Part shown: positions 1 through 64,000 of the stretch, one piece after another | Position numbering within the stretch: position 1 is the first letter of the stretch | Layout: every line of letters starts with the position of its first letter | Assembly: GCA_030425205.1 (NCBI GenBank) | Contig: JAUIAP010000005.1 | Coordinates: 248,001-312,000 of the forward strand | Direction: 5' to 3' | Length of the DNA: 64,000 bases | From: Anaerolineae bacterium | GTDB lineage: Bacteria > Chloroflexota > Anaerolineae > Promineifilales > Promineifilaceae | Made by a program: the position numbers and the translations under genes | The notes under the pieces: model-generated | Seen by the model: the letters and a program-made list of their open reading frames with translations, nothing else | Told to the model about the DNA's origin: nothing | Database searches by the model: none

Positions 1-252
1 CCAAAATAGAATCGCACCTGTCTGTGCTGCTCGATTGAGATGGTGGGTCTCCCAATCAACTTGACTGTTGTACATTGCCTCTTTGAAGCCATTGCCGCGC
101 GGAGAGGCAATAATGAGTTGGGGCGCATGTTCTGTAAAATAGGCAATCGCGGCCGATTGCCAGTCGTCCGCACCGAGTATCGGCCCTGCCAGAAAAACGA
201 CGGGGGCGACACCGTCGGCGACAAAATCGGGTGGAAGATATAACTGTATCAT
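1..252 (-). CDS. Nucleoside 2-deoxyribosyltransferase-like protein, partial (C-terminus beyond window)
   Basis: Read from the ATG at 252 on the minus strand, the frame stays open to the window edge (84 codons). Near the N-terminus it shows the segment VVFLAGPILGADDWQ, and later QTGAILFW. A hydrophobic strand followed by AGPI and DW is typical of the nucleoside 2-deoxyribosyltransferase-like family, whose members cleave or exchange N-glycosidic bonds of nucleosides or act on related nucleotide sugars. The catalytic Glu region lies past the window edge, so activity cannot be judged. There is no clear Shine-Dalgarno sequence upstream. It lies downstream of the EF-G-like gene in the same direction, 42 bp away, with a strong hairpin between them. 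Family call is moderately sure. Confidence 0.6.
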   Translation of the reverse strand, partial: MIQLYLPPDFVADGVAPVVFLAGPILGADDWQSAAIAYFTEHAPQLIIASPRGNGFKEAMYNSQVDWETHHLNRAAQTGAILFW

Positions 253-259
253 GTGGGGC

Positions 260-285
260 GGGGACACGGCGCGTGCCGTGTCCCC
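260..285. other. Perfect 11-bp hairpin between two minus-strand genes
   Basis: GGGGACACGGC at 260-270 pairs with GCCGTGTCCCC at 275-285 around a 4-nt loop. It sits just after the stop of the EF-G-like gene (minus strand) but has no T-run on either side. It could be a weak terminator, an mRNA 3'-end stabiliser or a REP-type repeat. Confidence 0.5.
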
Positions 286-294
286 AATTGTGTT

Positions 295-2358
295 CTACGC
301 ATCCGCTTTCGCTGCGTTGATGATTTTGTCCTTCATGTGGTTCGGCACACGCCCATAGCGGGAGAACTCCATCCCGTAGACCCCACGCCCCTGCGTCATA
401 GAGCGCAAATCGACGAGATAACGTTGCATCTCAGAAAGTGGCACTTCTGCCTTGATGACGGCGCGTGTTCCGATCTGCTCCATGCCCTGAACGGCGGCGC
501 GGCGCGTGTTCATATCGCTCATAATGTCGCCCATATTTTCTGCGGGAACCGTGACGGTGACGTGATAGAGTGGCTCCAAAAGGGTCGGCTTTGCCGTTAG
601 CATCGCCTTGCGGAACGACTCACGCCCCGCGATTTGAAACGCGATCTCTTTGGAATCGACGGGGTGCATTTTGCCATCATAGACAACCGCCTTTACGCCC
701 GTTACGGGATAGCCCGCAATCGGGCCCTTCTCGACCGCCTGTAAACAACCTTTCTCCGTTGCAACGATAAAGGGACCTGAAATCGCACCGCCATAGACTT
801 CCGAGCCAAACTCGAACGCATCGTCATCATCGATTGACTCAACCCGCAACATGACACGCCCATATTGTCCTGCGCCACCAGATTGCTTTTTGTGGGTATG
901 TTCGGCCGAACTTTCCCCCATGATCGTCTCTCTGTAGGGAATCTTGGGTGTCGTCGTTTCCACATTGACGCCAAACTTTGACTGTAACTTCTTGACCGCC
1001 ATGCTCAAATGGACATCGCCCATTCCTGCCAAAATCGTCTCATGGGTGGCCATATCGTGACGCATCGTCAACGTTGAATCCTCTTCCATTAAGCGACTTA
1101 ATGCCTCGCTCAGCTTGCCAACATCCGCCTGTGTGACGGGATGAATTGCATAACTGAAAATCGGACTGGGTTGCCGAATCGCAATCACTTTGAGGGGGTG
1201 GTTGCGGTCGGTCAACGTGTGATTGGTGGCTGTGTCGCCTAGTTTGACGACGGCGCCGATATCGCCTGCATTCAGTTTAGGAACGTTGTGCAAATCTTTG
1301 CCAATCACCACGCCCAGCTGTCCAACGCGTACCTCTTGTTCTAGGTTTACATCCCAAACGCGACTATCTGATTCCAGCACACCGCCAAAGACGCGCACAT
1401 AGCTGGTCTTGCCATATTTATCTTCGCGGGTTTTGAAGACGAACGCGGCGAGCGGTGTGTCATTGCTGATCGCATATTCGACACGTTCGCCTGTGTGGTC
1501 ATACGGCTTGAAACCACCGCGTGTTCCCGGTGCGGGAAGGAGACGCTGCATGGTGCGGGCAAGCAGATCGGTGCCGACCCCACTTTCCGCTGCACAAAAC
1601 GTGATTGGGACGACGAGATTTTGCTCCATCGCACCTTGCAACCCACGAATGATATCATCGGCCGAAAGTGTATCTTCCTCAAAATACTTTTCCATTAGGT
1701 CGTCCGACCCTTCAGCGGCCGCCTCGATCAACTCCATGCGCGCCTCTTCGACCTCCTCGGCAAATCGCTCTGGAATCTCAGCACGTTCACCGCTTTCGCC
1801 CATAAACGCCACCTCATTGACCAGATCGATCACGCCCTTAAAAGTAGGGCCTTCCCCAATTGGGATTTGCAATCGGATCAGACGACGCTCATCGAGCAGA
1901 TGTTCACTGATCGAGTTCAGTACGCGCGTCACACGCGTGTTGTCCCGATCCATCTTGCTGACGACGAGCAGCGTCGGCATGTTGTTGCGTTTTGCCTCTT
2001 GATAGACGATCTCGGTGCCCACTTCAACGCCTGAAACACCCTCGATAAAGACGACTGCGCTATCGGCGACGTGTAGTGCGGCGTTAACCTCACCGATAAA
2101 GTCCATATAGCCCGGCGTGTCAAAAAGATTCAGCTTGCCATCGCGGAATTCGATGGCGGCGATGCCGGTCGAGACTGAACTTTGGCGATCTAATTCTTCT
2201 GGTTCAAAGTCGGTGACGGTGTTGCCGCTGTTGACGCTGCCCATGCGCGTGATTGCACCTGTAGCATAGAGCATACGCTCAACAAATGTGGTTTTGCCCG
2301 CTCCCGTATGGGAAACGAGCGCGATATTGCGAATGTTGGAGGTGGGATAAACTTTCAT
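295..2358 (-). CDS. EF-G-like translation factor GTPase (EF-G2 type)
   Basis: A 687-residue GTPase with the EF-G domain order: P-loop SHTGAGKT at 16-23, DTPGY switch II motif, SKMD in place of the usual NKMD guanine-recognition motif, a domain II beta barrel, and EF-G domains III-V ending in GVYGMEFSRYGRVP. EF-G catalyses ribosomal translocation. Stand-alone paralogues away from the str operon (rpsL-rpsG-fusA-tuf) usually belong to the EF-G2 group, whose role is less clear. No ribosomal protein genes flank it. I chose the ATG at 2358 because AAGGAA lies about 9 nt upstream and the GTPase core begins at once; an in-frame extension to 2457 adds 33 residues without homology. The N-to-S change in the NKxD motif is seen in the EF-G2 group and could lower nucleotide specificity. 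Confidence 0.88.
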   Translation of the reverse strand: MKVYPTSNIRNIALVSHTGAGKTTFVERMLYATGAITRMGSVNSGNTVTDFEPEELDRQSSVSTGIAAIEFRDGKLNLFDTPGYMDFIGEVNAALHVADSAVVFIEGVSGVEVGTEIVYQEAKRNNMPTLLVVSKMDRDNTRVTRVLNSISEHLLDERRLIRLQIPIGEGPTFKGVIDLVNEVAFMGESGERAEIPERFAEEVEEARMELIEAAAEGSDDLMEKYFEEDTLSADDIIRGLQGAMEQNLVVPITFCAAESGVGTDLLARTMQRLLPAPGTRGGFKPYDHTGERVEYAISNDTPLAAFVFKTREDKYGKTSYVRVFGGVLESDSRVWDVNLEQEVRVGQLGVVIGKDLHNVPKLNAGDIGAVVKLGDTATNHTLTDRNHPLKVIAIRQPSPIFSYAIHPVTQADVGKLSEALSRLMEEDSTLTMRHDMATHETILAGMGDVHLSMAVKKLQSKFGVNVETTTPKIPYRETIMGESSAEHTHKKQSGGAGQYGRVMLRVESIDDDDAFEFGSEVYGGAISGPFIVATEKGCLQAVEKGPIAGYPVTGVKAVVYDGKMHPVDSKEIAFQIAGRESFRKAMLTAKPTLLEPLYHVTVTVPAENMGDIMSDMNTRRAAVQGMEQIGTRAVIKAEVPLSEMQRYLVDLRSMTQGRGVYGMEFSRYGRVPNHMKDKIINAAKADA

Positions 2359-2907
2359 GCAACTGTTCCTTATTCCTTCTTGGTGCGTCACAAACCACAG
2401 CGGCTGTAAACGCTTATTTTCGGCTTCCGCAATCAACTTGCGAAAGCCGTCAGTCATCTGCCCGCAAACATAAAGGCACTGTTCACGAAGGACATGAAGA
2501 TCACAATGGGAGGCGTGGAAAACCTATTCCATCGTGGTTTTTCATGTATTTGGTGGCCGATTTTCTTTTCTTTTCGATTGGTGCGTAGACAGGGGGGATT
2601 GCATAGAGGAAGGTAAATGGATAAGCGATTTGATTTGCGCTTTTGTCTCATCATTTGTCAACCTATGCTAAAGTTGTTCCATTCTAATCGCTAAATTACA
2701 ACGGTGCAAATGTGGTATTTTTTGTAGACATTACAGTAAATTTTGTGTGTTTAGCGAATATTCGCTGTGCAAGGGAAAAGTTGACGAGTATACTGAATAG
2801 TCTTAAAAATCCACACACATCACAAAATATACCCTATCCCACACCACATCTAGCGTCGCTTTTGGGGCGTAACAGTGTTAGATGTATTTTATCATTAGGA
2901 GCATTGA
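2359..2907. other. Divergent intergenic region
   Basis: These 549 bp separate the minus-strand EF-G-like gene from plus-strand pckA. They are AT-rich and hold no convincing gene. A possible pckA promoter is TTGACG (2781-2786), 17 bp, TAAAAA (2804-2809). AGGAG at 2897-2901 is the pckA ribosome binding site. I see no other recognisable element. Confidence 0.45.
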
Positions 2908-4482
2908 ATGCAGCACACAGGCACAACAATCAGCAAACACGGGTTGGATAAAGTTGGCATTACAAACGCGGCCACCGTCTATTGGAACCTACCCCCCGCA
3001 AGACTCTACGAAGAATCGATCAAGCGCAACGAGGCAGTTATGGCTGCCGATGGCCCGCTCGTCGCCTACACGGGAAACCACACGGGCCGCTCGCCTAATG
3101 ATAAATTCACGGTCAAAGAGCCAACAACGGCGGACAAGATATGGTGGGGCAAGGTCAATCGGCCGATGTCGCCCCAACATTTTGAGCGCATTCGTCAAAA
3201 GATGATCGAGTATGTCGATGGATACGATCTCTTTGTCTTTGACGGCTACGCAGGGGCAGACCCCAACTATCGCATCAAGGTGCGCGTGATCACACAATTT
3301 GCCTGGCACAATCTATTTGCCCGCAACATGTTTATTCGTGAGCCAGACCCCGCAGTGCTGGCAGATTTTGAGCCAGACTTCACCGTTTTCGATTGTCCGT
3401 TGTTCCAAGCTGATCCCGCAACGGACGGCACAACAAGTTCAACCGTGATCACGGTTAACTTTGCCGAGCATCTCGTCCTGATCGGTGGGACGCGCTATGC
3501 GGGCGAAATTAAGAAAAGCATCTTTGGCGCGCTCAACTTCTATCTGCCACAACAAAATGTGCTGCCAATGCACTGTTCGGCCAACTATGGAGCGGACAAG
3601 CAAAATGATGTCGCCGTTTTCTTTGGCCTGAGCGGGACGGGCAAGACGACACTTTCGGCCGATTCCAGTCGCACCCTGATCGGCGACGACGAACACGGCT
3701 GGAGCGATCATGGTGTCTACAACTTTGAGGGCGGCTGCTACGCCAAAACGATTAAAATCACGCCTGAAAGTGAACCTGAAATCTATGCGACAACAAAACG
3801 CATGGGGTCGATTCTCGAAAACGTCGTGTTGGATGACTGCACACGCCAGCCTGATTTCTTCGACGCCACGCACACGCAAAATACCCGCGTTAGCTATCCG
3901 ATCGACTTTATTCCCAACGCCGATTTAAACGGTATGGGAGGACAGCCCAAAAATGTCATCTTTCTGACGGCCGATGCGTTTGGCGTGTTGCCGCCGATCA
4001 GTAAATTGACGCGGGAGCAGACACAGTATCACTTCCTCAATGGTTATACGGCAAAGGTGGCCGGCACGGAACGCGGCGTAACTGAACCAAAAGCGACATT
4101 TAGCACCTGCTTCGGCGCACCCTTCATGCCCATGCACCCCTCCGTTTATGCCAACATGCTCGGCGACCGCGTTGAGCAACACGGCGTGAATGTTTGGTTG
4201 GTCAACACGGGCTGGACGGGTGGCGCATACGGCACGGGCAAGCGCATGAGCCTGACGCACACCCGCCGCATGGTCGCCGCCGCGCTTGCTGGCGAACTCG
4301 ATGACGTGGAGACTTCAGAAGACCCGTTTTTCGGGTTGGCGGTTCCAACTGCGATTGAAGGGGTGCCAGATCATGTCCTCATGCCGCGCCAAACGTGGGA
4401 TGACAAAGACGCCTACGACAAGGCAGCGCAGAAGCTACTTGACATGTTTGATAAGAATTATCAGCAGTACAAGGGTGATTAG
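2908..4482 (+). CDS. pckA: Phosphoenolpyruvate carboxykinase (ATP)
   Basis: A 524-residue cytosolic enzyme converting oxaloacetate and ATP to phosphoenolpyruvate, CO2 and ADP, the entry step of gluconeogenesis. The sequence shows YTGNHTGRSPNDKF near the N-terminus, the kinase-1a P-loop GLSGTGKTT near residue 241, the metal-binding stretch LIGDDEHGW and the signature NTGWTGGAYGTGKRM, all diagnostic of the ATP-dependent class rather than the GTP class. Length fits the family. AGGAG at 2897-2901, six bases before the ATG, supports the start. A strong terminator follows at 4707-4730. Two TCGGCCGA palindromes lie in the gene (3159 and 3655), the second just after the P-loop codons. Confidence 0.97.
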   Translation: MQHTGTTISKHGLDKVGITNAATVYWNLPPARLYEESIKRNEAVMAADGPLVAYTGNHTGRSPNDKFTVKEPTTADKIWWGKVNRPMSPQHFERIRQKMIEYVDGYDLFVFDGYAGADPNYRIKVRVITQFAWHNLFARNMFIREPDPAVLADFEPDFTVFDCPLFQADPATDGTTSSTVITVNFAEHLVLIGGTRYAGEIKKSIFGALNFYLPQQNVLPMHCSANYGADKQNDVAVFFGLSGTGKTTLSADSSRTLIGDDEHGWSDHGVYNFEGGCYAKTIKITPESEPEIYATTKRMGSILENVVLDDCTRQPDFFDATHTQNTRVSYPIDFIPNADLNGMGGQPKNVIFLTADAFGVLPPISKLTREQTQYHFLNGYTAKVAGTERGVTEPKATFSTCFGAPFMPMHPSVYANMLGDRVEQHGVNVWLVNTGWTGGAYGTGKRMSLTHTRRMVAAALAGELDDVETSEDPFFGLAVPTAIEGVPDHVLMPRQTWDDKDAYDKAAQKLLDMFDKNYQQYKGD

Positions 4483-4706
4483 TTTCCAAAAGTCGTAACT
4501 ACTGAGGCTGGTCAGCATTTCAGCCTGTCAGCATTTCAGTGAAGAAATAGAAGGGCTGCTTTTTATGTATACACATGGTGTATGCAAAATGATGAGATAA
4601 AGTAAATTTCATGGCGTTGTCATACCTGCGAAGGCAGGTATCCATTCTTTTCTATGACTGGATTCGCACGTATGACAGGACTTCTTTTACTCTACACTGC
4701 ACTTAG
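4483..4706. other. Untranslated region after pckA with fold-back sequences
   Basis: No gene is visible here. The stretch holds a short imperfect hairpin around 4565-4590 (TATACACATGGTGTATG), the REP-like palindrome at 4622-4641 and, at its end, the pckA terminator. Confidence 0.5.
4622..4641. repeat. REP-like palindrome, copy 1
   Basis: ATACCTGC-gaag-GCAGGTAT in the context GTCAT...TCCATTC. This is the widespread bacterial intergenic palindrome family related to GTCATTCC(C/T)GC-gaag-GC. Further copies are at 11889-11908 and 58896-58915. Confidence 0.75.
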
Positions 4707-4738
4707 AAACCGTCGCAACTGCGACGGTTTTTGTTTTG
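4707..4738 (+). terminator. Rho-independent terminator of pckA
   Basis: Perfect stem AAACCGTCGC / GCGACGGTTT (4707-4716 and 4721-4730) with an AACT loop, followed by TTGTTTTGTT. Confidence 0.88.
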
Positions 4739-4805
4739 TTACTGAGGTGTGATCTTACAGAAAGGCGCAGCTAATAGACAGCAGGTTTTGTGGGGTGTGA
4801 TTGCT

Positions 4806-4841
4806 TTGAGGAACCTTGGTCCTGTCGTACTATTCTTTCCG
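4806..4841 (+). promoter_or_regulatory. Leaderless-type promoter of the response regulator
   Basis: TTGAGG at 4806-4811, 16 bp spacer, TACTAT at 4828-4833, then 7 nt to a GTG codon at 4841. Transcription would begin at or next to the start codon. No Shine-Dalgarno sequence precedes that GTG, and the receiver fold begins right after it. Confidence 0.55.
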
Positions 4842-5446
4842 TGAACGAATTACGGGTTTTACTGATTGCAGCGGATCCGCTGGCGCGTGCGGCGTTGGCT
4901 GGGATGCTGGATGGTGAGTGTGAGATTGTGGGGCGGGAGGACGGATCGGCCGAATGGCACACCATCGTCGACCTGCATGATCCTGATGTAATTTTGTGTG
5001 ATGTCGGGTGGCAAGGGTCGCTCGACGTGCCAGACGTGCGTGAGTTGGGGATTCCGGTCGTTGCGTTGGTGGGGGACGATGAGATGGCGGAGACTGTTTG
5101 GCAAAGTGGCGTGCAGGGAATTATCGGCCGATCTGCCACACAACAGCAAATCATCCAAACCCTACAAACCGTCACGCACAACCTGATCGTTTATGATCCC
5201 AACTTGCTCACCAATCCGATTGCACCCGCGTTCAATTTTGAACTCGTCGAGCCGTTGACTGAGCGCGAGCTGGAGGTGTTAACGCTGATGGCGCAGGGAT
5301 TGACCAATCGCGCGATTGGGTTTGAACTGGACATCAGCGACCACACGGTGAAGTTTCATGTCAATTCACTGCTGACAAAGCTGAACGCGCAGAGTCGCAC
5401 GGAAGCGGCCGTGCGGGCGACGCGATTGGGATTGCTAACTGTCTAA
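4841..5446 (+). CDS. Response regulator, NarL/LuxR family, with degenerate receiver
   Basis: About 201 residues from the GTG at 4841: an N-terminal receiver-like domain (ELRVLLIAADP to about residue 115) and a C-terminal LuxR-type helix-turn-helix with LTERELEVLTLMAQGLTNRAI and HTVKFHVNSLLTKL. A possible phospho-acceptor Asp lies in ILCDVGW. The acidic pair normally found after the first strand is reduced to a single Asp, and the conserved Lys late in the domain is not evident (GIIGRSA), so signalling may not depend on ordinary phosphorylation. No histidine kinase is adjacent; the nearest is at 26536-28287. A longer reading from a GTG at 4790 adds 17 residues outside the domain, so I prefer 4841. 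Target genes are unknown. Confidence 0.85.
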   Translation: MNELRVLLIAADPLARAALAGMLDGECEIVGREDGSAEWHTIVDLHDPDVILCDVGWQGSLDVPDVRELGIPVVALVGDDEMAETVWQSGVQGIIGRSATQQQIIQTLQTVTHNLIVYDPNLLTNPIAPAFNFELVEPLTERELEVLTLMAQGLTNRAIGFELDISDHTVKFHVNSLLTKLNAQSRTEAAVRATRLGLLTV

Positions 5447-5449
5447 GCG

Positions 5450-6601
5450 TCAACGAAAAATCATTGGGAGATAGGTTTGTTGAGTGGTCGGCAGATCGAG
5501 CGTATAGATGGCTGCATTGCGTTCACGGCTCGTAACGATCAGCTGATTTTTTTCAGGCCACGGGATCAGCGTGATCAGGGGTTCGCTAGACTCTAGCACT
5601 GTCTCCCAGTTGACAAGATCGGCCGATCGCATAATCACCGCATTCCCGTTCTCCAACTCCGCAATTGTGTATAAATAGGGCCCAACGACTGTCCAAATGT
5701 TGCGATTGATGCTGTATTTCCATGCGAGACCCAACGGATGCGGCACTGGGTGTGTGGTTGTGCTGCCATCGGCCGAAACAGCAATAATCGACTCCCGATC
5801 TCGTGCAAGGGTCAATACCCGTCCATTAAATTCACGTAGTGCAACTGGTTGCAACGTATCACTGACCACTGTCGTCCACATTATCGCATCAGAACTCGAT
5901 GCCAGATTGACTTCAACCCCGAGGTATTCGTCGATAAATGTCGCATAGAACTGCCCATCCTGTTCCAGAATGTCATAGGCTCGCCAGTCACCTAAATAGC
6001 TGACGTGATCCCATGTGATACCGTCTTGCGTGCGAAATATCCGACCGTAGCGCGTCGGATCAACAAAACCACTTGTTGCTGCATAGAGATAATCATCGAC
6101 GATCTCAAATCCAAAGGTGTGCAGTGCATTTGGCAATCCGTTTATAGGGTCGCGGTATTTTGTTAAGCCTGTTTTCGGCCGATAAACATAGTGATTCCCC
6201 GCGTCGTGACTATCTGGACAGCAGGGATCAGACCCAGCGACGTGGATTTCCCCATTAAATAGGATTAACTCATCTGCCCCCTGTTCATCAAGCTGTCCCA
6301 GATTTGTAATTGCTGTCCCGTCACTCTGTGCCAACAGTGCGCCATCCAATTCAGACGGTGCACCCGTTCCTAACCCAAAATACAGTGAGTCTCCCACAGG
6401 CTGTACATTAAAAATGCCAAACGTTTCCAAATCGGGAGTGAACCCCGTTTCTTGTTCATACCATGCGTAGATGTCAACGGCTGGCATCAACTCGACCAAT
6501 GTATTATCGTTCTCCGCCCTAATCGTTTTTCCCACAGTGATTACAACGAACGCCAAAATACAAAACAGAATCCCTGATCGAAAGATGTGTTGTAATTTCA
6601 T
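5450..6601 (-). CDS. Exported beta-propeller-like protein of unknown function
   Basis: 383 residues. The N-terminus MKLQHIFRSGILFCILAFVVITVG is a signal peptide or signal anchor. The body has repeated beta-rich segments ending in stretches such as GDSLYFGLGTG, DDYLYAATSG and GPYLYTIAELENG, the pattern of sorting-type or Kelch-like propellers that read out sensor-style text. The last residues, TYLPMIFR, resemble a C-terminal tail common on exported Chloroflexota proteins. GAGG lies 8-11 nt before the ATG. It is convergent with the response regulator (3 bp between stops). I do not recognise a specific family and assign no catalytic role. Confidence 0.6.
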   Translation of the reverse strand: MKLQHIFRSGILFCILAFVVITVGKTIRAENDNTLVELMPAVDIYAWYEQETGFTPDLETFGIFNVQPVGDSLYFGLGTGAPSELDGALLAQSDGTAITNLGQLDEQGADELILFNGEIHVAGSDPCCPDSHDAGNHYVYRPKTGLTKYRDPINGLPNALHTFGFEIVDDYLYAATSGFVDPTRYGRIFRTQDGITWDHVSYLGDWRAYDILEQDGQFYATFIDEYLGVEVNLASSSDAIMWTTVVSDTLQPVALREFNGRVLTLARDRESIIAVSADGSTTTHPVPHPLGLAWKYSINRNIWTVVGPYLYTIAELENGNAVIMRSADLVNWETVLESSEPLITLIPWPEKNQLIVTSRERNAAIYTLDLPTTQQTYLPMIFR

Positions 6602-6743
6602 TTTTAGACCTCATTTAGGTGACACGACCGCATTTTACAACGCCACACAATACAAACGTTATTTCCTCACAGACCATTCCACTCACGACAACGCCATTTC
6701 GCACTCTCTGCTACAATTATACGAACTCACACGCAGCAAAAAA

Positions 6744-6773
6744 TTGCGATGGCTGCACGAATATAGGTATAAA
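6744..6773 (+). promoter_or_regulatory. Predicted ychF promoter
   Basis: TTGCGA at 6744-6749, 18 bp spacer, TATAAA at 6768-6773. It lies about 65 bp before the chosen ychF start. Confidence 0.5.
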
Positions 6774-6839
6774 TCAAAGATTTTGGATAGTAAATGACGC
6801 ATGGAACGTCATTCCGAAATCCTATTGCGAAGATCAAAT

Positions 6840-7943
6840 ATGGCATCATTAGGCATCGGCATTGTCGGGCTACCCAACGTGGGCAAAAGCACGACTTTTA
6901 ATGCACTTACAAAAGAACAAAACGCGCTCGCCGCGAACTATCCGTTTGCAACCATCGAGCCGAATAGCGCAATTGTCCCCGTTCCCGACGCGCGCATCGA
7001 CAAGTTAACTGAGCTAGTCAAACCGAAAAAGACGCTGTATGCGACGATTGAATTTGTCGATATTGCTGGATTAGTCAAAGGCGCGAGTCAGGGTGAAGGG
7101 CTGGGCAATCAATTTCTCGGCAATATCCGCGACACGTCCGCCATTGTCCATGTCGTGCGCTGTTTTGACGATGAAAACGTCCTGCACGTCAATGCATCTC
7201 CCGCTCCGCGCGAGGACATTGAAGTGATTAACACCGAGCTGTTGATTGCTGACTTGCAACAGCTTGAGCGTAAAGTTGAACGACTGACGCGTCAGGCACG
7301 CAATGACAAGGCGGCACGCGCACAGTTGGTGATTGCGGAAGAGTTGAAAGGGCACATCGAGGAGGGCAATCCCGTCAGCACCTTCGCAAAAGCGGACAAT
7401 GAAGATTTCAAAGCACTTGTGCGTGAGATGCGTTTTATCTCCGCTAAGCCGACAATTTACGCCGCCAACGTCGATGAGGAAGGTCTAGAAGAGGACAATG
7501 CCTATGTCGCAGAGGTGCGGGAAGTTGCCTCTGAACAAAACGCCAAAGTCGTTAAGATTTGCGCCAAACTTGAAGAGGATATGGCGGGATTGACCGATGC
7601 GGAACGGCAAGAATTTCTAGAGATGTCGGGTGCAACAGAGAGTGGACTCGACCAGATTATCCGCAGCAGCTATGCTGCACTGGGATTGTGCAGCTACTTT
7701 ACGCAAGGTGAACAGGAAGTGCGCGCGTGGACGATCCCTGTTGGCGCCAAGGCACCCCAAGCAGCGGGGGTCATTCACACTGATTTCGAGAAGGGTTTTA
7801 TCCGCGCCCAAGTCATCAGCTATGATAAGTTTATCGAACACGGCACAGAAGCAGCGGCAAAGGCGGCGGGCGATATGCGGACGGAAGGCAAAGAGTACGT
7901 TGTGCAAGATGGGGACATTGTCCATTTTCTATTTAACGTTTGA
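6840..7943 (+). CDS. ychF: Ribosome-binding ATPase YchF (Obg-family)
   Basis: 367 residues from the ATG at 6840, matching the usual 363-residue length. G1 motif GLPNVGKST at 10-18, the Obg-family switch stretch VDIAGLVKGASQGEGLGNQFL, a central coiled-coil insertion (QQLERKVERLTRQ), and the C-terminal TGS domain ending KEYVVQDGDIVHFLFNV. YchF binds ribosomes and prefers ATP over GTP because its G4 motif is altered; it is linked to translation and oxidative-stress control. An upstream in-frame ATG at 6801 adds 13 residues not conserved in the family. No TCGGCCGA copy occurs in this gene, one of the longest gaps in the window. Confidence 0.96.
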   Translation: MASLGIGIVGLPNVGKSTTFNALTKEQNALAANYPFATIEPNSAIVPVPDARIDKLTELVKPKKTLYATIEFVDIAGLVKGASQGEGLGNQFLGNIRDTSAIVHVVRCFDDENVLHVNASPAPREDIEVINTELLIADLQQLERKVERLTRQARNDKAARAQLVIAEELKGHIEEGNPVSTFAKADNEDFKALVREMRFISAKPTIYAANVDEEGLEEDNAYVAEVREVASEQNAKVVKICAKLEEDMAGLTDAERQEFLEMSGATESGLDQIIRSSYAALGLCSYFTQGEQEVRAWTIPVGAKAPQAAGVIHTDFEKGFIRAQVISYDKFIEHGTEAAAKAAGDMRTEGKEYVVQDGDIVHFLFNV

Positions 7944-7964
7944 TATTGGGTCTATTCGACGACT

Positions 7965-9878
7965 ATGCAAACTTACAACTATCCTGTAATCACTGTTGGT
8001 GGCAAGCTTGGCATTCACTCGTTGAGGCCAGCCGAATGCCTGTCATTTATCAACCAGCTCAAGGCGAATGGGGGACGGTTTCCCGTCGTTAAGGCGGTTG
8101 ATGATATCGATTGGTTGTCTGATGTGAAGGCAATCGACCCTAACATCATTACGATTGCCCGCTTTGAGATTCCCGGCACGATTGGCGAGGGAGTTAACGG
8201 GGTTGAGTTTGTCAACAACGGGGATTACAGTGAGTTTGTCGATACGCTATTTGGGCCGATCAACCAAAAGCTGCAAGTGCGACCCGATTTGAAGGCCAAG
8301 ATCGATTATTGGGAAATTTGCAATGAGCCTGATCCACCGGGGGCGGATGGCAACCGCAAGCTGGCGGAGTGTATGATTGGTTGTATCAATCGCGCCAATA
8401 GCATGGGCATTAAGCTGGGCTTGTTTGCGTTTAATGCGGGAACACCTGAGTGGTGGGAGCTTGAAGCAATCATTAACACGGGTGTTTTTGGTCATGCGCG
8501 GGCGGGCGGCCATATTCTGACGTGGCATGAGGCGGTCTTTGGCGCAGATGGATTAGGGTTTGGTGCGCCGGTTGACCTGTGGCACGGGCAGCCAATTCCC
8601 GCAAATGAAAGTCAGACGCGCTGGCTACAACTTTTTGACAGCGGGTTACAGATTTTTGACTATGTGCGCGATGAAGGGAATGAACCTGCGTGGTGGTTTC
8701 AGGGCAATGCAGGACCGTTGATGTTTCGGCATCGCTTTTTGTATGAGCGGCTGCACGAACGAGATGAGGTAATCCCGCTGGTCATTTCAGAAATTGTGTT
8801 GGGGGGCGGCTACGCTGGCGATATTTCGGGGCAGGGCGTGGTGCAGCGGGCGACATGGTATGAGGAGCGGGCCAAGACAGCCTATTATCTGTTGGGGTAT
8901 TTGCCATTTACGTTGGGGGGTGAAAATTACGGCTGGGATCATCAGGAGTATAAATTTGCCTATCCAAGCTTGATCGATATGATGGCGAGTTTGAAAAATC
9001 GGCCGAATGCCCCCCGTCCCAATCCGATTACAAATCCCACCGCCACCCCGCGTCCCCCGGCGACATGGACCCCTTCACCACCCGCCCCAACATGGACGCC
9101 CCGCCCGCCCGCAACGTGGACGCCATCGCCCCCACCGCCCACGTGGACTCCGCGCCCCACGGCAACGGCCACCCCACGCCCGCCAGCGACGTGGACGCCT
9201 GTGCCGCCCCCTGCGGCAAGCACGCCCACCCCGCGTCCATCCCCTACGCCATCCCCTAATTTGGGATTTAACGTCTATCTCCCGATTCTCATGCACGAAA
9301 GTTTGCGACTCGGATCGGCCGATCTCACCCTGCACTTGCTGCCCAAATTAGCGACACTCGACGAAAAGTTGCAGCTAGTTGAGCTGCTCGATTATATGCG
9401 CCCAACCATCATTCAATCTGCGATGGATGCACGGGCGTTTGCGGCGACAAATGCAGAAAACAGCTTGATCATTGCATGGGACGACACGCGCTGGTCGGAA
9501 GATATCGTGGCATTTATGGGGATAGCGGGCGTTTCGGCCGAAATTCATCCCCTGCCGAACCCAACACCCGATCCACCTATCGTCTCGCCCTATGAGGATC
9601 CGCATCCCACGATCATCAATTTGATTCCGTATACGGCGACGCTGGCTGAAAAAGAAGAGATCGTCATCCGCACCCACAACGCCCGCGAGGCGTTGACCCA
9701 AAGTGTGACCGACGCGATTGCGTTTGCCAAGCTCGGCACAGAGGGCAGTCGCGTCAAGGTGTGGGAGCCAGAACGCTGGAATAGCGATATTTTGCAATTT
9801 TTGCGCGACAATGGCGTATGGGTGGAGGAAGTACGCTTCTGGTCATCACCACCGGTTGGGGCGATGCGAACGACCTGA
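7965..9878 (+). CDS. Glycoside-hydrolase-like TIM-barrel protein with Thr/Pro linker
   Basis: 637 residues. The first ~345 look like a clan GH-A style barrel: YWEICNEPD places a candidate acid/base Glu at residue 121, and LVISEIVLGG a candidate nucleophile Glu at residue 276. Residues ~355-432 form a low-complexity linker of ATWTP and PRP units. The remaining ~200 residues contain FNVYLPILM and two copies of a helical repeat: LATLDEKLQLVELLDYMRP with its continuation, and TATLAEKEEIVIRTHNARE. No signal peptide is visible at the chosen start, odd for a protein with an export-type linker. Substrate is unknown. The start lies 22 bp after ychF. A second NEP/ITE barrel is encoded at 11878-13311. 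Confidence 0.6.
   Translation: MQTYNYPVITVGGKLGIHSLRPAECLSFINQLKANGGRFPVVKAVDDIDWLSDVKAIDPNIITIARFEIPGTIGEGVNGVEFVNNGDYSEFVDTLFGPINQKLQVRPDLKAKIDYWEICNEPDPPGADGNRKLAECMIGCINRANSMGIKLGLFAFNAGTPEWWELEAIINTGVFGHARAGGHILTWHEAVFGADGLGFGAPVDLWHGQPIPANESQTRWLQLFDSGLQIFDYVRDEGNEPAWWFQGNAGPLMFRHRFLYERLHERDEVIPLVISEIVLGGGYAGDISGQGVVQRATWYEERAKTAYYLLGYLPFTLGGENYGWDHQEYKFAYPSLIDMMASLKNRPNAPRPNPITNPTATPRPPATWTPSPPAPTWTPRPPATWTPSPPPPTWTPRPTATATPRPPATWTPVPPPAASTPTPRPSPTPSPNLGFNVYLPILMHESLRLGSADLTLHLLPKLATLDEKLQLVELLDYMRPTIIQSAMDARAFAATNAENSLIIAWDDTRWSEDIVAFMGIAGVSAEIHPLPNPTPDPPIVSPYEDPHPTIINLIPYTATLAEKEEIVIRTHNAREALTQSVTDAIAFAKLGTEGSRVKVWEPERWNSDILQFLRDNGVWVEEVRFWSSPPVGAMRTT
9035..9260 (+). repeat. Low-complexity Thr/Pro linker-coding repeat
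   Basis: Imperfect tandem units coding for ATWTP(S/R)PP inside the preceding gene. The C-rich composition opens long spurious frames on both strands. Confidence 0.8.
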
Positions 9879-9902
9879 TCTTGGCGAAGTTAGCAACCTT
9901 TT

Positions 9903-10259
9903 TTAACTGCTAATTGCAACAGCAAACCCGACGGCGTGCGTGGCTGTGTGGGAGATGCTAATCGAGAAGGTGAGTTGGTTGGCAAGCAGGGCGGCGTTCC
10001 CGTATAGTTGCAGATGCGGTCGGCCGATCTCATCCGTAACGACCTCAATTTCTAACCACTTAACTTCACCAATGCCCGTCCCCAACGCCTTGGCAACCGC
10101 CTCCTTGACCGCAAACCTTCCCGCCAGTCGCTGGACATCTCCCGCACAGGTCGCCTGCTCACCCGCCGTGAAAATGCGATCCAAAAAGCGTTGCCCATTG
10201 CGCACAATCGCCTTTTCAATCCGCACAACTTCAACTAAATCAATTCCTGATTGAATCAT
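9903..10259 (-). CDS. acpS: Holo-[acyl-carrier-protein] synthase
   Basis: 118 residues, the normal AcpS size. It transfers 4'-phosphopantetheine from CoA to a serine of apo-ACP, activating ACP for fatty-acid synthesis. GIDLVEVVRI near the N-terminus carries the Mg-binding Asp (residue 7); RFAVKEAVAKALGTGI holds the catalytic/metal Glu; ISISHTATHAVGFAV is the conserved C-terminal region. It is convergent with the glycoside-hydrolase-like gene (24 bp between stops). The start at 10259 begins exactly at the conserved domain. Confidence 0.95.
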   Translation of the reverse strand: MIQSGIDLVEVVRIEKAIVRNGQRFLDRIFTAGEQATCAGDVQRLAGRFAVKEAVAKALGTGIGEVKWLEIEVVTDEIGRPHLQLYGNAALLANQLTFSISISHTATHAVGFAVAISS

Positions 10260-10282
10260 TTGTAATCTTTTTGTGGGTCTTC

Positions 10283-10375
10283 ATGCATACAAGGAATTGG
10301 CAGCACGTATTGCGTATTGCGTGGTGCGTGTCCAGCGGTCAATACGCAATACGCAACACGCAATCCAAAAGCACC
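10283..10375. repeat. Dispersed fold-back element, copy 1
   Basis: GTATTGCGTATTGCG words in the left half face CAATACGCAATACGCAAC words in the right half, giving a long imperfect hairpin. About 49 nt of the left half match the reverse complement of 17553-17605 with only a few mismatches, so this is one family with the element near 17510-17610. Confidence 0.75.
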
Positions 10376-10398
10376 TCTTCTTTTGTTAACCACCCGCG

Positions 10399-10944
10399 TC
10401 ATACTGGTTCCAAATGCTTTGCGACCAACTTTCGCACCGATGTGACGTTGCGGTTGGTTGCCTTGGTCTTCAAAATGCGCTCTATACGTGCATTGGACAT
10501 TTTACTGTCCCGCGATGACCCATTTAATCGCCAATAGAGCTGGCCGTCCTCGATCAGATATTGGTCGATGTCATTTGCCAATGCGTAGAGCTTTGCACAG
10601 TGCGCCTCTTGGGGCTGTGATTTGAGAAAGGAGATGTAGAGATTTGTCTTGTCATCGCGCTCACCGAATGGTTCACGCTGCGCGATGGTGCGGATGGTTT
10701 CGGCCGATCTGACCATCGTTGGCACATCAAATCCAAATGCGTCGCTCAAACAGCTCTCAATTACCGCTTCGATTTCAGACAGGGGCTGCTCATCCGCCGT
10801 AAATATCACATTTCCCGACTGAATAAACGTCTCGACATTCTCAAAATCGAGTGGTGCTAGAGCGGCACGCAACGCCGCCATTTTGATATAACGGTTTCCG
10901 ACATTGATTGCGCGTAAAAACGCGACATAACGTTGTTTTGTCAT
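10399..10944 (-). CDS. DUF1697 family protein
   Basis: 181 residues beginning MTKQRYVAFLRAINVGNRYIKM and continuing with ETFIQSGNVIFTA; the RAINVGG-like N-terminus and FIQSGNV are the hallmarks of DUF1697, a family of small cytosolic alpha/beta proteins of unknown function. The C-terminal part has SSRDSKMSNARIERIL, also typical. A TATAAT box lies 7 nt before the ATG, so the mRNA is probably leaderless. It is divergent from the PIG-L gene (80 bp between starts). Confidence 0.85.
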   Translation of the reverse strand: MTKQRYVAFLRAINVGNRYIKMAALRAALAPLDFENVETFIQSGNVIFTADEQPLSEIEAVIESCLSDAFGFDVPTMVRSAETIRTIAQREPFGERDDKTNLYISFLKSQPQEAHCAKLYALANDIDQYLIEDGQLYWRLNGSSRDSKMSNARIERILKTKATNRNVTSVRKLVAKHLEPV

Positions 10945-10957
10945 ACGTTAAATTATA
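10945..10957 (-). promoter_or_regulatory. Leaderless-type -10 box of the DUF1697 gene
   Basis: Reverse strand TATAAT (10952-10957) followed by 7 nt and the ATG ending at 10944. No good -35 box and no Shine-Dalgarno sequence. Confidence 0.55.
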
Positions 10958-10987
10958 GCGTGTACGATAAACTCAACCTCTACAAAC

Positions 10988-11024
10988 GTGACGATGCGTT
11001 TGAAAACCGCTATTCTACTATCTT
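10988..11024 (+). promoter_or_regulatory. Leaderless-type promoter of the PIG-L gene
   Basis: GTGACG at 10988-10993, 17 bp, TATTCT at 11011-11016, then 8 nt to the ATG at 11025. No Shine-Dalgarno sequence is present. Confidence 0.45.
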
Positions 11025-11873
11025 ATGACACAGAAAAAATTACTCGCCATCATGGCGCATCCTGACGACGAATCATTTGGTCCCGGCGGCACGTTTGCCA
11101 AATATGCTGCTGAGGGGGTCGATGTCCATCTTTGCATCGCCACCGATGGCGCGGCGGGTTCCGTTGCCGAAGGGCATGAAGATGCACGTGAACAGTTGGC
11201 TGATATTCGCGCGGCCGAACTGGTGTTGGCCGTGAACACGCTGGGTGGCACGCTGCATCGGCTCGACTATCAGGATTCGGGCATGTCGGGTTCCCCATCA
11301 ACGGAGCATCCCGCCGCATTTGTCAATGTGGATGAGCATGAGGCAGTTGGGCGAGTCGTGCAGTTGATACGGGAAATTCGGCCGAATACCGTCGTCACCC
11401 ATGATTCAACGGGTGGCTACTTTCATCCCGACCACATTCAATGTTATAAAATCACGACAAAAGCGTTCCATCTTGCGGGAGATCCCAACGCTTATCCAGA
11501 ACAAAATCTGCCGCCATTTACCCCTGAGCGACTCTATTACACCGCCTTCTCATATCGCTGGACGCGCTTTATTAGTATGTTGATGCGCCTACGTGGATTT
11601 GACCCAACCGCACTCGGTCGTAACAAAGACATCGACATGACCAAACTAGGTGTGTCACCTAAACAACTGCACGCGACCATCAACTATCGCAAATATTGGG
11701 ATGTCAAGGCAAATGCCAGCCGCGCCCATGCGACGCAAGGGGGTGGCACACGTGGTGGCCCATTTGGGGTCATTCCGCTCCCAATTCGTAAACTGCTATT
11801 TAGCAAAGATACGTTCATGCGCGGATTTCCACCCGTCAAAGATGGATTTAGGGAAAAAGATCTCTTCGCATAA
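11025..11873 (+). CDS. PIG-L/LmbE family N-acetylglucosamine deacetylase-like protein
   Basis: 282 residues. The N-terminal AHPDDE motif (residues ~11-16) binds the catalytic zinc, and TGGYFHPDH supplies the third ligand region. Members deacetylate N-acetylglucosaminyl lipids or thiol precursors such as mycothiol and bacillithiol intermediates. The long C-terminal segment with NYRKYWDVKANASRAHATQ is usual for the bacterial group. No thiol-biosynthesis partner is adjacent, so the substrate cannot be named. The next gene starts four bases after the stop. Confidence 0.88.
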   Translation: MTQKKLLAIMAHPDDESFGPGGTFAKYAAEGVDVHLCIATDGAAGSVAEGHEDAREQLADIRAAELVLAVNTLGGTLHRLDYQDSGMSGSPSTEHPAAFVNVDEHEAVGRVVQLIREIRPNTVVTHDSTGGYFHPDHIQCYKITTKAFHLAGDPNAYPEQNLPPFTPERLYYTAFSYRWTRFISMLMRLRGFDPTALGRNKDIDMTKLGVSPKQLHATINYRKYWDVKANASRAHATQGGGTRGGPFGVIPLPIRKLLFSKDTFMRGFPPVKDGFREKDLFA

Positions 11874-11877
11874 CGCT

Positions 11878-13311
11878 ATGTATCTGTCATTCCTGCGGAG
11901 GCAGGAATCTGGTCGTCTAATTTGCTGTTTTCTCTTCTTTTGTCTGCTATTCGCCTGTCAGACACCAACTCAGCCTGCCCCACCATCCGAATTTACCCGC
12001 CGCACTATTCCCACGAGCCCCAATAAAAAAGGGGTGCATACCCTCCTGATTGACACGTTTCGCGATTGGGAGGTGGAACGGTGGGAGAGTCATCTCGATT
12101 ATGCCAGTGCCGCCGTCGGCGCGGATGGCTATGTGACGCAGTTGGTGCGATTGGATGATTTGGATGTCGAGAAGTGGCAGTATTTTATGGATTTGTGTGA
12201 GAGAGGGGAAATTCGGCCGATTCTCCGCCTCGCCACGACCGCCAACCCCGACGGCTGGAATACCCCACCGCGCGACGTTGATGGAACCTATCGCACCGTC
12301 GCCACCCAGTTTGCCAATTTCATCCGTGCGCTCGACTGGCCCACAACGCCGATCATCATCATCCACAACGAACCGAATCACGGGCACGAATGGAACGGCA
12401 CACCCAACGCCGCTGACTATGCACGATATCTGATCGATGTCGCAAACGCCATCCATCACGCCGATCCAAACGCCGTCGTACTCAACGCAGGTTTCGACAA
12501 CTATGCACCGCACACCAATGGGCAAGCCCCGCAACTGCTCGACAGTGCCACCTTTCTAAACGAAATGCTTGCCGCCCAGCCCAACGTTTTCACCTACATC
12601 GACGCATGGGCATCTCATCCCTATCCGCTTGGCGCATTCATCGAACCACCCGAAATGGCAATCTTCCAAATCGACCGCATCAACGGCGCGGAAGCACTCC
12701 CCGTCACACAGCCGCCCAAAGGGATTCACAATCGTGGCATTCAGGGCTACGAATGGGAGTTATGGTGGCTTGAACAACACGGCGTGACAGACCTGCCCGT
12801 CTTGATCACCGAAACAGGTTGGCGCTTTGGGGAAGCGGGCTATCCATCAGAAGCGGAAGCCGCATGTTATTTACAACAAGCGTTGCAAATTTGGAATGCT
12901 GATCCACGTGTCGTCGCCATCACACCCTTCGCCTTTAACGGCGATCCTTCCCGCTGGTCTCACTCCAACTGGTTAAATCTTGCTGATGACGGGACAGTTC
13001 TATCTGTGACCGATCTATTCCGCGCATGGCAAGGCGACACAGCTATGTGCAATCAAACTGCTTGTTGCACTCGATACGTTTTCGATACGATCCCGCTCTA
13101 CACTACGGGCATGAAAGAATCCAAGTCTCAACCAACGACCGAATACCGCTCATTTATGGTACGTTTTCAGCGCGAGTGCTGCCCTGATGACTGTTGCACA
13201 TCGGAATGGCAAATCCTTGTCCGCAGCGTCGCAGATGGCACGCAGACGGCGATTATGTCGCTAGCCGAGCTGACGTCATTTTTGGCAGATGCGACTGAGA
13301 TACAACTGTAA
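11878..13311 (+). CDS. Glycoside-hydrolase-like lipoprotein
   Basis: 477 residues from the ATG at 11878. A hydrophobic stretch ends in LLFAC, giving a lipobox Cys at residue 27, then a QTPTQPAPP linker. The body resembles a TIM barrel: IIIIHNEPN places a candidate acid/base Glu at 165 and LITETGW a candidate nucleophile Glu at 312. Cysteine pairs near the C-terminus (CCTR, CCPDDCC) suggest disulfides outside the membrane. The positively charged n-region (SFLRRQESGR) is encoded by a REP-like palindrome (see repeat at 11889). A much longer upstream reading from 11650 overlaps the PIG-L gene and is unlikely. Substrate unknown. Confidence 0.65.
   Translation: MYLSFLRRQESGRLICCFLFFCLLFACQTPTQPAPPSEFTRRTIPTSPNKKGVHTLLIDTFRDWEVERWESHLDYASAAVGADGYVTQLVRLDDLDVEKWQYFMDLCERGEIRPILRLATTANPDGWNTPPRDVDGTYRTVATQFANFIRALDWPTTPIIIIHNEPNHGHEWNGTPNAADYARYLIDVANAIHHADPNAVVLNAGFDNYAPHTNGQAPQLLDSATFLNEMLAAQPNVFTYIDAWASHPYPLGAFIEPPEMAIFQIDRINGAEALPVTQPPKGIHNRGIQGYEWELWWLEQHGVTDLPVLITETGWRFGEAGYPSEAEAACYLQQALQIWNADPRVVAITPFAFNGDPSRWSHSNWLNLADDGTVLSVTDLFRAWQGDTAMCNQTACCTRYVFDTIPLYTTGMKESKSQPTTEYRSFMVRFQRECCPDDCCTSEWQILVRSVADGTQTAIMSLAELTSFLADATEIQL
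11889..11908. repeat. REP-like palindrome, copy 2, inside a coding region
   Basis: ATTCCTGC-ggag-GCAGGAAT in the context GTCATTCC...ATC. It forms codons 5-11 of the lipoprotein signal peptide region. Confidence 0.8.
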
Positions 13312-13328
13312 GGACTCCCCCGATTTTC

Positions 13329-14132
13329 TTATCGCAATGGCAGGATTTCCCGATAAATCCTGCTCCAATAGTAGACGCACATTGGCTGTGGCGTTAGGTC
13401 GCAGGGTGTTCGGCTTGGTGTTGGTGTAGTTGGTTGTGGGGTTAGAATCGGCCGAATTGTCGGCACAAATTGGGTAGACGGTTGTTGGGTTGCCATTGGA
13501 CGAGGTGTTTGAGTCATTGTCGGCAGGAATGTTGCTGGCGCAAGCGGCGTGTTCGTATTAGCTGGCACAGAGGTTGCAATAGGGGGTGACAGCGTGTTTG
13601 TAACAAACGGTACTGGCGTCGTTGTTGGCAATGGGCTGGACGGCGTCACCGTCAAAATAGGGTTAGGGGTGGCTATGCCTGATTCAACCAGTGCATAGTC
13701 AAAAAACGCATACGCATTGCCGCTATGTTCAAAGTATTCGACGACGATTGTATGGCTGCCAGCCGACAGCCATCTGTCGGCCGCGACACCGGGTTTTGCC
13801 TGCCCCTCCCACGCATACAGCACCGTTTGCCCATCGACAAAGACGCGAATGCCATCATCTGCCCGCACGTTAAAGCGAAATGTGCTGTCTTCACGAACAA
13901 CCATTTGGGACGTCCAGCGGATCGAAAAGAAATCTGGTTCAACGCCACTGCTGGGCGTACCTGCTCCCCAGTCAAACCCAATCACGCCATCAGTGCGCCG
14001 CACAACTGGCTCTCCATTGAGCCAAATATTGTCGTATATTTCAGTTTGCCAACGATTTGTCTGTGCCGCTGTGCGATTTGCCAAAATAGAAAGGCTAACA
14101 AAAAGCAGTAGAATCAACGCCCCAAATTTCAT
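13329..14132 (-). CDS. Exported PA14-domain protein
   Basis: 267 residues from the ATG at 14132, chosen because GGGAG lies 5-9 nt upstream. N-terminal signal peptide MKFGALILLLFVSLSILA, then a PA14-type carbohydrate-binding fold: WQTEIYDNIWLNGEPVVRR, FSIRWTSQMVV, FRFNVRADDGIRVFVDG and HTIVVEYFEHSGNAYAFFDY. A Thr/Pro-rich tail (PSSPLPTTTPVPF and similar) follows, and the protein ends YREILPLR. PA14 domains bind sugars on cell surfaces or in secreted enzymes. No catalytic domain is present. It is convergent with the glycoside-hydrolase-like lipoprotein, so the two could share a substrate; that is a guess. Confidence 0.8.
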   Translation of the reverse strand: MKFGALILLLFVSLSILANRTAAQTNRWQTEIYDNIWLNGEPVVRRTDGVIGFDWGAGTPSSGVEPDFFSIRWTSQMVVREDSTFRFNVRADDGIRVFVDGQTVLYAWEGQAKPGVAADRWLSAGSHTIVVEYFEHSGNAYAFFDYALVESGIATPNPILTVTPSSPLPTTTPVPFVTNTLSPPIATSVPANTNTPLAPATFLPTMTQTPRPMATQQPSTQFVPTIRPILTPQPTTPTPSRTPCDLTPQPMCVYYWSRIYREILPLR

Positions 14133-14259
14133 GAATGCTCCCAACGAATGGATCTAGCCATATTGTCGTATTGGAACGATTCTAGGCATTTGTTTCTAGC
14201 TGCGTCAATAGCCGTCCCGCAAAAATGGCGAACATTATCCGCTGTAGGAGTCTAAAACG

Positions 14260-14291
14260 AAAGGACACCGCACGTATAGCGGTGTCCTTTA
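14260..14291 (-). terminator. Terminator of the histidine phosphatase gene
   Basis: Perfect 12-bp stem AAAGGACACCGC / GCGGTGTCCTTT (14260-14271, 14279-14290); on the minus strand it is followed by CGTTTTAGA. Confidence 0.7.
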
Positions 14292-14395
14292 ATGCTTTGG
14301 GAAGCGGAAGAGGTAAATAGAATTATAGACCAAATGTTCCAAATATGCAAGCTAAAATACACTTGCACGACATATTGTTTTCTGCAAATGGTAGA

Positions 14396-15073
14396 CTATT
14401 CAGCCATCCCCATACCTTCTACGGTTAGTCCCAACCCGCCGATTCCGCGTAAATGCTCGACGCGATTCTGGTAGTGCATGCGCCAGCGTTCCCGTCCCGG
14501 ATGTTGCACATATTGGAGGTGGGTGACACCTGTGTTGCTCGTCCAGACTTCACAGTTACGGAATGGACCGACGTTGTAGGCTGTGTCCATAAAGGTGTCG
14601 ATGACGAAACCATGGCAAACGACGACAACTGTTTGATCGGTGTGTCGTGCGATGATGTCATGTAGAAAGATGCCAATGCGAGTCCGGAAGTGCAGTAAGG
14701 TTTCGCCGTTGATGCTGCTGGTACTGCTGGCAAACGGCCGACCGCTTGCCCAGTACTCTGTGTACGAGATCTTTTCTTCGCTCGTAACTGGGCGACCATC
14801 GGGCAAATTATTACCGATCTCCCGAATACGATCATCGTAGATAGCCTGTAACCCCAACGCCTTTTCAATCGGATCGGTCGTCTCGCGGGTGCGCATCAAT
14901 GTGCTGCTGTACAGTGCATCTGGCGGCAAGATATTCGCAGGCAGCCATTCTGCCAATGCAGCGGCTTGCGCATGACCGCGCTCTGTCAATCCCAAATCAA
15001 AAATTCCACCATCCTCAATCACATCGGGTAGATTTGTGAGGCTTTCGCCGTGTCGAATCAAATATAGGTGCAT
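14396..15073 (-). CDS. Histidine phosphatase family protein (phosphoglycerate-mutase-like)
   Basis: 225 residues. The N-terminal LIRHGES motif carries the phospho-accepting His; YSSTLMRTRETT and VVVVCHGFV give the further phosphate-pocket Arg, Glu and second His. The family includes cofactor-dependent phosphoglycerate mutases and broad-specificity sugar or nucleotide phosphatases; the length and divergent middle favour a phosphatase. It is co-oriented with the ferredoxin gene, with a terminator between them. A terminator lies at 14260-14290. Confidence 0.85.
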   Translation of the reverse strand: MHLYLIRHGESLTNLPDVIEDGGIFDLGLTERGHAQAAALAEWLPANILPPDALYSSTLMRTRETTDPIEKALGLQAIYDDRIREIGNNLPDGRPVTSEEKISYTEYWASGRPFASSTSSINGETLLHFRTRIGIFLHDIIARHTDQTVVVVCHGFVIDTFMDTAYNVGPFRNCEVWTSNTGVTHLQYVQHPGRERWRMHYQNRVEHLRGIGGLGLTVEGMGMAE

Positions 15074-15120
15074 GATGTTATCCGTTTATTACTAAACTCA
15101 TTGCTTTTCTCGAAACAAAA

Positions 15121-15146
15121 AGACCGCGTAGTTACCCACGCGGTCT
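15121..15146 (-). terminator. Terminator of the ferredoxin gene
   Basis: AGACCGCGT at 15121-15129 pairs with ACGCGGTCT at 15138-15146; A/T tracts on both sides (TTTTTGTTT on the minus strand) could make it work in both directions. Confidence 0.8.
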
Positions 15147-15172
15147 CATTTTTTTGTTTAGATGTCGATCAC

Positions 15173-15592
15173 CTAGTCAAGCGCGTCGTAGCCCGGCCCT
15201 TCAGAGAAGAAGTCATAGTTTGGCATGATGTCCTCAGTAAGATCGAGAACTTCGCCAGCAGGGATAAGAACGGCATTCAGCACGTTGACCGTGTGGCCTT
15301 CTACCTCTGCATCTACAAGTGGGCTGCCTGCCTGATCTTCCTTCTTCATAGCGATGTACAATCCGCCGCCATGTTTGTCTGGAACTTCGTAATCAAACGG
15401 CACTTCTTCCTCAGGGAAAATGGCCTCATAAGGACATTCTGGAACGCACGCGCCACAGTCGATGCAGGTGTCGGGGTCAATATAGAGCCACGGCCATTCC
15501 TCTTCAGGCTTGCCGAGAATCATACATTCAACAGGACAGACATCGACGCACGCGGTGTCGCGGAGGCAAAGACGGGTAACAATATGCGTCAT
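15173..15592 (-). CDS. fdxA: Seven-iron ferredoxin
   Basis: 139 residues. Cysteines 9, 15, 19 and 43, 46, 49, 53 follow the 7Fe pattern: C9, C15 and C53 for a [3Fe-4S] cluster and C19, C43, C46 and C49 for a [4Fe-4S] cluster, with the Cys that would give a second 4Fe site missing after C9 (RDTA). An acidic C-terminal tail follows (GEVLDLTEDIMPNYDFF). It is a small cytosolic electron carrier. AAGGAG sits about 10 nt before the ATG. It stands divergent from the flavoprotein oxidoreductase at 15940, a possible but unproven redox partner. Confidence 0.9.
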   Translation of the reverse strand: MTHIVTRLCLRDTACVDVCPVECMILGKPEEEWPWLYIDPDTCIDCGACVPECPYEAIFPEEEVPFDYEVPDKHGGGLYIAMKKEDQAGSPLVDAEVEGHTVNVLNAVLIPAGEVLDLTEDIMPNYDFFSEGPGYDALD

Positions 15593-15939
15593 GAGTAATT
15601 ACTCCTTTGTAAAAAACCGCAGGTATAAAAGAACCTGAGTTCACTAGATTGCGCTATTTTGCACAAGTATAGCAAAGCTGACGATCTTTGCACGGTTAGA
15701 AAGGCTGTTTGCGCTTAATTTAAACAGCTTTTTGGAAATCTGCTTGCTAAATCGAGCGACAGATTACAACAAAATTACAGCATGGTTCGATTGAGGTAAT
15801 GTTCTGTAGGTCAGGTTACGTCTTTACTCCTGTGAAACGCTAAAATACGCTCCGTTCGGGAAAGTTGTTAAATTGCGTCATTCACGTTAATGTAAACACA
15901 AGATGCTCTTCCGCATTAATGGCGGCAAAAGGAATTAAA
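15593..15939. other. Divergent intergenic region, ferredoxin / oxidoreductase
   Basis: 347 bp, AT-rich, no gene. A TATACT box on the minus strand (plus-strand AGTATA at 15665-15670) could serve the ferredoxin. AAAAGGA before the 15940 ATG is the ribosome binding site of the oxidoreductase. Nothing else is recognisable. Confidence 0.4.
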
Positions 15940-17484
15940 ATGGATAAAAGCTGGATTCAAGAACTACCAGAACACGAATACAACGACACGTTGGTCAAAT
16001 GGGCGGCGCCGCAAGATTGGGTCAACCCAACGCCCGATGGCGTCTACAACATGGTTATCATCGGGGCAGGATCAGGTGGGTTGGTCGTGGCGGCAGGGGC
16101 GGTGCAGTTGGGGGCAAAGGTCGCCATCATCGAGAAGAGTATTATCGGCGGTGACTGTTTGAATGTGGGCTGTATGCCAAGCAAGGCGATTATTCGAGCC
16201 GCTAAGACGGTCGGCTATCTGAACAAGGGCAAGAAATTCGGGATAGAAGCCGAAAATGTGACGGTCGATTTCAAGAAGGTGATGGAGCATGTCTATTGGA
16301 CACGCGCGCAAATTGCCCCACATGATTCGGCCGATCGCTACACAAAGATGGGGGTCGATGTCTACTATGGCGATGCCCACTTTACGGGGCCAAACTGCAT
16401 CGAGATCGAAGGCCAAACGCTCGAATTTAAGAAGGCGACCATCGCAACCGGTTCTCGTCCCGTTGAAATTCCAATTGATGGATTGAAAGAGACAGGCTTT
16501 ATCACCAACGAGACGCTCTGGCATATCACAGAACAGCCCGAAAGCATGGCGATTATCGGGGCTGGGCCAATTGGTGCGGAGATGGCGCAGGCGTTCCAGC
16601 GACTCGGCACACAGATCACGCTAATCGACCTCGCACCACAGATATTGGGGCGCGAAGATCGGGATGCGGCCGAAATTGTACAGGCCGCGCTGATCGACGA
16701 TGGCGTTGAGATGGTGCTTGAGGCAAAAACCAAACGTGTATTCGCGCAAGATGGGCAAAAGGTGCTTGAGATTGAACAAAATGGCGAAACGAGACAGATT
16801 TTGGTCGATGAAATTTTGCTCTCGGTCGGCCGAACGCCCAACATCGAAGGACTCAACCTCGAAGCGGCAGGGGTTGAATATCATAAAAAAGGATTGGTCG
16901 TTGATGACTATTTGCAGACGACGAATCCCGACATTTACGGTGCGGGTGATGTCGCGCTCAAGTATCAATTCACCCATGCAGCGGGGCATTCAGCCAGCAT
17001 CGTTGTGCAGAACGCGCTGTTTGCCGACTTTGTGCCGATCATTGGGGGGGCCGCCAAACGCAAGGTTAGCGACATGATCATGCCGTGGGCGACCTACACC
17101 GATCCCGAAGTGGCACATATTGGTGCGTATCCCAAAGATCTCGATGAGCAGGGGATTGCGTATGACACCTATCAGGTCAGCACAGGGGTCAATGACCGGG
17201 CGATCGCAGAGGCTGCAATTGATGGCTTTATCAAGGTTCATACTAAAAAGGGCGGCGATAAAATACTCGGAGCCACGATTGTTGGCTCGGTTGCATCTGA
17301 ATTGCTCAGTGAGATTGCGATTGCAATGAAGTACAATCTCGGTTTGGGTAAGCTGCGCAGTGTGGTAATGCCATACCCAACCCAGTCTGAAATTATCCAA
17401 AAAGTTGCAAATGAACATGCAAAGACGCTCCTCACACCGGGTCGGCAAAAGATTTTGGGCGGTTGGATGAACTTTACGCGCTAA
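15940..17484 (+). CDS. FAD-dependent pyridine nucleotide-disulfide oxidoreductase, mercuric-reductase-like
   Basis: 514 residues from the ATG at 15940, chosen for AAAAGGA upstream. The short N-terminal lead (EYNDTLVKWAAPQDWVNP) is typical of the mercuric-reductase-like subgroup. FAD-binding IIGAGSGGL at 40-48, redox-active pair in GGDCLNVGCMPSKA (C73, C78), NAD(P)-binding IIGAGPIGAEMA, second FAD motif TTNPDIYGAGDVA and a dimerisation domain at the C-terminus. It lacks the vicinal C-terminal cysteines and N-terminal metal domain needed by true MerA, and no mer genes are nearby, so mercury reduction is not supported. A general disulfide or quinone reductase role is more likely. Confidence 0.85.
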   Translation: MDKSWIQELPEHEYNDTLVKWAAPQDWVNPTPDGVYNMVIIGAGSGGLVVAAGAVQLGAKVAIIEKSIIGGDCLNVGCMPSKAIIRAAKTVGYLNKGKKFGIEAENVTVDFKKVMEHVYWTRAQIAPHDSADRYTKMGVDVYYGDAHFTGPNCIEIEGQTLEFKKATIATGSRPVEIPIDGLKETGFITNETLWHITEQPESMAIIGAGPIGAEMAQAFQRLGTQITLIDLAPQILGREDRDAAEIVQAALIDDGVEMVLEAKTKRVFAQDGQKVLEIEQNGETRQILVDEILLSVGRTPNIEGLNLEAAGVEYHKKGLVVDDYLQTTNPDIYGAGDVALKYQFTHAAGHSASIVVQNALFADFVPIIGGAAKRKVSDMIMPWATYTDPEVAHIGAYPKDLDEQGIAYDTYQVSTGVNDRAIAEAAIDGFIKVHTKKGGDKILGATIVGSVASELLSEIAIAMKYNLGLGKLRSVVMPYPTQSEIIQKVANEHAKTLLTPGRQKILGGWMNFTR

Positions 17485-17509
17485 TTGCTTGTATGACATT
17501 TGGTACTTT

Positions 17510-17612
17510 CGGATATTGTGATGGTGCGTATTGCGTGGTGCGTATTGCGTAATGACTGCTAGACACGCACCACGCAATACGCAATACGTGCTGCCAATCA
17601 CTTGTATCCCTG
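17510..17612. repeat. Dispersed fold-back element, copy 2
   Basis: GCGTATTGCGTGGTGCGTATTGCG in short words on the left faces CGCACCACGCAATACGCAATACG words on the right. The right half matches the left half of the 10283-10375 element in inverted orientation. Confidence 0.75.
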
Positions 17613-17692
17613 TCGAGACGAAGACGGGCGAGAAATCGCAACGAACTTAAATTGCTGACTTAATAAAGAGAACCAGTGAAAGGAATGGAGAT

Positions 17693-18988
17693 ATGAAAAG
17701 AATTCTATTATTACTATTGGGATTATTGTTGATTGCCTGTGGAGCTTCGGAAGAGTCTGGTGATACGCCATCCACTGATACAGAGACAGTGGAAGAATCG
17801 GCCGAAAACATGGACGACGAAATGATGAGTGATGATCCTGCGTCGCTTGGGTCATGGGAAGAGGTTCTGGCTGCTGCCGATGGGCAGACGGTCAACTGGT
17901 ATATGTGGGGTGGCGCAGATAACATCAATGGCTGGGTGCAGGGCTTTGTGGCCGAGAATGTGCTGTCAGAATACAACATCACCATCAATATGGTTCCGCT
18001 CGTTGACACGGCCGATGCAGTCAACAAGGTGCTAAATGAGCAGTTGGCAGGCGCAGACACAGACGGCTCGGTTGACATGATTTGGATCAACGGTGAAAAC
18101 TTCGCGACGATGAAGCAAGCCGATCTGCTATACGGGCCATGGGCAGAGGGGACGCCTAATAACAAACAGTTCGTAAACTGGGAGGATGCCTCGGTTGCAT
18201 TTGATCTTGGCTTGCCTGTTGATGGGTATGAATCGCCCTATGGCAAAGCGCAATTTGTGATGTCTTATGATAGTGCAAAGGCGACCGATATTCCGACAGA
18301 CATGGACGGATTCTTGCAATGGGTAATGGATAATCCCGGCCGTTTCACCTATGCTGCCCCTCCCGATTTTACAGGTTATGCATTTGTGTTGACGGTCTGC
18401 TACCATGAGCTGGGTGGGCATGAAAACTATCTCGGTGAGTTTGATCAAACGACCTTTGATGCCGATTTCCAAGCGTGCTGGGACAAACTAAACGAGATCG
18501 AGCCGTTTTTATGGCGAGAGGGTCAGACATATCCTGAAAGCCATGCACAACATGATGATTTGTATGCCAATGGGGAAGTTTGGCTGAATATGGCGTGGAA
18601 CCCTGCGGAGGCATCGGCACGGGTTGAGTCGGGCATCTTCCCTGAATCGACGCGCACGTTTGTCTTTGATGAAGGAACCCCTGCCAACACGCACTATTTG
18701 GCAATTCCATACAACTCGCCCAACAAGGCCGCAGCGATGGTTGTCGCCGATTTTATTCTTTCGCCTGAAGCACAGCTGACCAAAAAGGACATCAACAATT
18801 GGGGCGATTTCCCCGCGATTGATTTGAATTTGGTTGATGATGCGACTCGTGCGGAGTTTGAGGCGTTGCCTGTGGGTGCGGCAACGTTGACCGATGCAGA
18901 ACTGGCAGCCCATCGGTTGCCGGAAATATCGGCCGAATGGCGCATTGCAATCGAACAGGGTTGGGAAGCAAACGTCTTAGAAAAGTAG
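17693..18988 (+). CDS. ABC transporter substrate-binding lipoprotein, YnjB-like
   Basis: 431 residues. Lipoprotein signal MKRILLLLLGLLLIACG (lipidated Cys at 16), then an acidic, Ser/Thr-rich tether. The core matches the YnjB group: GQTVNWYMWGGADNINGWV, VPLVDTADAVNKVLNEQLAG, GSVDMIWINGENFATMKQADLLYGPW. These proteins bind a small ligand (thiamine-type compounds have been suggested for YnjBCD) and deliver it to a permease. No permease or ATPase gene is adjacent here, so it is an orphan. GGAG lies just upstream of the ATG. Confidence 0.88.
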   Translation: MKRILLLLLGLLLIACGASEESGDTPSTDTETVEESAENMDDEMMSDDPASLGSWEEVLAAADGQTVNWYMWGGADNINGWVQGFVAENVLSEYNITINMVPLVDTADAVNKVLNEQLAGADTDGSVDMIWINGENFATMKQADLLYGPWAEGTPNNKQFVNWEDASVAFDLGLPVDGYESPYGKAQFVMSYDSAKATDIPTDMDGFLQWVMDNPGRFTYAAPPDFTGYAFVLTVCYHELGGHENYLGEFDQTTFDADFQACWDKLNEIEPFLWREGQTYPESHAQHDDLYANGEVWLNMAWNPAEASARVESGIFPESTRTFVFDEGTPANTHYLAIPYNSPNKAAAMVVADFILSPEAQLTKKDINNWGDFPAIDLNLVDDATRAEFEALPVGAATLTDAELAAHRLPEISAEWRIAIEQGWEANVLEK

Positions 18989-19040
18989 GTTCATACCTCA
19001 CTCCAGCTCCTTTCTTAAAGATGAGAGGGGAAAGATGCCT

Positions 19041-19082
19041 GCAACCTCGCCCTGAGGTTGCGGGCTAGGGCGCGAGCTTTTT
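19041..19082 (+). terminator. Terminator between the binding-protein gene and mutY
   Basis: GCAACCTC / GAGGTTGC hairpin (19041-19061) and an alternative CTCGCCCT / AGGGCGCGAG pairing ending in CTTTTTT directly before the mutY ATG. Confidence 0.6.
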
Positions 19083-19083
19083 T

Positions 19084-20139
19084 ATGCAGAACTTTGCCCA
19101 GCACCTACTCGCATGGTGGGATGAAGGTCATGCGGATCTCCCGTGGCGCCGCACGCGCGACCCATACCACATATGGGTTTCAGAAATCATGTTGCAACAG
19201 ACACAGATTGCAACCGTGATTCCATATTACAAACGCTGGATTACACGATTTCCGACGGTCGATGCGTTGGCAGCGGCCGAACTCGATGAAGTCCTGAAAA
19301 TGTGGGAGGGGCTGGGCTACTATAGTCGGGCGCGTAATCTCCAGACGGCGGCCAAAACGGTCGTTGAAGAGCTGGACGGCGAGATGCCAAAGACGGCGGA
19401 AGGATTGTTGCGGTTGAAGGGAATCGGCCGATATACAGCCGGCGCGATCGCCTCTATCGCCTTTGACCAAGCTGCCCCCGTTCTCGACGGAAACGTCATT
19501 CGTGTCCTTAGTCGCATCACCGATCTCCCCGACGACACAACGCAAACTGCAACGAAAAACGCCCTCTGGCAACTCGCCGATAGCCTTGTCCCAACGGAAC
19601 GGGCCGGCGACTACAATCAAGCGTTGATGGAGCTGGGACAAAAGATTTGCCAACCGACAACTCCCGCCTGTCATCTCTGCCCTGTCGCCATGCTCTGCAT
19701 GGCGCGTGAACGTGGCACCCAGCTTGAACGCCCTGTGCGGCCGCCACGCAAGCGCACGCCGCATCACGATGTCGTTGCCGCCGTGATCTTTCGTGAAGAT
19801 GGTCGATTTTTGATTGTGCAGCGATCGTTGGATGGGCTGTTGGGCGGGATGTGGGGATTTCCACATGGGCGACAGGTGAAGGGGGAGTCCAAACTCGCCG
19901 CGTTGGCGCGAGTGGTGAGCGAAGCGTATGGCGTGCAGATAGATTCAGCGCAGCCCCTCACAGAAGTTAAACACGCCTATACCCATTTTCGCATGACGCT
20001 GCACGTTTTCCGCGCAACTTATGTCAACGGTCAACCCCCTACCTCAACCAATTTTGCATGGGTTTCGATATCTGATCTTGATGCACTCCCCTTTGCCGTG
20101 ACAGATCAAAAAATTATTCAACAGTTGATGCGAGATTAA
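19084..20139 (+). CDS. mutY: A/G-specific adenine DNA glycosylase MutY
   Basis: 351 residues. It removes adenine mispaired with 8-oxoguanine. Catalytic Glu34 in WVSEIMLQQTQ, helix-hairpin-helix LKGIGRYTAG at 111-120, catalytic Asp135 in PVLDGNVIRVL, and [4Fe-4S] cysteines 189, 196, 199 and 205 in C-x6-C-x2-C-x5-C spacing. The C-terminal ~130 residues form the NUDIX-like domain (GGMWGFPHGRQ) that reads 8-oxoG. The ATG sits within the T-run of the preceding terminator with no Shine-Dalgarno sequence. A TCGGCCGA copy encodes IGR of the hairpin motif. Confidence 0.96.
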   Translation: MQNFAQHLLAWWDEGHADLPWRRTRDPYHIWVSEIMLQQTQIATVIPYYKRWITRFPTVDALAAAELDEVLKMWEGLGYYSRARNLQTAAKTVVEELDGEMPKTAEGLLRLKGIGRYTAGAIASIAFDQAAPVLDGNVIRVLSRITDLPDDTTQTATKNALWQLADSLVPTERAGDYNQALMELGQKICQPTTPACHLCPVAMLCMARERGTQLERPVRPPRKRTPHHDVVAAVIFREDGRFLIVQRSLDGLLGGMWGFPHGRQVKGESKLAALARVVSEAYGVQIDSAQPLTEVKHAYTHFRMTLHVFRATYVNGQPPTSTNFAWVSISDLDALPFAVTDQKIIQQLMRD

Positions 20140-20440
20140 TATATATACCCTCGACAGGAAAAAATTTCCCCCCATCTGCTCAATTCGTGCTTGACTATCA
20201 TCAGTGAGACTAAAAACAACAAAATATACTTCTGAAATGACAAAAAAGGTGCATGAAACCAACATTGCGTTAACTGCAAATTGACTTACAATTTCTCCTG
20301 AATGGGTGAGTAGTTACTGGAGCAATGGACCTGTTGTACAATACGCCATAATGAGACGGTGAAAAGATTGTGCGTTATAAACGAATTGCACTGCTGTGGA
20401 ATGCAAACCCGCCTGTCATAAAGAGTTCAGGAGACGCGAG
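20140..20440 (+). promoter_or_regulatory. Upstream region of the patatin/caspase operon
   Basis: 301 bp without a gene. The best promoter is TTGCGT (20265-20270), 16 bp, TACAAT (20287-20292). AGGAG at 20429-20433 is the ribosome binding site of the patatin gene. A plausible terminator for mutY is not visible. Confidence 0.45.
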
Positions 20441-21595
20441 ATGGAATTTGACGCAGTTTTTGAAGGGGGTGGTGCAAAGGGAATCGCATTTGTTGGCGCG
20501 TTAGAACCATTTTTAGAGAGGCATCATTTCGGCCGATTAGTTGGTACGTCAGCAGGAGCTATCGTTGCGACATTTTTAGCAGCGGGCTATTCTGCGCAAG
20601 AGCTGCAAGAAGCATTAGGCGAAGAGATCGACGGGAAAGCGGTCTTTTCATACTTTCTCTCCCCACCATCCTTTGTCCCCTTACCTAGAAATCGATCGGC
20701 ATTCTATCGTCTTGTGCATCGCGTTCTCTATGCACTTCCCTACTACCGCAAATTTGCCTCACTCATGTTGCAAGGCGGCATCTATAGTGCGGCTGAGTTT
20801 GAGGCATGGTTAGAGTGTAAGCTAGATCGGCCGATGACCGAAAAGTGGAATATGAAGGATTTGCGCTTGGGCGAACTACACGCGCTGACGGGTAAGCATC
20901 TGACGTTGATTGCGGCCGATACGACCGCCAACCAAATGTTGATTCTCAACCATAATACGGCGCCACGCTGTCCCGTTATTCAGGCTGTGCGTATGTCGAT
21001 GAGTCTCCCATTCGTTTGGCAGGAGATCAGTTGGCAACAGGATTGGGGTGGCTATCTTGGGGTCAGCATTACGGGCCATCGAATCGTCGATGGAGGGATT
21101 CTTTCCGCTTTTCCGATTGAGCTATTGCTTTCAACCGATTCCTACATTATGGATAAGATGGCGCCCGCCAGCGACAATCCCACGCTGGGATTCTTGCTCG
21201 ATGAAACGTTGCCCGTGCCAAACGCACCGCCGACCGATCGTCGTTATAATTTGATTGGCTCCCTCTTTGGGCAAGGATTTAGCGGTCGGTTTCTCGATTT
21301 AATTGACACAATGACAAAAGCACACGACAAAATTGTGCTGGACAGCTATCGTGATGCGGTGGTGAACTTACCGACAAAAGGGTATGGCACGACCGATTTT
21401 GATATGAGCACGGCACGTCGAGATGCGTTGGTGGCGGCTGGGCGTGCGGCGATGGTTGAGTATTTTGAGCAGATGGGTTTTTTAGAAGCGAGAGAAGCCG
21501 ATCAGGGTTACCATGTTGAAGGGACAAAATCACTGCGGGAACAGCAACAGATTGACGCAATAGCGCGAAGGATGTTCGGGTTGCCTCCGCTATAA
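20441..21595 (+). CDS. Patatin-like phospholipase
   Basis: 384 residues from the ATG at 20441 (AGGAG 7 nt upstream). The oxyanion motif GGGAKG starts at residue 9, the nucleophile elbow GTSAG holds Ser37, and GHRIVDGGI supplies the Asp of the Ser-Asp dyad. No signal peptide or membrane segment is seen, so it would act on membrane lipids from the cytosol. It is followed after 21 bp by a caspase-fold protease gene in the same direction. Patatin and caspase domains are both common effectors of bacterial abortive-infection and programmed-death systems; the pairing suggests such a role but no sensor domain is visible here. Confidence 0.88.
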   Translation: MEFDAVFEGGGAKGIAFVGALEPFLERHHFGRLVGTSAGAIVATFLAAGYSAQELQEALGEEIDGKAVFSYFLSPPSFVPLPRNRSAFYRLVHRVLYALPYYRKFASLMLQGGIYSAAEFEAWLECKLDRPMTEKWNMKDLRLGELHALTGKHLTLIAADTTANQMLILNHNTAPRCPVIQAVRMSMSLPFVWQEISWQQDWGGYLGVSITGHRIVDGGILSAFPIELLLSTDSYIMDKMAPASDNPTLGFLLDETLPVPNAPPTDRRYNLIGSLFGQGFSGRFLDLIDTMTKAHDKIVLDSYRDAVVNLPTKGYGTTDFDMSTARRDALVAAGRAAMVEYFEQMGFLEAREADQGYHVEGTKSLREQQQIDAIARRMFGLPPL

Positions 21596-21616
21596 ATTGA
21601 AGGATTTAGAACAACG

Positions 21617-23002
21617 ATGACACAATTTACTAATGGCCATGCGCTACTCATTGGAGTGGGAGCTGATCTGCCAATCACGGTAGAAGATGCGACGGGCGTT
21701 GCTGACTTTCTCAAAAACCCCGCATATTGCGCTTATCCGTCGTCGCAAGTCGTGTTGTTGACGAGTCAACAGGCGAGACGCCAAGCTGTGTTGAGTGCCT
21801 TTGATGAACTTGCCACCGCTGCATCTGAAGAAGATACGGTCGTTATCTACTTTTCAGGGCATGGCTATGTGACCGAATTGCCCTTGATTGGTCAGACCTA
21901 CTTTTTGATGCCCTACGGCTATGATGTGAAGAATTTACGGCAAACGGCGATTGATGGTCGAGAATTTGCTGATAAGCTGCGCGCAATTCGTGCGAAGAAA
22001 ATCCTCGTTTTGCTCGACTGTTGCCATGCAGGAGGGTTGGATGTGGCACAGACAAAATCGCTGGGCGCAACGCTGGTCAAGTCGTCAATGCCGCCAGAAT
22101 CGACCGAACTGCTCGCCGAAGGCAATGGCTACGTCTTTATCGGCTCCTCACGTGCGGACGAACTGTCCTACGCGGGCAGGCCATACAGTGTCTTTACCTA
22201 TGCGCTGCTCGAAGCGTTGGGCGGAAAAGGCGTTGCCAACAAAGACGGTTATGTGCGTGTGACCGATATTTCGCAATATTGTGCTGAGATATTGCCACAG
22301 CGTACTGAAAAAAGGTCACATGGCACACAACATCCCGTCCTCAATTTTGAGAATGCCGATAACTTTGTCGTCGCCTACTATGCAGGTGGTGAGACAGAGC
22401 CAAAAGGATTACCGTTTCCAGAACTCACGGTTGAACCACCTGAAGCTGCATTGCAGCCAACGGGAATGACCTTCAACCAAGAAAATCAAACGGTACACGG
22501 CAACCAGACCAATATCGGTTCGGCTGGCAACATTGGACAGATCGGCGACTCGACGACGATTAACCAGAGCGGTGGCGTGAACTTTCACGGTTCCGGACAG
22601 GTTTCGATTGGCGGCAGCGTAGTCGGCGGAGATCAGTTTAATCTATCGGGCGATTTTCGCGGTGCGCAGCTCAACATTCAAACGCTGCTTGAGAATGTGA
22701 CACAAACAATCGGCCGATTGCCCCACGGCGACGTTGACCAGCGGGCGCAGGTTCAAAAGCTGATAGGTGAGCTACAGAGTGAGTTGCAAAAGGTTCCGCA
22801 ACATCTGACCCAAGAATCTGAAAAGCTGGCCGAGCGTCTTGAGGCGTTGTTTGAAGAAGTTGCTGAGGATGAGCCTGATGCGGCTGTTGTGGGGAAGTTT
22901 GGGGAACGGGTTAAACAGATGGCAGGGAAAATTGCTGTCGCGCTGCCAACCGTTTTGCCACTGGCACAGAAGATTGTGGAAATGGTCAAAGAGATGCTTT
23001 AA
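21617..23002 (+). CDS. Caspase-like (C14) protease with Gly/Asn beta repeat and helical C-terminus
   Basis: 461 residues. Caspase fold at 1-250 with catalytic His82 (YFSGHGY) and Cys136 (LLDCCHAGG). Residues ~288-350 are a Gly/Asn/Gln-rich beta-repeat segment with motifs such as VHGNQTNIG, GDSTTINQSGG and GGSVVGGDQFNLSGD, a type often found between effector and regulatory parts of bacterial conflict proteins. Residues ~355-461 are helical, with a heptad-like stretch KLIGELQSELQKVP and a hydrophobic final helix (IAVALPTVLPLAQKIVEMVKEML) that might insert in or bind membranes. It is co-directional with the patatin gene 21 bp upstream. Substrate and trigger are unknown. Confidence 0.85.
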   Translation: MTQFTNGHALLIGVGADLPITVEDATGVADFLKNPAYCAYPSSQVVLLTSQQARRQAVLSAFDELATAASEEDTVVIYFSGHGYVTELPLIGQTYFLMPYGYDVKNLRQTAIDGREFADKLRAIRAKKILVLLDCCHAGGLDVAQTKSLGATLVKSSMPPESTELLAEGNGYVFIGSSRADELSYAGRPYSVFTYALLEALGGKGVANKDGYVRVTDISQYCAEILPQRTEKRSHGTQHPVLNFENADNFVVAYYAGGETEPKGLPFPELTVEPPEAALQPTGMTFNQENQTVHGNQTNIGSAGNIGQIGDSTTINQSGGVNFHGSGQVSIGGSVVGGDQFNLSGDFRGAQLNIQTLLENVTQTIGRLPHGDVDQRAQVQKLIGELQSELQKVPQHLTQESEKLAERLEALFEEVAEDEPDAAVVGKFGERVKQMAGKIAVALPTVLPLAQKIVEMVKEML

Positions 23003-23048
23003 ACTTAGCGGCACAACAATCTGCGCGGCGCATTTTTCTGGAGGCCAT

Positions 23049-23738
23049 GTGACAAATCTGAATCGAAAATCGCTCTTGTGTCTGTTAATCATGCTGGGAT
23101 TATTAATGTTGGGCTGCTCAGGGGAAGCGGCGCCAACTCCCGATTTGACGGCGATTATCGAGGAGGCGGTTTCGGCCGAATTAACGCGCCTCGCGCCCCC
23201 AGCAACCGCCATTGCTGCCACAGATCCCACGCCCACCTTAGCCGCTGTCGCCACCACTGCCCTCCCGCCCGTCGAACCCACGCCCACCCTTGTTCCATCC
23301 CCAACGATTGTTCCCATTGTCATCCAAACCGCATCGGCCGATCGGCAGGGCATAGAGGGAGACGTCTTTTCAAGAGGCGACGTGCAGATTTCGGCATCCC
23401 CAGCCATCTATGGCGACAAAATCACCTTTTTTCTCGTTGGCGCGGTCGATGCTGCGCTTGGCATTGACGAGGGCTCGGGTGTACTGAATGTCGAATTCTC
23501 AATCTTTGATGCAGCGGGAAATCTTGTCTATCAAAAGGTAGAAACGACCCCCGCCTACTGCGCCTTTGGAGGCGACTTTCCATGTGAGCCGCACGACTTC
23601 GCACAAAACAACTATCTTTGGCCGTCTGGGCTGCCGCTTGAGCCGGGAAACTTTACCGCTGAAATTGTCGCAATTGGCACAAATCCCGCCAGTAGCGCAA
23701 CGTGGACGTATGAATTTCAAATTCAGCTTGACCCCTGA
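23049..23738 (+). CDS. Lipoprotein of unknown function, third gene of the patatin/caspase operon
   Basis: About 229 residues from a GTG at 23049, preceded by GGAGG at 23040-23044. Lipobox LLMLGC places the lipidated Cys near residue 24. A short helix and a Pro/Thr-rich tether (residues ~40-90) lead to a beta-sandwich-like domain with ITFFLVGAVDAALG, LNVEFSIFDAAGNLVY and a final TWTYEFQIQLDP. The cysteines CAFGGDFPC could form a disulfide outside the membrane. The gap to the caspase gene is 46 bp. I do not recognise the family. It may be part of the operon or only a neighbour. Confidence 0.65.
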   Translation: MTNLNRKSLLCLLIMLGLLMLGCSGEAAPTPDLTAIIEEAVSAELTRLAPPATAIAATDPTPTLAAVATTALPPVEPTPTLVPSPTIVPIVIQTASADRQGIEGDVFSRGDVQISASPAIYGDKITFFLVGAVDAALGIDEGSGVLNVEFSIFDAAGNLVYQKVETTPAYCAFGGDFPCEPHDFAQNNYLWPSGLPLEPGNFTAEIVAIGTNPASSATWTYEFQIQLDP

Positions 23739-23749
23739 TCGCGGTACAA

Positions 23750-23838
23750 TTCAGTAAATAGTAAACAGTTAACAGTGAACACGCAGCCGTGAAAAGAATA
23801 ATTTCTGTTCACAGACTCGCTGTTCATTGTAAAGGGAC
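23750..23838. repeat. Word-repeat fold-back element before fumC
   Basis: Short words of the AACAGTTAACAGTGAACA type on the left face TGTTCACAG...CTGTTCATTG on the right. Similar but weaker words occur at 28373-28398 and 29275-29315. Confidence 0.5.
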
Positions 23839-23842
23839 GCAC

Positions 23843-25222
23843 ATGAAATTTCGGATTGAAAAAGACACGATGGGGACGGTCGAAGTCCCCGACGACAAAT
23901 ATTGGGGCGCACAGACACAGCGCAGCTTGGAGAATTTCAAGATTGGTGGACAGAAGATGCCGCTGGAGATCGTCTATGCATTTGCCATTTTGAAGAAGGC
24001 GGCGGCGTTGACGAATGAGAAGCTGGCTGGGTTTTCTTCTGAAAAAACGGCCGCTATCGCGCAGGCTTGTGATGAAGTGTTGGCGGGTCAACATGACGAT
24101 CAGTTTCCGCTCGTTGTTTGGCAGACGGGTTCTGGCACGCAGAGCAATATGAACGTTAATGAAGTCATCGCCAATCGCGCCACCGAAATTGCGGGGGGCG
24201 ACTTCCGCGTTGAAAAGACGATCAAGGCAAATGACGATGTCAACAAGAGCCAAAGCTCAAATGACACCTTTCCAACTGCGATGCATATTGCGACTTATGT
24301 GAAGGTGGTTGAACAGACGTTGCCGAAGATCAAATTGCTGCACGATACGTTGGCGGCAAAATCGGCCGATTTTGCCAACGTCGTTAAAATAGGACGTACC
24401 CACTTGATGGATGCAACCCCGTTGACGTTAGGGCAAGAGTTTAGCGGTTATGCGACCCAATTGGCGCGCGGCATGGCGGCAATTAACGATAGTCTTGAGC
24501 GCGTCAAAGAGCTGGCTCTCGGCGGCACCGCAGTTGGGACAGGACTCAACACGCCAGCGGGATATGCTGATGAAGTAGCCAGTCAAATTGCGACATTGAC
24601 GGGGCATGGCTTTGTTTCGGCCGAAAATAAGTTTGAAGCGCTCTCTGCCCACGATGCGATGGTCGAGATGAGTGGCAGTCTGAAACGGGTGGCCGTGAGC
24701 CTGATGCACATTGGCAACAACATTCGTCTGCTCGCCAGCGGGCCACGCACGGGGATTGGCGAAATCGTCCTGCCGGCCAACGAGCCGGGCAGCAGCATTA
24801 TGCCGGGCAAGGTCAATCCAACCCAAGCGGAAGCCCTTACCATGGCATGTGCTCAAGTAATCGGCAACGATGTGGCCGTTAGCGTCGGCGGGATGCAGGG
24901 ACATTTCCAGCTAAACGTTTTCAAGCCCTTGATTGCGTACAATGTCCTGATGAGCGCACGGCTAATCGGGGATGCCTGCCAAAGTTTTAACGACAATTGC
25001 GCGGTTGGTATTGAGCCAAACAAGGCACGTATCGATGATCTTGTGAGCAAGAGCCTGATGTTGGTGACGGCGTTGAATACGAAGATTGGCTATTACAAGG
25101 CGGCTGAAATCGCTCAAAAAGCGCATGCGGAAGGCACAACCTTGAAAGAGGCGGCGACAGATCTGGGGTATTTATCGGCCGAAGAGTTCGATCAAATCGT
25201 CGTTCCCAGCAAAATGGTTTAA
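23843..25222 (+). CDS. fumC: Fumarate hydratase class II
   Basis: 459 residues from the ATG at 23843 (AAGGGA about 8 nt upstream). It interconverts fumarate and L-malate in the citric acid cycle. [14 protein letters not shown] and YWGAQTQRS at the N-terminus, [24 protein letters not shown] and the superfamily signature [13 protein letters not shown] (catalytic Ser loop) are all present. Length equals that of E. coli FumC. An upstream in-frame ATG at 23789 lies in the fold-back repeat and is rejected. Three TCGGCCGA copies lie inside. Confidence 0.96.
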
Positions 25223-25277
25223 CGTCTATGTGAGTTGCCAACAGTTGTCATTTGGCCTGTTGGCAGCTTCTCCCCAA

Positions 25278-25305
25278 AACAAAAAGCGCGGCATCTGCCA
25301 CGCTC
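25278..25305 (-). terminator. Terminator of the small basic protein gene
   Basis: Minus strand AGCGTGGCA / TGCCGCGCT (25286-25305 on plus) followed by TTTTGTTTT. It sits between convergent fumC and the small gene. Confidence 0.65.
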
Positions 25306-25328
25306 CCGTTCTTTGCGTTCTATTCAAC

Positions 25329-25553
25329 CTACGCTGGCTGTTGTTCTGCGCCGGGACCGCGATGATGACGGTGCATCCGTCCTTTCATCATGCCGCGCAT
25401 TCCGCGTCGCCGACCATGTCGCCGTCCGCGTCGCATCGTTGCGATCTTCAGCAGTGGAGAGCGTTTAATACGTTCCTTGTCGCCATTGATCTCAATGCGG
25501 TAGCCTGTTTCAGTTTCAATTACGCGCATTTCGTGAATAACTTTATCTTCCAT
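25329..25553 (-). CDS. Small basic protein, His/Arg/Met-rich tail
   Basis: 74 residues. A strong ribosome binding site AAAGGAGGTGAG precedes the ATG, which argues for a real gene. The first 40 residues (VIHEMRVIETETGYRIEINGD) look like a small beta hairpin; the rest is rich in Arg, His, Met and Gly (RRGRRHGRRRGMRGMM and HRHHRG), a composition seen in metal- or nucleic-acid-binding tails. It lies 104 bp downstream of a PadR regulator on the same strand, likely the same transcript. No family recognised. Confidence 0.6.
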   Translation of the reverse strand: MEDKVIHEMRVIETETGYRIEINGDKERIKRSPLLKIATMRRGRRHGRRRGMRGMMKGRMHRHHRGPGAEQQPA

Positions 25554-25657
25554 AAAGCCTCACCTCCTTTGGGTGTAGATTCACGCCACTCGTGACGTGT
25601 CGATGATACCCGTGTGCCATCGACACAGCGCGAATGGATTGTCGCTCATACATATTT

Positions 25658-26248
25658 TCAAACTGACCCTGTCGATTCTTCCACAGGTGTATCTAAAAGC
25701 CCGATCAACTTTTCAAGCACATCGGTCGCCTCACGCAGTCGCGGCAACATAATCGCGTTGAGCCGCTCCAACTCCTCGCGCCCCGCATCGGTCAACTCAT
25801 AGACCCGGACGGTGCGTTTTTGTGGGTCTTCCCACTCTCCGCGAATCAACGATTGCGCCTCAAGCTGGGACATCAGCGGATATATTGCGCCGGGATTGGC
25901 GATCCACTGCCCGTTCGTCTGTGCGGCAATCGCATCCATTAGCTCATTGCCATACTGCGCCTTCTCGCTCAACAGATGTAGCACCAGTTGTGGGAGCAGC
26001 CCGCCCCCCTTGCTCAAGAGATTAGCGACAAATGGATTAAAGGCACTGTCGCCTTTACGCCATGGGCTGAATCGTCGCCCCTTAAACGCCCAATGTTGTT
26101 CGGGCGTGCGTCCTGTATAAGCTTGGAAAAACTCGCGCCAATGACGGGGTGTAACCGTTACGCCTTCATCATTGAGCCGTTTGCACTCTTGATGCCATGC
26201 CTTCCAAAATTCGTGTCTGCGTTTTCTGCCGCCGCGTCGTTTGTTCAT
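25658..26248 (-). CDS. PadR family transcriptional regulator
   Basis: 196 residues from the ATG at 26248. The N-terminal ~85 residues are basic and Trp-rich (RRGGRKRRHEFWKAWHQ). The winged-helix core follows: LVLHLLSEKAQYGNELMDAI, NPGAIYPLMSQLEAQSLI and RTVRVYELTDAGREEL, the standard PadR signature. A helical C-terminal dimerisation region closes it. PadR proteins repress small operons in response to phenolics, drugs or other ligands. A near-consensus promoter at 26277-26304 overlaps an imperfect palindrome, so autoregulation is plausible. Confidence 0.88.
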   Translation of the reverse strand: MNKRRGGRKRRHEFWKAWHQECKRLNDEGVTVTPRHWREFFQAYTGRTPEQHWAFKGRRFSPWRKGDSAFNPFVANLLSKGGGLLPQLVLHLLSEKAQYGNELMDAIAAQTNGQWIANPGAIYPLMSQLEAQSLIRGEWEDPQKRTVRVYELTDAGREELERLNAIMLPRLREATDVLEKLIGLLDTPVEESTGSV

Positions 26249-26273
26249 ATCAATCTTATTTAATTCAATAATG

Positions 26274-26304
26274 TTAATTATAATCAACTTCAATCCAATG
26301 TCAA
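26274..26304 (-). promoter_or_regulatory. Strong promoter and candidate operator of the PadR gene
   Basis: Minus strand TTGACA (26299-26304), 16 bp, TATAAT (26277-26282). The near-palindrome GTTAATTATAATCAAC at 26274-26289 covers the -10 box and could be the PadR operator. Confidence 0.7.
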
Positions 26305-26375
26305 CCCTCTGTATGTTAGAAGCACAATAGAGATAAGTGCTGGAGCAAAAGTTTGTGGGCATCATGTTGAACAGG

Positions 26376-26463
26376 TATCGGGAAATCCATACCGCAGGGT
26401 CGCGGAGCGACATTCCCGATACACAAGTGCAAGCATGTTTCGGGAATTGGATTTCCCGAAACG
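26376..26463. repeat. Paired fold-back repeats
   Basis: One hairpin has GTATCGGGAA facing TTCCCGATAC with a 30-nt arm between. A second, GTTTCGGGAA-ttgga-TTTCCCGAAAC (26438-26463), is repeated base for base at 58852-58877. Confidence 0.8.
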
Positions 26464-26535
26464 ATCACCTGAAAACATTTGGACAGGTACTTATAGTCTT
26501 TTGAAATTGACGTCGTGGTATTGACTTAGTGCGCG

Positions 26536-28287
26536 CTATGTTTGGTTATCTTCGATCGGCAACTTGAACGTGAACACGCTCCCCTTTCCCAACTCGCTGC
26601 GAAAGCTAATTTCGCCCCCCTGTGCTTCCACAAGCATCTTGACAATTGAGAGCCCTAATCCCCAACCTTTTTCCTCACGTACCTGCTTACTTTCAACACG
26701 GAAAAATTGACTAAACAGCTTTTCTTGATCTGTTTCGCTGATCCCAAAGCCATTATCGACCACGTCAACGGCGACAAACTGACCATCACGCCGCGCCCGT
26801 ACCCCAATCATGCCCCCTTCTGGCGTGTATTTATTGGCATTGGTGATGAGGTTGGTGGCAACCTGAATGGTGCGCTCCATGTCGGCGAAAACGGGTGGCA
26901 GATCCGCATCAATTGTTAGAGAAAATCGCTGCGCTTTATCGTGGATACGCTCACGCAGACTGCGCTTGACCTGTCGCAAGACGTTCTTGATCTCAAACGC
27001 GCTGCACTTGAGCTGTAAATGCCCCATTTCGAGCCGATTTATATCGGCTAGGTCGCTGACGAGAAGACGCATCTGCTTAACATTGCCCATCACCGTTTCC
27101 AACAGTTCGACTTGTTGTGGATTGAGCGCACCAGCTGCACCACTGCGAACGAGATCGGTGTAGCCCATAATCGTTGTCATGGGGGAGCGCAACTCATGGG
27201 TGACGACGGCGAGAAAGTCGTTTTGCTGTTGTTTTGCGTGGCGCAACGCTTCATAGAGGCGGGCATTTTTGATGGCGACGGCAGCGCGGTCAGCTAGGCG
27301 TCCGACAAAGTCGATGTCCTCACGTGGAAACGCATTTTCTAGCGGGCTATCAAGCAAAATCAGACCAATCGTTTCACCCTGATTGCGGATTGGAACGGCA
27401 AGCTGCGTCACTGTTTTGTCAGCGAGGGCCGATTCATGGCGACTTCGTGCGACATCGCCGCCACGCAGCACCTGGTCGAGAATGGGATGATTGGATTGAA
27501 TGGTGTGTTCCGCGTCGGCTTGGTCACCTTTGCGAGCGAGCATGTTGATCGATTTATGGGGCGTGCTGTCTGGTGTTTCGGCCGAATCTCCCACCAACCC
27601 AATCGCCCCATTTTCCGCCTGTGTCAAGTTGACCGCCCAATCGAGCGCAAGCCCTAAAACACGATCGAGATCGAGCGAACGGTTGAGTTGTCTGTCGATC
27701 TGTTGAAAGACGGTCAACTCTTCAACGCGGCGCGACAGTGCCTGATCGGTCTGGTTAAATAGACGCGCATTGTCGATGGAGACGGCCGCCTGATTGGCAA
27801 ACGTCACGAGCAGATCGAGATCATCCTGCCCAAAGACGCCACTCATGAAGCGATTGTCAACATACGCCGCCCCAATGACGCGCCCGCGCACGCGCAATGG
27901 CACACACATGATCGAGCGCAACTGATAGCCGACGACACTTTGCACGTCGGCAAAGCGATGATCCTCTTGCGCGTTGCTGGTTAAAATTGGTTCGGCCGTT
28001 GTAATCGCGCGCTCAACGATGCTTGTGCTGATCTCTGTTGAATTTTGCGCTGAGATGGTGCGTTTATCAAAGTTACGCGCACCAACCACGTCCAGCTTTC
28101 CCGTCTGCTCGTTCAACAACATGACAAAGCCGCGTTCGGCCTGTGTCAATTCAATCGTCGCATCCATCACCAAATTGAACAACTTCGTCAGGTCAAATAT
28201 CGATCCCAACCGGGCACTTACCTCATAGATTGCGGCGAGGCGGGCTTGTTGGGTTTGGCTGCGAGTGTGTATCGTTTCGGAGCGCAT
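26536..28287 (-). CDS. Sensor histidine kinase with two GAF domains
   Basis: 583 residues, no transmembrane segment, so cytosolic. Tandem GAF domains at ~20-180 (QAERGFVMLLNEQTGKLDV, MCVPLRVRGRVIGAAYVDN) and ~200-345 (LAVPIRNQGETIGLILLDS), then the HisKA dimerisation helix with phospho-acceptor His in VTHELRSPMTTI, and an HATPase_c domain with N box NLITNANKYTPEGG, G1 box VVDNGFGI and G2 box GWGLGLSIVK. GAF domains bind small ligands, tetrapyrroles or redox cofactors; no chromophore Cys is obvious. No response regulator is adjacent. A weak TAATTA lies 8 nt before the ATG. Confidence 0.93.
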   Translation of the reverse strand: MRSETIHTRSQTQQARLAAIYEVSARLGSIFDLTKLFNLVMDATIELTQAERGFVMLLNEQTGKLDVVGARNFDKRTISAQNSTEISTSIVERAITTAEPILTSNAQEDHRFADVQSVVGYQLRSIMCVPLRVRGRVIGAAYVDNRFMSGVFGQDDLDLLVTFANQAAVSIDNARLFNQTDQALSRRVEELTVFQQIDRQLNRSLDLDRVLGLALDWAVNLTQAENGAIGLVGDSAETPDSTPHKSINMLARKGDQADAEHTIQSNHPILDQVLRGGDVARSRHESALADKTVTQLAVPIRNQGETIGLILLDSPLENAFPREDIDFVGRLADRAAVAIKNARLYEALRHAKQQQNDFLAVVTHELRSPMTTIMGYTDLVRSGAAGALNPQQVELLETVMGNVKQMRLLVSDLADINRLEMGHLQLKCSAFEIKNVLRQVKRSLRERIHDKAQRFSLTIDADLPPVFADMERTIQVATNLITNANKYTPEGGMIGVRARRDGQFVAVDVVDNGFGISETDQEKLFSQFFRVESKQVREEKGWGLGLSIVKMLVEAQGGEISFRSELGKGSVFTFKLPIEDNQT

Positions 28288-28397
28288 AGAGTTGCTAATT
28301 ATTGGTGAATGGATTCAAATCGATGAATGGAAATCTCTTGCAACTCGCCATTTGTAGAGTCATCGCATGTTTTGCGGCTGACAGTTCGCTGTTCTGT

Positions 28398-28410
28398 TAC
28401 AATGGCAAAG
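28398..28410 (+). promoter_or_regulatory. Leaderless-type -10 box
   Basis: TACAAT at 28398-28403 followed by 7 nt and the ATG at 28411. The -35 region is poor. Confidence 0.45.
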
Positions 28411-28872
28411 ATGACTAAATTAGGCTATCACAGCTTCCTTAAGGGATTACCTACGCATATACGCGCAAATCTCCCTAAGGCAATGCTGCTACATTATCAT
28501 CAACCGCATCGCTGGTTGTTACAAATATATGATCAGGACAAACGTGTGCATTATGAAGTGCAGCGTATGACGGGGCGTGGCATCTTTGAGGTTGGCCTGC
28601 ACTTTGAATCGCGCAATCGCGCGTTAAATCAGCACCTATTGACGGGTTTTTCGCGTAATCTGTTTGAAATTCATGCAAAGTTGGGTGATTCTGTGGTGGC
28701 GGAGCCGTGGGACAAGGGCTGGGCAAAGCTTTATCAGGTGGTGCTAGAAGAGCCATTGACCGAGTTGTTTCAACAACAGCTTGGGCAACGTGTCGCTGAG
28801 TTTATTGCCTGCGTCCATCCAATTTTACAGGAAATTTATGCCACACCTGTCGTAAAGAGAGAGACAATATGA
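28411..28872 (+). CDS. Hypothetical protein, first of a coupled pair
   Basis: 153 residues from the ATG at 28411 (an in-frame ATG at 28402 adds three residues but overlaps the -10 box). Mixed alpha/beta composition with VHYEVQRMTGRGIFEVGLHFES and a C-terminal helical region (LTELFQQQLGQRVAEFIACVHPIL). The stretch RALNQHLLTGFSRNLFEIHAKLGDSVVAEPWDKGW resembles uncharacterised bacterial proteins that judge overlap of nucleases and kinases, but I cannot name a family. Its stop overlaps the next start (ATGA), so translation of the two is probably coupled. Confidence 0.6.
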   Translation: MTKLGYHSFLKGLPTHIRANLPKAMLLHYHQPHRWLLQIYDQDKRVHYEVQRMTGRGIFEVGLHFESRNRALNQHLLTGFSRNLFEIHAKLGDSVVAEPWDKGWAKLYQVVLEEPLTELFQQQLGQRVAEFIACVHPILQEIYATPVVKRETI

Positions 28873-29279
28873 CGCTATTTGATAAGTTGAAGACGCTGGT
28901 GCAAAGTCAATTGCCGCGTTTCGGGGAAAAAAAGACGACGCAACCAGCAAACGATATTCCACAAGATTGGATCAATGCTGCCCAGCAGGAGGTTGGTTCA
29001 TATTCGTCCCGTGCAGAGGTTGAGGCGGCCCGTTCGGCCGAAAATGCCAGCGACATCAACCCAATTCCGCTGCGTGAAGGGATGCTCAATCAACTTTCTA
29101 CCGATGAGATCGACGTTCTAGCCAAACAGCTCCAGCTGCCCATTGCGCTTTCTGGTGGTAAGGGACGACGCGTGCTTGCCGTGATGACCGCCGCCCAGCA
29201 AGCGGGTAAGTTAACCGCTCTGCTAGAACTATGCCGAACGCTCGTTCCCGATTACGAGTGGCAGAAACAATTCGAGTGA
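28869..29279 (+). CDS. Hypothetical protein with helical C-terminal domain
   Basis: 136 residues. The N-terminal half is low in structure with a helix DWINAAQQEVGSYSS. The C-terminal ~50 residues (LSTDEIDVLAKQLQLPIALSGGKGRRVL to LLELCRTLVP) look like a compact helical bundle; their pattern (two helices, Gly-rich turn, then a basic helix and a leucine helix ending in P) recalls the effector-associated death-like domains of bacterial conflict systems, but the match is by eye and weak. It overlaps the previous gene by four bases and lies 37 bp before a hydrolase gene. Confidence 0.55.
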   Translation: MTLFDKLKTLVQSQLPRFGEKKTTQPANDIPQDWINAAQQEVGSYSSRAEVEAARSAENASDINPIPLREGMLNQLSTDEIDVLAKQLQLPIALSGGKGRRVLAVMTAAQQAGKLTALLELCRTLVPDYEWQKQFE

Positions 29280-29316
29280 ACAGGACGCGAATCTGTTCAC
29301 CTTCCGCTGTTGACTG

Positions 29317-30090
29317 ATGACAAACCTTGCCTACATCGACACGCTTCCCGAAACAACCATCCTATTCATTCACGGCTGGCCGCTCAACAGTACGATGTGG
29401 TGGTCGCAAATCAATGGGCTTGAGCATGTCGCACGCCTGATTGCGCCCGACTTGCGTGGTTTTGGGCAGTCACCGACGACACCCGCCGAGCATGACATCG
29501 GCCGATATGCTGACGATCTGCTTGAACTTCTGCAAGCGTTGGGGCACCGTGAACCTGTCGTGGTGTGTGGGATGTCGATGGGTGGCTATGTCGCCTTTGA
29601 GTTCTTCCGTCGCTATCCAGAGATGGTGCGGGGGCTGATATTGACGGCGACCCGCGCACAGCCCGATGATGCAGATGGGAAGCGCAATCGAGATGAGGCG
29701 ATCAAGCGGGTGCGTGAGCATGGGGTTAATTCGATCACCAGTACGCTGCCACGCAAGCTGCTTGCCCCCAACAATATGCAGCGCAATTCGCCGTTGATGA
29801 CCGCGTTGCGCGAGATGCTCAACAGTAATTCAGTTGCCGGTGTTGCAAATGCGTTGGGTGCAATGCGCGACCGAGTTGATAATCGGCCGATTCTCCCCTA
29901 TATCAACGTGCCAACCCTCGTCATTCATGGTGACCAAGACAAAATTGTGCCCGTTCAGGAAGCGATTGAGATGTCCAATCAAATTCGCAATGCAGAGATG
30001 ATTGTACTGCCTGATGCAGGCCATCTCGTCAACATGGAGCAACCACAGCTCTGGAATGAAACGGTTGAGCGGTACTTGGCACGTGTCTAA
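29317..30090 (+). CDS. Alpha/beta hydrolase
   Basis: 257 residues. The oxyanion region FIHGWPLNSTMW, nucleophile elbow GMSMGGY (Ser of GxSxG), acid loop VIHGDQDKIVP and catalytic His in DAGHLVNMEQP give a complete triad in the usual order. The small cap region (residues ~130-190) is compatible with esterase, lactonase or haloperoxidase-type enzymes; substrate cannot be predicted. It follows the two hypothetical genes in the same direction and is closed by the terminator at 30095. Confidence 0.9.
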   Translation: MTNLAYIDTLPETTILFIHGWPLNSTMWWSQINGLEHVARLIAPDLRGFGQSPTTPAEHDIGRYADDLLELLQALGHREPVVVCGMSMGGYVAFEFFRRYPEMVRGLILTATRAQPDDADGKRNRDEAIKRVREHGVNSITSTLPRKLLAPNNMQRNSPLMTALREMLNSNSVAGVANALGAMRDRVDNRPILPYINVPTLVIHGDQDKIVPVQEAIEMSNQIRNAEMIVLPDAGHLVNMEQPQLWNETVERYLARV

Positions 30091-30094
30091 AACC

Positions 30095-30124
30095 AAACAG
30101 GCGACTCAGCGTCGCCTGTTTTCC
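30095..30124 (+). terminator. Terminator of the hydrolase gene
   Basis: Perfect stem AAACAGGCGAC / GTCGCCTGTTT (30095-30105, 30111-30121), loop TCAGC, T-run TTT. Confidence 0.88.
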
Positions 30125-30280
30125 ATATTCCCTTCTACGAAAGTCAATACAAATACCGATACAAACCGACATTCCAGCTCTCTTCCCTTATGACAGCAGA
30201 GTGTGGTTGTGTAGGTTTAGACAACAATTTCGAGAATGGGTCACGTTTGAAGCACATAGGAACGGGATTCCTGCTCAGCC

Positions 30281-30316
30281 TAGACCATGCGTTCGTCGTT
30301 TGCTACACTTGCCAGC
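30281..30316 (+). promoter_or_regulatory. Leaderless-type promoter of the RusA-like gene
   Basis: TAGACC at 30281-30286, 17 bp, TACACT at 30304-30309, then exactly 7 nt to the ATG at 30317. No Shine-Dalgarno sequence. Confidence 0.6.
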
Positions 30317-30763
30317 ATGCGAACAGAAGTTACTGAGACGATTCACAGCGGCAGCGTTGTCACTTACCTCGACGGCGTGCCTGTGTTACAGCGTCATCTC
30401 GTCAAGATCGACCCATTTGGTAAAGAGCGTCCGCGTGTGACCCAGAACGGCACATTTATGCGCGGCAGCTATCGGCGCAAGAAGTCGCTATTGCGCGAAA
30501 AGTTTGGGCCAGTGGTGGTGGAGGGGATGTTGAAGTTGTCGATTGTCGCATTTCGGCCGATGCCACAAAGCTGGAGCAAATCAAAACGGCGCCTGATGAT
30601 CGGTGAACCCGCCAAACCATCCCCTGACATCGACAATATCATCGGCGCGGTGATGGATGCGCTATTCCCGAAAAATGATGATATTGTCGTTAGTCTTGAG
30701 GCGCACAAAATATGGGGGAAAAGTGGCGCAATTCAGATCACAATTGAGAAAATGGGGGATTAA
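30317..30763 (+). CDS. RusA-like Holliday junction endodeoxyribonuclease
   Basis: 148 residues from the ATG at 30317. It shows the RusA pattern: KIDPFGKERPRV, a basic helix YRRKKSLLREKF, the acidic metal-binding motif KPSPDIDNIIGAVMDALF and a further Asp pair NDDIVVSLEAHKIW. RusA dimers cut four-way DNA junctions and are mostly phage-borne, yet no other phage gene is nearby. Its stop codon overlaps the hemL stop on the other strand in the palindrome TTAA. Chloroflexota-type chromosomes may use it for recombination; that is inference. Confidence 0.85.
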   Translation: MRTEVTETIHSGSVVTYLDGVPVLQRHLVKIDPFGKERPRVTQNGTFMRGSYRRKKSLLREKFGPVVVEGMLKLSIVAFRPMPQSWSKSKRRLMIGEPAKPSPDIDNIIGAVMDALFPKNDDIVVSLEAHKIWGKSGAIQITIEKMGD

Positions 30764-32046
30764 AGCTGTGCGAATGTCCGCTCAAAGGCGGCAATCGTGC
30801 GCGCGGCCTCTTGGGGGCCGTGTGCGGTTGAGATGAAGGCGGCTTCAAATTGGGAGGGCGCGAGATAGATGCCCTCTTCCAGCATGAGGTGGAAAAATTT
30901 GCGGAAGCGGTTTGCATCGCTTGTCGCGGCGGTTGTATAGTTTGTGACGGGTTTGTCGTTGAAGAAGAAGCCCTGCATCGAACCGACGCGATTGAGTTGG
31001 ATTGGAATGTTGTGTTTTTTGGCGGCTTGCTGGATGCCGTCGTCGAGAATTCGGCCGAATTCCGCAAACCCTTCCCACACCTCCTCATCCTGAATCCCCT
31101 TTAACGTCTCTATCCCCGCAACCATCGCCAACGGATTGCCCGAAAGCGTTCCAGCCTGATACATCGGCCCAATGGGGGCAACCATCTCCATGATGTCACG
31201 CCGTCCACCATACGCGCCAACAGGTAAGCCGCCCCCAATCACTTTGCCAAGCGCGGTCAGGTCGGGCTTGACGTTGTAGAGCGCTTGCGCGCCACCACGA
31301 TGACAGCGGAACCCCGTCATCACTTCATCAAAAATTAGCAGTGCGTCGTTTGCATCGCACAGGTCGCGTAACCCCTCTAAAAAGCCCGCAGCGGGCAGCA
31401 CCAGACCCATGTTGCCGCTGATTGGCTCCACGATCAACGCGCCAATCTTGCCCTTGTTGGCGGCAAATGTGGCGGCAACCGCCTCTAAATCGTTGAACGG
31501 CGCGACCAATGTATCGGCGACGGCCGAACTTGGTACACCGGGCGAATTGGGCAAGCCTAATGTAGCGACCCCTGATCCAGCTTCAACCAAGAAAAAGTCG
31601 GCGTGACCGTGATAGTTGCCTTTGAACTTGATAATGCCGTTCTTGCCCGTGAAGGCGCGCGCCAAACGGGTGACGCTCATCGTCGCTTCGGTGCCGCTGT
31701 TGACAAAACGCATCATTTCGATATTTGGCATCATCTCACGCACCAGTTTGGCAAGCGTGACCTCATGTGGGTTTGGTGCGCCGTAGGTTGTGCTGCGCGC
31801 GGCGGCCGCTTGCAATGCGGACACGACGGCGGGATGCGCATGGCCGCGAATCAATGGGCCATAGCTGAGCACGTAGTCGATGTAGCGATTGCCGTCAACA
31901 TCTTCGATATATGCTCCCGAGCCGCTGGCAATAAATGGCGGCGTTCCACCGACTGAATTGAAGGCGCGCACGGGCGAATTAACCCCGCCGGGCAAAAGAT
32001 CAGATGCATCATTAAATAACTGTATAGATTTATCAAGATTAAGCAT
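30760..32046 (-). CDS. hemL: Glutamate-1-semialdehyde 2,1-aminomutase
   Basis: 428 residues from the ATG at 32046 (the longer TTG reading at 32064 adds six residues). PLP enzyme making 5-aminolevulinate for heme in the C5 pathway. LPGGVNSPVRAFNSVGGTPPF near the N-terminus, FVNSGTEATMSVTRLARA, GNYHGHADFFLVEAGSG, IFDEVMTGFR and the PLP-lysine segment ALGKVIGGGLPVGAYGG are all diagnostic and separate it from other class III aminotransferases. No other hem genes are adjacent. Confidence 0.96.
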   Translation of the reverse strand: MLNLDKSIQLFNDASDLLPGGVNSPVRAFNSVGGTPPFIASGSGAYIEDVDGNRYIDYVLSYGPLIRGHAHPAVVSALQAAAARSTTYGAPNPHEVTLAKLVREMMPNIEMMRFVNSGTEATMSVTRLARAFTGKNGIIKFKGNYHGHADFFLVEAGSGVATLGLPNSPGVPSSAVADTLVAPFNDLEAVAATFAANKGKIGALIVEPISGNMGLVLPAAGFLEGLRDLCDANDALLIFDEVMTGFRCHRGGAQALYNVKPDLTALGKVIGGGLPVGAYGGRRDIMEMVAPIGPMYQAGTLSGNPLAMVAGIETLKGIQDEEVWEGFAEFGRILDDGIQQAAKKHNIPIQLNRVGSMQGFFFNDKPVTNYTTAATSDANRFRKFFHLMLEEGIYLAPSQFEAAFISTAHGPQEAARTIAAFERTFAQL

Positions 32047-32297
32047 AGGTTTAATGTCCCGCAACGATTGAATGTATGGTAGGGGTTTCGGCCGATTCTA
32101 CTACATCATTGATTTAACACACTTATCGGCTTACCGCATCAAAATGCGCGTCGTAAGCGTCAATAGCTGCTGGTTGCTGGTTGCTAGTCAAGAAAATGCG
32201 CCAACACATTTTCTTACCACTTACCACTAATCACTAACCACTTGCGGCGTCGCCGCCTTATGATATACGGATTTTCCCGACATTTCTGTAAAATCGC
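32047..32297. other. Intergenic region between divergent hemL and the P-type ATPase
   Basis: It carries a TCGGCCGA copy (32088) and the word-repeat element at 32160-32247 but no gene. The promoter of the ATPase operon follows at 32298. Confidence 0.5.
32160..32247. repeat. Word-repeat element (TTGCTGG / ACTAACCAC words)
   Basis: Tandem heptamer-like words GCTGGTTGCTGGTTGCTAG, an AAGAAAATG...CATTTTCTT inverted repeat, then TACCACTTACCACTAATCAC words. It resembles short tandemly repeated sequences of cyanobacteria in style. Confidence 0.55.
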
Positions 32298-32361
32298 TTG
32301 ACAGATGAAATGACAACCCCGTATGCTTACTAGCAAACAACGACTGACCAGTGGTCAGTCG
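32298..32361 (+). promoter_or_regulatory. Promoter plus operator-like palindrome of the ATPase operon
   Basis: TTGACA (32298-32303), 18 bp, TATGCT (32322-32327). The palindrome CGACTGACC-agt-GGTCAGTCG at 32341-32361 begins just after the expected start of transcription. Its ACTGACC/GGTCAGT form is like TetR-family operators, or it may fold in the RNA. No TetR gene is in the window. Confidence 0.6.
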
Positions 32362-32500
32362 TCGCTATTTAAGAAGAATCGGTTATTGTTTGTTGTCCTG
32401 TACATCGGTATATTTCACTGTAACTTGCATGTATTGCGAACTCGGATATGGTCTAATAGGATTGGCTTAATTATCCGAAAATTGATTGAGGAGTTAGATA

Positions 32501-35302
32501 ATGGAATGGCATTTGCGCGACACAGAAACCGTGCTGACTGAGTTGAACACGGACCCGAAAAAAGGCTTATCAGAGAGCGAGGTTCAAGAACGGCTCGAAA
32601 AATACGGTGCGAACGAAATTCAGAGCGGCGAGGTTCGCAAACCGATTGACATGATCATCGATCAGTTCCGAGATGTGATGGTCATCATCCTGATCGTTGC
32701 TGCGCTCGTCTCGTTTTTCATCGCCTATTTAGAAGGGCATGGTGACTATCTCGACGGGATTGTGATTTTAGCAATCGTGATCATCAACGCCGTGATTGGT
32801 TTTGTGCAGGAGTATCGTGCGGAACAGGCTATGGAAGCGTTAAAGGAGTTGGCGCGTCCCGATGCAAAGGTGCGGCGCGATGGCAAAGTCCAGAAGGTGC
32901 CGTCAAAATCGCTCGTTCCCGGTGACATCATTATGGTTGACGCAGGCGACGCAATTTCGGCCGATGCGCGCATCGTCCAAGCCGCCAACCTCCGTGCTCA
33001 AGAAGCCTCCCTCACAGGTGAATCAAACCCCGTCTCTAAAAACACTGACACCCTCAGCGGTGAAAATATCCCACTTGGCGACCGCAAAAATATGCTCTAC
33101 ATGGGAACTGCCGCCAACTATGGGCGTGGAACGGCTGTTGTCACGGCGACGGGGATGCAGACTGAACTTGGCAACATTGCCGAGTTGATTCAGGGCGTGG
33201 GCAATGAACAAACGCCGTTGCAAAAACGCATGGCGCAGTTGGGTCGCACGCTTGCAATGGTCGTTTTGGGCATTATCGCCCTTGTTGTCGTGTTGGGACT
33301 TATCCGTGAGCCGGAGATCAATCGGGAAGTAATTATCGAACTGTTCCTGACGGCAGTCGCAATGGCAGTGGCCGCGATTCCGGAAGGGTTGCCCGCCATT
33401 GTAACGATTTCACTCGCCTTGGGCGCACGCCGCTTGCTTGAGCAGAAATCGCTCATTCGTAAGCTTCCCGCTGTTGAAACGCTCGGCTCCGTCACGACGA
33501 TCTGCTCCGATAAAACAGGAACGCTGACCCAGAACCGTATGACCGTTCAGGTGCTTGATCTCGCCGACGAAAAACTGGTCATCGAAGGGCGCAAAGAGGG
33601 CAATATCCCAATCTTCAAGGCGGTTGATACAGACCGGCCCGACGTGACGACGATTGAGTTGTTGCTGTTAGCGAGTGCGCTCAATAACGACGCGACGATT
33701 GAGGCAGACCCCGACGATCCGCTTGGCTATAAGACGATTGGCGACCCGACAGAAGCGGCACTACTCGTTGCGGCGAAAAGCTATGATCTTGAGAAAGAGC
33801 GCATCGATGAACTCTTCCCGCGTGTAGATGAGGTGCCGTTTTCATCTGATCGCAAACGCATGACGACCGTGCACAAGATGGACGACAAGGCAATTGCGGA
33901 GATCGACCAACATGCAGTCAAGGCGTTTTCCTCGTTTGCCCATGACTATGCGGCATTCACAAAAGGGGCTTTGAGCGTTGTGCTAGATATTTCTACGCGC
34001 GTCTGGCTGCACGATCATGTGGAGCCGCTCGATGACGAGTGGCGCGCGCGGATTGAAAAGTCTGGTGACGAGATGGCCGAGAATGGGCTGCGCGTCTTGG
34101 GCGTTGCCATTCGCACGTTTGACCATCAGCCAGAACAAGAGGCATTGGAGCAGAAGCTGGTCTTTCTCGGCTTGGTGGCGATGATGGACCCACCACGTCC
34201 AGAGGTGAAGCTGGCGGTTGAGGAGTGTTTGACGGCGGGAATTCGGCCGATAATGATCACGGGCGACCATCCCATCACGGCCAAAGAGATCGCCAAACAG
34301 CTCAATATCGCCAAAGATGGTGATCGTGTTGTGACAGGTCGTGAACTCGCCGTCATGAGCATGGATCAGTTAAAAGAGGTCGTTGAAGAGGTTCCAGTCT
34401 TTGCGCGGGTTGCCCCAGAACACAAGCTCAACATCGTTCAAGCGTTGCAGGAAAAAGGGCATATCGTCGCCATGACGGGTGATGGCGTGAACGATGCGCC
34501 GGCGTTGCGCAAGAGCGACATCGGTGTGGCGATGGGGATTACGGGAACGGATGTATCGAAGGAAGCGGCCGATATGGTGCTGCTCGATGACAACTTTGCG
34601 ACGATTGTGCGTGCCGTCAAAGAAGGGCGCACGATCTATGACAACGTTCGTAAGTTCTTGCAATACATCCTGACATCAAATGCAGGCGAAATTTATGTTA
34701 TGCTGTTTGGCCCGCTGTTGGGAATGCCGCTCCCATTAATTCCGCTACAAATCTTGTGGATCAACTTGGTGACGGATGGATTGCCCGGACTTGCGCTTTC
34801 GGTTGAACCTTCTGAGAAGGACACCATGACACGCGAGCCCTATGCGCCAGATGAAAGCATCTTCAGTCGCGGCATTGGCCCACGGGTCTTGTGGGCGGGT
34901 CTATTGATGGGTCTCGTCTCGTTGGGTGTTGGCTATGCTGGCTTTCAGGGCTGGATCTCATCGCCATTTGGTCATGTCGTTGGAACTGAGGAGCATATGC
35001 GCTGGTGGCGCACGCTGACATTTAACACATTGACACTGTCGCAAATGGGCAACGCCCTCGCTATTCGCTCGAATCGAGAATCTCTTTTCACCATCGGTCT
35101 GCGCTCCAACATGATGATGATCTATGCGGTGATCTTGACGTTCGTGCTGCAAATGGCTGTGATTTACATTCCGTTTTTGCAGAATGTGTTCAATACGACC
35201 GCGCTTTCATTGCCAATCATGGCGGGAACGCTGGTGTTGAGTACGGCAGTCTTTTGGGCGATTGAGTTCGAAAAATGGCTGAAGAGAAGGAGTGCTGCAT
35301 GA
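32501..35302 (+). CDS. P-type (P2) cation-transporting ATPase, Ca2+-ATPase-like
   Basis: 933 residues; GAGGAG precedes the ATG. N-terminal cation-ATPase domain, TM1-2 (MVIILIVAALVSFFIAYL, GIVILAIVIINAVIGFV), actuator loop with TGES, TM4 AVAAIPEGLPAIVTI, phosphorylation site SDKTGTLT, nucleotide-binding and hinge motifs (GDPTEAALL, MTGDGVNDAPAL), TM5-6 with NAGEI and ILWINLVTDGLPGLALS, and a C-terminal four-helix membrane region. PEGLP and NLVTDGLP favour the SERCA-like Ca2+ (or Mn2+/Na+) pumps over heavy-metal P1 pumps. It is the first gene of a tightly overlapping four-gene operon. Confidence 0.93.
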   Translation: MEWHLRDTETVLTELNTDPKKGLSESEVQERLEKYGANEIQSGEVRKPIDMIIDQFRDVMVIILIVAALVSFFIAYLEGHGDYLDGIVILAIVIINAVIGFVQEYRAEQAMEALKELARPDAKVRRDGKVQKVPSKSLVPGDIIMVDAGDAISADARIVQAANLRAQEASLTGESNPVSKNTDTLSGENIPLGDRKNMLYMGTAANYGRGTAVVTATGMQTELGNIAELIQGVGNEQTPLQKRMAQLGRTLAMVVLGIIALVVVLGLIREPEINREVIIELFLTAVAMAVAAIPEGLPAIVTISLALGARRLLEQKSLIRKLPAVETLGSVTTICSDKTGTLTQNRMTVQVLDLADEKLVIEGRKEGNIPIFKAVDTDRPDVTTIELLLLASALNNDATIEADPDDPLGYKTIGDPTEAALLVAAKSYDLEKERIDELFPRVDEVPFSSDRKRMTTVHKMDDKAIAEIDQHAVKAFSSFAHDYAAFTKGALSVVLDISTRVWLHDHVEPLDDEWRARIEKSGDEMAENGLRVLGVAIRTFDHQPEQEALEQKLVFLGLVAMMDPPRPEVKLAVEECLTAGIRPIMITGDHPITAKEIAKQLNIAKDGDRVVTGRELAVMSMDQLKEVVEEVPVFARVAPEHKLNIVQALQEKGHIVAMTGDGVNDAPALRKSDIGVAMGITGTDVSKEAADMVLLDDNFATIVRAVKEGRTIYDNVRKFLQYILTSNAGEIYVMLFGPLLGMPLPLIPLQILWINLVTDGLPGLALSVEPSEKDTMTREPYAPDESIFSRGIGPRVLWAGLLMGLVSLGVGYAGFQGWISSPFGHVVGTEEHMRWWRTLTFNTLTLSQMGNALAIRSNRESLFTIGLRSNMMMIYAVILTFVLQMAVIYIPFLQNVFNTTALSLPIMAGTLVLSTAVFWAIEFEKWLKRRSAA

Positions 35303-36204
35303 TCGATGCGCTAAACAATCAGCACGCGATTGCCTCTCACATCCAGTTCGAATTGGGCGTGGGACGCTTGCCAACTGCCTACATCAATAATGCTCACGCC
35401 CGTGCGACCGTCTCGCTGCATGGGGGGCATATGGTCTCGTTTGCGAACGAACATGGACAGTTGTTGTGGGTGAGCGGATTGGCGACATACGATCATGGCG
35501 AGGCGATTCGCGGTGGTGTGCCTGTTATTTGGCCGTGGTTTGGCGCACATCTGACCGATAAAGATTTGCCTGCGCACGGTTTTGTGCGAGCATCGATGTG
35601 GGACGTTGTCCGCACTGAGGTGTTGGCAGATGGCGGAACGCGCTTGGTGTTGGGGATTGAAGATTCGGCCGAAACTCGCGCCATCTGGCCCCACAGCTTC
35701 CAACTGCAAGTCACCTTCGACATCGCCACCACCCTAACCATCACGCTGACCGTCAAAAATACGGGCGCAACCCCATTCCGCTGGAGTGGCGCACTGCACA
35801 CCTATTTTGCCATCTCCGACGTTGCACAAACAGCCGTTGCAGGGTTAGATGGCGTTGCATTTAAAGATACGGTTGCACATGTTGACGATGTACAAAGCGG
35901 CGACATTCGCTTCCCAGACGGCGCGACAGTTGATAATGTGTATCACGCCGCGCCTGCGGAACTGTTGTTGCAAGACGAAACTCATGTGACACGGATCACG
36001 TCACAAAACGCTGACGCAACGGTTGTCTGGAATCCGGGCAGGAGCGTGCAAAAGGCTGACATAGATGAGGACGCATTTGAACGATTTGTCTGTGTTGAAA
36101 CGGCATGCGGGGCAAGTGCAACAACACAAGATGAAATGCCACTGCTTGCACCAGGCGAAAGCACAACGTTCTCCGCTACCTATCAGCATGAGGAAAGAGC
36201 ATGA
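35299..36204 (+). CDS. D-hexose-6-phosphate mutarotase (aldose 1-epimerase family, YeaD-like)
   Basis: 301 residues from the ATG at 35299 with AAGGAG upstream; it overlaps the ATPase stop by four bases (ATGA). GLATYDHGEAIRGGVPVIWPWFGAH carries the conserved Arg and substrate-pocket residues, HGFVRASMWDV the first His, ALHTYFAISD the catalytic His region and FVCVETACG the catalytic Glu. Members interconvert alpha and beta anomers of glucose-6-phosphate or other hexose phosphates. Its place inside a cation-pump operon is unusual and has no obvious metabolic reason. Confidence 0.9.
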   Translation: MIDALNNQHAIASHIQFELGVGRLPTAYINNAHARATVSLHGGHMVSFANEHGQLLWVSGLATYDHGEAIRGGVPVIWPWFGAHLTDKDLPAHGFVRASMWDVVRTEVLADGGTRLVLGIEDSAETRAIWPHSFQLQVTFDIATTLTITLTVKNTGATPFRWSGALHTYFAISDVAQTAVAGLDGVAFKDTVAHVDDVQSGDIRFPDGATVDNVYHAAPAELLLQDETHVTRITSQNADATVVWNPGRSVQKADIDEDAFERFVCVETACGASATTQDEMPLLAPGESTTFSATYQHEERA

Positions 36205-36437
36205 AATACGAGAAGAAAAACAATATTGGCATTTTGTTGATGATGGCGGGAACGATCTTGTTGGTTTTGTCACTGTTTCTGCCCTCACGCCTGTTGCTTA
36301 TTGCGGGAGGCGTGATTGCGGCGGCAATGCTTGGCGCAGGACTTTACATGATGACGCGCGGGTTTACCGAGCTTGATAAGGATCATCCAGATTACAATCG
36401 CTATCAGGATATGAAGGAACAAAAGAAAGATACATGA
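36201..36437 (+). CDS. Small membrane protein with two TM helices
   Basis: 78 residues with two adjoining hydrophobic helices (IGILLMMAGTILLVLSLF and LLLIAGGVIAAAMLGAGL) and a charged C-terminus (DKDHPDYNRYQDMKEQKKDT) likely in the cytosol. It overlaps both neighbours by four bases, so it is translated as part of the operon. It might be a small partner of the P-type ATPase, but only position supports that. No family recognised. Confidence 0.7.
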   Translation: MKYEKKNNIGILLMMAGTILLVLSLFLPSRLLLIAGGVIAAAMLGAGLYMMTRGFTELDKDHPDYNRYQDMKEQKKDT

Positions 36438-36928
36438 AGACATTACTAATTTTGCGACACGCAAAGTCAAGCTGGAAGGACTTGTCACAGGCCGACCATG
36501 ATCGGCCGCTCAATAAACGCGGTAAGCGCGATGCCCCGCGCATCGGAAAATTCATGCGTGACACAGATATCGTGCCTGATTTGATCATCTCATCGACGGC
36601 GAAACGGGCGCGCAAGACAGCGCAGGCAGTGGCGGATGAGGTGGACTATCCAAAAGATATAACTTTGACGCGCGACCTTTATCATGCCTATCCCGATGCG
36701 TTTGTCGAGATATTGCAGGGGCTAGACAACCATTTCCGCTCGGTGCTGATGGTGGCGCATAATCCGGGAATTGAAGAGCTGGTCGCGCAGTTGAGCGGTG
36801 TCTATGAGCGCATGACCACAGGAGCGTTGGCGCATTTTGAGCTGCCGATTGATGACTGGCAGGATATGGACAGTGAGATGCGCGGAAAGTTGCGAGGGAT
36901 TTATCGGCCGAAAGAGCTGTCCAATTAA
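36434..36928 (+). CDS. SixA-like histidine phosphatase
   Basis: 164 residues. N-terminal LILRHAKSSWKD carries the catalytic His of the RHG/RHA superfamily; DHDRPLNKRGKRDAP, SSTAKRARKTAQ and LMVAHNPGIEEL are the SixA signature. SixA dephosphorylates phosphohistidine on signalling and phosphotransfer proteins. The start overlaps the upstream stop (ATGA). It closes the four-gene overlapping run; a methyltransferase gene follows after 24 bp. Confidence 0.9.
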   Translation: MKTLLILRHAKSSWKDLSQADHDRPLNKRGKRDAPRIGKFMRDTDIVPDLIISSTAKRARKTAQAVADEVDYPKDITLTRDLYHAYPDAFVEILQGLDNHFRSVLMVAHNPGIEELVAQLSGVYERMTTGALAHFELPIDDWQDMDSEMRGKLRGIYRPKELSN

Positions 36929-36952
36929 GCAGCCATAATTTTGTGAGAAGCG

Positions 36953-37720
36953 ATGAGTTTGCAAATCTTAGCCAAAGTCAAAGAACAGTTTGGAAAATCG
37001 GCCGAATCCTATGTCACCAGCGAGGTCCACGCGAAGGGCTGGACTTTGGCGCGAATGGTTGAACTCGTTCAGCCACAAGCTGACTGGCAGATGCTTGACG
37101 TGGCGACGGGGGGCGGGCATACGGCACGGGTCTTTGCGCCGCATGTCGCCCATGTGACGGTGACCGATTTGACGCCGGAAATGCTGAAATCGGCCGAAAA
37201 CCATTTGGTCGCATCTGGAATCACAAATACGTCCTATAAGATTGCCAACGCACTCGACCTTCCATTTGACGACGGCAGCTTCGATCTCGTCACGTGCCGC
37301 ATCGCGCCCCATCATTTTCCCGACGTCTTCCCATTCTTGCAGGAAGCTAAGCGCGTTCTCAAGTCTGGCAGTCTCCTTGCCATTGTGGACAACGTTGTGC
37401 CTGAAGGAGAGGGCGGCGATTACATCAACGCCTTTGAGAAGCTGCGCGACCCTAGCCATGTGCGTTGTCTCTCCAACGAGGAGTGGCAACAAGACCTCTA
37501 CGGCGCAGGTTTTGAACTACACCACAATGAGGAAGGGCGTATGAAAATCGAGTTCGCTAGCTGGACTGCGCGCATGAATGTGAGCGATCTCGACCGCGTG
37601 CGCCTACAGGCACTCCTTAAGCAAGCACCACCAGAAGCACACGCCTCCTTGACCCCCGAATTTTCGAGCGATAGAATCCACTTTTACTTACAGAGAATTA
37701 TTTTAGTGGCTAGTGGCTAG
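36953..37720 (+). CDS. Class I SAM-dependent methyltransferase
   Basis: 255 residues. UbiE-like architecture: motif I LDVATGGGHTARVF, post-I VTVTDLTPEML, motif II region IANALDLPFDDGSFDLVTCRIAPHHF and motif III AKRVLKSGSLLAIVD. The acceptor cannot be told from sequence. The final codons (VASG and stop) fall inside a word-repeat element, so the repeat supplies the C-terminus and may have shortened or extended the protein. It could be co-transcribed with the SixA gene 24 bp upstream. Confidence 0.9.
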   Translation: MSLQILAKVKEQFGKSAESYVTSEVHAKGWTLARMVELVQPQADWQMLDVATGGGHTARVFAPHVAHVTVTDLTPEMLKSAENHLVASGITNTSYKIANALDLPFDDGSFDLVTCRIAPHHFPDVFPFLQEAKRVLKSGSLLAIVDNVVPEGEGGDYINAFEKLRDPSHVRCLSNEEWQQDLYGAGFELHHNEEGRMKIEFASWTARMNVSDLDRVRLQALLKQAPPEAHASLTPEFSSDRIHFYLQRIILVASG

Positions 37721-37774
37721 TCGCTCGTCGTTAGGTTTTTACTAGCAACCAGCAATCAGCAACTAGCAACTTGT
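37706..37774. repeat. Word-repeat element before miaB
   Basis: GTGGCTAGTGGCTAGTCGC words on the left and ACTAGCAACCAGCAATCAGC words on the right, in part inverted copies of each other. Related to the elements at 32160 and 52605. Confidence 0.55.
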
Positions 37775-37775
37775 T

Positions 37776-39155
37776 ATGTCAAAGAAATATCACTTCTGGA
37801 TCACAGGTTGCCAAATGAACTACGCCGACGCTCGGCAGGTGGCGACCGCACTCGAAAAGCAAGGGTATCGCGCGTCGCCGACTGCCGATGACGCGGACGT
37901 TGTCGTGCTGCAAACCTGCACTGTGCGCCAACAGTCAGAGGACAAGGCGTACAACAAATTGCGTGCGCTTTATGCCAATAAGAAAACCAACCCCGACTTG
38001 ACCCTGGCCGTTATGGGATGTGTCGTTGGCGTGCGTGGGAACAAGGCCATGCAGCAAGAGTTCCCATATGTCGATGTCTTTATGGAGCCACAAACGGATG
38101 GTGCACCGCTCATCTCGCACATTTTGCGCGGTGAAGACAAGCAGATCGATGAGGCGGACAAGGCACACCTCGCGGCATTGCAGGATGAAGCGGTTATCCT
38201 GCCCGAACATGAACGCGGCAATATCGTCTGCGCACCTGTGTCAATTGTCTATGGATGCTCACATGCCTGTTCGTTCTGCATTATTCCGCAGAAGCGTGGG
38301 ATTGAGCGTAGTCGGCCGATTGGCGCTATCGTCAGCGAAGTGCGCGGATTGGTCAAGCAAGGTGTGAAAGAGGTGATGTTGCTCGGTCAGATTGTGGATC
38401 GTTATGGCTACGATGTTCCCGATGGCCCCGATCTCGCCGACCTGCTCAAACAGGTCAACGAGGTTGAAGGGTTGGAACGCATCCGCTTTTTGACCAGTCA
38501 CCCGAACTACATGACTGACAAAATTCTCTACGCTATCCGTGACTTGCCCAAGGTGATGCCGCAAGTTGAAGTTCCTGTTCAGGCAGGAGATGATGTGGTG
38601 CTGGAAAACATGAAGCGTGGTTATACGCAACAGCAATACCGCGATCTGGTGCAGCGTATCCGCCATATCGTGCCTGAAGCGTCCATTCACTGTGACATCA
38701 TCGTTGGTTTTCCCGGCGAGACGGACACACAGTTTGAGGAGACGTACAATCTCCTCCGAGATATGCGCCTCGAAAAGGTTCATCTTGCCAGATATAGTCC
38801 ACGTCCGGGCACGGTGTCGGCGCGGCGCATGGAAGATGATGTGCCAGACGAGGCAAAACGTGACCGTTTCCAGCGCATCGAAGCATTGCAACGCGAAATG
38901 CAAGAAGAGATGAATGCGGCCTATCTTGGGACGGTGCAATCAGTGTTGGTCGAAGATATGCACAAAGGTCGCTGGAAAGGTCGCAACCCGCAGGGCCGAC
39001 TGGTTTTCTTTGATGATCCACGTTCGTTGAAAGGCGAGCTGGTCGATGTGAAAATCACGCATACAGGTGCGTATAGCTTATCTGGCGAGTCGGTTGATAA
39101 GCCGAAACATGATTTTATTGAGATGGGGACGACGATTCCACTCGCCGTTATGTAG
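37776..39155 (+). CDS. miaB: MiaB-like tRNA-2-methylthio-N6-isopentenyladenosine synthase
   Basis: 459 residues. Radical-SAM methylthiotransferase. N-terminal UPF0004 domain with three cluster cysteines in TGCQMN, QTCTVR and MGCVVG; radical-SAM motif CSHACSFCIIP; C-terminal TRAM domain (~390-459). The order and spacing fit MiaB, which adds a methylthio group to A37 of tRNAs reading UNN codons. The usual LLGQNV(N/D)SYG is here LLGQIVDRYG, an Asn-to-Ile change worth noting. RimO is less likely because of GCQMN. A terminator follows at 39192. Confidence 0.9.
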   Translation: MSKKYHFWITGCQMNYADARQVATALEKQGYRASPTADDADVVVLQTCTVRQQSEDKAYNKLRALYANKKTNPDLTLAVMGCVVGVRGNKAMQQEFPYVDVFMEPQTDGAPLISHILRGEDKQIDEADKAHLAALQDEAVILPEHERGNIVCAPVSIVYGCSHACSFCIIPQKRGIERSRPIGAIVSEVRGLVKQGVKEVMLLGQIVDRYGYDVPDGPDLADLLKQVNEVEGLERIRFLTSHPNYMTDKILYAIRDLPKVMPQVEVPVQAGDDVVLENMKRGYTQQQYRDLVQRIRHIVPEASIHCDIIVGFPGETDTQFEETYNLLRDMRLEKVHLARYSPRPGTVSARRMEDDVPDEAKRDRFQRIEALQREMQEEMNAAYLGTVQSVLVEDMHKGRWKGRNPQGRLVFFDDPRSLKGELVDVKITHTGAYSLSGESVDKPKHDFIEMGTTIPLAVM

Positions 39156-39191
39156 ATCTCCTAAGAACGGGTCAAAATCTAGTCAATATAG

Positions 39192-39220
39192 AAGGGGCTG
39201 CTCAATCGAGCAGCCCCTTT
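39192..39220. terminator. Bidirectional terminator between miaB and the cold-shock gene
   Basis: AAGGGGCTGCTC / GAGCAGCCCCTT with an AATC loop; TTT and TTGTGTCTTT follow on the plus strand. Confidence 0.85.
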
Positions 39221-39274
39221 GTGTCTTTCTATCGAGTTAAATGAGCGTGACGAGTAGGCTAACCCGAGTCAATT

Positions 39275-39487
39275 TTAGCGACGTAGCACGCGGCGTGCCT
39301 GTGGCCCTTTGCCCTTGTCAACTTCATCATACACGACGGGATCACCTTCCATAAAGCTGCGATACCCTTCCCCTTCAATCGCAGAGTAATGCAGAAACAC
39401 ATCTGCGCTCGCGCCATCTTCTGGTTCGATAAAGCCGAAGCCTTTCAAACGATTAAACCACTTAACAATGCCACGTTTCCTAGTCAT
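39275..39487 (-). CDS. Cold-shock domain protein
   Basis: 70 residues from the ATG at 39487, which has GGGAG 8 nt upstream. RNP1 in GIVKWFNRLKGFGFI and RNP2 in DVFLHYSAI give the single-stranded nucleic-acid surface of CspA-type OB folds. The basic C-terminus (KGKGPQARRVLRR) is usual. Likely an RNA chaperone. Convergent with miaB and sharing its terminator. Confidence 0.93.
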   Translation of the reverse strand: MTRKRGIVKWFNRLKGFGFIEPEDGASADVFLHYSAIEGEGYRSFMEGDPVVYDEVDKGKGPQARRVLRR

Positions 39488-39616
39488 TATTATAACTCCC
39501 AAGTTTTGTTTACTACGTCGGACGATCCCTTAGACTCTAACAACTATGGAGCTGACTTTGCGTAAATGAGGCGGGAATAATCGTCCCAATAGTACCATTG
39601 GGGGATATGGGTCGGA

Positions 39617-41350
39617 CTATAAATTGCGGATTGTGCTGATAAATTGTATAAGACCCGCCGCGACCCAAAAGCTGATGCCAAGTTCGGCCGAATCGCCCAC
39701 ATACAAAACCGTCCCACTCAGGAGCAGCGCAACGGCCACGAGCGTGCTGTTGATTTGGCGTGTGCGTTTTTCGAGTCGATTGAGCTGTCGCTGCATCTGA
39801 TTGTCAGGGGCGACATTGAGCTTGAGTTTGCCACGTTCGAGATTGTCGAGAACGCGCTTTGCCTGTAGTGGAACGGCGGCGTATTCGCGGATCGTTTTGA
39901 GGATCGTTTCAAGCCCAACTTGGCGCAAGGACTGTCTGAGGACGAGCTTTCGGCCGAATTTCTCGACGTAATACCACGGGTTGATTTCGGGATTTAACAT
40001 CGCCGATAGTCCCGACAAGATGCCTAAGGCGCGCCCCAAGTAGATAAAGTTTTGCGGAATTTGAAAGGGAAAGTCGAAGAGCAAATCACGAAATTCTGAC
40101 CCCAGTTCGACCACCTCTGCCATGTCTGGATTTGATAGATCCATTAGGTCACGTCCCCAAATTTGGTCGAGAACTTTTTCTTGGGCAAAGGTGATTCTGT
40201 CGAGGTCTGCGTCGGGAAGGAAAAAGCCCAGATCGGCGTATGCGTCGGTCAAACCCTGCGCGTTGCGCGTCGTCACGCTGATCAGCGCCTTTTGCAATAA
40301 CTCGTTGGTTTTGTCAGGAATGTGCCCCATCATGCCGAAGTCAATGAAGATGATGTCAAACGGCATCGGCTCGCCTGCGAGACGTGGACGGTCGGGGCGG
40401 GTGCGCAGAAAGAGGTTGCCCGGATGGGGGTCGGCGTGGAAAAATGAGGCTTCAAAGACCTGTTTGAAGTAGATGTCGAGCAGACGATCCGCAATCTGTT
40501 TGGGGTCGATCCCAACCGCCGCAATACCTTCTGGTTCAGTTAATTTTAGCCCCTCAACATTTTCCATCGTCAGCACGCGATTGGTGCAGTAGCGAGTGAA
40601 AAATTCTGGAACATAGACACCATCCCCGTCGTCAAAGATATCAGCAAAGCGTTCGGCGTTTTGAACCTCAAGTCGATAGTCGAGTTCTTCCCACAATGTT
40701 GCGCCAAACTCATCTAGTAGAGCGGGGACGTTGGCACGACGACGAATCGGCCGATATTTCATGATCCAGCCGCTCACACGTTGCAGTGCCGTTAAGTCGG
40801 TGCGCACAAGTCGCTCGATGTCGGGACGCTGCACCTTGACGACAACGGGTTGCCCCTCGATAGGTTCTGCCATCGACCGCAGCCATGCGCGATGGGTCTG
40901 CCCCAGCGAGGCGGCCGCCATCGGCTGATCCTCCCAGCGCACAAAAATCCGCAACGGATCACCCAGTTCATTTTGTAGAACGCGCTTGATCTCATCGAGC
41001 GGCACAGGCGGCACTTCGTCCTGTAAACCAATCAGTTCTTCGATTATCTCGGGGGGTAGCACATCGACCCGCGCGCTCAAAAACTGACCGAGTTTGATCA
41101 TTACACCGCCCATGCGGACAGAGAGGAAGCGGAAACGACGTGCGATGCGGCGGAAGCGTAGTGAGCGGCGACTTTTGACAATTGGCCCGACGATCCAAAT
41201 TCGGCCGATCAGCAAATCCCAAAAGATAATTTGTGCGATCACGCCCGCAAAGAAGCTAGTCAACCGTAAGTAGCGCAAACGATCAATCGACTCCGATTGC
41301 GTCGGCGTGATCATGCTAGGTGTGGGAGTAGGGGGCGGTTGTAGACTCAT
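39617..41350 (-). CDS. ABC1/UbiB/AarF family atypical kinase
   Basis: 577 residues. KxGQ motif KLGQFLSARVDVLP, Ala-rich loop AAASLGQTHRA, VVVKVQRP lysine, ExD motif WEELDYRLE, HADPHPGNLF and IDFGMMG are all present, and two C-terminal hydrophobic helices (STLVAVALLLSGTVLYVGD and ISFWVAAGLIQFIST) anchor it. UbiB-type proteins act in quinone synthesis or lipid-cofactor handling as ATPases. A further hydrophobic stretch lies near residues 30-55. No quinone genes flank it. Confidence 0.92.
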   Translation of the reverse strand: MSLQPPPTPTPSMITPTQSESIDRLRYLRLTSFFAGVIAQIIFWDLLIGRIWIVGPIVKSRRSLRFRRIARRFRFLSVRMGGVMIKLGQFLSARVDVLPPEIIEELIGLQDEVPPVPLDEIKRVLQNELGDPLRIFVRWEDQPMAAASLGQTHRAWLRSMAEPIEGQPVVVKVQRPDIERLVRTDLTALQRVSGWIMKYRPIRRRANVPALLDEFGATLWEELDYRLEVQNAERFADIFDDGDGVYVPEFFTRYCTNRVLTMENVEGLKLTEPEGIAAVGIDPKQIADRLLDIYFKQVFEASFFHADPHPGNLFLRTRPDRPRLAGEPMPFDIIFIDFGMMGHIPDKTNELLQKALISVTTRNAQGLTDAYADLGFFLPDADLDRITFAQEKVLDQIWGRDLMDLSNPDMAEVVELGSEFRDLLFDFPFQIPQNFIYLGRALGILSGLSAMLNPEINPWYYVEKFGRKLVLRQSLRQVGLETILKTIREYAAVPLQAKRVLDNLERGKLKLNVAPDNQMQRQLNRLEKRTRQINSTLVAVALLLSGTVLYVGDSAELGISFWVAAGLIQFISTIRNL

Positions 41351-41404
41351 CGTCGCCCCGCATTATAGCATTATGGCGGGGCGATCCTCATCATGCATAT
41401 AGGG

Positions 41405-43972
41405 TTAAACTTGTCGCTTATAGATGTGACAACCGCTCAAAATGGCCAATGCGGTCAGTAGAAGGAGGGCTGGTGGCACGTGTGTGGATGTGTCCGTTGT
41501 GCGCAACTGCACGGCTGTTGGGATATTGGTGACGGTCAGAAGCTCATTTGTGTCGTAGCCGTTGTTGTTGCCCTCGTCATATTCGCCAACGTTGCCAAAG
41601 CTCACATTTCCAGCGACATTGCGGCAGTCGGAAGAATCGGCCGAAAAACAACTCGCAATTGGGTCGATAATCCAGCCGAGATAATAATCACCTACGGGCA
41701 GGTCGTTTGGCAGCGTGATGTCCAGCGTCACCTGTTTGGCAAGATTGCCCGCCAAACTACTTACAGAAACGGTATCCAACAGATAGTCAGCGGTTGAAAT
41801 GATCGTATTGGTGGAAGCGTAAAAATCGACCTCAAATGCCGATGCATCCCCACCGCCATCATTTTCCATAAAGCACAAGAAGCGTAGCTGCTGCCCAGCA
41901 TAGAGCGTGTTTGAACTGGTAAAGTAGCTGGCATAACAACTTTGCAGATCGGCCGCCAGTCCCGTCAACATATCGTATCCGAGCGGATTGGTAAAATTGT
42001 TGCGAATTGTGCTGGTCGTGCGCGAGTTGTTTTCGGTGAAAACCCCGACGACGAGTGCATCCGGCCCCAAATCAAAAATGGCCGCGTCACTTACAGGATC
42101 GCTGTCTCCCCCCTTGACGCCCCCTTTTGCATAGACATCGACATGCGAGGGCCAATTTGGATCATTGTCAAACACTGTCCCTTCACCAAAGGTTGAAATG
42201 GCGGTCGCTGTCGTCGCCTCATCCAAGAGATCGCCTTGAACGAGCTTCTCAAGCAGCGAGACAGTCGCTTTGGGAGTCGCGGTGTTAAGACCCATGTTGT
42301 AGTAGCGATAATGACCGTCGGTGCTGAGATATTCGGGCAGCGCGTTGCCCCAACCGGCTTGTCCATCGGGGATGTCGTTGCGCTCACAGTTGGACGCATT
42401 TGCATCGAGCCAGTTATCTAAATCGCCATAGGTATCAGAACCAGAACGCCAGCGTGGTTCAAATGCCCAGCCCGGAATCGTGAAATAGGAGCACTCGGCC
42501 GCATCATCCGCATTCTGTTGCCCCTGCCACAGGATAGTGCGGTCAACGTCATGGATGCTTGTAACTGGCCCCCACCCTTGCCCGACACCGTCAACGTCGG
42601 CCAGCCATTCATTCAAATCATAGTTGTCTTGCATCAGGCCAATCGTTGGGCTATCGACGAGCGCACTTGTCGCCGCATTGTCGCTAACACCCATCATCGC
42701 CTGATCAAAGCGTGAGAGTGGATACAATAGACCAAAATTTGCGCTGCTAAAGCCGGGAAAATTGCGATCTTCGACATACCAGGGATCGCGCTGGTTTGCC
42801 CCGTTTGTGAAGGGAATCGTTTGGGCAGCCGTCAAATGACCGTTCTGTATTTCGCGCCACAGCTTGATGTGGACAGCGATTTTGGCAGTGCTGGCGAGAT
42901 AGAACGGCTCATTGGCACGATACGCCCATGATTGGTTGGAGCGCACATTTTTGGCGTAAAGGCCAATGGTGTCGTTACCCGCGTTTTCAAATGTGGTCAA
43001 TAAGTTGTTGCTTGCCGCTGGAATCGTCTCTGCATCGCTGTCACTCGGAATGAGCGCGACTTCGTGTAGAGATTTGTAGGTATCGCCCCACAATGCTGAG
43101 TAGCGCACACCGCTGCTCGTATTGTAGCTTTCAATGTCGATGATTTCGGTATTACTATCGGTGAAAGAGTCATCATAGCTGTCGATACTGGCCGCTGTGT
43201 CACCGCGTCGTTGGAACTGTTCACCGCCGCTGTCCATCGCAAAGATCATCGCCCAACGATATTCGTCGTGGAGTTCGCTATAGTAGTACTCGATGTCGAT
43301 AACGCGACCGTTGCGCGGGGCGATGAGGTCACTCACATCGGCCGATTCAAGTCCATAGTACAAAACCGTCTGTGGTTGATTGGGGTCGCTGACCCAAATT
43401 CCTGCATAGCGCACATCCCCATCAGGTTCGGTGTACGCTTCAAAGTCGATGATCGATAATCCGGCGTTGAGATATTGTTCGAGGTAACTCTGAAAGGTCG
43501 TATCGTCGTTTGTTGTACGCAGTGCCGATCCGTAGTCATCGCCGTTTTCAAAAAAGATGGCAGAGTAGCGTTTGTCGCTGCCAAAATAGCCGACCTCAAC
43601 ATCGAGATAACGACCATTGAGCGGGTTCATCGCCGTAAAGAAATCTGTCCAATCAGATGTGGTTCCCTGAATGAGCGTGTGAATCGTGCCGTTCACAGGA
43701 TACCAAATGGCACTGTAGCGTTCGGCCGATCCTGTCCAACGTACGTCGATGTCCACCAAATACCGCCCCTCATTGTTGTAGGAGGCATTTACACTGGCAA
43801 ACGTGGCCGCATCCAAATCGAGAAAATAACGCGCCTCATCTTGTGGCACACTTCGACCATTGTCAGGATCTATTTCTTCAGTCGCAGTTTCAATGGTGAC
43901 ACCATCGGCAAAAAGAGGATTTATGCCGGCAAAGGCAAATAACAGTAAAAGCAGAAAAAGTGATCGTCTCAT
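41405..43972 (-). CDS. Exported polyglycine-hydrolase-like protein with beta-lactamase-type domain
   Basis: 855 residues. Signal peptide MRRSLFLLLLLFAFAGINPLFA. Residues ~45-320 hold five repeats built as (I/V)D(I/V/F)(E/D) then RYSAIW or a variant (RYSAIF, RYAGIW, RWAMIF, RYSALW), as in polyglycine hydrolases. Residues ~330-660 are a serine beta-lactamase-like fold: SxxK in YLASTAKIAVHI, SDN in MGVSDNAATSAL and KGG in DVYAKGGVKGG. A CARDB-type adhesion domain follows (~690-810), and the C-terminus has a hydrophobic anchor followed by HIYKRQV. AAGGAA precedes the ATG. Likely a cell-surface peptidase or esterase; beta-lactam resistance is not implied. Confidence 0.78.
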   Translation of the reverse strand: MRRSLFLLLLLFAFAGINPLFADGVTIETATEEIDPDNGRSVPQDEARYFLDLDAATFASVNASYNNEGRYLVDIDVRWTGSAERYSAIWYPVNGTIHTLIQGTTSDWTDFFTAMNPLNGRYLDVEVGYFGSDKRYSAIFFENGDDYGSALRTTNDDTTFQSYLEQYLNAGLSIIDFEAYTEPDGDVRYAGIWVSDPNQPQTVLYYGLESADVSDLIAPRNGRVIDIEYYYSELHDEYRWAMIFAMDSGGEQFQRRGDTAASIDSYDDSFTDSNTEIIDIESYNTSSGVRYSALWGDTYKSLHEVALIPSDSDAETIPAASNNLLTTFENAGNDTIGLYAKNVRSNQSWAYRANEPFYLASTAKIAVHIKLWREIQNGHLTAAQTIPFTNGANQRDPWYVEDRNFPGFSSANFGLLYPLSRFDQAMMGVSDNAATSALVDSPTIGLMQDNYDLNEWLADVDGVGQGWGPVTSIHDVDRTILWQGQQNADDAAECSYFTIPGWAFEPRWRSGSDTYGDLDNWLDANASNCERNDIPDGQAGWGNALPEYLSTDGHYRYYNMGLNTATPKATVSLLEKLVQGDLLDEATTATAISTFGEGTVFDNDPNWPSHVDVYAKGGVKGGDSDPVSDAAIFDLGPDALVVGVFTENNSRTTSTIRNNFTNPLGYDMLTGLAADLQSCYASYFTSSNTLYAGQQLRFLCFMENDGGGDASAFEVDFYASTNTIISTADYLLDTVSVSSLAGNLAKQVTLDITLPNDLPVGDYYLGWIIDPIASCFSADSSDCRNVAGNVSFGNVGEYDEGNNNGYDTNELLTVTNIPTAVQLRTTDTSTHVPPALLLLTALAILSGCHIYKRQV

Positions 43973-44081
43973 TCAGATTTCCTTGTGTGAAACCTCACAC
44001 CTAAAGATTCAATTTCATTTTAGAGATGATCGTGAATTCAACGTGATCGATTAATCTGCGCGTTGGGGGCGAGTTAGCCTG

Positions 44082-45176
44082 TTAGTCGCCTAAGGCAATC
44101 CCTAGTTCTCGCGCTGTCGCAATGATGTCTCCATCGAGCGGCACCGTTTTGGTGCGTTGGGTGCAAAGTTCAAGCGGAACATAGCGCACGGTGGGGGGAT
44201 CGAGCGCGACCATGATGTTGCTTTCCCCTTCGGCAATTGCACGCACCGCCGCCGCACCAAAGCGCATCGATAGCAGACGATCGCGTGCTGTTGGTGTCCC
44301 TCCGCGCAATAGATGTCCTAATACAACGGTGCGCACCTCGTTTGGCACAAGCACGCGCAGTTGATCAGTCACCATCTGTCCCATCCCGCCGAGTCGTTTC
44401 ACATCGCCGTGTGCGAGATATTGCAACTCGCCTCCAATTGGCAACGCCCCTTCTGCAACGACCACAATCGAGAATTCGCGCCCGCTCGCATTACGCGATT
44501 TAATTTTTTCAACGACCTTTTGTATATCAAATGGGATTTCAGGGATCAAAATCGCATCGGCCGATCCCGCTACGCCCGCACACAACGCAATCCAGCCTGC
44601 ATGCCGTCCCATCACCTCGACGACCATGACGCGATCATGCGCATGGGCCGTGCTATGCAATCTGCCCAGACAGTCAGTCGCGAACGCCACTGCTGTATCG
44701 AAGCCAAAGGTTGCCGTTGTCTGGTCAAGATCGTTGTCAATCGTCTTCGGCACACCGATAACGCGCACGCCCATCTCGGCAATTTGGTGGGCAATTGCCA
44801 TACTGCCATCCCCACCGATTGCAACGAGCGCATCGATTGACTGTTCCTGCAAGCCATTCAGTAGGCGGTCAGAAATGTCTTGATGAACGATATTGCCATC
44901 GGCGTCTTTGGTTTGATAGTCAAATGGATTGCCTCGATTAGTGGTGCCAAGAATTGTGCCACCGAGATGAGCGATGCCGCGCACTGTCTCGCGGGTCAAA
45001 AGCGTTGTGCCGCCACCGGGATACTTTTCAGGAAAGAGCAACCCGTTATAGCCATCCTTGATGCCGACCACTTCCCAGCCGCGCATGTGTGCGGATAGGG
45101 TGACAGCGCGGATGACAGCATTGAGACCGGGTGCATCCCCGCCACCCGTAGAAATTGCGATTTTATTGATAGTCAT
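44082..45176 (-). CDS. pfkA: 6-phosphofructokinase (PfkA family)
   Basis: 364 residues from the ATG at 45176. It phosphorylates fructose 6-phosphate. ISTGGGDAPGLNAVIR, AIGGDGSMAIA and GVPKTIDNDLDQT with the catalytic Asp, VEVMGRHAGWIA and LGHLLRGGTPTARDR are conserved. GGDGS carries the Gly of ATP-dependent enzymes, while PKTIDND has the Lys usual in PPi-dependent ones; such mixed motifs occur in group III PFKs, so the phosphoryl donor is uncertain. A TAAAAT box 7 nt before the ATG suggests a leaderless mRNA; a longer reading to 45206 would cross it. Confidence 0.93.
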   Translation of the reverse strand: MTINKIAISTGGGDAPGLNAVIRAVTLSAHMRGWEVVGIKDGYNGLLFPEKYPGGGTTLLTRETVRGIAHLGGTILGTTNRGNPFDYQTKDADGNIVHQDISDRLLNGLQEQSIDALVAIGGDGSMAIAHQIAEMGVRVIGVPKTIDNDLDQTTATFGFDTAVAFATDCLGRLHSTAHAHDRVMVVEVMGRHAGWIALCAGVAGSADAILIPEIPFDIQKVVEKIKSRNASGREFSIVVVAEGALPIGGELQYLAHGDVKRLGGMGQMVTDQLRVLVPNEVRTVVLGHLLRGGTPTARDRLLSMRFGAAAVRAIAEGESNIMVALDPPTVRYVPLELCTQRTKTVPLDGDIIATARELGIALGD

Positions 45177-45189
45177 GCGGTCAATTTTA
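45177..45189 (-). promoter_or_regulatory. Leaderless-type -10 box of pfkA
   Basis: Minus strand TAAAAT (45184-45189) followed by 7 nt and the ATG ending at 45176. No Shine-Dalgarno sequence. Confidence 0.5.
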
Positions 45190-45419
45190 GCATAATTTAC
45201 ATTCACGAATCTTTTACCAAAAATTTAGCCTCTGCGTACTAACTGCAACTCGCGCCGTAAGCCCTAATTGGCATACTAAGCACAGTTAGGCACGAACAAG
45301 CACCAATATCACAATCAAATAGCGAACACCACTCTCGCAATATGAGAGTCATTTAACTTGTGTGGGAGCATGAAGTTGTAGTGGTTTGCCATGCACAGTT
45401 GTTGCCTGTATCGGTAATG

Positions 45420-45451
45420 GCGGCGGAGTTTCAATCGGAAGCTCCGCCGCT
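45420..45451 (-). terminator. Hairpin downstream of sppA
   Basis: GGCGGCGGAG at 45420-45429 pairs with CTCCGCCGC at 45443-45451 and is flanked by inner TTTC/GGAA pairing. No long T-run follows on the minus strand, so its role as terminator is uncertain. The rest of 45207-45464 shows nothing else I recognise. Confidence 0.45.
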
Positions 45452-45464
45452 TTACATTTGCCCA

Positions 45465-47234
45465 CTAATCCCGAAATCGCAACTCGAATGGCGACATATA
45501 GAGTGGCCGTCCATTAAATTGGGGCATAACGGTTTTGGAAAATACATCCGTTAGTCGGTCTACCCACTCCGACACAGAGTCGGGTAGCTCTTCGTCTAAA
45601 AGAGAGGGCACAACATAGCGCGTTGATGAAGAGTAGAGATTGTGGACTGGCACATGGACAGTGTCGCTGGTGGGCAGGTTGGCAACCTTTTGTGTATGCT
45701 CGATTAAATCTTGTAAGTCGCCAAAGGAGTCGATTAGCTGGTGTTTCTTAGCCTGATTGCCCGTCCAAACTCGTCCCAGCGCAATCTTGTCTAATTGATC
45801 AAAGTCTAGCGAGCGACCATCCGCGACCTTCTGCTTAAACTGTCTATAGCTATTCTCAATCTGCCTGACGACTTGGGCGCGTTCGCTTTCTGTCCATGGT
45901 TCAACCATTCCGTAAAGCTCAGCATTTTTGCCCCGTGAAAGTGAGACATAGTTGATATGCAGTTTGTCTAGTAGTTTTGAAATGCTGGAGCGACCTGTGA
46001 TGACACCGATTGAGCCTGTGATTGTGGCGGGCTGAGCCATGATGTGCTGCCCGCCTGCGGCAATGTAGTAGCCGCCTGATGCCGCGACATTGCCCATATA
46101 GATCAAGACGGGGATTTTTCGGCCGATTCGCGCCAAATCTCGCCATATCAAGTCTGATGCAAGCGCATCCCCTCCCGGCGAATTGACATAGACGATCAAC
46201 GCAGCCATGTCCTCCTCCCGCTCCACACGCCGCAAAAGGTGGGAGACGGTGGCATGATCGGCCGAACCCGACTGTCGCGCAAGCGGGTTGAGTGATGGAG
46301 CGGGTTGCATTGTAATGGCTCCCTCAACGCCAACAACACCGATAAACTGATGGTGTCGTCGCCGCACTTTGTAGGTCAGTTTCTTGCGTGCATTGCCCCA
46401 TGTGATTAACTTCACATCCTGTTCTGACCAGCGTTTACGAATTGCCCAATGGAGTTCATCATCATAGGCGACCGCATCGACCAGCCCATGCTCTTGTGCG
46501 GTTTGTGCGTTAAACGGTGCCTGATCGATCAGCTGCTTAAACGTCTCTTGCGACATTCCCAGATTTTTAGCGATGTCGTGGGTTAACGTCTCATATTGGT
46601 CATCAAGTAACCAGCTGTACTGTTCATGCTCGGCCGCCGTCATTGTGCTTTCGCCAAACGTGTTGCCCGCTGTTTTATAGGGTGAGACCTGCACGATTTC
46701 TACATCCACACCCGCCTCTGTCAGTGCATCTTTGAAATAAAATGCGTCGAGTTGCAGACCCGTGACGTTAAATTCGGCCGAAGGTGGCACAATAAGCAAG
46801 TGAGCCGCCGTCGCCAAATAGTAGGAGCGCATACTCAAATAGGGTGTATAGATGATGACCCGTTTGCCACTCTGCTTGAACCTCTCGATTAAGCGTCGTA
46901 AACTCTGGATCGTGCTGAATCCCGCTGAAAAATCTTTCAGCACAATGACGATCCCATCGGCGTTGTCAGCTTCTTCAACTTTGCGGAATATATAGCGCAG
47001 TGCTTGTAGACTGAGTGGGGGAGACGGCAATGGCAGCCGTCGCTCGATAAAACTAAGTGGTGGTGCAGACAATTCAGGTAGCGGGCCACTAATTGGAACG
47101 ACCACATAACCCACGTTATGATAACGTTGTGTTCGCAGCCAATTTTGCACGCCGCCTCCGATCTGCTGCCGTCGATAGCGCATTCCGTTGCGGAAATGGC
47201 GCGTTTTTCGGCCGAAAATAGTACTACTACCCAT
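45465..47234 (-). CDS. sppA: Signal peptide peptidase SppA, long form (S49)
   Basis: 589 residues, the two-domain long form. The N-terminal half carries the catalytic Lys in VSPYKTAGNTFGES; the C-terminal half the nucleophile Ser in GNVAASGGYYIAAGG and VYVNSPGGDALAS. SppA cleaves leftover signal peptides in the membrane. Unlike E. coli SppA there is only a weak hydrophobic N-terminal segment (YHNVGYVVVPISGPLP), so membrane anchoring is unclear. A basic N-terminus (RHFRNGMRYRRQQ) precedes it. AAGGGAC lies before the ATG. Confidence 0.9.
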   Translation of the reverse strand: MGSSTIFGRKTRHFRNGMRYRRQQIGGGVQNWLRTQRYHNVGYVVVPISGPLPELSAPPLSFIERRLPLPSPPLSLQALRYIFRKVEEADNADGIVIVLKDFSAGFSTIQSLRRLIERFKQSGKRVIIYTPYLSMRSYYLATAAHLLIVPPSAEFNVTGLQLDAFYFKDALTEAGVDVEIVQVSPYKTAGNTFGESTMTAAEHEQYSWLLDDQYETLTHDIAKNLGMSQETFKQLIDQAPFNAQTAQEHGLVDAVAYDDELHWAIRKRWSEQDVKLITWGNARKKLTYKVRRRHHQFIGVVGVEGAITMQPAPSLNPLARQSGSADHATVSHLLRRVEREEDMAALIVYVNSPGGDALASDLIWRDLARIGRKIPVLIYMGNVAASGGYYIAAGGQHIMAQPATITGSIGVITGRSSISKLLDKLHINYVSLSRGKNAELYGMVEPWTESERAQVVRQIENSYRQFKQKVADGRSLDFDQLDKIALGRVWTGNQAKKHQLIDSFGDLQDLIEHTQKVANLPTSDTVHVPVHNLYSSSTRYVVPSLLDEELPDSVSEWVDRLTDVFSKTVMPQFNGRPLYMSPFELRFRD

Positions 47235-47300
47235 GTCCCTTTTCTCCCAATTCTCAAATGTTAGACACGAAAAAATCTATCGACAAGAGATTACACTATT

Positions 47301-47726
47301 ATGACACAAATTAGCACAAACAGTCGCATCCGCGAACTCGCGCTAAATGCCCCATTTATCCAACAAATAGGCATGGAAATTATTGAAATTGGCTCAGGCT
47401 GGATAACCTGTGAAATCGTCATCCAGCCCGAAAAACATCATCAGCAAAACGGATTTATTCATGCGGGTGTTCAGGCGACGCTTGCCGATCATGCGGCAGG
47501 CTGTGCCGCTGCGACAGTGGCCGACTCGCACATCACAGTCTTAACCGTCGAATTTAAGATCAATCTGCTGCGCCCCGCTATCGGTGAGCGACTGACGTGT
47601 CGTGCTGACGTATTAAAGGCGGGACGTTCGATCACAGTCGTCGAATCGAACGTATGGGCATGGCAAGCGGAGCAGTCCAAACTTGTCTCCAAGGCGACTG
47701 TGACAATCGCAAATGTCACTCAGTGA
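47301..47726 (+). CDS. PaaI-type hotdog-fold thioesterase
   Basis: 141 residues. Hotdog fold with HHQQNGFIHAGVQATLADHAAG, where the HAG turn and the Asp on the central helix are the catalytic features of the PaaI group, and TVLTVEFKINLLRPAIGERLTCRADV. Such enzymes hydrolyse acyl- or aryl-CoA thioesters; the natural substrate is unknown. A perfect terminator follows at 47867. Confidence 0.9.
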   Translation: MTQISTNSRIRELALNAPFIQQIGMEIIEIGSGWITCEIVIQPEKHHQQNGFIHAGVQATLADHAAGCAAATVADSHITVLTVEFKINLLRPAIGERLTCRADVLKAGRSITVVESNVWAWQAEQSKLVSKATVTIANVTQ

Positions 47727-47866
47727 GCAAGTCAAACGACTTATTATTCAGATTAACGTCACTGAAATGACGATGAAATGATCTTTGACAGAACGATAAC
47801 AATGTGTATACTCTGAACATGGTAAAACTGTTATTTTCAGACAATTTCCACACAAACTTTTCTTAA

Positions 47867-47897
47867 AAACGCACGCCTTCGCGTGCGTTTTTGTTTT
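47867..47897 (+). terminator. Terminator of the thioesterase gene
   Basis: AAACGCACGC / GCGTGCGTTT with a CTTC loop (47867-47890), then TTGTTTT. Confidence 0.9.
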
Positions 47898-47945
47898 ACC
47901 GACGAAGATGCAGCACAAATTTAATAACTTAGGAGAATAGAAAAA

Positions 47946-48176
47946 ATGGACTACGCTCTGATTGGCAAAATTGAGAAGGCAAAGATCTACTCAGAAGAGA
48001 AAGATCGCATCAACTTTGACTCTTTTTCGGTTAACATCACTGGCGAAAATAATCCACACCATGTCGAATTCAAGGAAGGGGATTGGCAGTGTGACTGTGA
48101 CTTTTTCACGACGCGCGGTTATTGCTCGCACACGATGGCGATGGAGCGCGTCCTGACGGATATGCTACCGGCGTAG
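47946..48176 (+). CDS. Small SWIM zinc-finger-like protein
   Basis: 76 residues; AGGAG 14 nt upstream of the ATG. The C-terminal half holds C49-x-C51 ... C60-x-H62 in WQCDCDFFTTRGYCSHTMAME, the SWIM zinc-finger pattern. SWIM fingers bind DNA or proteins and usually sit in larger proteins such as SNF2 helicases or transposases; here the protein consists of little else. It is a self-contained gene with terminators on both sides (47867 and 48221). Function unknown. Confidence 0.85.
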   Translation: MDYALIGKIEKAKIYSEEKDRINFDSFSVNITGENNPHHVEFKEGDWQCDCDFFTTRGYCSHTMAMERVLTDMLPA

Positions 48177-48220
48177 CATTGAGCAGTAGACCACTCTTCA
48201 GTTGGTCACGGAAAATAGAA

Positions 48221-48247
48221 AAACGCCCTCACTGAGGGCGTTTGTGG
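48221..48247 (+). terminator. Terminator of the SWIM-protein gene
   Basis: AAACGCCCTC-act-GAGGGCGTTT (48221-48243) followed by GTGGTTT. Confidence 0.85.
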
Positions 48248-48286
48248 TTTCTAATCACTCTCATGGCGCAGCCAATTGATCAATGA

Positions 48287-48889
48287 TCATCCCCGCTGCA
48301 TCTCGAACACATCTGTTACGCGAACGTATTCATTGCCAGCTAATCGGCCGATTGGCTGCAATGCTTCCCGCACAACATATCCGTCAACCACGACATCCTC
48401 GCGCGCATAAATCCCAGTCACATCTCCAAAAACAACCGCCCCGCCAAATGGATTGACACCAACCTCGACAATCTGGCGCAGCTTGCATTCAAATGCGAAC
48501 GGAGCCTCCGCCACGCGCGGAACGCTGATCGTCTGACTGGGTGCGGCCGTTAACCCTGCATATTCAAATTCTGACTGATCGGGCGGAAGCAGGGCAGCCG
48601 ATTGGCTCATGGCAGTCATCGTCTCTTCATTTGTGATGTTGATGACAAACTCGGGCAATGCGCGAATGTTGTTGAGCGTATCTTTGCGCTTTCCGACGGC
48701 TGGAACCTGTGGACAAAACATCAGCACCAATGGATCGACAGAGGCTGCCGTAAAAAATGAAAAGGGTGCTACGTTGAGCGTACCGTCTGGTGCAATCGTG
48801 CTGACCCACGCAATCGGACGCGGCTGAATTGCGCCAATCACGAATTTATAGCACGCTTGGTTCGTATGCTTGGCAGGATCCAAAAACAT
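48287..48889 (-). CDS. Flavin reductase-like FMN-binding protein
   Basis: 200 residues with the split-barrel flavin reductase-like fold: YKFVIGAIQPRPIAWVSTI, LNVAPFSFFTAASVDPLVLMFC, KDTLNNIRALPEFVINI and FECKLRQIVEVG. Members bind FMN and reduce flavins or act as small oxidoreductases. The start codon overlaps the stop of the upstream Lrp gene by one base (TAATG), so the two are translationally coupled and the regulator may respond to the reductase substrate. Confidence 0.9.
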   Translation of the reverse strand: MFLDPAKHTNQACYKFVIGAIQPRPIAWVSTIAPDGTLNVAPFSFFTAASVDPLVLMFCPQVPAVGKRKDTLNNIRALPEFVINITNEETMTAMSQSAALLPPDQSEFEYAGLTAAPSQTISVPRVAEAPFAFECKLRQIVEVGVNPFGGAVVFGDVTGIYAREDVVVDGYVVREALQPIGRLAGNEYVRVTDVFEMQRG

Positions 48890-49374
48890 TACGTTTCAGA
48901 GGTGACTGGAATAGCTGTTGTAGACTTAATTTCGTTTAAGACCAACCCCGTTCGCACCTTATCGACGGCGGGCATTGAGGTTAGCTGCCGCAACAGGAAG
49001 TTCTCTAAATGAGGGACGTCCTTGACGATTACCTTCAAAATATAATCATCTTCACCCGTCAAGTTATAACACTCCAGCACTTCGGGAAGTTGCACAATCT
49101 CTTTGCGAAACGCCTCAAAGCCACTGGCAATATGCCGTTGCAACGAAATGTGAACAAAGACCATCATCTCGTAACCAACTTTATGACGGTTTAGAATTGC
49201 CGCATAACGCTCGATATATCCGTGCGTTTCTAGTCGGCGTAATCGCTTTTGCAGGCCGCTAGGCGAAAGCTCAACCCGTCGCGCCAATTCCGCGTTTGAA
49301 ATCCGCGCATTCTCCTGCAAAATTCTCAGCAACTCATGATCTATGTTGTCCAAAACAATTCCATTTTCCAGCAT
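48889..49374 (-). CDS. Lrp/AsnC family transcriptional regulator
   Basis: 161 residues. N-terminal winged helix-turn-helix (LDNIDHELLRILQENARISNAELARRVELSPSGLQKRLRRLE) and C-terminal RAM ligand-binding domain (VFVHISLQRHIASGFEAFRKEIVQLPEVLECYNLTGEDDYILKV). The acidic turn GEDDY is the usual effector-site feature. It precedes the flavin reductase gene with a one-base overlap. Ligand probably an amino acid, but which is unknown. Confidence 0.93.
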   Translation of the reverse strand: MLENGIVLDNIDHELLRILQENARISNAELARRVELSPSGLQKRLRRLETHGYIERYAAILNRHKVGYEMMVFVHISLQRHIASGFEAFRKEIVQLPEVLECYNLTGEDDYILKVIVKDVPHLENFLLRQLTSMPAVDKVRTGLVLNEIKSTTAIPVTSET

Positions 49375-49500
49375 ATCCTACCTTTGCATTTCTAGCGTGA
49401 ATAATAAACTTATTTTATCACTCAGCGCATAGATTGCGCAAAAATAGTAGAAAGAATGCAAATTGTTGACGCAATTTTTCTGTATTGATTTGCTCAATAT

Positions 49501-49530
49501 AAAAAGAGCGCGGATATCCGCGCTCTTTTT
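49501..49530 (-). terminator. Terminator of pnp
   Basis: Perfect palindrome of AAAAAGAGCGCGGAT and its complement (49501-49530), with a T5 run on either strand. Ends the pnp transcript and can act in both directions. Confidence 0.9.
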
Positions 49531-49553
49531 CGTTTCAATAGTTAGGTGAAAGT

Positions 49554-51776
49554 TTAACGACGGCCGCGACCGCGGTCACCACCACCACCACGACGGTCAC
49601 CACCGCCACGACGGTCGCCACCACGACCACCACCACCACTGCGACGGCCACCGCCATCATCTTCCTTCGCTTCGGCTAGCGTCCAGTTGTTTAGAACTGC
49701 CTTGCGTGAGAGACGTACCTTGCCCATCGAGTCAACAGCGGTCACCATCACCATGATTTCGTCGCCAAGTTTGACAACGGATTCAACGTCTGGGACGCGG
49801 TTTGGTGAAAGTTGTGAAATGTGGACGAGACCTTCCGTTCCCGGCATCAGTTCAACAAAGGCTCCGAAATCGACTGTCCGCACAACCTTGCCCGTGAAGA
49901 TTTCGCCTTCTTCGACCTCTTTTGTCAACTGTTCGATGTAGGACATCGCCTGTTTGGTTTTGCCGCCATCGGTGCCAGCGATCAATACCGTACCATCTTC
50001 TTGGATGTCTACATCAACACCAAACTGCTCTTGAATTGAGCGTACTGTTGCGCCACCTTTACCGATGACTGCCCCAATCTTCTCAGGGTCGATCTTGACG
50101 GTTTCCATGCGTGGTGCATTGTCGTTGAGTTGAGCGCGCGGGCTGGCAATTGCCTTGTCCATCGCGTCAATGATTTGGATGCGTGCATCTTTGGCTTGCG
50201 CCAACGCTTTCGTCATCAAATCCATCGACAGACCAGAAATTTTGATGTCCATCTGAATCGCCGTGATGCCATCGCGAGAGCCAGCAACCTTGAAGTCCAT
50301 GTCGCCGAGATGGTCTTCCATACCCTGGATGTCGGTCAAAATCGCGTACATGCCCGTCTCTTCATCATAAACCAAGCCCATTGCGATACCGCCGACTGGC
50401 TTTTTGAGCGGAACACCCGTGTCCATCAACGCCAATGAGGAAGCGCACACGCTCGCCTGACTGGTTGAGCCGTTGGAAGAGAGGACTTCCGAAACGACGC
50501 GAATGGTGTAGGGGAACTCTTCTTCAGATGGTAACATCGGAATGAGAGCTTGTTCAGCTAAGGCACCATGACCAATCTCGCGCCGCTTTGGCCCGCGCAA
50601 GAACCATGTTTCACCCGTGCTAAAGGGAGGGAAGTTGTAGTGATGAATGTAGCGGCGCGTATCTTCTGGGAAGAGGTTGTCGAGGCGTTCTGCCTCACGT
50701 GGCATACCGAGCGTTGCAATCGAGAGAACTTGCGTCTCACCGCGTTGGAACAGACCGCTGCCATGTGTGCGAGGGAGTACCCCAACTTCGGCCGATAAAT
50801 CCCGAATCTCCGCATATTTGCGCCCGTCTGGACGCACGCCATCATGCAGAATGCGGTCGCGTACAATCGCCTTGTACATGGTGCTGATCGCATTGTGAAT
50901 GGCAACTTTGTCAACTTCTGCATCTTCAGCAACAAAGCTGTCCTCAATCTCTTGTGACAGTTCCTTCATTGCATCGCTGCGCTCATGACGCTCTTCGTTT
51001 TCAACAACCAACTTGTAAAGACGGTCGCCTAAGCGTTCCTGCACAGCTTCCATCATGGGGTTGTCATCATTTTTCAGCTCGACTTCCCGCTTTTCTTTGC
51101 CGATTTCAGCCCGCATCCGCTCTTGTAACTCGATCAGCGGCTGCATCTCCTTGTGACCAAACGCCAACCCAGCGACCATGACATCTTCGGGCACTTCATC
51201 GCCACCCGCTTCAACCATGATGATCGCATCTTTCGAGCCTGCCATACGCAAGTCGAGGGAGCTGTTTTCCATCTGTTGGATGGTCGGGTCAGCGACCAAC
51301 TCGCCGTCGATGTAGCCGACACGAATACAGGCAATCGGGCCGTTCCACGGCACATCGCTGATAGTTAACGCAATACTTGATGCGTTGACGGCCATCACAT
51401 CGAGATGCTGGACATCATCAGATGCAAGGGCGGTGATGATGATTTGCACTTCGTTGCGCATCCCTTTTGGAAAGAGGGGGCGCAAGGGGCGGTCTGTCAA
51501 GCGTGCAGTTAGCACACCTTTTGTTGAGGCACGCCCTTCACGTCGGAAGAAGTTTCCGGGAATGCGTCCTGCTGCATACAATTTTTCTTCAAAATCGACG
51601 CTCAGCGGGAAAAAGTCCATCCCCTCACGTGGTTTGCTTGACATTGTTGCCGTTGCCAGCAACATGCTATCGCCGACTTGGAGCGTGATGGCTCCACCGG
51701 CTTGTTGGGCAAGTTTGCCCGTCGAAACGGTATATTTATTACCCGCGACTTCTGTAGAATAAATTTTCTCAGACAT
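49554..51776 (-). CDS. pnp: Polyribonucleotide nucleotidyltransferase (PNPase)
   Basis: 740 residues. 3'-5' phosphorolytic exoribonuclease of the degradosome. Two RNase PH domains (first with FPLSVDFEEKLYAAGRIPGNFFRREGR, second with TRTHGSGLFQRGETQVLS and SNGSTSQASVCASSLALMD), a KH domain (IGAVIGKGGATVRSIQEQFGVDVDI, ~555-615) and an S1 domain (FTGKVVRTVDFGAFVELMPGTEGLVHISQLS, ~625-695). The last ~35 residues are an RGG-type tail of GGGRGGDRRGGG units, longer than usual. It lies downstream of rpsO, the classical order. Confidence 0.97.
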   Translation of the reverse strand: MSEKIYSTEVAGNKYTVSTGKLAQQAGGAITLQVGDSMLLATATMSSKPREGMDFFPLSVDFEEKLYAAGRIPGNFFRREGRASTKGVLTARLTDRPLRPLFPKGMRNEVQIIITALASDDVQHLDVMAVNASSIALTISDVPWNGPIACIRVGYIDGELVADPTIQQMENSSLDLRMAGSKDAIIMVEAGGDEVPEDVMVAGLAFGHKEMQPLIELQERMRAEIGKEKREVELKNDDNPMMEAVQERLGDRLYKLVVENEERHERSDAMKELSQEIEDSFVAEDAEVDKVAIHNAISTMYKAIVRDRILHDGVRPDGRKYAEIRDLSAEVGVLPRTHGSGLFQRGETQVLSIATLGMPREAERLDNLFPEDTRRYIHHYNFPPFSTGETWFLRGPKRREIGHGALAEQALIPMLPSEEEFPYTIRVVSEVLSSNGSTSQASVCASSLALMDTGVPLKKPVGGIAMGLVYDEETGMYAILTDIQGMEDHLGDMDFKVAGSRDGITAIQMDIKISGLSMDLMTKALAQAKDARIQIIDAMDKAIASPRAQLNDNAPRMETVKIDPEKIGAVIGKGGATVRSIQEQFGVDVDIQEDGTVLIAGTDGGKTKQAMSYIEQLTKEVEEGEIFTGKVVRTVDFGAFVELMPGTEGLVHISQLSPNRVPDVESVVKLGDEIMVMVTAVDSMGKVRLSRKAVLNNWTLAEAKEDDGGGRRSGGGGRGGDRRGGGDRRGGGGDRGRGRR

Positions 51777-52025
51777 TGATTCTCCTAGATTGCCAACTGT
51801 GACAACCTTCCATATGGCATATCCTCAAATTCGGCCGATCTCAAAACGATCCGCCTTAACGCAAGCTGCCATGCTATTTGTTTGTAGTTTAATGGGACAA
51901 CAATCTGAGGAGTTAGGAACTGAGGATTATCGCTTACGGGTATGCCCGTAAGTGGCAATGCCCAATTCCTAAAGTGTGCGGGATTATTGTCCGTAATTTT
52001 TTGAATAGCCTATTCGTCTATACAA
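51777..52025. other. Intergenic region between rpsO and pnp
   Basis: The stretch carries a TCGGCCGA copy at 51830, a hairpin CTTACGGGTATGCCCGTAAG (51934-51953) and AAGGAACTGAGG-like words but no gene. The hairpin may be an RNase III-type site or a repeat. Confidence 0.4.
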
Positions 52026-52060
52026 AAAAGCGCGTGGCAATAACTGCCCACGCGCTTTGA
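52026..52060 (-). terminator. Terminator of rpsO
   Basis: On the minus strand AAAGCGCGTGGGCA pairs with TGCCACGCGCTTT across a GTTAT loop, followed by a T-run. Confidence 0.8.
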
Positions 52061-52066
52061 AACTTA

Positions 52067-52336
52067 TTAACGACGCAATCCCAGTTCCCCGATGATCTTG
52101 CGATAACTTTCAGGGTCTTTTTTGTTGAGATAGCGTAGGTAGTTACGGCGTTTACCGACCAACTTCAACAGGCCGCGCCGTGAACTTTGGTCGTGCTTAT
52201 GCTCATTGAGATGGTCTTGCAATTGCTTGATACGCTTATCAAAAATCGCAATTTGCACCTCAGGTGAGCCAGTATCATTTGCGTGGGAGCCAAACTTTTC
52301 TACAAGTTCGGCTTTTTCTTGTACAGTCAAAGACAT
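52067..52336 (-). CDS. rpsO: 30S ribosomal protein S15
   Basis: 89 residues from the ATG at 52336, the standard S15 length. [30 protein letters not shown] and [29 protein letters not shown] are the conserved helices that bind the 16S rRNA central domain. GGAG lies 8-11 nt upstream. A longer reading to 52417 includes the untranslated leader and is rejected. The promoter at 52508-52535 gives a ~165-nt leader, long enough for S15 autoregulation as in other bacteria. Confidence 0.98.
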
Positions 52337-52507
52337 TTTGAAACTCCATGGGTAAACGTTGTTGTCAAATAACATAACGCATTGCAAAGTGACGCAATTT
52401 GCGCTGTTTCGAGTCAATCCTCAATTGGCAACATGTCTACGTGGTAAAAATTGGTTTTGCCCTCCTGCCGTCGCGCCGAACAGCGTCGTACAGTTAAGCC
52501 ACTAGGG

Positions 52508-52535
52508 ATTATAGCAGTAGTGGGGTTTCGATCAA
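52508..52535 (-). promoter_or_regulatory. Promoter of rpsO
   Basis: Minus strand TTGATC (52530-52535), 16 bp, TATAAT (52508-52513), a near-consensus match. Confidence 0.65.
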
Positions 52536-52604
52536 TGGGGGGATTAGGTTTTGCTAACGTGTTAAAATTGGGCGCGTTGCAACTTGCAAGGGGCGAATTG
52601 CAGA

Positions 52605-52642
52605 ACTTATCACTAGCGACTAGCAATCTAGCGTCTAGCCAC
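52605..52642. repeat. Word-repeat element before the M64 gene
   Basis: CACTAGCGACTAGCAATC followed by CTAGCGTCTAGCCAC; short CTAGCNN words like those at 32160 and 37706. Confidence 0.45.
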
Positions 52643-52649
52643 GACTATT

Positions 52650-53786
52650 ATGGGAATCGGCCGATACGATTGGGGCGAAAACAAATTTGATACATTGGTG
52701 GATAACGGTGATCCTGCAAATCGCGTCGATGTGGCGATTTTAGGCGATGGTTATTCGGCCGCAGAGATGCCTCTCTACTATGAAGATGTGGACAAAATCA
52801 TCAGCTGTTTTTTAGAAACGGAGCCGATGAAGAGCTATGCAAAGCATTTCAACTTCCATCGCGTCAACGTGATTTCAAAACAGTCGGGCATCGATGACAA
52901 ATATCAAAAGCCGCCCGTTAAATTCAAGAGCGCACTTGGCGCACACTTTTCATTTATCTCACCGCGCCGACTGGTTGGCTGGGATTGGCGCACCAAGCAG
53001 GTGGCACGGCGGGCGGGCGTGCCGTTTGACCATCTCCTCGTCACGGTCAATACACCCCGACGGGGAGGGGCGACGCGCTTTTGGCTCGATGTTGGATATG
53101 CGTCGCGCAACTCGTCTGACTTCCCGCGCATCATGATTCATGAGGCGGGTCATGCTATCGCTAAATTGATTGACGAGTACACGGGCGAAATTCCTGACAT
53201 AAAATTTTTGGATGGCAAATCATTGCCAAACGTGCTGCCATTCGCCAATGCGAGTTTGAGCTGGCGTAAACCACCATGGGAGCACTGGCTGACGGATGAA
53301 GTTGAACGTCCCACACCGCGCACGGATGAGACACAGTTAGATGAGGTCGGCGTTTTTAAGGGGGCATTCTATACAAAATATGGGACATATCGGCCGACAA
53401 TCGACTGTATGATGCGCCGCCATAGTCAGGAGTTTTGTCCCGTTTGTCGGGAACAGTGGATCAAGCGCATCTACAAGATGACGGTCATTGCCGATTCGCG
53501 CACGCCAGATCAGGATTTGGAGACGACTGTGGGGGAGCTGTTGTCATTTTCGGCCGAAACCCTCCGCACCGAACATATCCATACAAAATGGGCAATCCGC
53601 GATCAGCAAGGCAATTGGCAAATCAAACAGGAAACAGATTCATTTGCTCCGTTTGCCTACAAGTTTCCCCATGCGGGTCGCTGGACGGTTGAGTGTGTTT
53701 TAGAAGATCACAATCCGATGTTGAAGAAGCCGTCGCTCATTCAGGGAACGCGGCAGAAATTGCGCTGGATGGTGTTGGTGCGTTAA
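52650..53786 (+). CDS. M64-family (IgA peptidase-type) metallopeptidase
   Basis: 378 residues. NRVDVAILGDGYSAAEMPLYYEDVD is the M64 N-terminal signature; the zinc motif is MIHEAGHAIAKLIDEY (HExGH with a later Glu), followed by GTYRPTIDCMMRRHSQEFCPVC. The C-terminal ~100 residues form a beta-rich domain. Other M64 proteins are secreted, but no signal peptide is visible here. The ATG lies right after a word-repeat, and codons 2-5 form a TCGGCCGA copy (52656). Host target unknown; immunoglobulin cleavage should not be assumed. Confidence 0.85.
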   Translation: MGIGRYDWGENKFDTLVDNGDPANRVDVAILGDGYSAAEMPLYYEDVDKIISCFLETEPMKSYAKHFNFHRVNVISKQSGIDDKYQKPPVKFKSALGAHFSFISPRRLVGWDWRTKQVARRAGVPFDHLLVTVNTPRRGGATRFWLDVGYASRNSSDFPRIMIHEAGHAIAKLIDEYTGEIPDIKFLDGKSLPNVLPFANASLSWRKPPWEHWLTDEVERPTPRTDETQLDEVGVFKGAFYTKYGTYRPTIDCMMRRHSQEFCPVCREQWIKRIYKMTVIADSRTPDQDLETTVGELLSFSAETLRTEHIHTKWAIRDQQGNWQIKQETDSFAPFAYKFPHAGRWTVECVLEDHNPMLKKPSLIQGTRQKLRWMVLVR

Positions 53787-53868
53787 TCAAGTTGCCAACT
53801 TGGATAGGAGAAAAACCAAGAGACCGCTGTTTCCTATCGCGCACCTGTCAGCGCCCACTTTGCTGACG

Positions 53869-53898
53869 TTGACTTTGGCGACTGTGCTTGTATATAAT
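53869..53898 (+). promoter_or_regulatory. Promoter of the T-box leader
   Basis: TTGACT (53869-53874), 18 bp, TATAAT (53893-53898). Transcription would start near 53905, about 20 nt before T-box stem I. Confidence 0.75.
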
Positions 53899-53925
53899 CG
53901 TCGCAAGAAAATATCTTAAATTGGC

Positions 53926-54174
53926 TATGACAGAAACGAGTAGGCCGAGTCGATTTCCATGAGCGAGTCCATGTTGGTGTGAGATGGATGGGAGATTTCG
54001 GCCGAAAATCATTCTTGAGCCGCTTTTTGAACGGGTTACCCAATTAGAAAAGCCGACTTCGTCGCCCGTTACTGCGACTACGAGCGTCCGTTCAATTTGA
54101 ACGGGAACTTGGGTGGTACCGCGAAGCATGGCGCCTTCGTCCCAATGATTTTTTGGGATGGAGGCGTTTTTCGT
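53926..54174 (+). promoter_or_regulatory. T-box riboswitch, isoleucine-type
   Basis: Stem I begins near GAGTAGGCCG and has the distal GCGAGTCCATGTTGGTGTGA motif of the AGAGA/GGUG type. The presumed specifier is ATC (54008-54010) or ATT (54011-54013), both Ile codons, before TTGAGCC. The conserved T-box AACTTGGGTGGTACCGCG is at 54107-54124; its TGGT would pair with the ACCA end of uncharged tRNA-Ile. The terminator follows at 54133. Uncharged tRNA-Ile should favour the antiterminator and allow read-through to ileS, 1.2 kb downstream. A TCGGCCGA copy (53998-54005) forms part of stem I. Confidence 0.88.
54133..54173 (+). terminator. T-box terminator
   Basis: CGCCTTCGTCCCA (54133-54145) pairs with TGGGATGGAGGCG (54155-54167), followed by TTTTT. 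It competes with the antiterminator of the T-box. Confidence 0.85.
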
Positions 54175-54250
54175 TAGGGTTCACCCTAACGTTAAGTCGT
54201 GAAGCAGGCTTAAGCCTGCTTGATCACATAGCCTCGTGGTTCACCGCGAG
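54173..54250. repeat. REP-like hairpin cluster, left end of an inserted block
   Basis: Three hairpins in a row: CGTTAGGG-ttca-CCCTAACG (54173-54192), AGCAGGCTTAAGCCTG with flanks (54203-54218) and CCTCGTGG-ttca-CCGCGAGG (54231-54250). The middle palindrome recurs at 55302-55317. Such palindromes flank REP-associated transposases. Confidence 0.7.
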
Positions 54251-54267
54251 GATCAGGAGAAGGCACA

Positions 54268-54443
54268 ATGCCATTTTGGAGAGCGTATTATCATGTGACA
54301 TGGGGAAAAAAAAACGACGGCACGTTATTACGCCTGAGTTAGAATCTCGCCTATTTCCAGCGTTGATACGCAAAGCTGGTGAACTGGGTTTGCACGTTTA
54401 TGCTCTCAATTGCAAATGGCTTGCAAGCTGTCCGAGAATCTAA
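54268..54443 (+). pseudogene. REP-associated tyrosine transposase (TnpA_REP/Y1) remnant
   Basis: AGGAG is followed by an ATG opening MPFWRAYYHVTWGKK, the N-terminus of Y1/TnpA_REP transposases. A run of nine A at 54306-54314 then breaks the frame; the next frame continues RHVITPELESRLFPALIRK and AGELGLHVYALN, matching the following part of the family. The expected DHVHL metal motif and the catalytic Tyr are missing because the sequence ends soon after. So this is a frameshifted, truncated REP transposase next to its REP-like hairpins. It sits between the Ile T-box and ileS. Confidence 0.75.
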
Positions 54444-54535
54444 GGTTGAATATGTGACGAAGAATGATGATTAGTTGTTTCATTAGACCAAAGGAAACGA
54501 ATTTCGGCCGAATGTGAATTAACCCGAATACAAAT

Positions 54536-55213
54536 ATGTTATCTTCAAACTATATCCCAGTCTTTAAGAGCCACAATGTCACGAAACGTCCTTACGAGGT
54601 TTGGATAGAACCGACTGGTGATCTAGCGATACTTATGCCAGGAGACAAATTAACGGTTTATCAAGATTGCGATGAGTATAGTAAGTCTCTAGACCCATTG
54701 GGGGCAAATCATCATGAGCAAGGTATCCAGATTTATAGCTTTAATGATTATAGATTGTTTGTCAATGAGCGTGCAGATACAGGATCAGATTGGGTAACCC
54801 AAAAGATGATTGATTTTTGCGACTATTCGGAGACCATTCTGACTCTTTCTCTTCGCACAATTCGTTCATTGAGAAATGGGACTTTTGTTGCTCGTCTAAA
54901 TGGTCAAACGGATGAAACAAAAATTGGTTTCAACGAAGATATAACTTTGCCCTTGCATGGTATTCAAGGCATGGTAATTGGCAGCGGAGCTTATCGTCGC
55001 TGGTTTTTCCGTTGGCGACATGTCGATTTTCCAGAACACTACCCTGATGCCCGTACCGTTTTTGAACAGTCTGATGAAGACATCGAAGGTAAAAATCTAG
55101 AAATTATTCACTATCTACTTCCGCGTGATTCAAGCAAGCGATATGCAAAACTTTGGAACATAGATATTATCACAACGTTGGAACAGCAGTTGAGCATCGT
55201 AGATGAAAAATAG
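54536..55213 (+). CDS. Hypothetical protein in the inserted block
   Basis: 225 residues, AT-richer than the neighbouring genes. N-terminal beta-like segments (YEVWIEPTGDLAILMPGDKL), a middle part with SETILTLSLRTIRSLRNGT and a C-terminal EIIHYLLPRDSSKRYAKLWNIDIITTLEQQ. No signal peptide or catalytic motif. No clear ribosome binding site. I do not recognise the family. It lies between the REP-transposase remnant and the second copy of the AGCAGGCTTAAGCCTG palindrome, so it may have arrived with that insertion. No TCGGCCGA occurs inside it, although one lies just upstream (54503). Confidence 0.55.
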   Translation: MLSSNYIPVFKSHNVTKRPYEVWIEPTGDLAILMPGDKLTVYQDCDEYSKSLDPLGANHHEQGIQIYSFNDYRLFVNERADTGSDWVTQKMIDFCDYSETILTLSLRTIRSLRNGTFVARLNGQTDETKIGFNEDITLPLHGIQGMVIGSGAYRRWFFRWRHVDFPEHYPDARTVFEQSDEDIEGKNLEIIHYLLPRDSSKRYAKLWNIDIITTLEQQLSIVDEK

Positions 55214-55301
55214 ATTATTGCAGCCAATCTTCCAGCGAATTATCAACCCCAGCGAAAGCTAGCCTCTTCCGCTGGGACAACGCTGGCTAACAAAAATACT
55301 C

Positions 55302-55317
55302 AGCAGGCTTAAGCCTG
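55302..55317. repeat. Second copy of the AGCAGGCTTAAGCCTG palindrome
   Basis: Identical to 54203-54218; the two copies bracket a 1.1-kb block between the T-box leader and ileS. A further hairpin (CGACGGTCTTCAGGCCGTTG) follows just before ileS. Confidence 0.7.
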
Positions 55318-55368
55318 ATTCCTAACTTACCGACGGTCTTCAGGCCGTTGAATAATTAAAAAACAAAA

Positions 55369-58300
55369 ATGACATTTAAAGAAGTCAACAACAAACCAGA
55401 TTTCGTCACACTTGAACATGAAATCTTGAAACAATGGAAAGAGCGGGACGCATTCAACGAATTGCGCCGTTTGCGTGCGGAGACGGAGAAGCAGTATGGG
55501 ACATGGAGCTTTGTCGATGGCCCCATCACGGCGAATAACCCGATGGGCGTGCATCACGCATGGGGGCGCACATACAAAGATCTGTACAACCGCTATCATG
55601 CAATGCTCGGCAAGAATTTGCGCTGGCAGCAGGGATTTGACTGTCAAGGCCTATGGGTTGAGGTCAACGCAGAGAAGGAACTTGGCTTCCACAACAAGCG
55701 TGACATCGAGGCCTACGGACTAGCGAAGTTCACCAACTTCTGCAAGTCACGAGTCCTACATCATGCCGCCAAACAAACAGAACAGTCGATCCGTCTCGGC
55801 TACTGGATGGATTGGAATGATCCTGAGCATCTGGAAGAGTTACGCGACCTGATGCGGGAAGATGCGACCCAAGAGATCACGGTTGAGGGGCCAAATGGGG
55901 AAGTGACGGACACGGTTGAGGGGATTGTCGGCCGACTCGGCATGGCCGAACTAGGTGGTAGTTACTTCACCTTCAGCAACGAAAACAACTACCAAATCTG
56001 GGCATTTTTGAAGCAATGCTTTGATCGTGGTTGGGTTTACAAGGGACGCGACGTGATGCCCTATTGCGCCCGCTGCGGCACGGGCATCAGCCAGCACGAA
56101 ATCGTCACCGACGGCTATCACGACGTAACACACGAATCAATCTTCTTAAAGTTCCCACTGGTTGATCGAGAGAAAGAGGCGTTACTGGCTTGGACGACGA
56201 CGCCATGGACATTGAGCAGTAATGTTGCGGCTGCTGTTGGGGAAGAACTCGATTATGTCAAGGTCAACGCCCCAGATGGTTGGACATATTATTTGGCTGA
56301 AGGGGCGATGAAAAACACGCTGCTAGGCAAACTGTCTGATTACGAAGTGGTGGAAAAGATCAAGGGCTCGGAAATGGTTGGCTGGCACTATCGCGCCCCG
56401 TTTGACGATCTGCCCGTTGTGCAAGAAGCGTTTTCTGAAATGGGCTATCAGCATCGCGTGATCGGCTGGAAGGATGTCGGTGCGGAAGAGGGGACGGGGA
56501 TCGTTCACATCGCACCCGGCTGTGGTGCAGAGGATTTTGGTCTAAGCAAGGAGAACAATTTGCCAGTGCTGGCGCCATTAGATGAAAACGGATATTTCGT
56601 CGATGACTATGGTTGGCAGTCTGGCAAGTCGGTTTTTGATGTCAATGAGGGCGTATTTGATCAGTTGCGCGAAACAGATACCTACTATCGCAAACAGAAA
56701 TACACACATCGCTATCCACACTGCTGGCGTTGTGGAACAGAGCTGGTTTACCGCTTAGTCGACGAGTGGTACATTAACATGGGCAAGTTGTATGACAAGC
56801 CGCGCGAGGAGCTGACCGAAGCGGAAAAAGAAAACAGTTTCCGCTACCAAATCATGGAGTCAGTTAGCCAAGCCAACTGGTATCCCAGCTTTGGTCATGA
56901 CCGTGAGATGGATTGGCTGCGAAACATGCACGACTGGATGATCAGCAAGAAACGCTACTATGGATTGGCATTGCCGATCTATGAGTTTGAAGATGGCTCC
57001 TTTTATGTTGTTGGCTCACTGGAAGAGCTGCATGAGCTAGCGGTTGAAGGTTGGGATGAGTTTGAAGGCCATGCCCCTCATCGACCGTACATCGACGCGG
57101 TAAAAATCAAGCATCCTGAAACAGGCATGATCGGCACACGCATTAAGGATGTCGGCAACCCGTGGCTCGACGCGGGGATCGTCGCCATCAGCACGCTACG
57201 CTATAGCTCAGACCGTGCCTATTGGGATAAGTGGTATCCTGCCGACTGGATTTCGGAGAGCTTTCCCGGTCAATTCCGCAATTGGTTCTATAGCTTGCTG
57301 GCGCAAAGTACGCTGATGAGCCAAGAGGCGAAGGGCAAGATCGAAGGACCATTCAAGAATCTGTTCAGTTATGGGACGCTCTATGCCGAAGATGGGCGCG
57401 AGATGCACAAATCGTGGGGCAATGCGATTTGGTTTGACGATGGCGTTGAGAAGATGGGTGCGGATACGATGCGCTGGCTTTACGCAAGCGGCATTCCTGA
57501 GAAAAATCTGTTGTTTGGGTATGGCGTTGGCGATGAGACGCGGCGACGTTTTCTTATTCCACTGTGGAATGTCTACAGTTTCTTTATCACGTATGCGAAT
57601 TTGGACGGTTGGAAGCCAGACGTATCAGATAAGGCAGTCAGTGACAACGACGGTAATCAGCAATTAGATGCGTGGATTGTTGAGCGATTGAAAGAGACGA
57701 CCATTGGTATGCGCCAGCATCTTGATAGTTATGATGCAATGCGGGCGACGCAGCTTGCGGAGGCGTTTTTGGACGATCTTTCTAACTGGTATGTGCGCCG
57801 TTCGCGCCGACGTTTCTGGCGGGGCGAGATGGATTTGGACAAGCAGGCAGCTTACGAAACGCTGTATTTCATCCTTGTTCAATTCTGTAAATTGATTGCG
57901 CCCGTTGTCCCATTTGTGTCGGAAGAGATGTACCAGAATTTGGCGTTTGGTGCCAATGGAAAAGATAGCGCGTTGACGGAACAGTTGATGCCAAATAGCG
58001 TTCACCACTGTCTCTATCCTGATTATAGTGCTGAGGCACTTGATCGCGCGCTGCTGGACAAGATGCGCTTGGCGATCACGGCAGCTGGATTGGGCAGAGC
58101 GGCACGCAGTTCGGCCGATCTTAAACTTCGCCAACCCCTCGCCAAAGCCCGCATCAATGTCGGCTCACAAACTGCACGCGAAAATCTGCAAGAGCTGGCC
58201 GAAGTCCTGATGGAAGAGATCAACGTCAAGGAGATCGAAGTCGTCAGCGACGTGGGTGATTTGGTCAACTACAAGATCATGCCAAACAACCGCTTGCTCG

Positions 58301-58791
58301 GCCCCAAATATGGCAAACAGTTTGGTGCAGTTCGTAAGGCATTGACCGCGCTCGATGCGTCTGAGGTCGCCGCGCAGATGCAGGAAAATGGTGAGTTAAT
58401 GCTCACCGTTGGTGAGGAGAGCGTCACGTTAACCGCTGAAGAGGTGATCGTCCAGACGGAAGCAAAAGGGGATGACGCCGTTGCTAGCGAACGTGGAGTA
58501 ACGGTTGCCGTCGATACCGTTCTCACGCCTGAATTAGAGCAAGAAGGATATGCGCGTGACCTCGTTCGCAACCTCAACAATGCACGCAAGGATGCTGGCT
58601 TCGAGATCAGCGATCGAGTGCATGTTGTGTATGAGGTTGCTGGTTCGGTCAGTGAGGCGTTTGCGAATTTCGCTGACTATATCGCACAGGAAGTACTGGC
58701 TGAGTCGCTCAGTGCTGGAACAGGTGGCGACTTCACGACGACTGTTTCGGTTGGTGGTGAAGATGTGACGCTTGGATTGACGAAAGCATAG
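55369..58791 (+). CDS. ileS: Isoleucine--tRNA ligase
   Basis: 1140 residues, class Ia synthetase charging tRNA-Ile. The HIGH-type motif is GPITANNPMGVHHAWGR (GVHHAWG instead of HIGH), the KMSKS-type loop is GREMHKSWGN, and the editing domain lies between (LAWTTTPWTLSSNVAAAV with the Thr-rich motif). Zinc-type cysteines CARCG and CWRCG are visible. The C-terminal ~400 residues include the anticodon-binding helices and an extra domain like those of the long IleRS type. The variant HIGH and KMSKS loops are known in this group. An upstream T-box reads Ile, but 1.2 kb and two features separate it from this start. No clear ribosome binding site. Confidence 0.96.
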   Translation: MTFKEVNNKPDFVTLEHEILKQWKERDAFNELRRLRAETEKQYGTWSFVDGPITANNPMGVHHAWGRTYKDLYNRYHAMLGKNLRWQQGFDCQGLWVEVNAEKELGFHNKRDIEAYGLAKFTNFCKSRVLHHAAKQTEQSIRLGYWMDWNDPEHLEELRDLMREDATQEITVEGPNGEVTDTVEGIVGRLGMAELGGSYFTFSNENNYQIWAFLKQCFDRGWVYKGRDVMPYCARCGTGISQHEIVTDGYHDVTHESIFLKFPLVDREKEALLAWTTTPWTLSSNVAAAVGEELDYVKVNAPDGWTYYLAEGAMKNTLLGKLSDYEVVEKIKGSEMVGWHYRAPFDDLPVVQEAFSEMGYQHRVIGWKDVGAEEGTGIVHIAPGCGAEDFGLSKENNLPVLAPLDENGYFVDDYGWQSGKSVFDVNEGVFDQLRETDTYYRKQKYTHRYPHCWRCGTELVYRLVDEWYINMGKLYDKPREELTEAEKENSFRYQIMESVSQANWYPSFGHDREMDWLRNMHDWMISKKRYYGLALPIYEFEDGSFYVVGSLEELHELAVEGWDEFEGHAPHRPYIDAVKIKHPETGMIGTRIKDVGNPWLDAGIVAISTLRYSSDRAYWDKWYPADWISESFPGQFRNWFYSLLAQSTLMSQEAKGKIEGPFKNLFSYGTLYAEDGREMHKSWGNAIWFDDGVEKMGADTMRWLYASGIPEKNLLFGYGVGDETRRRFLIPLWNVYSFFITYANLDGWKPDVSDKAVSDNDGNQQLDAWIVERLKETTIGMRQHLDSYDAMRATQLAEAFLDDLSNWYVRRSRRRFWRGEMDLDKQAAYETLYFILVQFCKLIAPVVPFVSEEMYQNLAFGANGKDSALTEQLMPNSVHHCLYPDYSAEALDRALLDKMRLAITAAGLGRAARSSADLKLRQPLAKARINVGSQTARENLQELAEVLMEEINVKEIEVVSDVGDLVNYKIMPNNRLLGPKYGKQFGAVRKALTALDASEVAAQMQENGELMLTVGEESVTLTAEEVIVQTEAKGDDAVASERGVTVAVDTVLTPELEQEGYARDLVRNLNNARKDAGFEISDRVHVVYEVAGSVSEAFANFADYIAQEVLAESLSAGTGGDFTTTVSVGGEDVTLGLTKA

Positions 58792-58851
58792 CCTGTTCAG
58801 AGTTGCCAACTTTTGCAGTTTAAAAAATAGATCAGGTAACAAAATCAGCGT

Positions 58852-58915
58852 GTTTCGGGAATTGGATTTCCCGAAACGTCCTCGCCAAAGAGTGGATTCC
58901 CGCGAAGGCGGGAAT
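58852..58915. repeat. Two fold-back repeats after ileS
   Basis: GTTTCGGGAA-ttgga-TTTCCCGAAAC at 58852-58877, identical to 26438-26463, and ATTCCCGC-gaag-GCGGGAAT at 58896-58915, third copy of the REP-like family. They may end or stabilise the ileS transcript. Confidence 0.8.
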
Positions 58916-58995
58916 GACAAATCGATTACCGAATTAATTTTTTAAAGACCAATAGTTGGCAACTCTCCGAATTTGTGAAGCGCAAAGAACGCGCA

Positions 58996-59805
58996 TCAAT
59001 CCCAAAGATGGGGGTCTTTTTCTTTATTAAAGCGATTTCGAGCAGTGAGTAAACAACGATATATGCCATAGAAAATTAGGCTGTAAATAATAAGATTGGC
59101 CATGTAGGGGGCGGGTTTCGGCCGATTATTCCAATCAAAGTAAGAGATTTCGCCCATGTCACCTAGTGGTGATCCCCCATCTGAATCATCAATAAACGGT
59201 AAAGGCCACCCTGCACCACTCTCGTATCCACATGTGGTTTGAAAACCTAAGCACAACGACGCATCCCAGTGAACGCGACCATTGACTATCGGGTAATACT
59301 GATTTACATATAATCCAGAAAAAAAGGTGCAGATGCCCGCGAGTGCAATGATGATGAACAGCGGTTTGTGAAATAAATGACTCCCGAAAAAATAGCCGAA
59401 CAGCAGTGAAAATAGTGTTCCATATAAAATTGTGGAAAGAAGCATCTCCGATGCAGAGTTGCTGTCGAGGGTATTCGCAGACCTGAGAATCAACTTTTTG
59501 TAGGGAAAAAATGTGATAAAGAAGAGCGAGAATACGTTAATGGGCATTAGCAACAAGCCAATGATCCAATTTTGAAAACTGTTTTGAGGCGAGTTTAGTT
59601 TGTTGATTAAGATGTTGTCTTTTTCGGCCGATTTGCCCAATCCCTTCCCACGTAACAAGTAGCTGTAAATGCCAAACAAACCCCAGCAAACGGCTACATA
59701 AATTACACCATTGGCGAAGAAGTGGAAAGGGATCGGCTGATTAAAGCCGTCGGATTGTGAAATTGTGCCAATATCAGACCATGGAAAACCACTACTGCTC
59801 GTCAT
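58996..59805 (-). CDS. Multi-pass membrane protein, GW-PL-F/D-GSPL family (copy C)
   Basis: 269 residues with about five hydrophobic helices (FHFFANGVIYVAVCWGLFGIY, WIIGLLLMPINVFSLFFITF, LLSTILYGTLFSLLFGYFF, PLFIIIALAGICTFFSGLY and a C-terminal YMANLIIYSLIFYGIYRCL). Between the last two lies GAGWPLPFIDDSDGGSPLGDMGEISYFDW, related to the same stretch in the two upstream genes (59792 and 60514). Two cysteines (CLGFQTTCGYE) may be disulfide-linked outside the cell. It overlaps the upstream gene by 14 bp. Family not recognised; no enzymatic motif. Confidence 0.7.
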   Translation of the reverse strand: MTSSSGFPWSDIGTISQSDGFNQPIPFHFFANGVIYVAVCWGLFGIYSYLLRGKGLGKSAEKDNILINKLNSPQNSFQNWIIGLLLMPINVFSLFFITFFPYKKLILRSANTLDSNSASEMLLSTILYGTLFSLLFGYFFGSHLFHKPLFIIIALAGICTFFSGLYVNQYYPIVNGRVHWDASLCLGFQTTCGYESGAGWPLPFIDDSDGGSPLGDMGEISYFDWNNRPKPAPYMANLIIYSLIFYGIYRCLLTARNRFNKEKDPHLWD

Positions 59806-60427
59806 GTTGCCACCTCACCGAATATTTCATTGCATAGCCAAAAAGCAGGTAAACAGTTTTGCTAACTGTTTTGTGTGAAAAGCCTCTTTTTACTATCAAC
59901 GAGAAGAGTTGATAGACCGCGCACAAGATGAATGCGTAGAAGAGAATATTCATAAAATAGCTTGGTGCTGACATGCAGCAACCCCAATCAATCGGGTCAA
60001 TAACCCCCATGCTGCTTAGGGGAGAACCACTATTGTCGCTAATAAATTTGAGCGGCCAGCCCGCGCGCTCTTCCTGAACTGTGCGCCCCGACCATTCATA
60101 ATTGGTAGTATGTTTGTAAACCAATCCAGACAGTACTGTGAGCGCACTCGCAACTCCACAAATCACAAGGGCTGGCTTGCGTAAGATGTTGTTGTCGATC
60201 CTGCCAATGACAATGGTGATGCTCCAGCAGAGGATTAGGTAGAGAACTGGAATCCAGAGGGAGTGAAATCCGTTAAGTCCAAAAAGTTTAGCTAAGGCTC
60301 CTATGCCTACAAGGACAAAATATTCAAGAGAGGTGATAAACAATAGTGCGTAGACGAGGAACGGCATCGTTGCGAATCCAATGCCCCAGCTGAGCCAGTC
60401 GGCCGATTTTTTGCTTGTAGTAGACAT
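59792..60427 (-). CDS. Multi-pass membrane protein of the same family (copy B)
   Basis: 211 residues starting MSTTSKKSADWLS. Hydrophobic helices at ~15-50, ~60-75, ~85-105 and a C-terminal FMNILFYAFILCAVYQLFSLI. The extracytoplasmic segment TVQEERAGWPLKFISDNSGSPLSSMGVID carries the family motif. It begins 6 nt after a TATAAT that forms the end of a duplicated pgl tail (60434-60463), so it is a product of tandem duplication with copy A. Overlaps the downstream gene by 14 bp. Confidence 0.7.
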   Translation of the reverse strand: MSTTSKKSADWLSWGIGFATMPFLVYALLFITSLEYFVLVGIGALAKLFGLNGFHSLWIPVLYLILCWSITIVIGRIDNNILRKPALVICGVASALTVLSGLVYKHTTNYEWSGRTVQEERAGWPLKFISDNSGSPLSSMGVIDPIDWGCCMSAPSYFMNILFYAFILCAVYQLFSLIVKRGFSHKTVSKTVYLLFGYAMKYSVRWQHDEQ

Positions 60428-60433
60428 ACAAAA

Positions 60434-60463
60434 ATTATAAGAGCTTGGCGGCTGCTTCGTCTA
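60434..60463 (-). promoter_or_regulatory. Promoter of copy B, inside a duplicated pgl 3' end
   Basis: Minus strand TAGACG (60458-60463), 18 bp, TATAAT (60434-60439), then 6 nt to the ATG. The -10 box is made by the last codons and stop of the pgl remnant. Confidence 0.65.
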
Positions 60464-60500
60464 GCACAAAGGTCAGATGTTCACTTTTCGGCCGAATCCG
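60435..60500 (-). pseudogene. Duplicated pgl C-terminal fragment
   Basis: It encodes RIRPKSEHLTFVLDEA and AAKLL, one residue different from the end of pgl at 61325 (AVAKLL). Nothing of pgl upstream of this point is present; homology starts right at the TCGGCCGA copy at 60487. Confidence 0.9.
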
Positions 60501-60513
60501 CTCAAGCGGCTCG

Positions 60514-61317
60514 TCACGACCAGTCGTGGGGGTCTTGTTCCGTTGATCGTGGGGTTGACTCCTGTTGCTGACCATGTTTGATCGGCTGGTGCGTTTCGTT
60601 GCGTGGTCTGAGATAAGTGTAGATACTAAAGCAACCGCAGAAAACGCAAATGACGGCACTGTAAATGAGAACATTGGTCAGATATGCGTTGGGTCGCTCA
60701 GTAAGAAACCAGTCATGTACCGTATTAATGCCAATGTAGGATGATGGAACGTTACCAAGCGTGTTACCGATAAATGCAAGCTGCCAGCCCGCACCGTCTT
60801 CCTGTACTGTGCGCCCCATCCATCTAAAATTGTAAGTGTGCTTATATATCAATCCAGACAGCACTGTTAGCGCACTCGCTAATCCAAGAATCACAAAACC
60901 CCAGTTGAGCCAATCGGTTTGCAATTGTTGTTCGTGTTTAATCGGCTGGCGTGTTTCGTTGCGTCGCCTGAGGTAGTTGAAGAATCTAAAGCACCCGTAG
61001 AACACGCAAATGACGGCACTGTAAATGAGAACATTGCCCAGATATGCGTCGAGTCGACCTAGCATAATCCAGTCGTTAAACGTGATGATACCGGCACTGC
61101 TTAGTGGAGAGTTTGCGCCTGCATCACCGACAAACGCAATCGGCCAGCCTGCCCCAATCTCTTGCACCGTTCTACCATACCTCGTAGCGATAACAGTGTG
61201 TTTGTAAAGCACACCTGACAGTATTGTTAATGCGTTTGCCACCCCGAAAATGACAATAATTGGTCTTGTCAAAAACAAACTGAGTCGATCGGCCGATTTG
61301 TTGCTTGTACTGGACAT
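60514..61317 (-). CDS. Membrane protein of the same family with internal duplication (copy A)
   Basis: 267 residues, beginning MSSTSNKSADRLS. Two halves (about 20-135 and 140-250) repeat the unit: a helix ending LTxLSG(V/L)(L/I)YKHT, GRTVQExGAGWxxAF(V/I)G, an (S)SxxGI stretch with a DW pair, and a final helix YLxNVLIYSAVICVF. Each half ends RRRNETRQPIKH or RPRNETHQPIKH. So one gene holds two copies of a unit that copies B and C carry once. The start follows a TATAAT overlapping the pgl stop. Role unknown; the repeated outside-facing motif hints at ligand or partner binding. Confidence 0.72.
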   Translation of the reverse strand: MSSTSNKSADRLSLFLTRPIIVIFGVANALTILSGVLYKHTVIATRYGRTVQEIGAGWPIAFVGDAGANSPLSSAGIITFNDWIMLGRLDAYLGNVLIYSAVICVFYGCFRFFNYLRRRNETRQPIKHEQQLQTDWLNWGFVILGLASALTVLSGLIYKHTYNFRWMGRTVQEDGAGWQLAFIGNTLGNVPSSYIGINTVHDWFLTERPNAYLTNVLIYSAVICVFCGCFSIYTYLRPRNETHQPIKHGQQQESTPRSTEQDPHDWS

Positions 61318-61323
61318 GAAAGA

Positions 61324-61353
61324 ATTATAGAAGTTTGGCGACTGCTTCGTCTA
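61324..61353 (-). promoter_or_regulatory. Promoter of copy A within the 3' end of pgl
   Basis: Minus strand TAGACG (61348-61353), 18 bp, TATAAT (61324-61329) overlapping the pgl stop codon, then 6 nt to the ATG of copy A. Confidence 0.65.
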
Positions 61354-62068
61354 GCACAAAGGTCAGATGTTCACTTTTCGGCCGAATCCTCTGAATCGGC
61401 AACTTTTGAGGCTGTTGCGTTTCATTGATCACGGTTGCGATCATCGCTGCCTTCTTTTCGCCCGTGACCAGCACAAAGATGCGCTTGGCATCGTTGAAAA
61501 TTGACTCAGTTAGTGTGATACGCTGGGCAGGGCGGTCTTCGTATTCGGCTGAAACCCCCCAAACCCCATCCCTCTGACTGTCCAACGCTGATCCTGGAAA
61601 TAGTGACGCTGTATGTCCATCAGACCCCATTCCAAGTAGTACTAGGTCAAATGAGGGCCATTGTTTACACGCTTGATGTTCTGTAGCAAACGTTGCCAGA
61701 CTCGCCAAATAATCATCCACCGCAGCACTCATCTCTAGCTCCGTTTTCATGCGCCAGACGTTTTCCGCTGGAATTGGCAAATGATCGATCAATGCCTCTT
61801 TCACTTGCTTGTAATTACTCCCATCTTCTGTCGGCGGCACAAGCCGATCATCCCCCCAAAAGAGATGCACGCGTTCCCAGTCAATGCGCTTCGCATAGTC
61901 AGATGTTGCCAGCAATTCATACAATGGTTGCGGCGTTCCCCCGCCAGACAACACAAGGCTAAAAACACCATTTTGCTCAATATCGGCCGATGCAGCCGTG
62001 ACAATGATTTCAGCCATATATTTTGCAAAGGATTGTTGGTCAGGTTGAATAATAATTGTCGGGTTCAT
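61325..62068 (-). CDS. pgl: 6-phosphogluconolactonase
   Basis: 247 residues from the ATG at 62068. It hydrolyses 6-phosphogluconolactone in the pentose phosphate pathway. FSLVLSGGGTPQPLYELLA, VHLFWGDDRLVPPTEDGSNYKQVKEAL, LVLLGMGSDGHTASLFPG and RITLTESIFNDAKRIFVLVTG are the family motifs of the NagB/Pgl type. The chosen start follows a TAAACT box by 7 nt (leaderless); the longer reading to 62086 would cross that box. No zwf or gnd is adjacent. The 3' end doubles as promoter for the next gene and has been duplicated. Confidence 0.95.
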   Translation of the reverse strand: MNPTIIIQPDQQSFAKYMAEIIVTAASADIEQNGVFSLVLSGGGTPQPLYELLATSDYAKRIDWERVHLFWGDDRLVPPTEDGSNYKQVKEALIDHLPIPAENVWRMKTELEMSAAVDDYLASLATFATEHQACKQWPSFDLVLLGMGSDGHTASLFPGSALDSQRDGVWGVSAEYEDRPAQRITLTESIFNDAKRIFVLVTGEKKAAMIATVINETQQPQKLPIQRIRPKSEHLTFVLDEAVAKLL

Positions 62069-62081
62069 AGAAATAAGTTTA
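62069..62081 (-). promoter_or_regulatory. Leaderless-type -10 box of pgl
   Basis: Minus strand TAAACT (62076-62081) followed by 7 nt and the ATG ending at 62068. Confidence 0.5.
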
Positions 62082-62091
62082 GCCAAAAAGC

Positions 62092-62130
62092 AAAAAAGGC
62101 GCGATAGTCATTTGACCGTCGCGCCACTGC
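62092..62130 (-). terminator. Terminator of ftsZ
   Basis: On the minus strand GGCGCGACGGTCA pairs with TGACTATCGCGCC, then TTTTTTGCTTTTT. It lies ~160 bp after the ftsZ stop. The 62131-62290 stretch shows no gene. Confidence 0.75.
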
Positions 62131-62290
62131 TAGAAACACAAAGCGACCACGTCAATCACGCAGTCAATTCAAGAACGATTCAGTTGTGGTTCAATTGGAA
62201 ATTGGCTCCCTCGCTGGAAGCGTGCGGCACCACGCTCCCTCAAGAGGGTTCAACTTGTCGCGGCGGGATTATCCCGATAGGAACGCGCCG

Positions 62291-63502
62291 CTAATTCCCC
62301 TGACGCCGGCGCAAGAACGCTGGAATGTCAGTATCATCACGATCCCATGTCCGCTTTGGCTGATTGAGGCGGTCGTTTGTTTGCGGACGCTCATCCCGAC
62401 CACTACTATCCACCGATGCCATTTCTGACTCGCGTGTTTCAGCGGGGCGGGGGGCTTCATGACGTGGTTGGGCTGATGTCGTTTGGCGCGGTGCGCTGTA
62501 GCTGCTCGTTGTTGGTGAGCGGCGGACTGCTGGTGTATGCTCAAAATTGGTCGCGATGACAGTGATGCGAATTTCATCCTTCATGTTCTCATCGACAACT
62601 GCACCAAAGATGAGATTGACGTCGGGGTGCGCCGTTTCGCGGATGATGGAGGCTGCTTGGTTGATCTCGAAGAGGCTCAAATCGTTGCCGCCCGTCACGT
62701 TGAACAGGATGCCTTTCGCGCCATCAATGGTCACGTCGAGCAGCTTGCTGGACAACGCTTGCATCGCGGCATCTTCCGCACGGCGGTCGCCACGTCCACG
62801 TCCAACCGCCATCAATGCGGCGCCACCCATCGACATAATCGTTTTCACGTCGGCAAAGTCAAGATTGATCAGACCCGGCACGGTGATCAACTCGCTGATG
62901 CCCTGAATGCCTTGCTTGAGCACTTCGTCGGCCATGTGCAGTGCTTCAGTGAAGGTTGTGCGTGGATCGGCCGATTCCAGCAGCTTATCATTTGGAATGA
63001 CGATTAACGTATCGACATGCTCTTTCAGTTCAGCGATTCCAGCCTCTGCCGCCTTTGCGCGGGCCGATCCCTCAAATGTGAAAGGTCGTGTGACGACACC
63101 AATCGTCAATGCCCCTTCCTCGCGTGCGATGCGGCTGACGACTGGGGTTGCACCCGTTCCTGTGCCGCCACCCATGCCGCAGGTGACAAAAACCATATCG
63201 GAACCACGAATCACTTGACGCAGCTCTTCAACCGACTCTTCAGCTGCTTTCTCGCCCATGTCAGGTCGTCCGCCAGCACCCAAGCCACGGGTTGCACGCT
63301 CGCCAATGTGCATCCGTGTGGGGGCGCGGCTGCTCATCAGTGCCTGACTATCTGTGTTGACCGCGACGAAATCCACGCCCACGATCCCTTCTTCAATCAT
63401 GCGATTAACCGCATTATTGCCGCCGCCACCGACCCCAACGACGCGGATTAGCGCGTTGCTCTCGATTTCAGGCATTCTTTGCATCCTTGCATTTCTATCC
63501 AT
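62291..63502 (-). CDS. ftsZ: Cell division protein FtsZ
   Basis: 403 residues. Tubulin-like GTPase forming the Z ring. [27 protein letters not shown], the tubulin signature GGGTGTG in [15 protein letters not shown], and [14 protein letters not shown] are present. After the globular core (~residue 325) there is a Ser/Thr/Pro/Arg-rich linker and the C-terminal conserved peptide [12 protein letters not shown] that binds FtsA or other anchors. GAGAGGG lies upstream of the ATG. It follows ftsA by 31 bp in the same direction. Confidence 0.98.
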
Positions 63503-63533
63503 AATATTGAACCCTCTCTGATAAAGTATAAAT

Positions 63534-64000
63534 TTAGCCGGGCAGAAGCCGACTAATAATTTCTTTCCACCGACCGCCCCGAGACGGGACTTCTGCCCGA
63601 TTCGGCCGAAATGTGTTGTAATCGCTATTGCCCCAGCGCAACAGTCCCACCGCCGTTGAATAGGCGGGGCTTTGCAGCCTGTCTACAAGGCCGACCAAGT
63701 TACGGGGTTTCGCAACCCGCGCTGGTACACCCATAATTTTTTCCGCTGTGTGTGTCAGATTTCGTAACTGCGCCGATCCACCCGTCAACACAATGCCAGC
63801 GGGTAACAAACCTGCATATCCCGACTGTTTAACCGACGCGAGAATCATGTCGAACAACTCCTCAGCACGGGCTTCAATCACCTCTGCCAAGTCGCGGTAG
63901 CCAACTTCGATCTGCTCGCCGCTAAACGGTTTTACCTTAAACGTATGCTCCGGGTCGAGATCGTCTGGACGGCAGTTGCCGTGCTTGACCTTGATCTCGT
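63534..64000 (-). CDS. ftsA: Cell division protein FtsA, partial (N-terminus beyond window)
   Basis: The last ~155 codons are visible. They read [25 protein letters not shown], then [34 protein letters not shown], the phosphate-2 and adenosine motifs of the actin-like ATPase fold, then [14 protein letters not shown]. FtsA tethers FtsZ to the membrane through a C-terminal amphipathic helix; the end here, [11 protein letters not shown], is short but amphipathic. The gene order ftsA-ftsZ supports the call. Stop 31 bp before ftsZ. Confidence 0.92.

Follow-up and report, generated by a model that had tools for sequence, protein, structure and literature searches.

Among the closest described systems to the sequence reported here is HIP1 (GCGATCGC), a highly iterated palindrome of cyanobacteria. 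Its function there is unsettled; in the sections of Elhai (2015; PMC4390886) that bear on the question, HIP1 and the alternate HIPs are proposed to arise from a methyltransferase acting together with methylation-biased mismatch repair, and dissonances with that model are listed. Selection on HIP1 was addressed by Xu et al. (2018), as cited in an excerpt of PMC6604393. Furthermore, an excerpted account of M.Ssp6803II from Synechocystis describes N4-methylation of GGCC at 38,512 sites and links the enzyme to replication, supercoiling and repair (PMC6560206).

The mean distance between USS in Haemophilus influenzae is about 1,000 bp. DUS are 10- to 12-mers with one reading orientation, and we know of no DUS or USS that is palindromic. 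Recognition of Chi sites depends on their orientation, and Dnd modification of GGCC inside a longer consensus is known. The highest DUS count given in the relevant part of PMC3630211 is 5,918, in 2.4 Mb; that paper makes no use of the term palindrome. For open-access full text, the titles and opening abstract lines of the matches listed describe neither an iterated TCGGCCGA or CGGCCG palindrome nor a HIP in Chloroflexota. Here we describe such a palindrome: TCGGCCGA is the local dialect, in one genome, of a family-wide palindrome with the core CGGCCG.

A highly iterated palindrome in window and genome

The window, by which we mean the whole stretch of 64,000 bases that was analysed, contains 75 exact copies of TCGGCCGA (Table 1), or one per approximately 850 bp, which is the number and density that a first-pass annotation had read by eye. 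Its other estimates were similarly close: about 25 occurrences in other core contexts, where we counted 27 (in other NCGGCCGN contexts), and A or T beside almost all copies, which 69 of the 75 have on both sides. Nine of its 14 example positions were exact and five were off by one (the true starts are 10700, 36998, 44557, 61983 and 63602). As it had also described, the copies occur in three reading frames (36 as SAE/SAD, 17 as GR and 16 as RP, according to crude gene calls), on genes of both directions and between genes, with six outside called genes. A count of 8-bp palindromes in the window places TCGGCCGA first, at 15 times the next commonest (75 vs 5). One copy falls within a predicted T-box leader.

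Table 1. Exact copies of TCGGCCGA in the 64,000-base window
Feature	Coordinates	Strand	Basis
TCGGCCGA copy	902..909		exact match
TCGGCCGA copy	1658..1665		exact match
TCGGCCGA copy	3159..3166		exact match
TCGGCCGA copy	3655..3662		exact match
TCGGCCGA copy	4946..4953		exact match
TCGGCCGA copy	5124..5131		exact match
TCGGCCGA copy	5619..5626		exact match
TCGGCCGA copy	5769..5776		exact match
TCGGCCGA copy	6175..6182		exact match
TCGGCCGA copy	8999..9006		exact match
TCGGCCGA copy	9315..9322		exact match
TCGGCCGA copy	9534..9541		exact match
TCGGCCGA copy	10020..10027		exact match
TCGGCCGA copy	10700..10707		exact match
TCGGCCGA copy, outside called genes	11378..11385		exact match
TCGGCCGA copy	12213..12220		exact match
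TCGGCCGA copy	13448..13455		exact match
TCGGCCGA copy	16327..16334		exact match
TCGGCCGA copy	16826..16833		exact match
TCGGCCGA copy	17798..17805		exact match
TCGGCCGA copy	18929..18936		exact match
TCGGCCGA copy	19424..19431		exact match
TCGGCCGA copy	20529..20536		exact match
TCGGCCGA copy	20827..20834		exact match
TCGGCCGA copy	22710..22717		exact match
TCGGCCGA copy	23172..23179		exact match
TCGGCCGA copy	23334..23341		exact match
TCGGCCGA copy	24362..24369		exact match
TCGGCCGA copy	24617..24624		exact match
TCGGCCGA copy	25175..25182		exact match
TCGGCCGA copy	27578..27585		exact match
TCGGCCGA copy	29034..29041		exact match
TCGGCCGA copy	29498..29505		exact match
TCGGCCGA copy	29883..29890		exact match
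TCGGCCGA copy	30553..30560		exact match
TCGGCCGA copy	31051..31058		exact match
TCGGCCGA copy, outside called genes	32088..32095		exact match
TCGGCCGA copy	32957..32964		exact match
TCGGCCGA copy	34243..34250		exact match
TCGGCCGA copy	35665..35672		exact match
TCGGCCGA copy	36904..36911		exact match
TCGGCCGA copy	36998..37005		exact match
TCGGCCGA copy	37190..37197		exact match
TCGGCCGA copy	38312..38319		exact match
TCGGCCGA copy	39684..39691		exact match
TCGGCCGA copy	39950..39957		exact match
TCGGCCGA copy	40747..40754		exact match
TCGGCCGA copy	41201..41208		exact match
TCGGCCGA copy	41637..41644		exact match
TCGGCCGA copy	43338..43345		exact match
TCGGCCGA copy	43722..43729		exact match
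TCGGCCGA copy	44557..44564		exact match
TCGGCCGA copy	46119..46126		exact match
TCGGCCGA copy	46258..46265		exact match
TCGGCCGA copy	46774..46781		exact match
TCGGCCGA copy	47208..47215		exact match
TCGGCCGA copy	48344..48351		exact match
TCGGCCGA copy	50788..50795		exact match
TCGGCCGA copy, outside called genes	51831..51838		exact match
TCGGCCGA copy	52657..52664		exact match
TCGGCCGA copy	53390..53397		exact match
TCGGCCGA copy	53550..53557		exact match
TCGGCCGA copy, outside called genes, in predicted T-box leader	53998..54005		exact match
TCGGCCGA copy, outside called genes	54504..54511		exact match
TCGGCCGA copy, in isoleucyl-tRNA synthetase gene	55928..55935		exact match
TCGGCCGA copy, in isoleucyl-tRNA synthetase gene	58111..58118		exact match
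TCGGCCGA copy	59118..59125		exact match
TCGGCCGA copy	59624..59631		exact match
TCGGCCGA copy	60399..60406		exact match
TCGGCCGA copy, outside called genes	60488..60495		exact match
TCGGCCGA copy	61289..61296		exact match
TCGGCCGA copy	61378..61385		exact match
TCGGCCGA copy	61983..61990		exact match
TCGGCCGA copy	62967..62974		exact match
TCGGCCGA copy	63602..63609		exact match

Across the genome that holds the window (G000; 7,787,621 bases, or 7.79 Mb) there are 9,414 copies, one per 827 bp or 1,209 per Mb, compared with 27 of the reversed word. In 364 kb of this genome, 438 copies were observed, compared with 7.2 expected under an order-2 Markov model derived from sequence in which the motif was masked, so that a genome count near the Markov expectation, which the annotation had named as fatal to its reading, was not what we found. 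The motif is HIP-like: an octameric palindrome whose density lies in the range of HIPs (hundreds to thousands per Mb) and greatly exceeds expectation, and which occurs in all frames of genes and in intergenic DNA. It is not HIP1 proper, as the cyanobacterial word GCGATCGC has two copies in the window and is not over-represented.

Could base composition, codon usage or an old mutation bias have produced the motif incidentally? In G000, 63% of the coding copies (570/908) share one frame, SA[ED], as such an origin might suggest. However, the observed counts exclude composition and codon usage as the sole cause, copies are found in all frames and in non-coding DNA, and the core is constant across sampled genomes of 45-62% GC. 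Furthermore, the tripeptide SAE is 5-fold above its amino-acid expectation in the G000 sample and 347 of its 385 occurrences are encoded with the core, which argues that the motif drives the peptide and not the reverse. We therefore regard a by-product as very improbable. A DNA-level signal is already seen here to dictate amino-acid tripeptides, and the dialects described below, being written into genes, put tripeptides of their own into proteins (SAE/SAD, TAV and AAA are enriched). Site density is lower in intergenic DNA than within genes in G000 (0.72 vs 1.34 per kb) and G328 (1.16 vs 1.67), but not in G325 (1.81 vs 1.52) and not clearly so in G305 (1.86 vs 2.00).

Core, dialects and conservation across the family

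The family set comprises 52 genomes, in which relatives of G000 carry G3xx labels and include Promineifilum sp. and Ardenticatenaceae bacterium (Chloroflexota). CGGCCG is more frequent than the reversed word in 48 of them, at least 2-fold in 38 and less than 2-fold in 10; the remaining four are motif-poor (G313, G314, G320 and G321). Outside the family, in 299 genomes of a phylum sample, the core is mostly not above the reversed word, the largest ratio being 3.4 (judged by eye), and among 36 genomes of the same class the ratio is greater than 1 in six, with a median of 0.46. In all 16 genomes sampled, CGGCCG is the top 6-bp palindrome relative to an order-1 expectation. Motif-bearing genomes hold approximately 0.7-5 cores per kb, and the highest count in one genome is 25,568.

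Around this core the outer pair varies by lineage. T..A accounts for 67.8% of cores in G000 and 78.9% in G325, A..T for at least 30% in 28 of the 52 genomes (13 genera), and G..C for 83% in a sample of G342, so that the dialect octamers ACGGCCGT and GCGGCCGC stand beside TCGGCCGA; samples of G307, G347, G348 and G350 have no clear outer-pair preference. The position next to the octamer is A or T in approximately 96% of cases in G000 and 93% in G325 (0.82 and 0.84 bits), and one position further out the signal weakens to 0.19 and 0.22 bits. Equal enrichment of all CGGCCG contexts, which the annotation had set against its octamer, does not occur in G000, but in G307, G347 and G348 enrichment of the hexamer extends to every flanking context, and the unit was redefined as a result. 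Thus, the HIP1-like behaviour and its occurrence in Chloroflexota stand, whereas TCGGCCGA is only a local dialect of the unit, CGGCCG.

The synonymous-site comparison proposed by the annotation was positive in relatives. Within the core, 625 of 730 four-fold third positions are conserved, whereas the rates for identical codons elsewhere predict 543.5 (three more sites were dropped as rare codons, and each genome pair was counted in both directions), and synonymous conservation is higher in the core in all nine disjoint pairs. None of the nine is of the T..A dialect, so conservation in G000 itself is something that we infer. These closer relatives replaced an orthologue comparison among G000, G325, G305, G328 and G307 that gave only 3-16 pairs per G000 comparison. 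Taken codon by codon, GCG and TCG show no such excess. When whole words are compared, two of the nine pairs (L167/L168 and L189/L190) retain the core scarcely better than other G/C words, and in the 80-90% identity bin one control palindrome, CCGCGG, matches the core in retention (0.78, 36 occurrences). The bin of at least 90% identity, in which four pairs were the same genome twice, was not used. As biased repair or an uptake drive would also slow loss, conservation is no proof of selection.

The spacing of sites is also unusual. In G000 its coefficient of variation (CV) is 0.84 vs 1.00, and none of 2000 simulations was as even; an 8-mer control for this genome found no candidate words. In four genomes of two dialects, gaps shorter than a tenth of the mean are rarer than in every control 6-mer (0/250, 0/158, 0/129 and 0/68). 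Wide evenness is confined to G000, since control words are as even in G325 (30/158), G328 (44/129) and G305 (37/68), where the spacing signal is limited to the shortage of very short gaps.

Possible writers and readers of the motif

The annotation had expected a cognate methylase, and we searched the 52 genomes for the C5, N4/N6 and D12 classes (a match being E<=1e-5 for C5 and N4/N6). None emerged: core density shows no significant correlation with any of the three classes. C5 matches occur in 24 genomes, N4/N6 matches in 40 and D12 matches in 41, the last including all four motif-poor genomes and excluding G347-G350. Both C5 and N4/N6 matches are missing from eight genomes; six of these bear the motif, among them the motif-rich G305 (97% complete), G339 (78%) and G350 (94%), the last without D12 as well. 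The motif-poor G314 and G321 also have no N4/N6 match.

It is conceivable that a cytosine methyltransferase specific for CGGCCG or GGCC creates sites together with methylation-biased mismatch repair. The CGNNCG architecture with a variable outer pair is that of HIP1 (GCGATCGC, TCGATCGA; PMC4390886, in the sections concerned), and MutL (PF01119) is found in 48 of the 52 genomes. As in HIP1, outer one-off variants are enriched in G000 (ACGGCCGA and GCGGCCGA, 3.6-fold above expectation) and inner ones are not; the outer variant CCGGCCGA is an exception at 0.26, and CCGG is avoided in this genome. In addition, genomes with more C5 genes tend to have a higher core/control ratio (rho 0.47, p 0.0005). 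C5 is missing from each of the four motif-poor genomes, as a methylase model would predict, and present in 24 of the other 48 (the chance of four such genomes is approximately 0.08). However, that correlation may come from GCCGGC avoidance, and MutL is also present in motif-poor genomes, so its presence does not decide the matter. Although G000 and G325 share a dialect, no C5 protein of one matches any of the other at more than 35% identity over 120 aa; the sole C5 gene of G325 is located in a stretch of 5,069 bp (38% GC) that is the longest without the motif in the 320 kb sampled, and two of the three intact C5 genes of G000 adjoin type II restriction enzymes, one of them HaeII-like. One-off copies in G325 show no outer-position bias, unlike the A and G variants in G000. 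With C5 in only 24 of 48 motif-bearing genomes, no cognate enzyme of the classes searched is conserved with the motif, as it would be for a restriction-modification target. A methylase-driven motif is thus not supported, and we consider this origin unlikely. A Vsr-like or deamination signature was also rejected: C>T precursors are not depleted among one-off neighbours, and lost sites have no clear excess of transitions (50 of 90 single changes, against a background of 51%).

Natural transformation offers another possible drive, in which a DUS-like but palindromic self-recognition signal would cause DNA of the same dialect to be preferentially taken up and recombined, so that the motif accumulates and dialects isolate lineages. 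The core density resembles that of DUS, which also have lineage dialects, a conserved core and graded flanks (PMC3630211, in part), and the deficit of close neighbours would fit diminishing returns within one fragment. CGGCCG is likewise dense, with a fixed core and lineage dialects, but it is an exact palindrome, unlike the oriented motifs of known DUS and USS. ComEC (PF03772) is found in 47 of the 52 genomes but does not discriminate, since E. coli and each of the four motif-poor genomes have it too. On balance, uptake seems to us an improbable origin. We give still less credence to a non-methyl modification (Dnd-type phosphorothioation of GGCC) or a recombination or repair signal that would regulate a helicase-nuclease in the manner of Chi: Dnd modification of GGCC has precedent and the density would suit a repair signal, but a palindrome does not allow the single orientation on which a Chi-type recombination signal depends.

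Our preferred reading, to which we assign a probability of about 0.4, is that TCGGCCGA/CGGCCG is kept as the recognition site of a putative DNA-binding protein, probably a homodimer, that would act chromosome-wide, with a possible role in chromosome folding, repair or segregation. A symmetric protein dimer would be expected to read a palindrome of 8-10 bp in which outer preferences are graded; dialects might arise when the outer contacts of the protein change and the sites follow; and spacing and conservation may reflect selection for one site every few hundred to thousand bp. More tentatively still, we suggest a methylase-independent palindromic recognition code with inherited dialects outside the cyanobacteria, in which the outer-base specificity of a putative CGGCCG reader would have shifted at least three times in one family, with ten thousand sites and their proteins following. 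As many as 25,568 cores in a genome is a large number for one binder, and this counts against it, as do the absence of C5 from all four motif-poor genomes and the thinning of intergenic sites in G000 and G328 but not in G325.

Comparison with known systems

The target of M.Ssp6803II, GGCC, is the centre of the CGGCCG core. However, that target is a tetramer, the part of PMC6560206 concerned does not present it as an octamer that is iterated, and several motif-rich genomes here have no detected N4/N6 or C5 enzyme. The Neisseriaceae DUS dialects share with our motif thousands of copies, dialects round an invariant core and graded flanks (PMC3630211, in the excerpts used), but our motif, unlike the oriented 10- to 12-mers of DUS, is palindromic.

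The resemblance to HIP1 and the alternate HIPs, as they appear in the relevant sections of PMC4390886, includes a short GC-rich palindrome found roughly once per kb, whatever the frame and also in intergenic DNA, a CGNNCG core with a replaceable outer pair (TCGATCGA in cyanobacteria, with GGGATCCC differing further in), symmetry-preserving extensions, signs of maintenance and, here in G000, an outward bias of one-off copies (for A and G, not for C). The differences are the phylum, the centre (GC here, AT in HIP1), the single core with at least four outer-pair states across most of a family, and the presence of the motif in genomes without detected C5 or N4/N6, where no methylase class tracks its density. 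With a fixed core, dialects, motif-poor members and genomes without detected cytosine methylases, the question of what such a motif does becomes a comparative one: a candidate reader or drive has to follow both the dialects and the losses through the family genomes. If a reader were found, it would represent a new kind of chromosome-wide DNA recognition. Alongside HIP1, this is a second HIP-like case, from a different phylum, in which several dialects within one family surround a fixed core.

Abundance of the octamer and its core

The first-pass annotation put the number of TCGGCCGA copies in the window at about 75, mostly flanked by A or T, and likened the motif to HIP1, the highly iterated palindrome (HIP) of cyanobacteria. 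The count stands, with 75 copies, flanked on each side by A or T in 69 cases, and 5 copies of the runner-up 8-bp palindrome. In the whole source genome (G000; assembly of 7.79 Mb, completeness 96%, contamination 7.7%) the octamer occurs 9,414 times, or once per 827 bp, versus 27 for the backward-read word, which bears out its HIP-type character. Furthermore, the comparison with a Markov expectation that the annotation had proposed gave 438 observed copies versus 7.2 expected in 364 kb of G000 (order-2 model derived from motif-masked sequence). The motif is real, strong and of HIP type. In the same 364 kb, strong avoidance affects CCGG (0.31 of expectation), CTCGAG (0.05), CCCGGG (0.06) and several further palindromes.

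Among the 52 family genomes (numbered G), TCGGCCGA is also abundant in G325, from another genus (7,668 copies in 5.1 Mb), and is less abundant in G307, although this belongs to the same genus as G000, because in G307 the hexamer is enriched whatever its flanks; in samples of G307, G347 and G348, CGGCCG stands at 14 to 18 times the order-1 expectation across all contexts. In whole-genome counts this core is commoner than GCCGGC, the same hexamer read backwards, in 48 of the 52 genomes, by at least two-fold in 38 (median 3.5), with extremes of 13,814 versus 51 in G342 and 21,019 versus 132 in G307; GCCGGC is almost missing from these two genomes (8 Mb and 4.1 Mb, respectively). The 10 of 48 core-enriched genomes below two-fold are mostly from genus g2 (G144 and relatives). 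As the ratio depends also on avoidance of GCCGGC, order-1 expectations were examined too, and CGGCCG ranked first among 6-bp palindromes in all 16 sampled genomes (3.5 to 18-fold). Enrichment is absent or reversed in four family members (core/control ratio 0.75 in G314, 0.56 in G313, 0.37 in G321 and 0.06 in G320), and G320 strongly avoids the core (447 CGGCCG versus 7,315 GCCGGC). In 299 genomes of the phylum outside the family the ratio is mostly about 1 or lower, with a maximum, judged by eye, of 3.4; in genomes of the same class outside the family it exceeds 1 in 6 of 36, the largest being 2.3.

Relatives matching the isoleucyl-tRNA synthetase of the window came from Promineifilum sp., Ardenticatenaceae and Anaerolineae bacterium records, by whose titles the family is probably Promineifilaceae (Chloroflexota). 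A quick tree of this protein places G000, G307 and G325 in one clade (SH-aLRT 100), which also takes in one row from a contig titled Acidimicrobiales (L165), which has 1 core in its 4.9 kb despite that position. The synthetases of L165 and of contigs titled Eisenbacteria (L194) and Deltaproteobacteria (L197) branch among Chloroflexota, through either gene transfer or mis-binning. In raw counts across 38 genomes, the 304 cores in this gene are confined to 70 columns, one of them common to 27 genomes. In the window, an ORF separates the gene from a predicted upstream T-box leader, within which one motif copy falls.

Dialects, proteins and conservation

The base outside the core is symmetric and lineage-specific. 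T..A flanks 67.8% of cores in G000 and 78.9% in G325, A..T at least 30% in 28 genomes from 13 genera (maximum 85%), and G..C 83% in the G342 sample, where C is commonest further out (58%). A clear flank preference was not seen in samples of G307, G347, G348 and G350, and the G346 sample leans towards an A flank. A..T is extended by another A in 54-68% (samples of G327, G328, G340 and G319), and the position outside TCGGCCGA is A or T in about 96% of copies in G000 and 93% in G325 (72% and 73% at the second position).

The 908 coding copies in G000 encode SAE/SAD (570), GR (180) and RP (158). SAE in G000 is 5-fold above the amino-acid expectation and core-encoded in 347 of 385 cases; similarly, TAV in G305 is enriched 6.8-fold (215 of 220) and AAA in G342 4.6-fold (69 of 82, in a small sample of 21,075 residues). 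Each dialect has therefore put its own tripeptide into the proteome.

Synonymous-site conservation, which the annotation had also raised, was positive in relatives. Among codons unchanged at their first two positions, in nine disjoint pairs (three more cases were dropped for rare codons), four-fold third positions inside the core were conserved in 625 of 730, versus 543.5 predicted by those codons outside it. Conservation was higher in all nine pairs, with p < 0.05 in seven, values that are optimistic because each pair was counted in both directions; GCG and TCG codons gave no excess inside the core in these pairs. At 80-90% DNA identity, whole words were retained for 292 of 375 cores versus 2,514 of 4,660 other G/C-only hexamers, in pairs that overlap; pair by pair, the difference was small in L167/L168 and L189/L190. 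This conservation shows constraint or biased maintenance, the two being inseparable on these data.

Spacing and a putative reader

Copies in G000 are spaced more evenly than chance predicts (CV of the gaps 0.84 versus 1.00; none of 2,000 simulations as even); gaps shorter than 39 bp are four times too rare, and those of 0.5-2 times the mean are over-represented. No unusual CV was found in G325, G328 and G305. Gaps shorter than a tenth of the mean make up a smaller share in all four genomes than they do for any control hexamer examined (0 of 250, 158, 129 and 68 with equally few), and in G305 the deficit is weak versus uniform placement (99 of 2,000 simulations as low).

The observations comprise a conserved core whose outer letters change, constraint, a dearth of very close neighbours and effects at the protein level. 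From these we infer a symmetric reader of the motif. A putative homodimeric DNA-binding protein would read 8-10 bp and occupy a site every 200-1,000 bp or so; such a dimer would account for the palindrome, graded flanks, dialect shifts and losses. A palindromic uptake signal would explain dialects and spacing equally well, but we know of no uptake signal that is a palindrome, and consider this unlikely.

Methylases and known systems

Three methylase classes were sought in the 52 family genomes, and C5 was found in 24, N4/N6 in 40 and D12 (Dam-like) in 41, the last in none of G347-G350. D12 enzymes are adenine methylases. As the core holds no A, only cytosine enzymes should be able to modify its G..C and unflanked types. 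The cognate methylase that the annotation had suggested seeking did not emerge among these classes: core density showed no significant correlation with any of them across the 52 genomes, and C5 and N4/N6 matches are both missing from six motif-bearing genomes, including G305, G339 and G350. The creation of sites by methylation-biased repair, an idea published for HIP1 (Elhai, 2015; PMC4390886), gains from the correlation of C5 gene number with the core/control ratio (rho 0.47, 52 genomes) and from the lack of C5 in all four motif-poor genomes, but the required enzyme is apparently missing from several genomes, and we find this explanation improbable.

The sole C5 gene of G325 lies within the longest stretch free of the motif in the sampled 320 kb, a region that looks recently acquired. 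Of the intact C5 genes of G000, one is paired with a HaeII-like enzyme, a second with a different type II enzyme, and a third has a neighbour matching nothing. The C5 genes of both genomes look like ordinary, turning-over restriction systems and not like a common source of the motif.

Table. Coordinates of methylase genes and of features near the isoleucyl-tRNA synthetase gene
Feature	Location	Details
C5 methylase, large HATPase protein and response-regulator-like protein	G325:C20:410568-415127 (L076:10568-15127)	Motif-free 5 kb, 38% GC
HaeII-type restriction enzyme and C5 methylase pair	G000:C31:97188-99213 (L278:17188-19213)	PF09554 and PF00145
D12 methylase (example)	G000:C34:110222-110953	
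Predicted T-box leader	window 53918-54147	Rfam RF00230, 126.6 bits
Motif copy in predicted leader	window 53998	
ORF downstream of predicted leader	window 54536-55213	

Among the matches listed by searches of open-access full text, none described a HIP-type motif in Chloroflexota. HIP-type motifs as such are already known; what is new is that no methylase of the three classes tracks this one, together with its CGGCCG core and its dialects.
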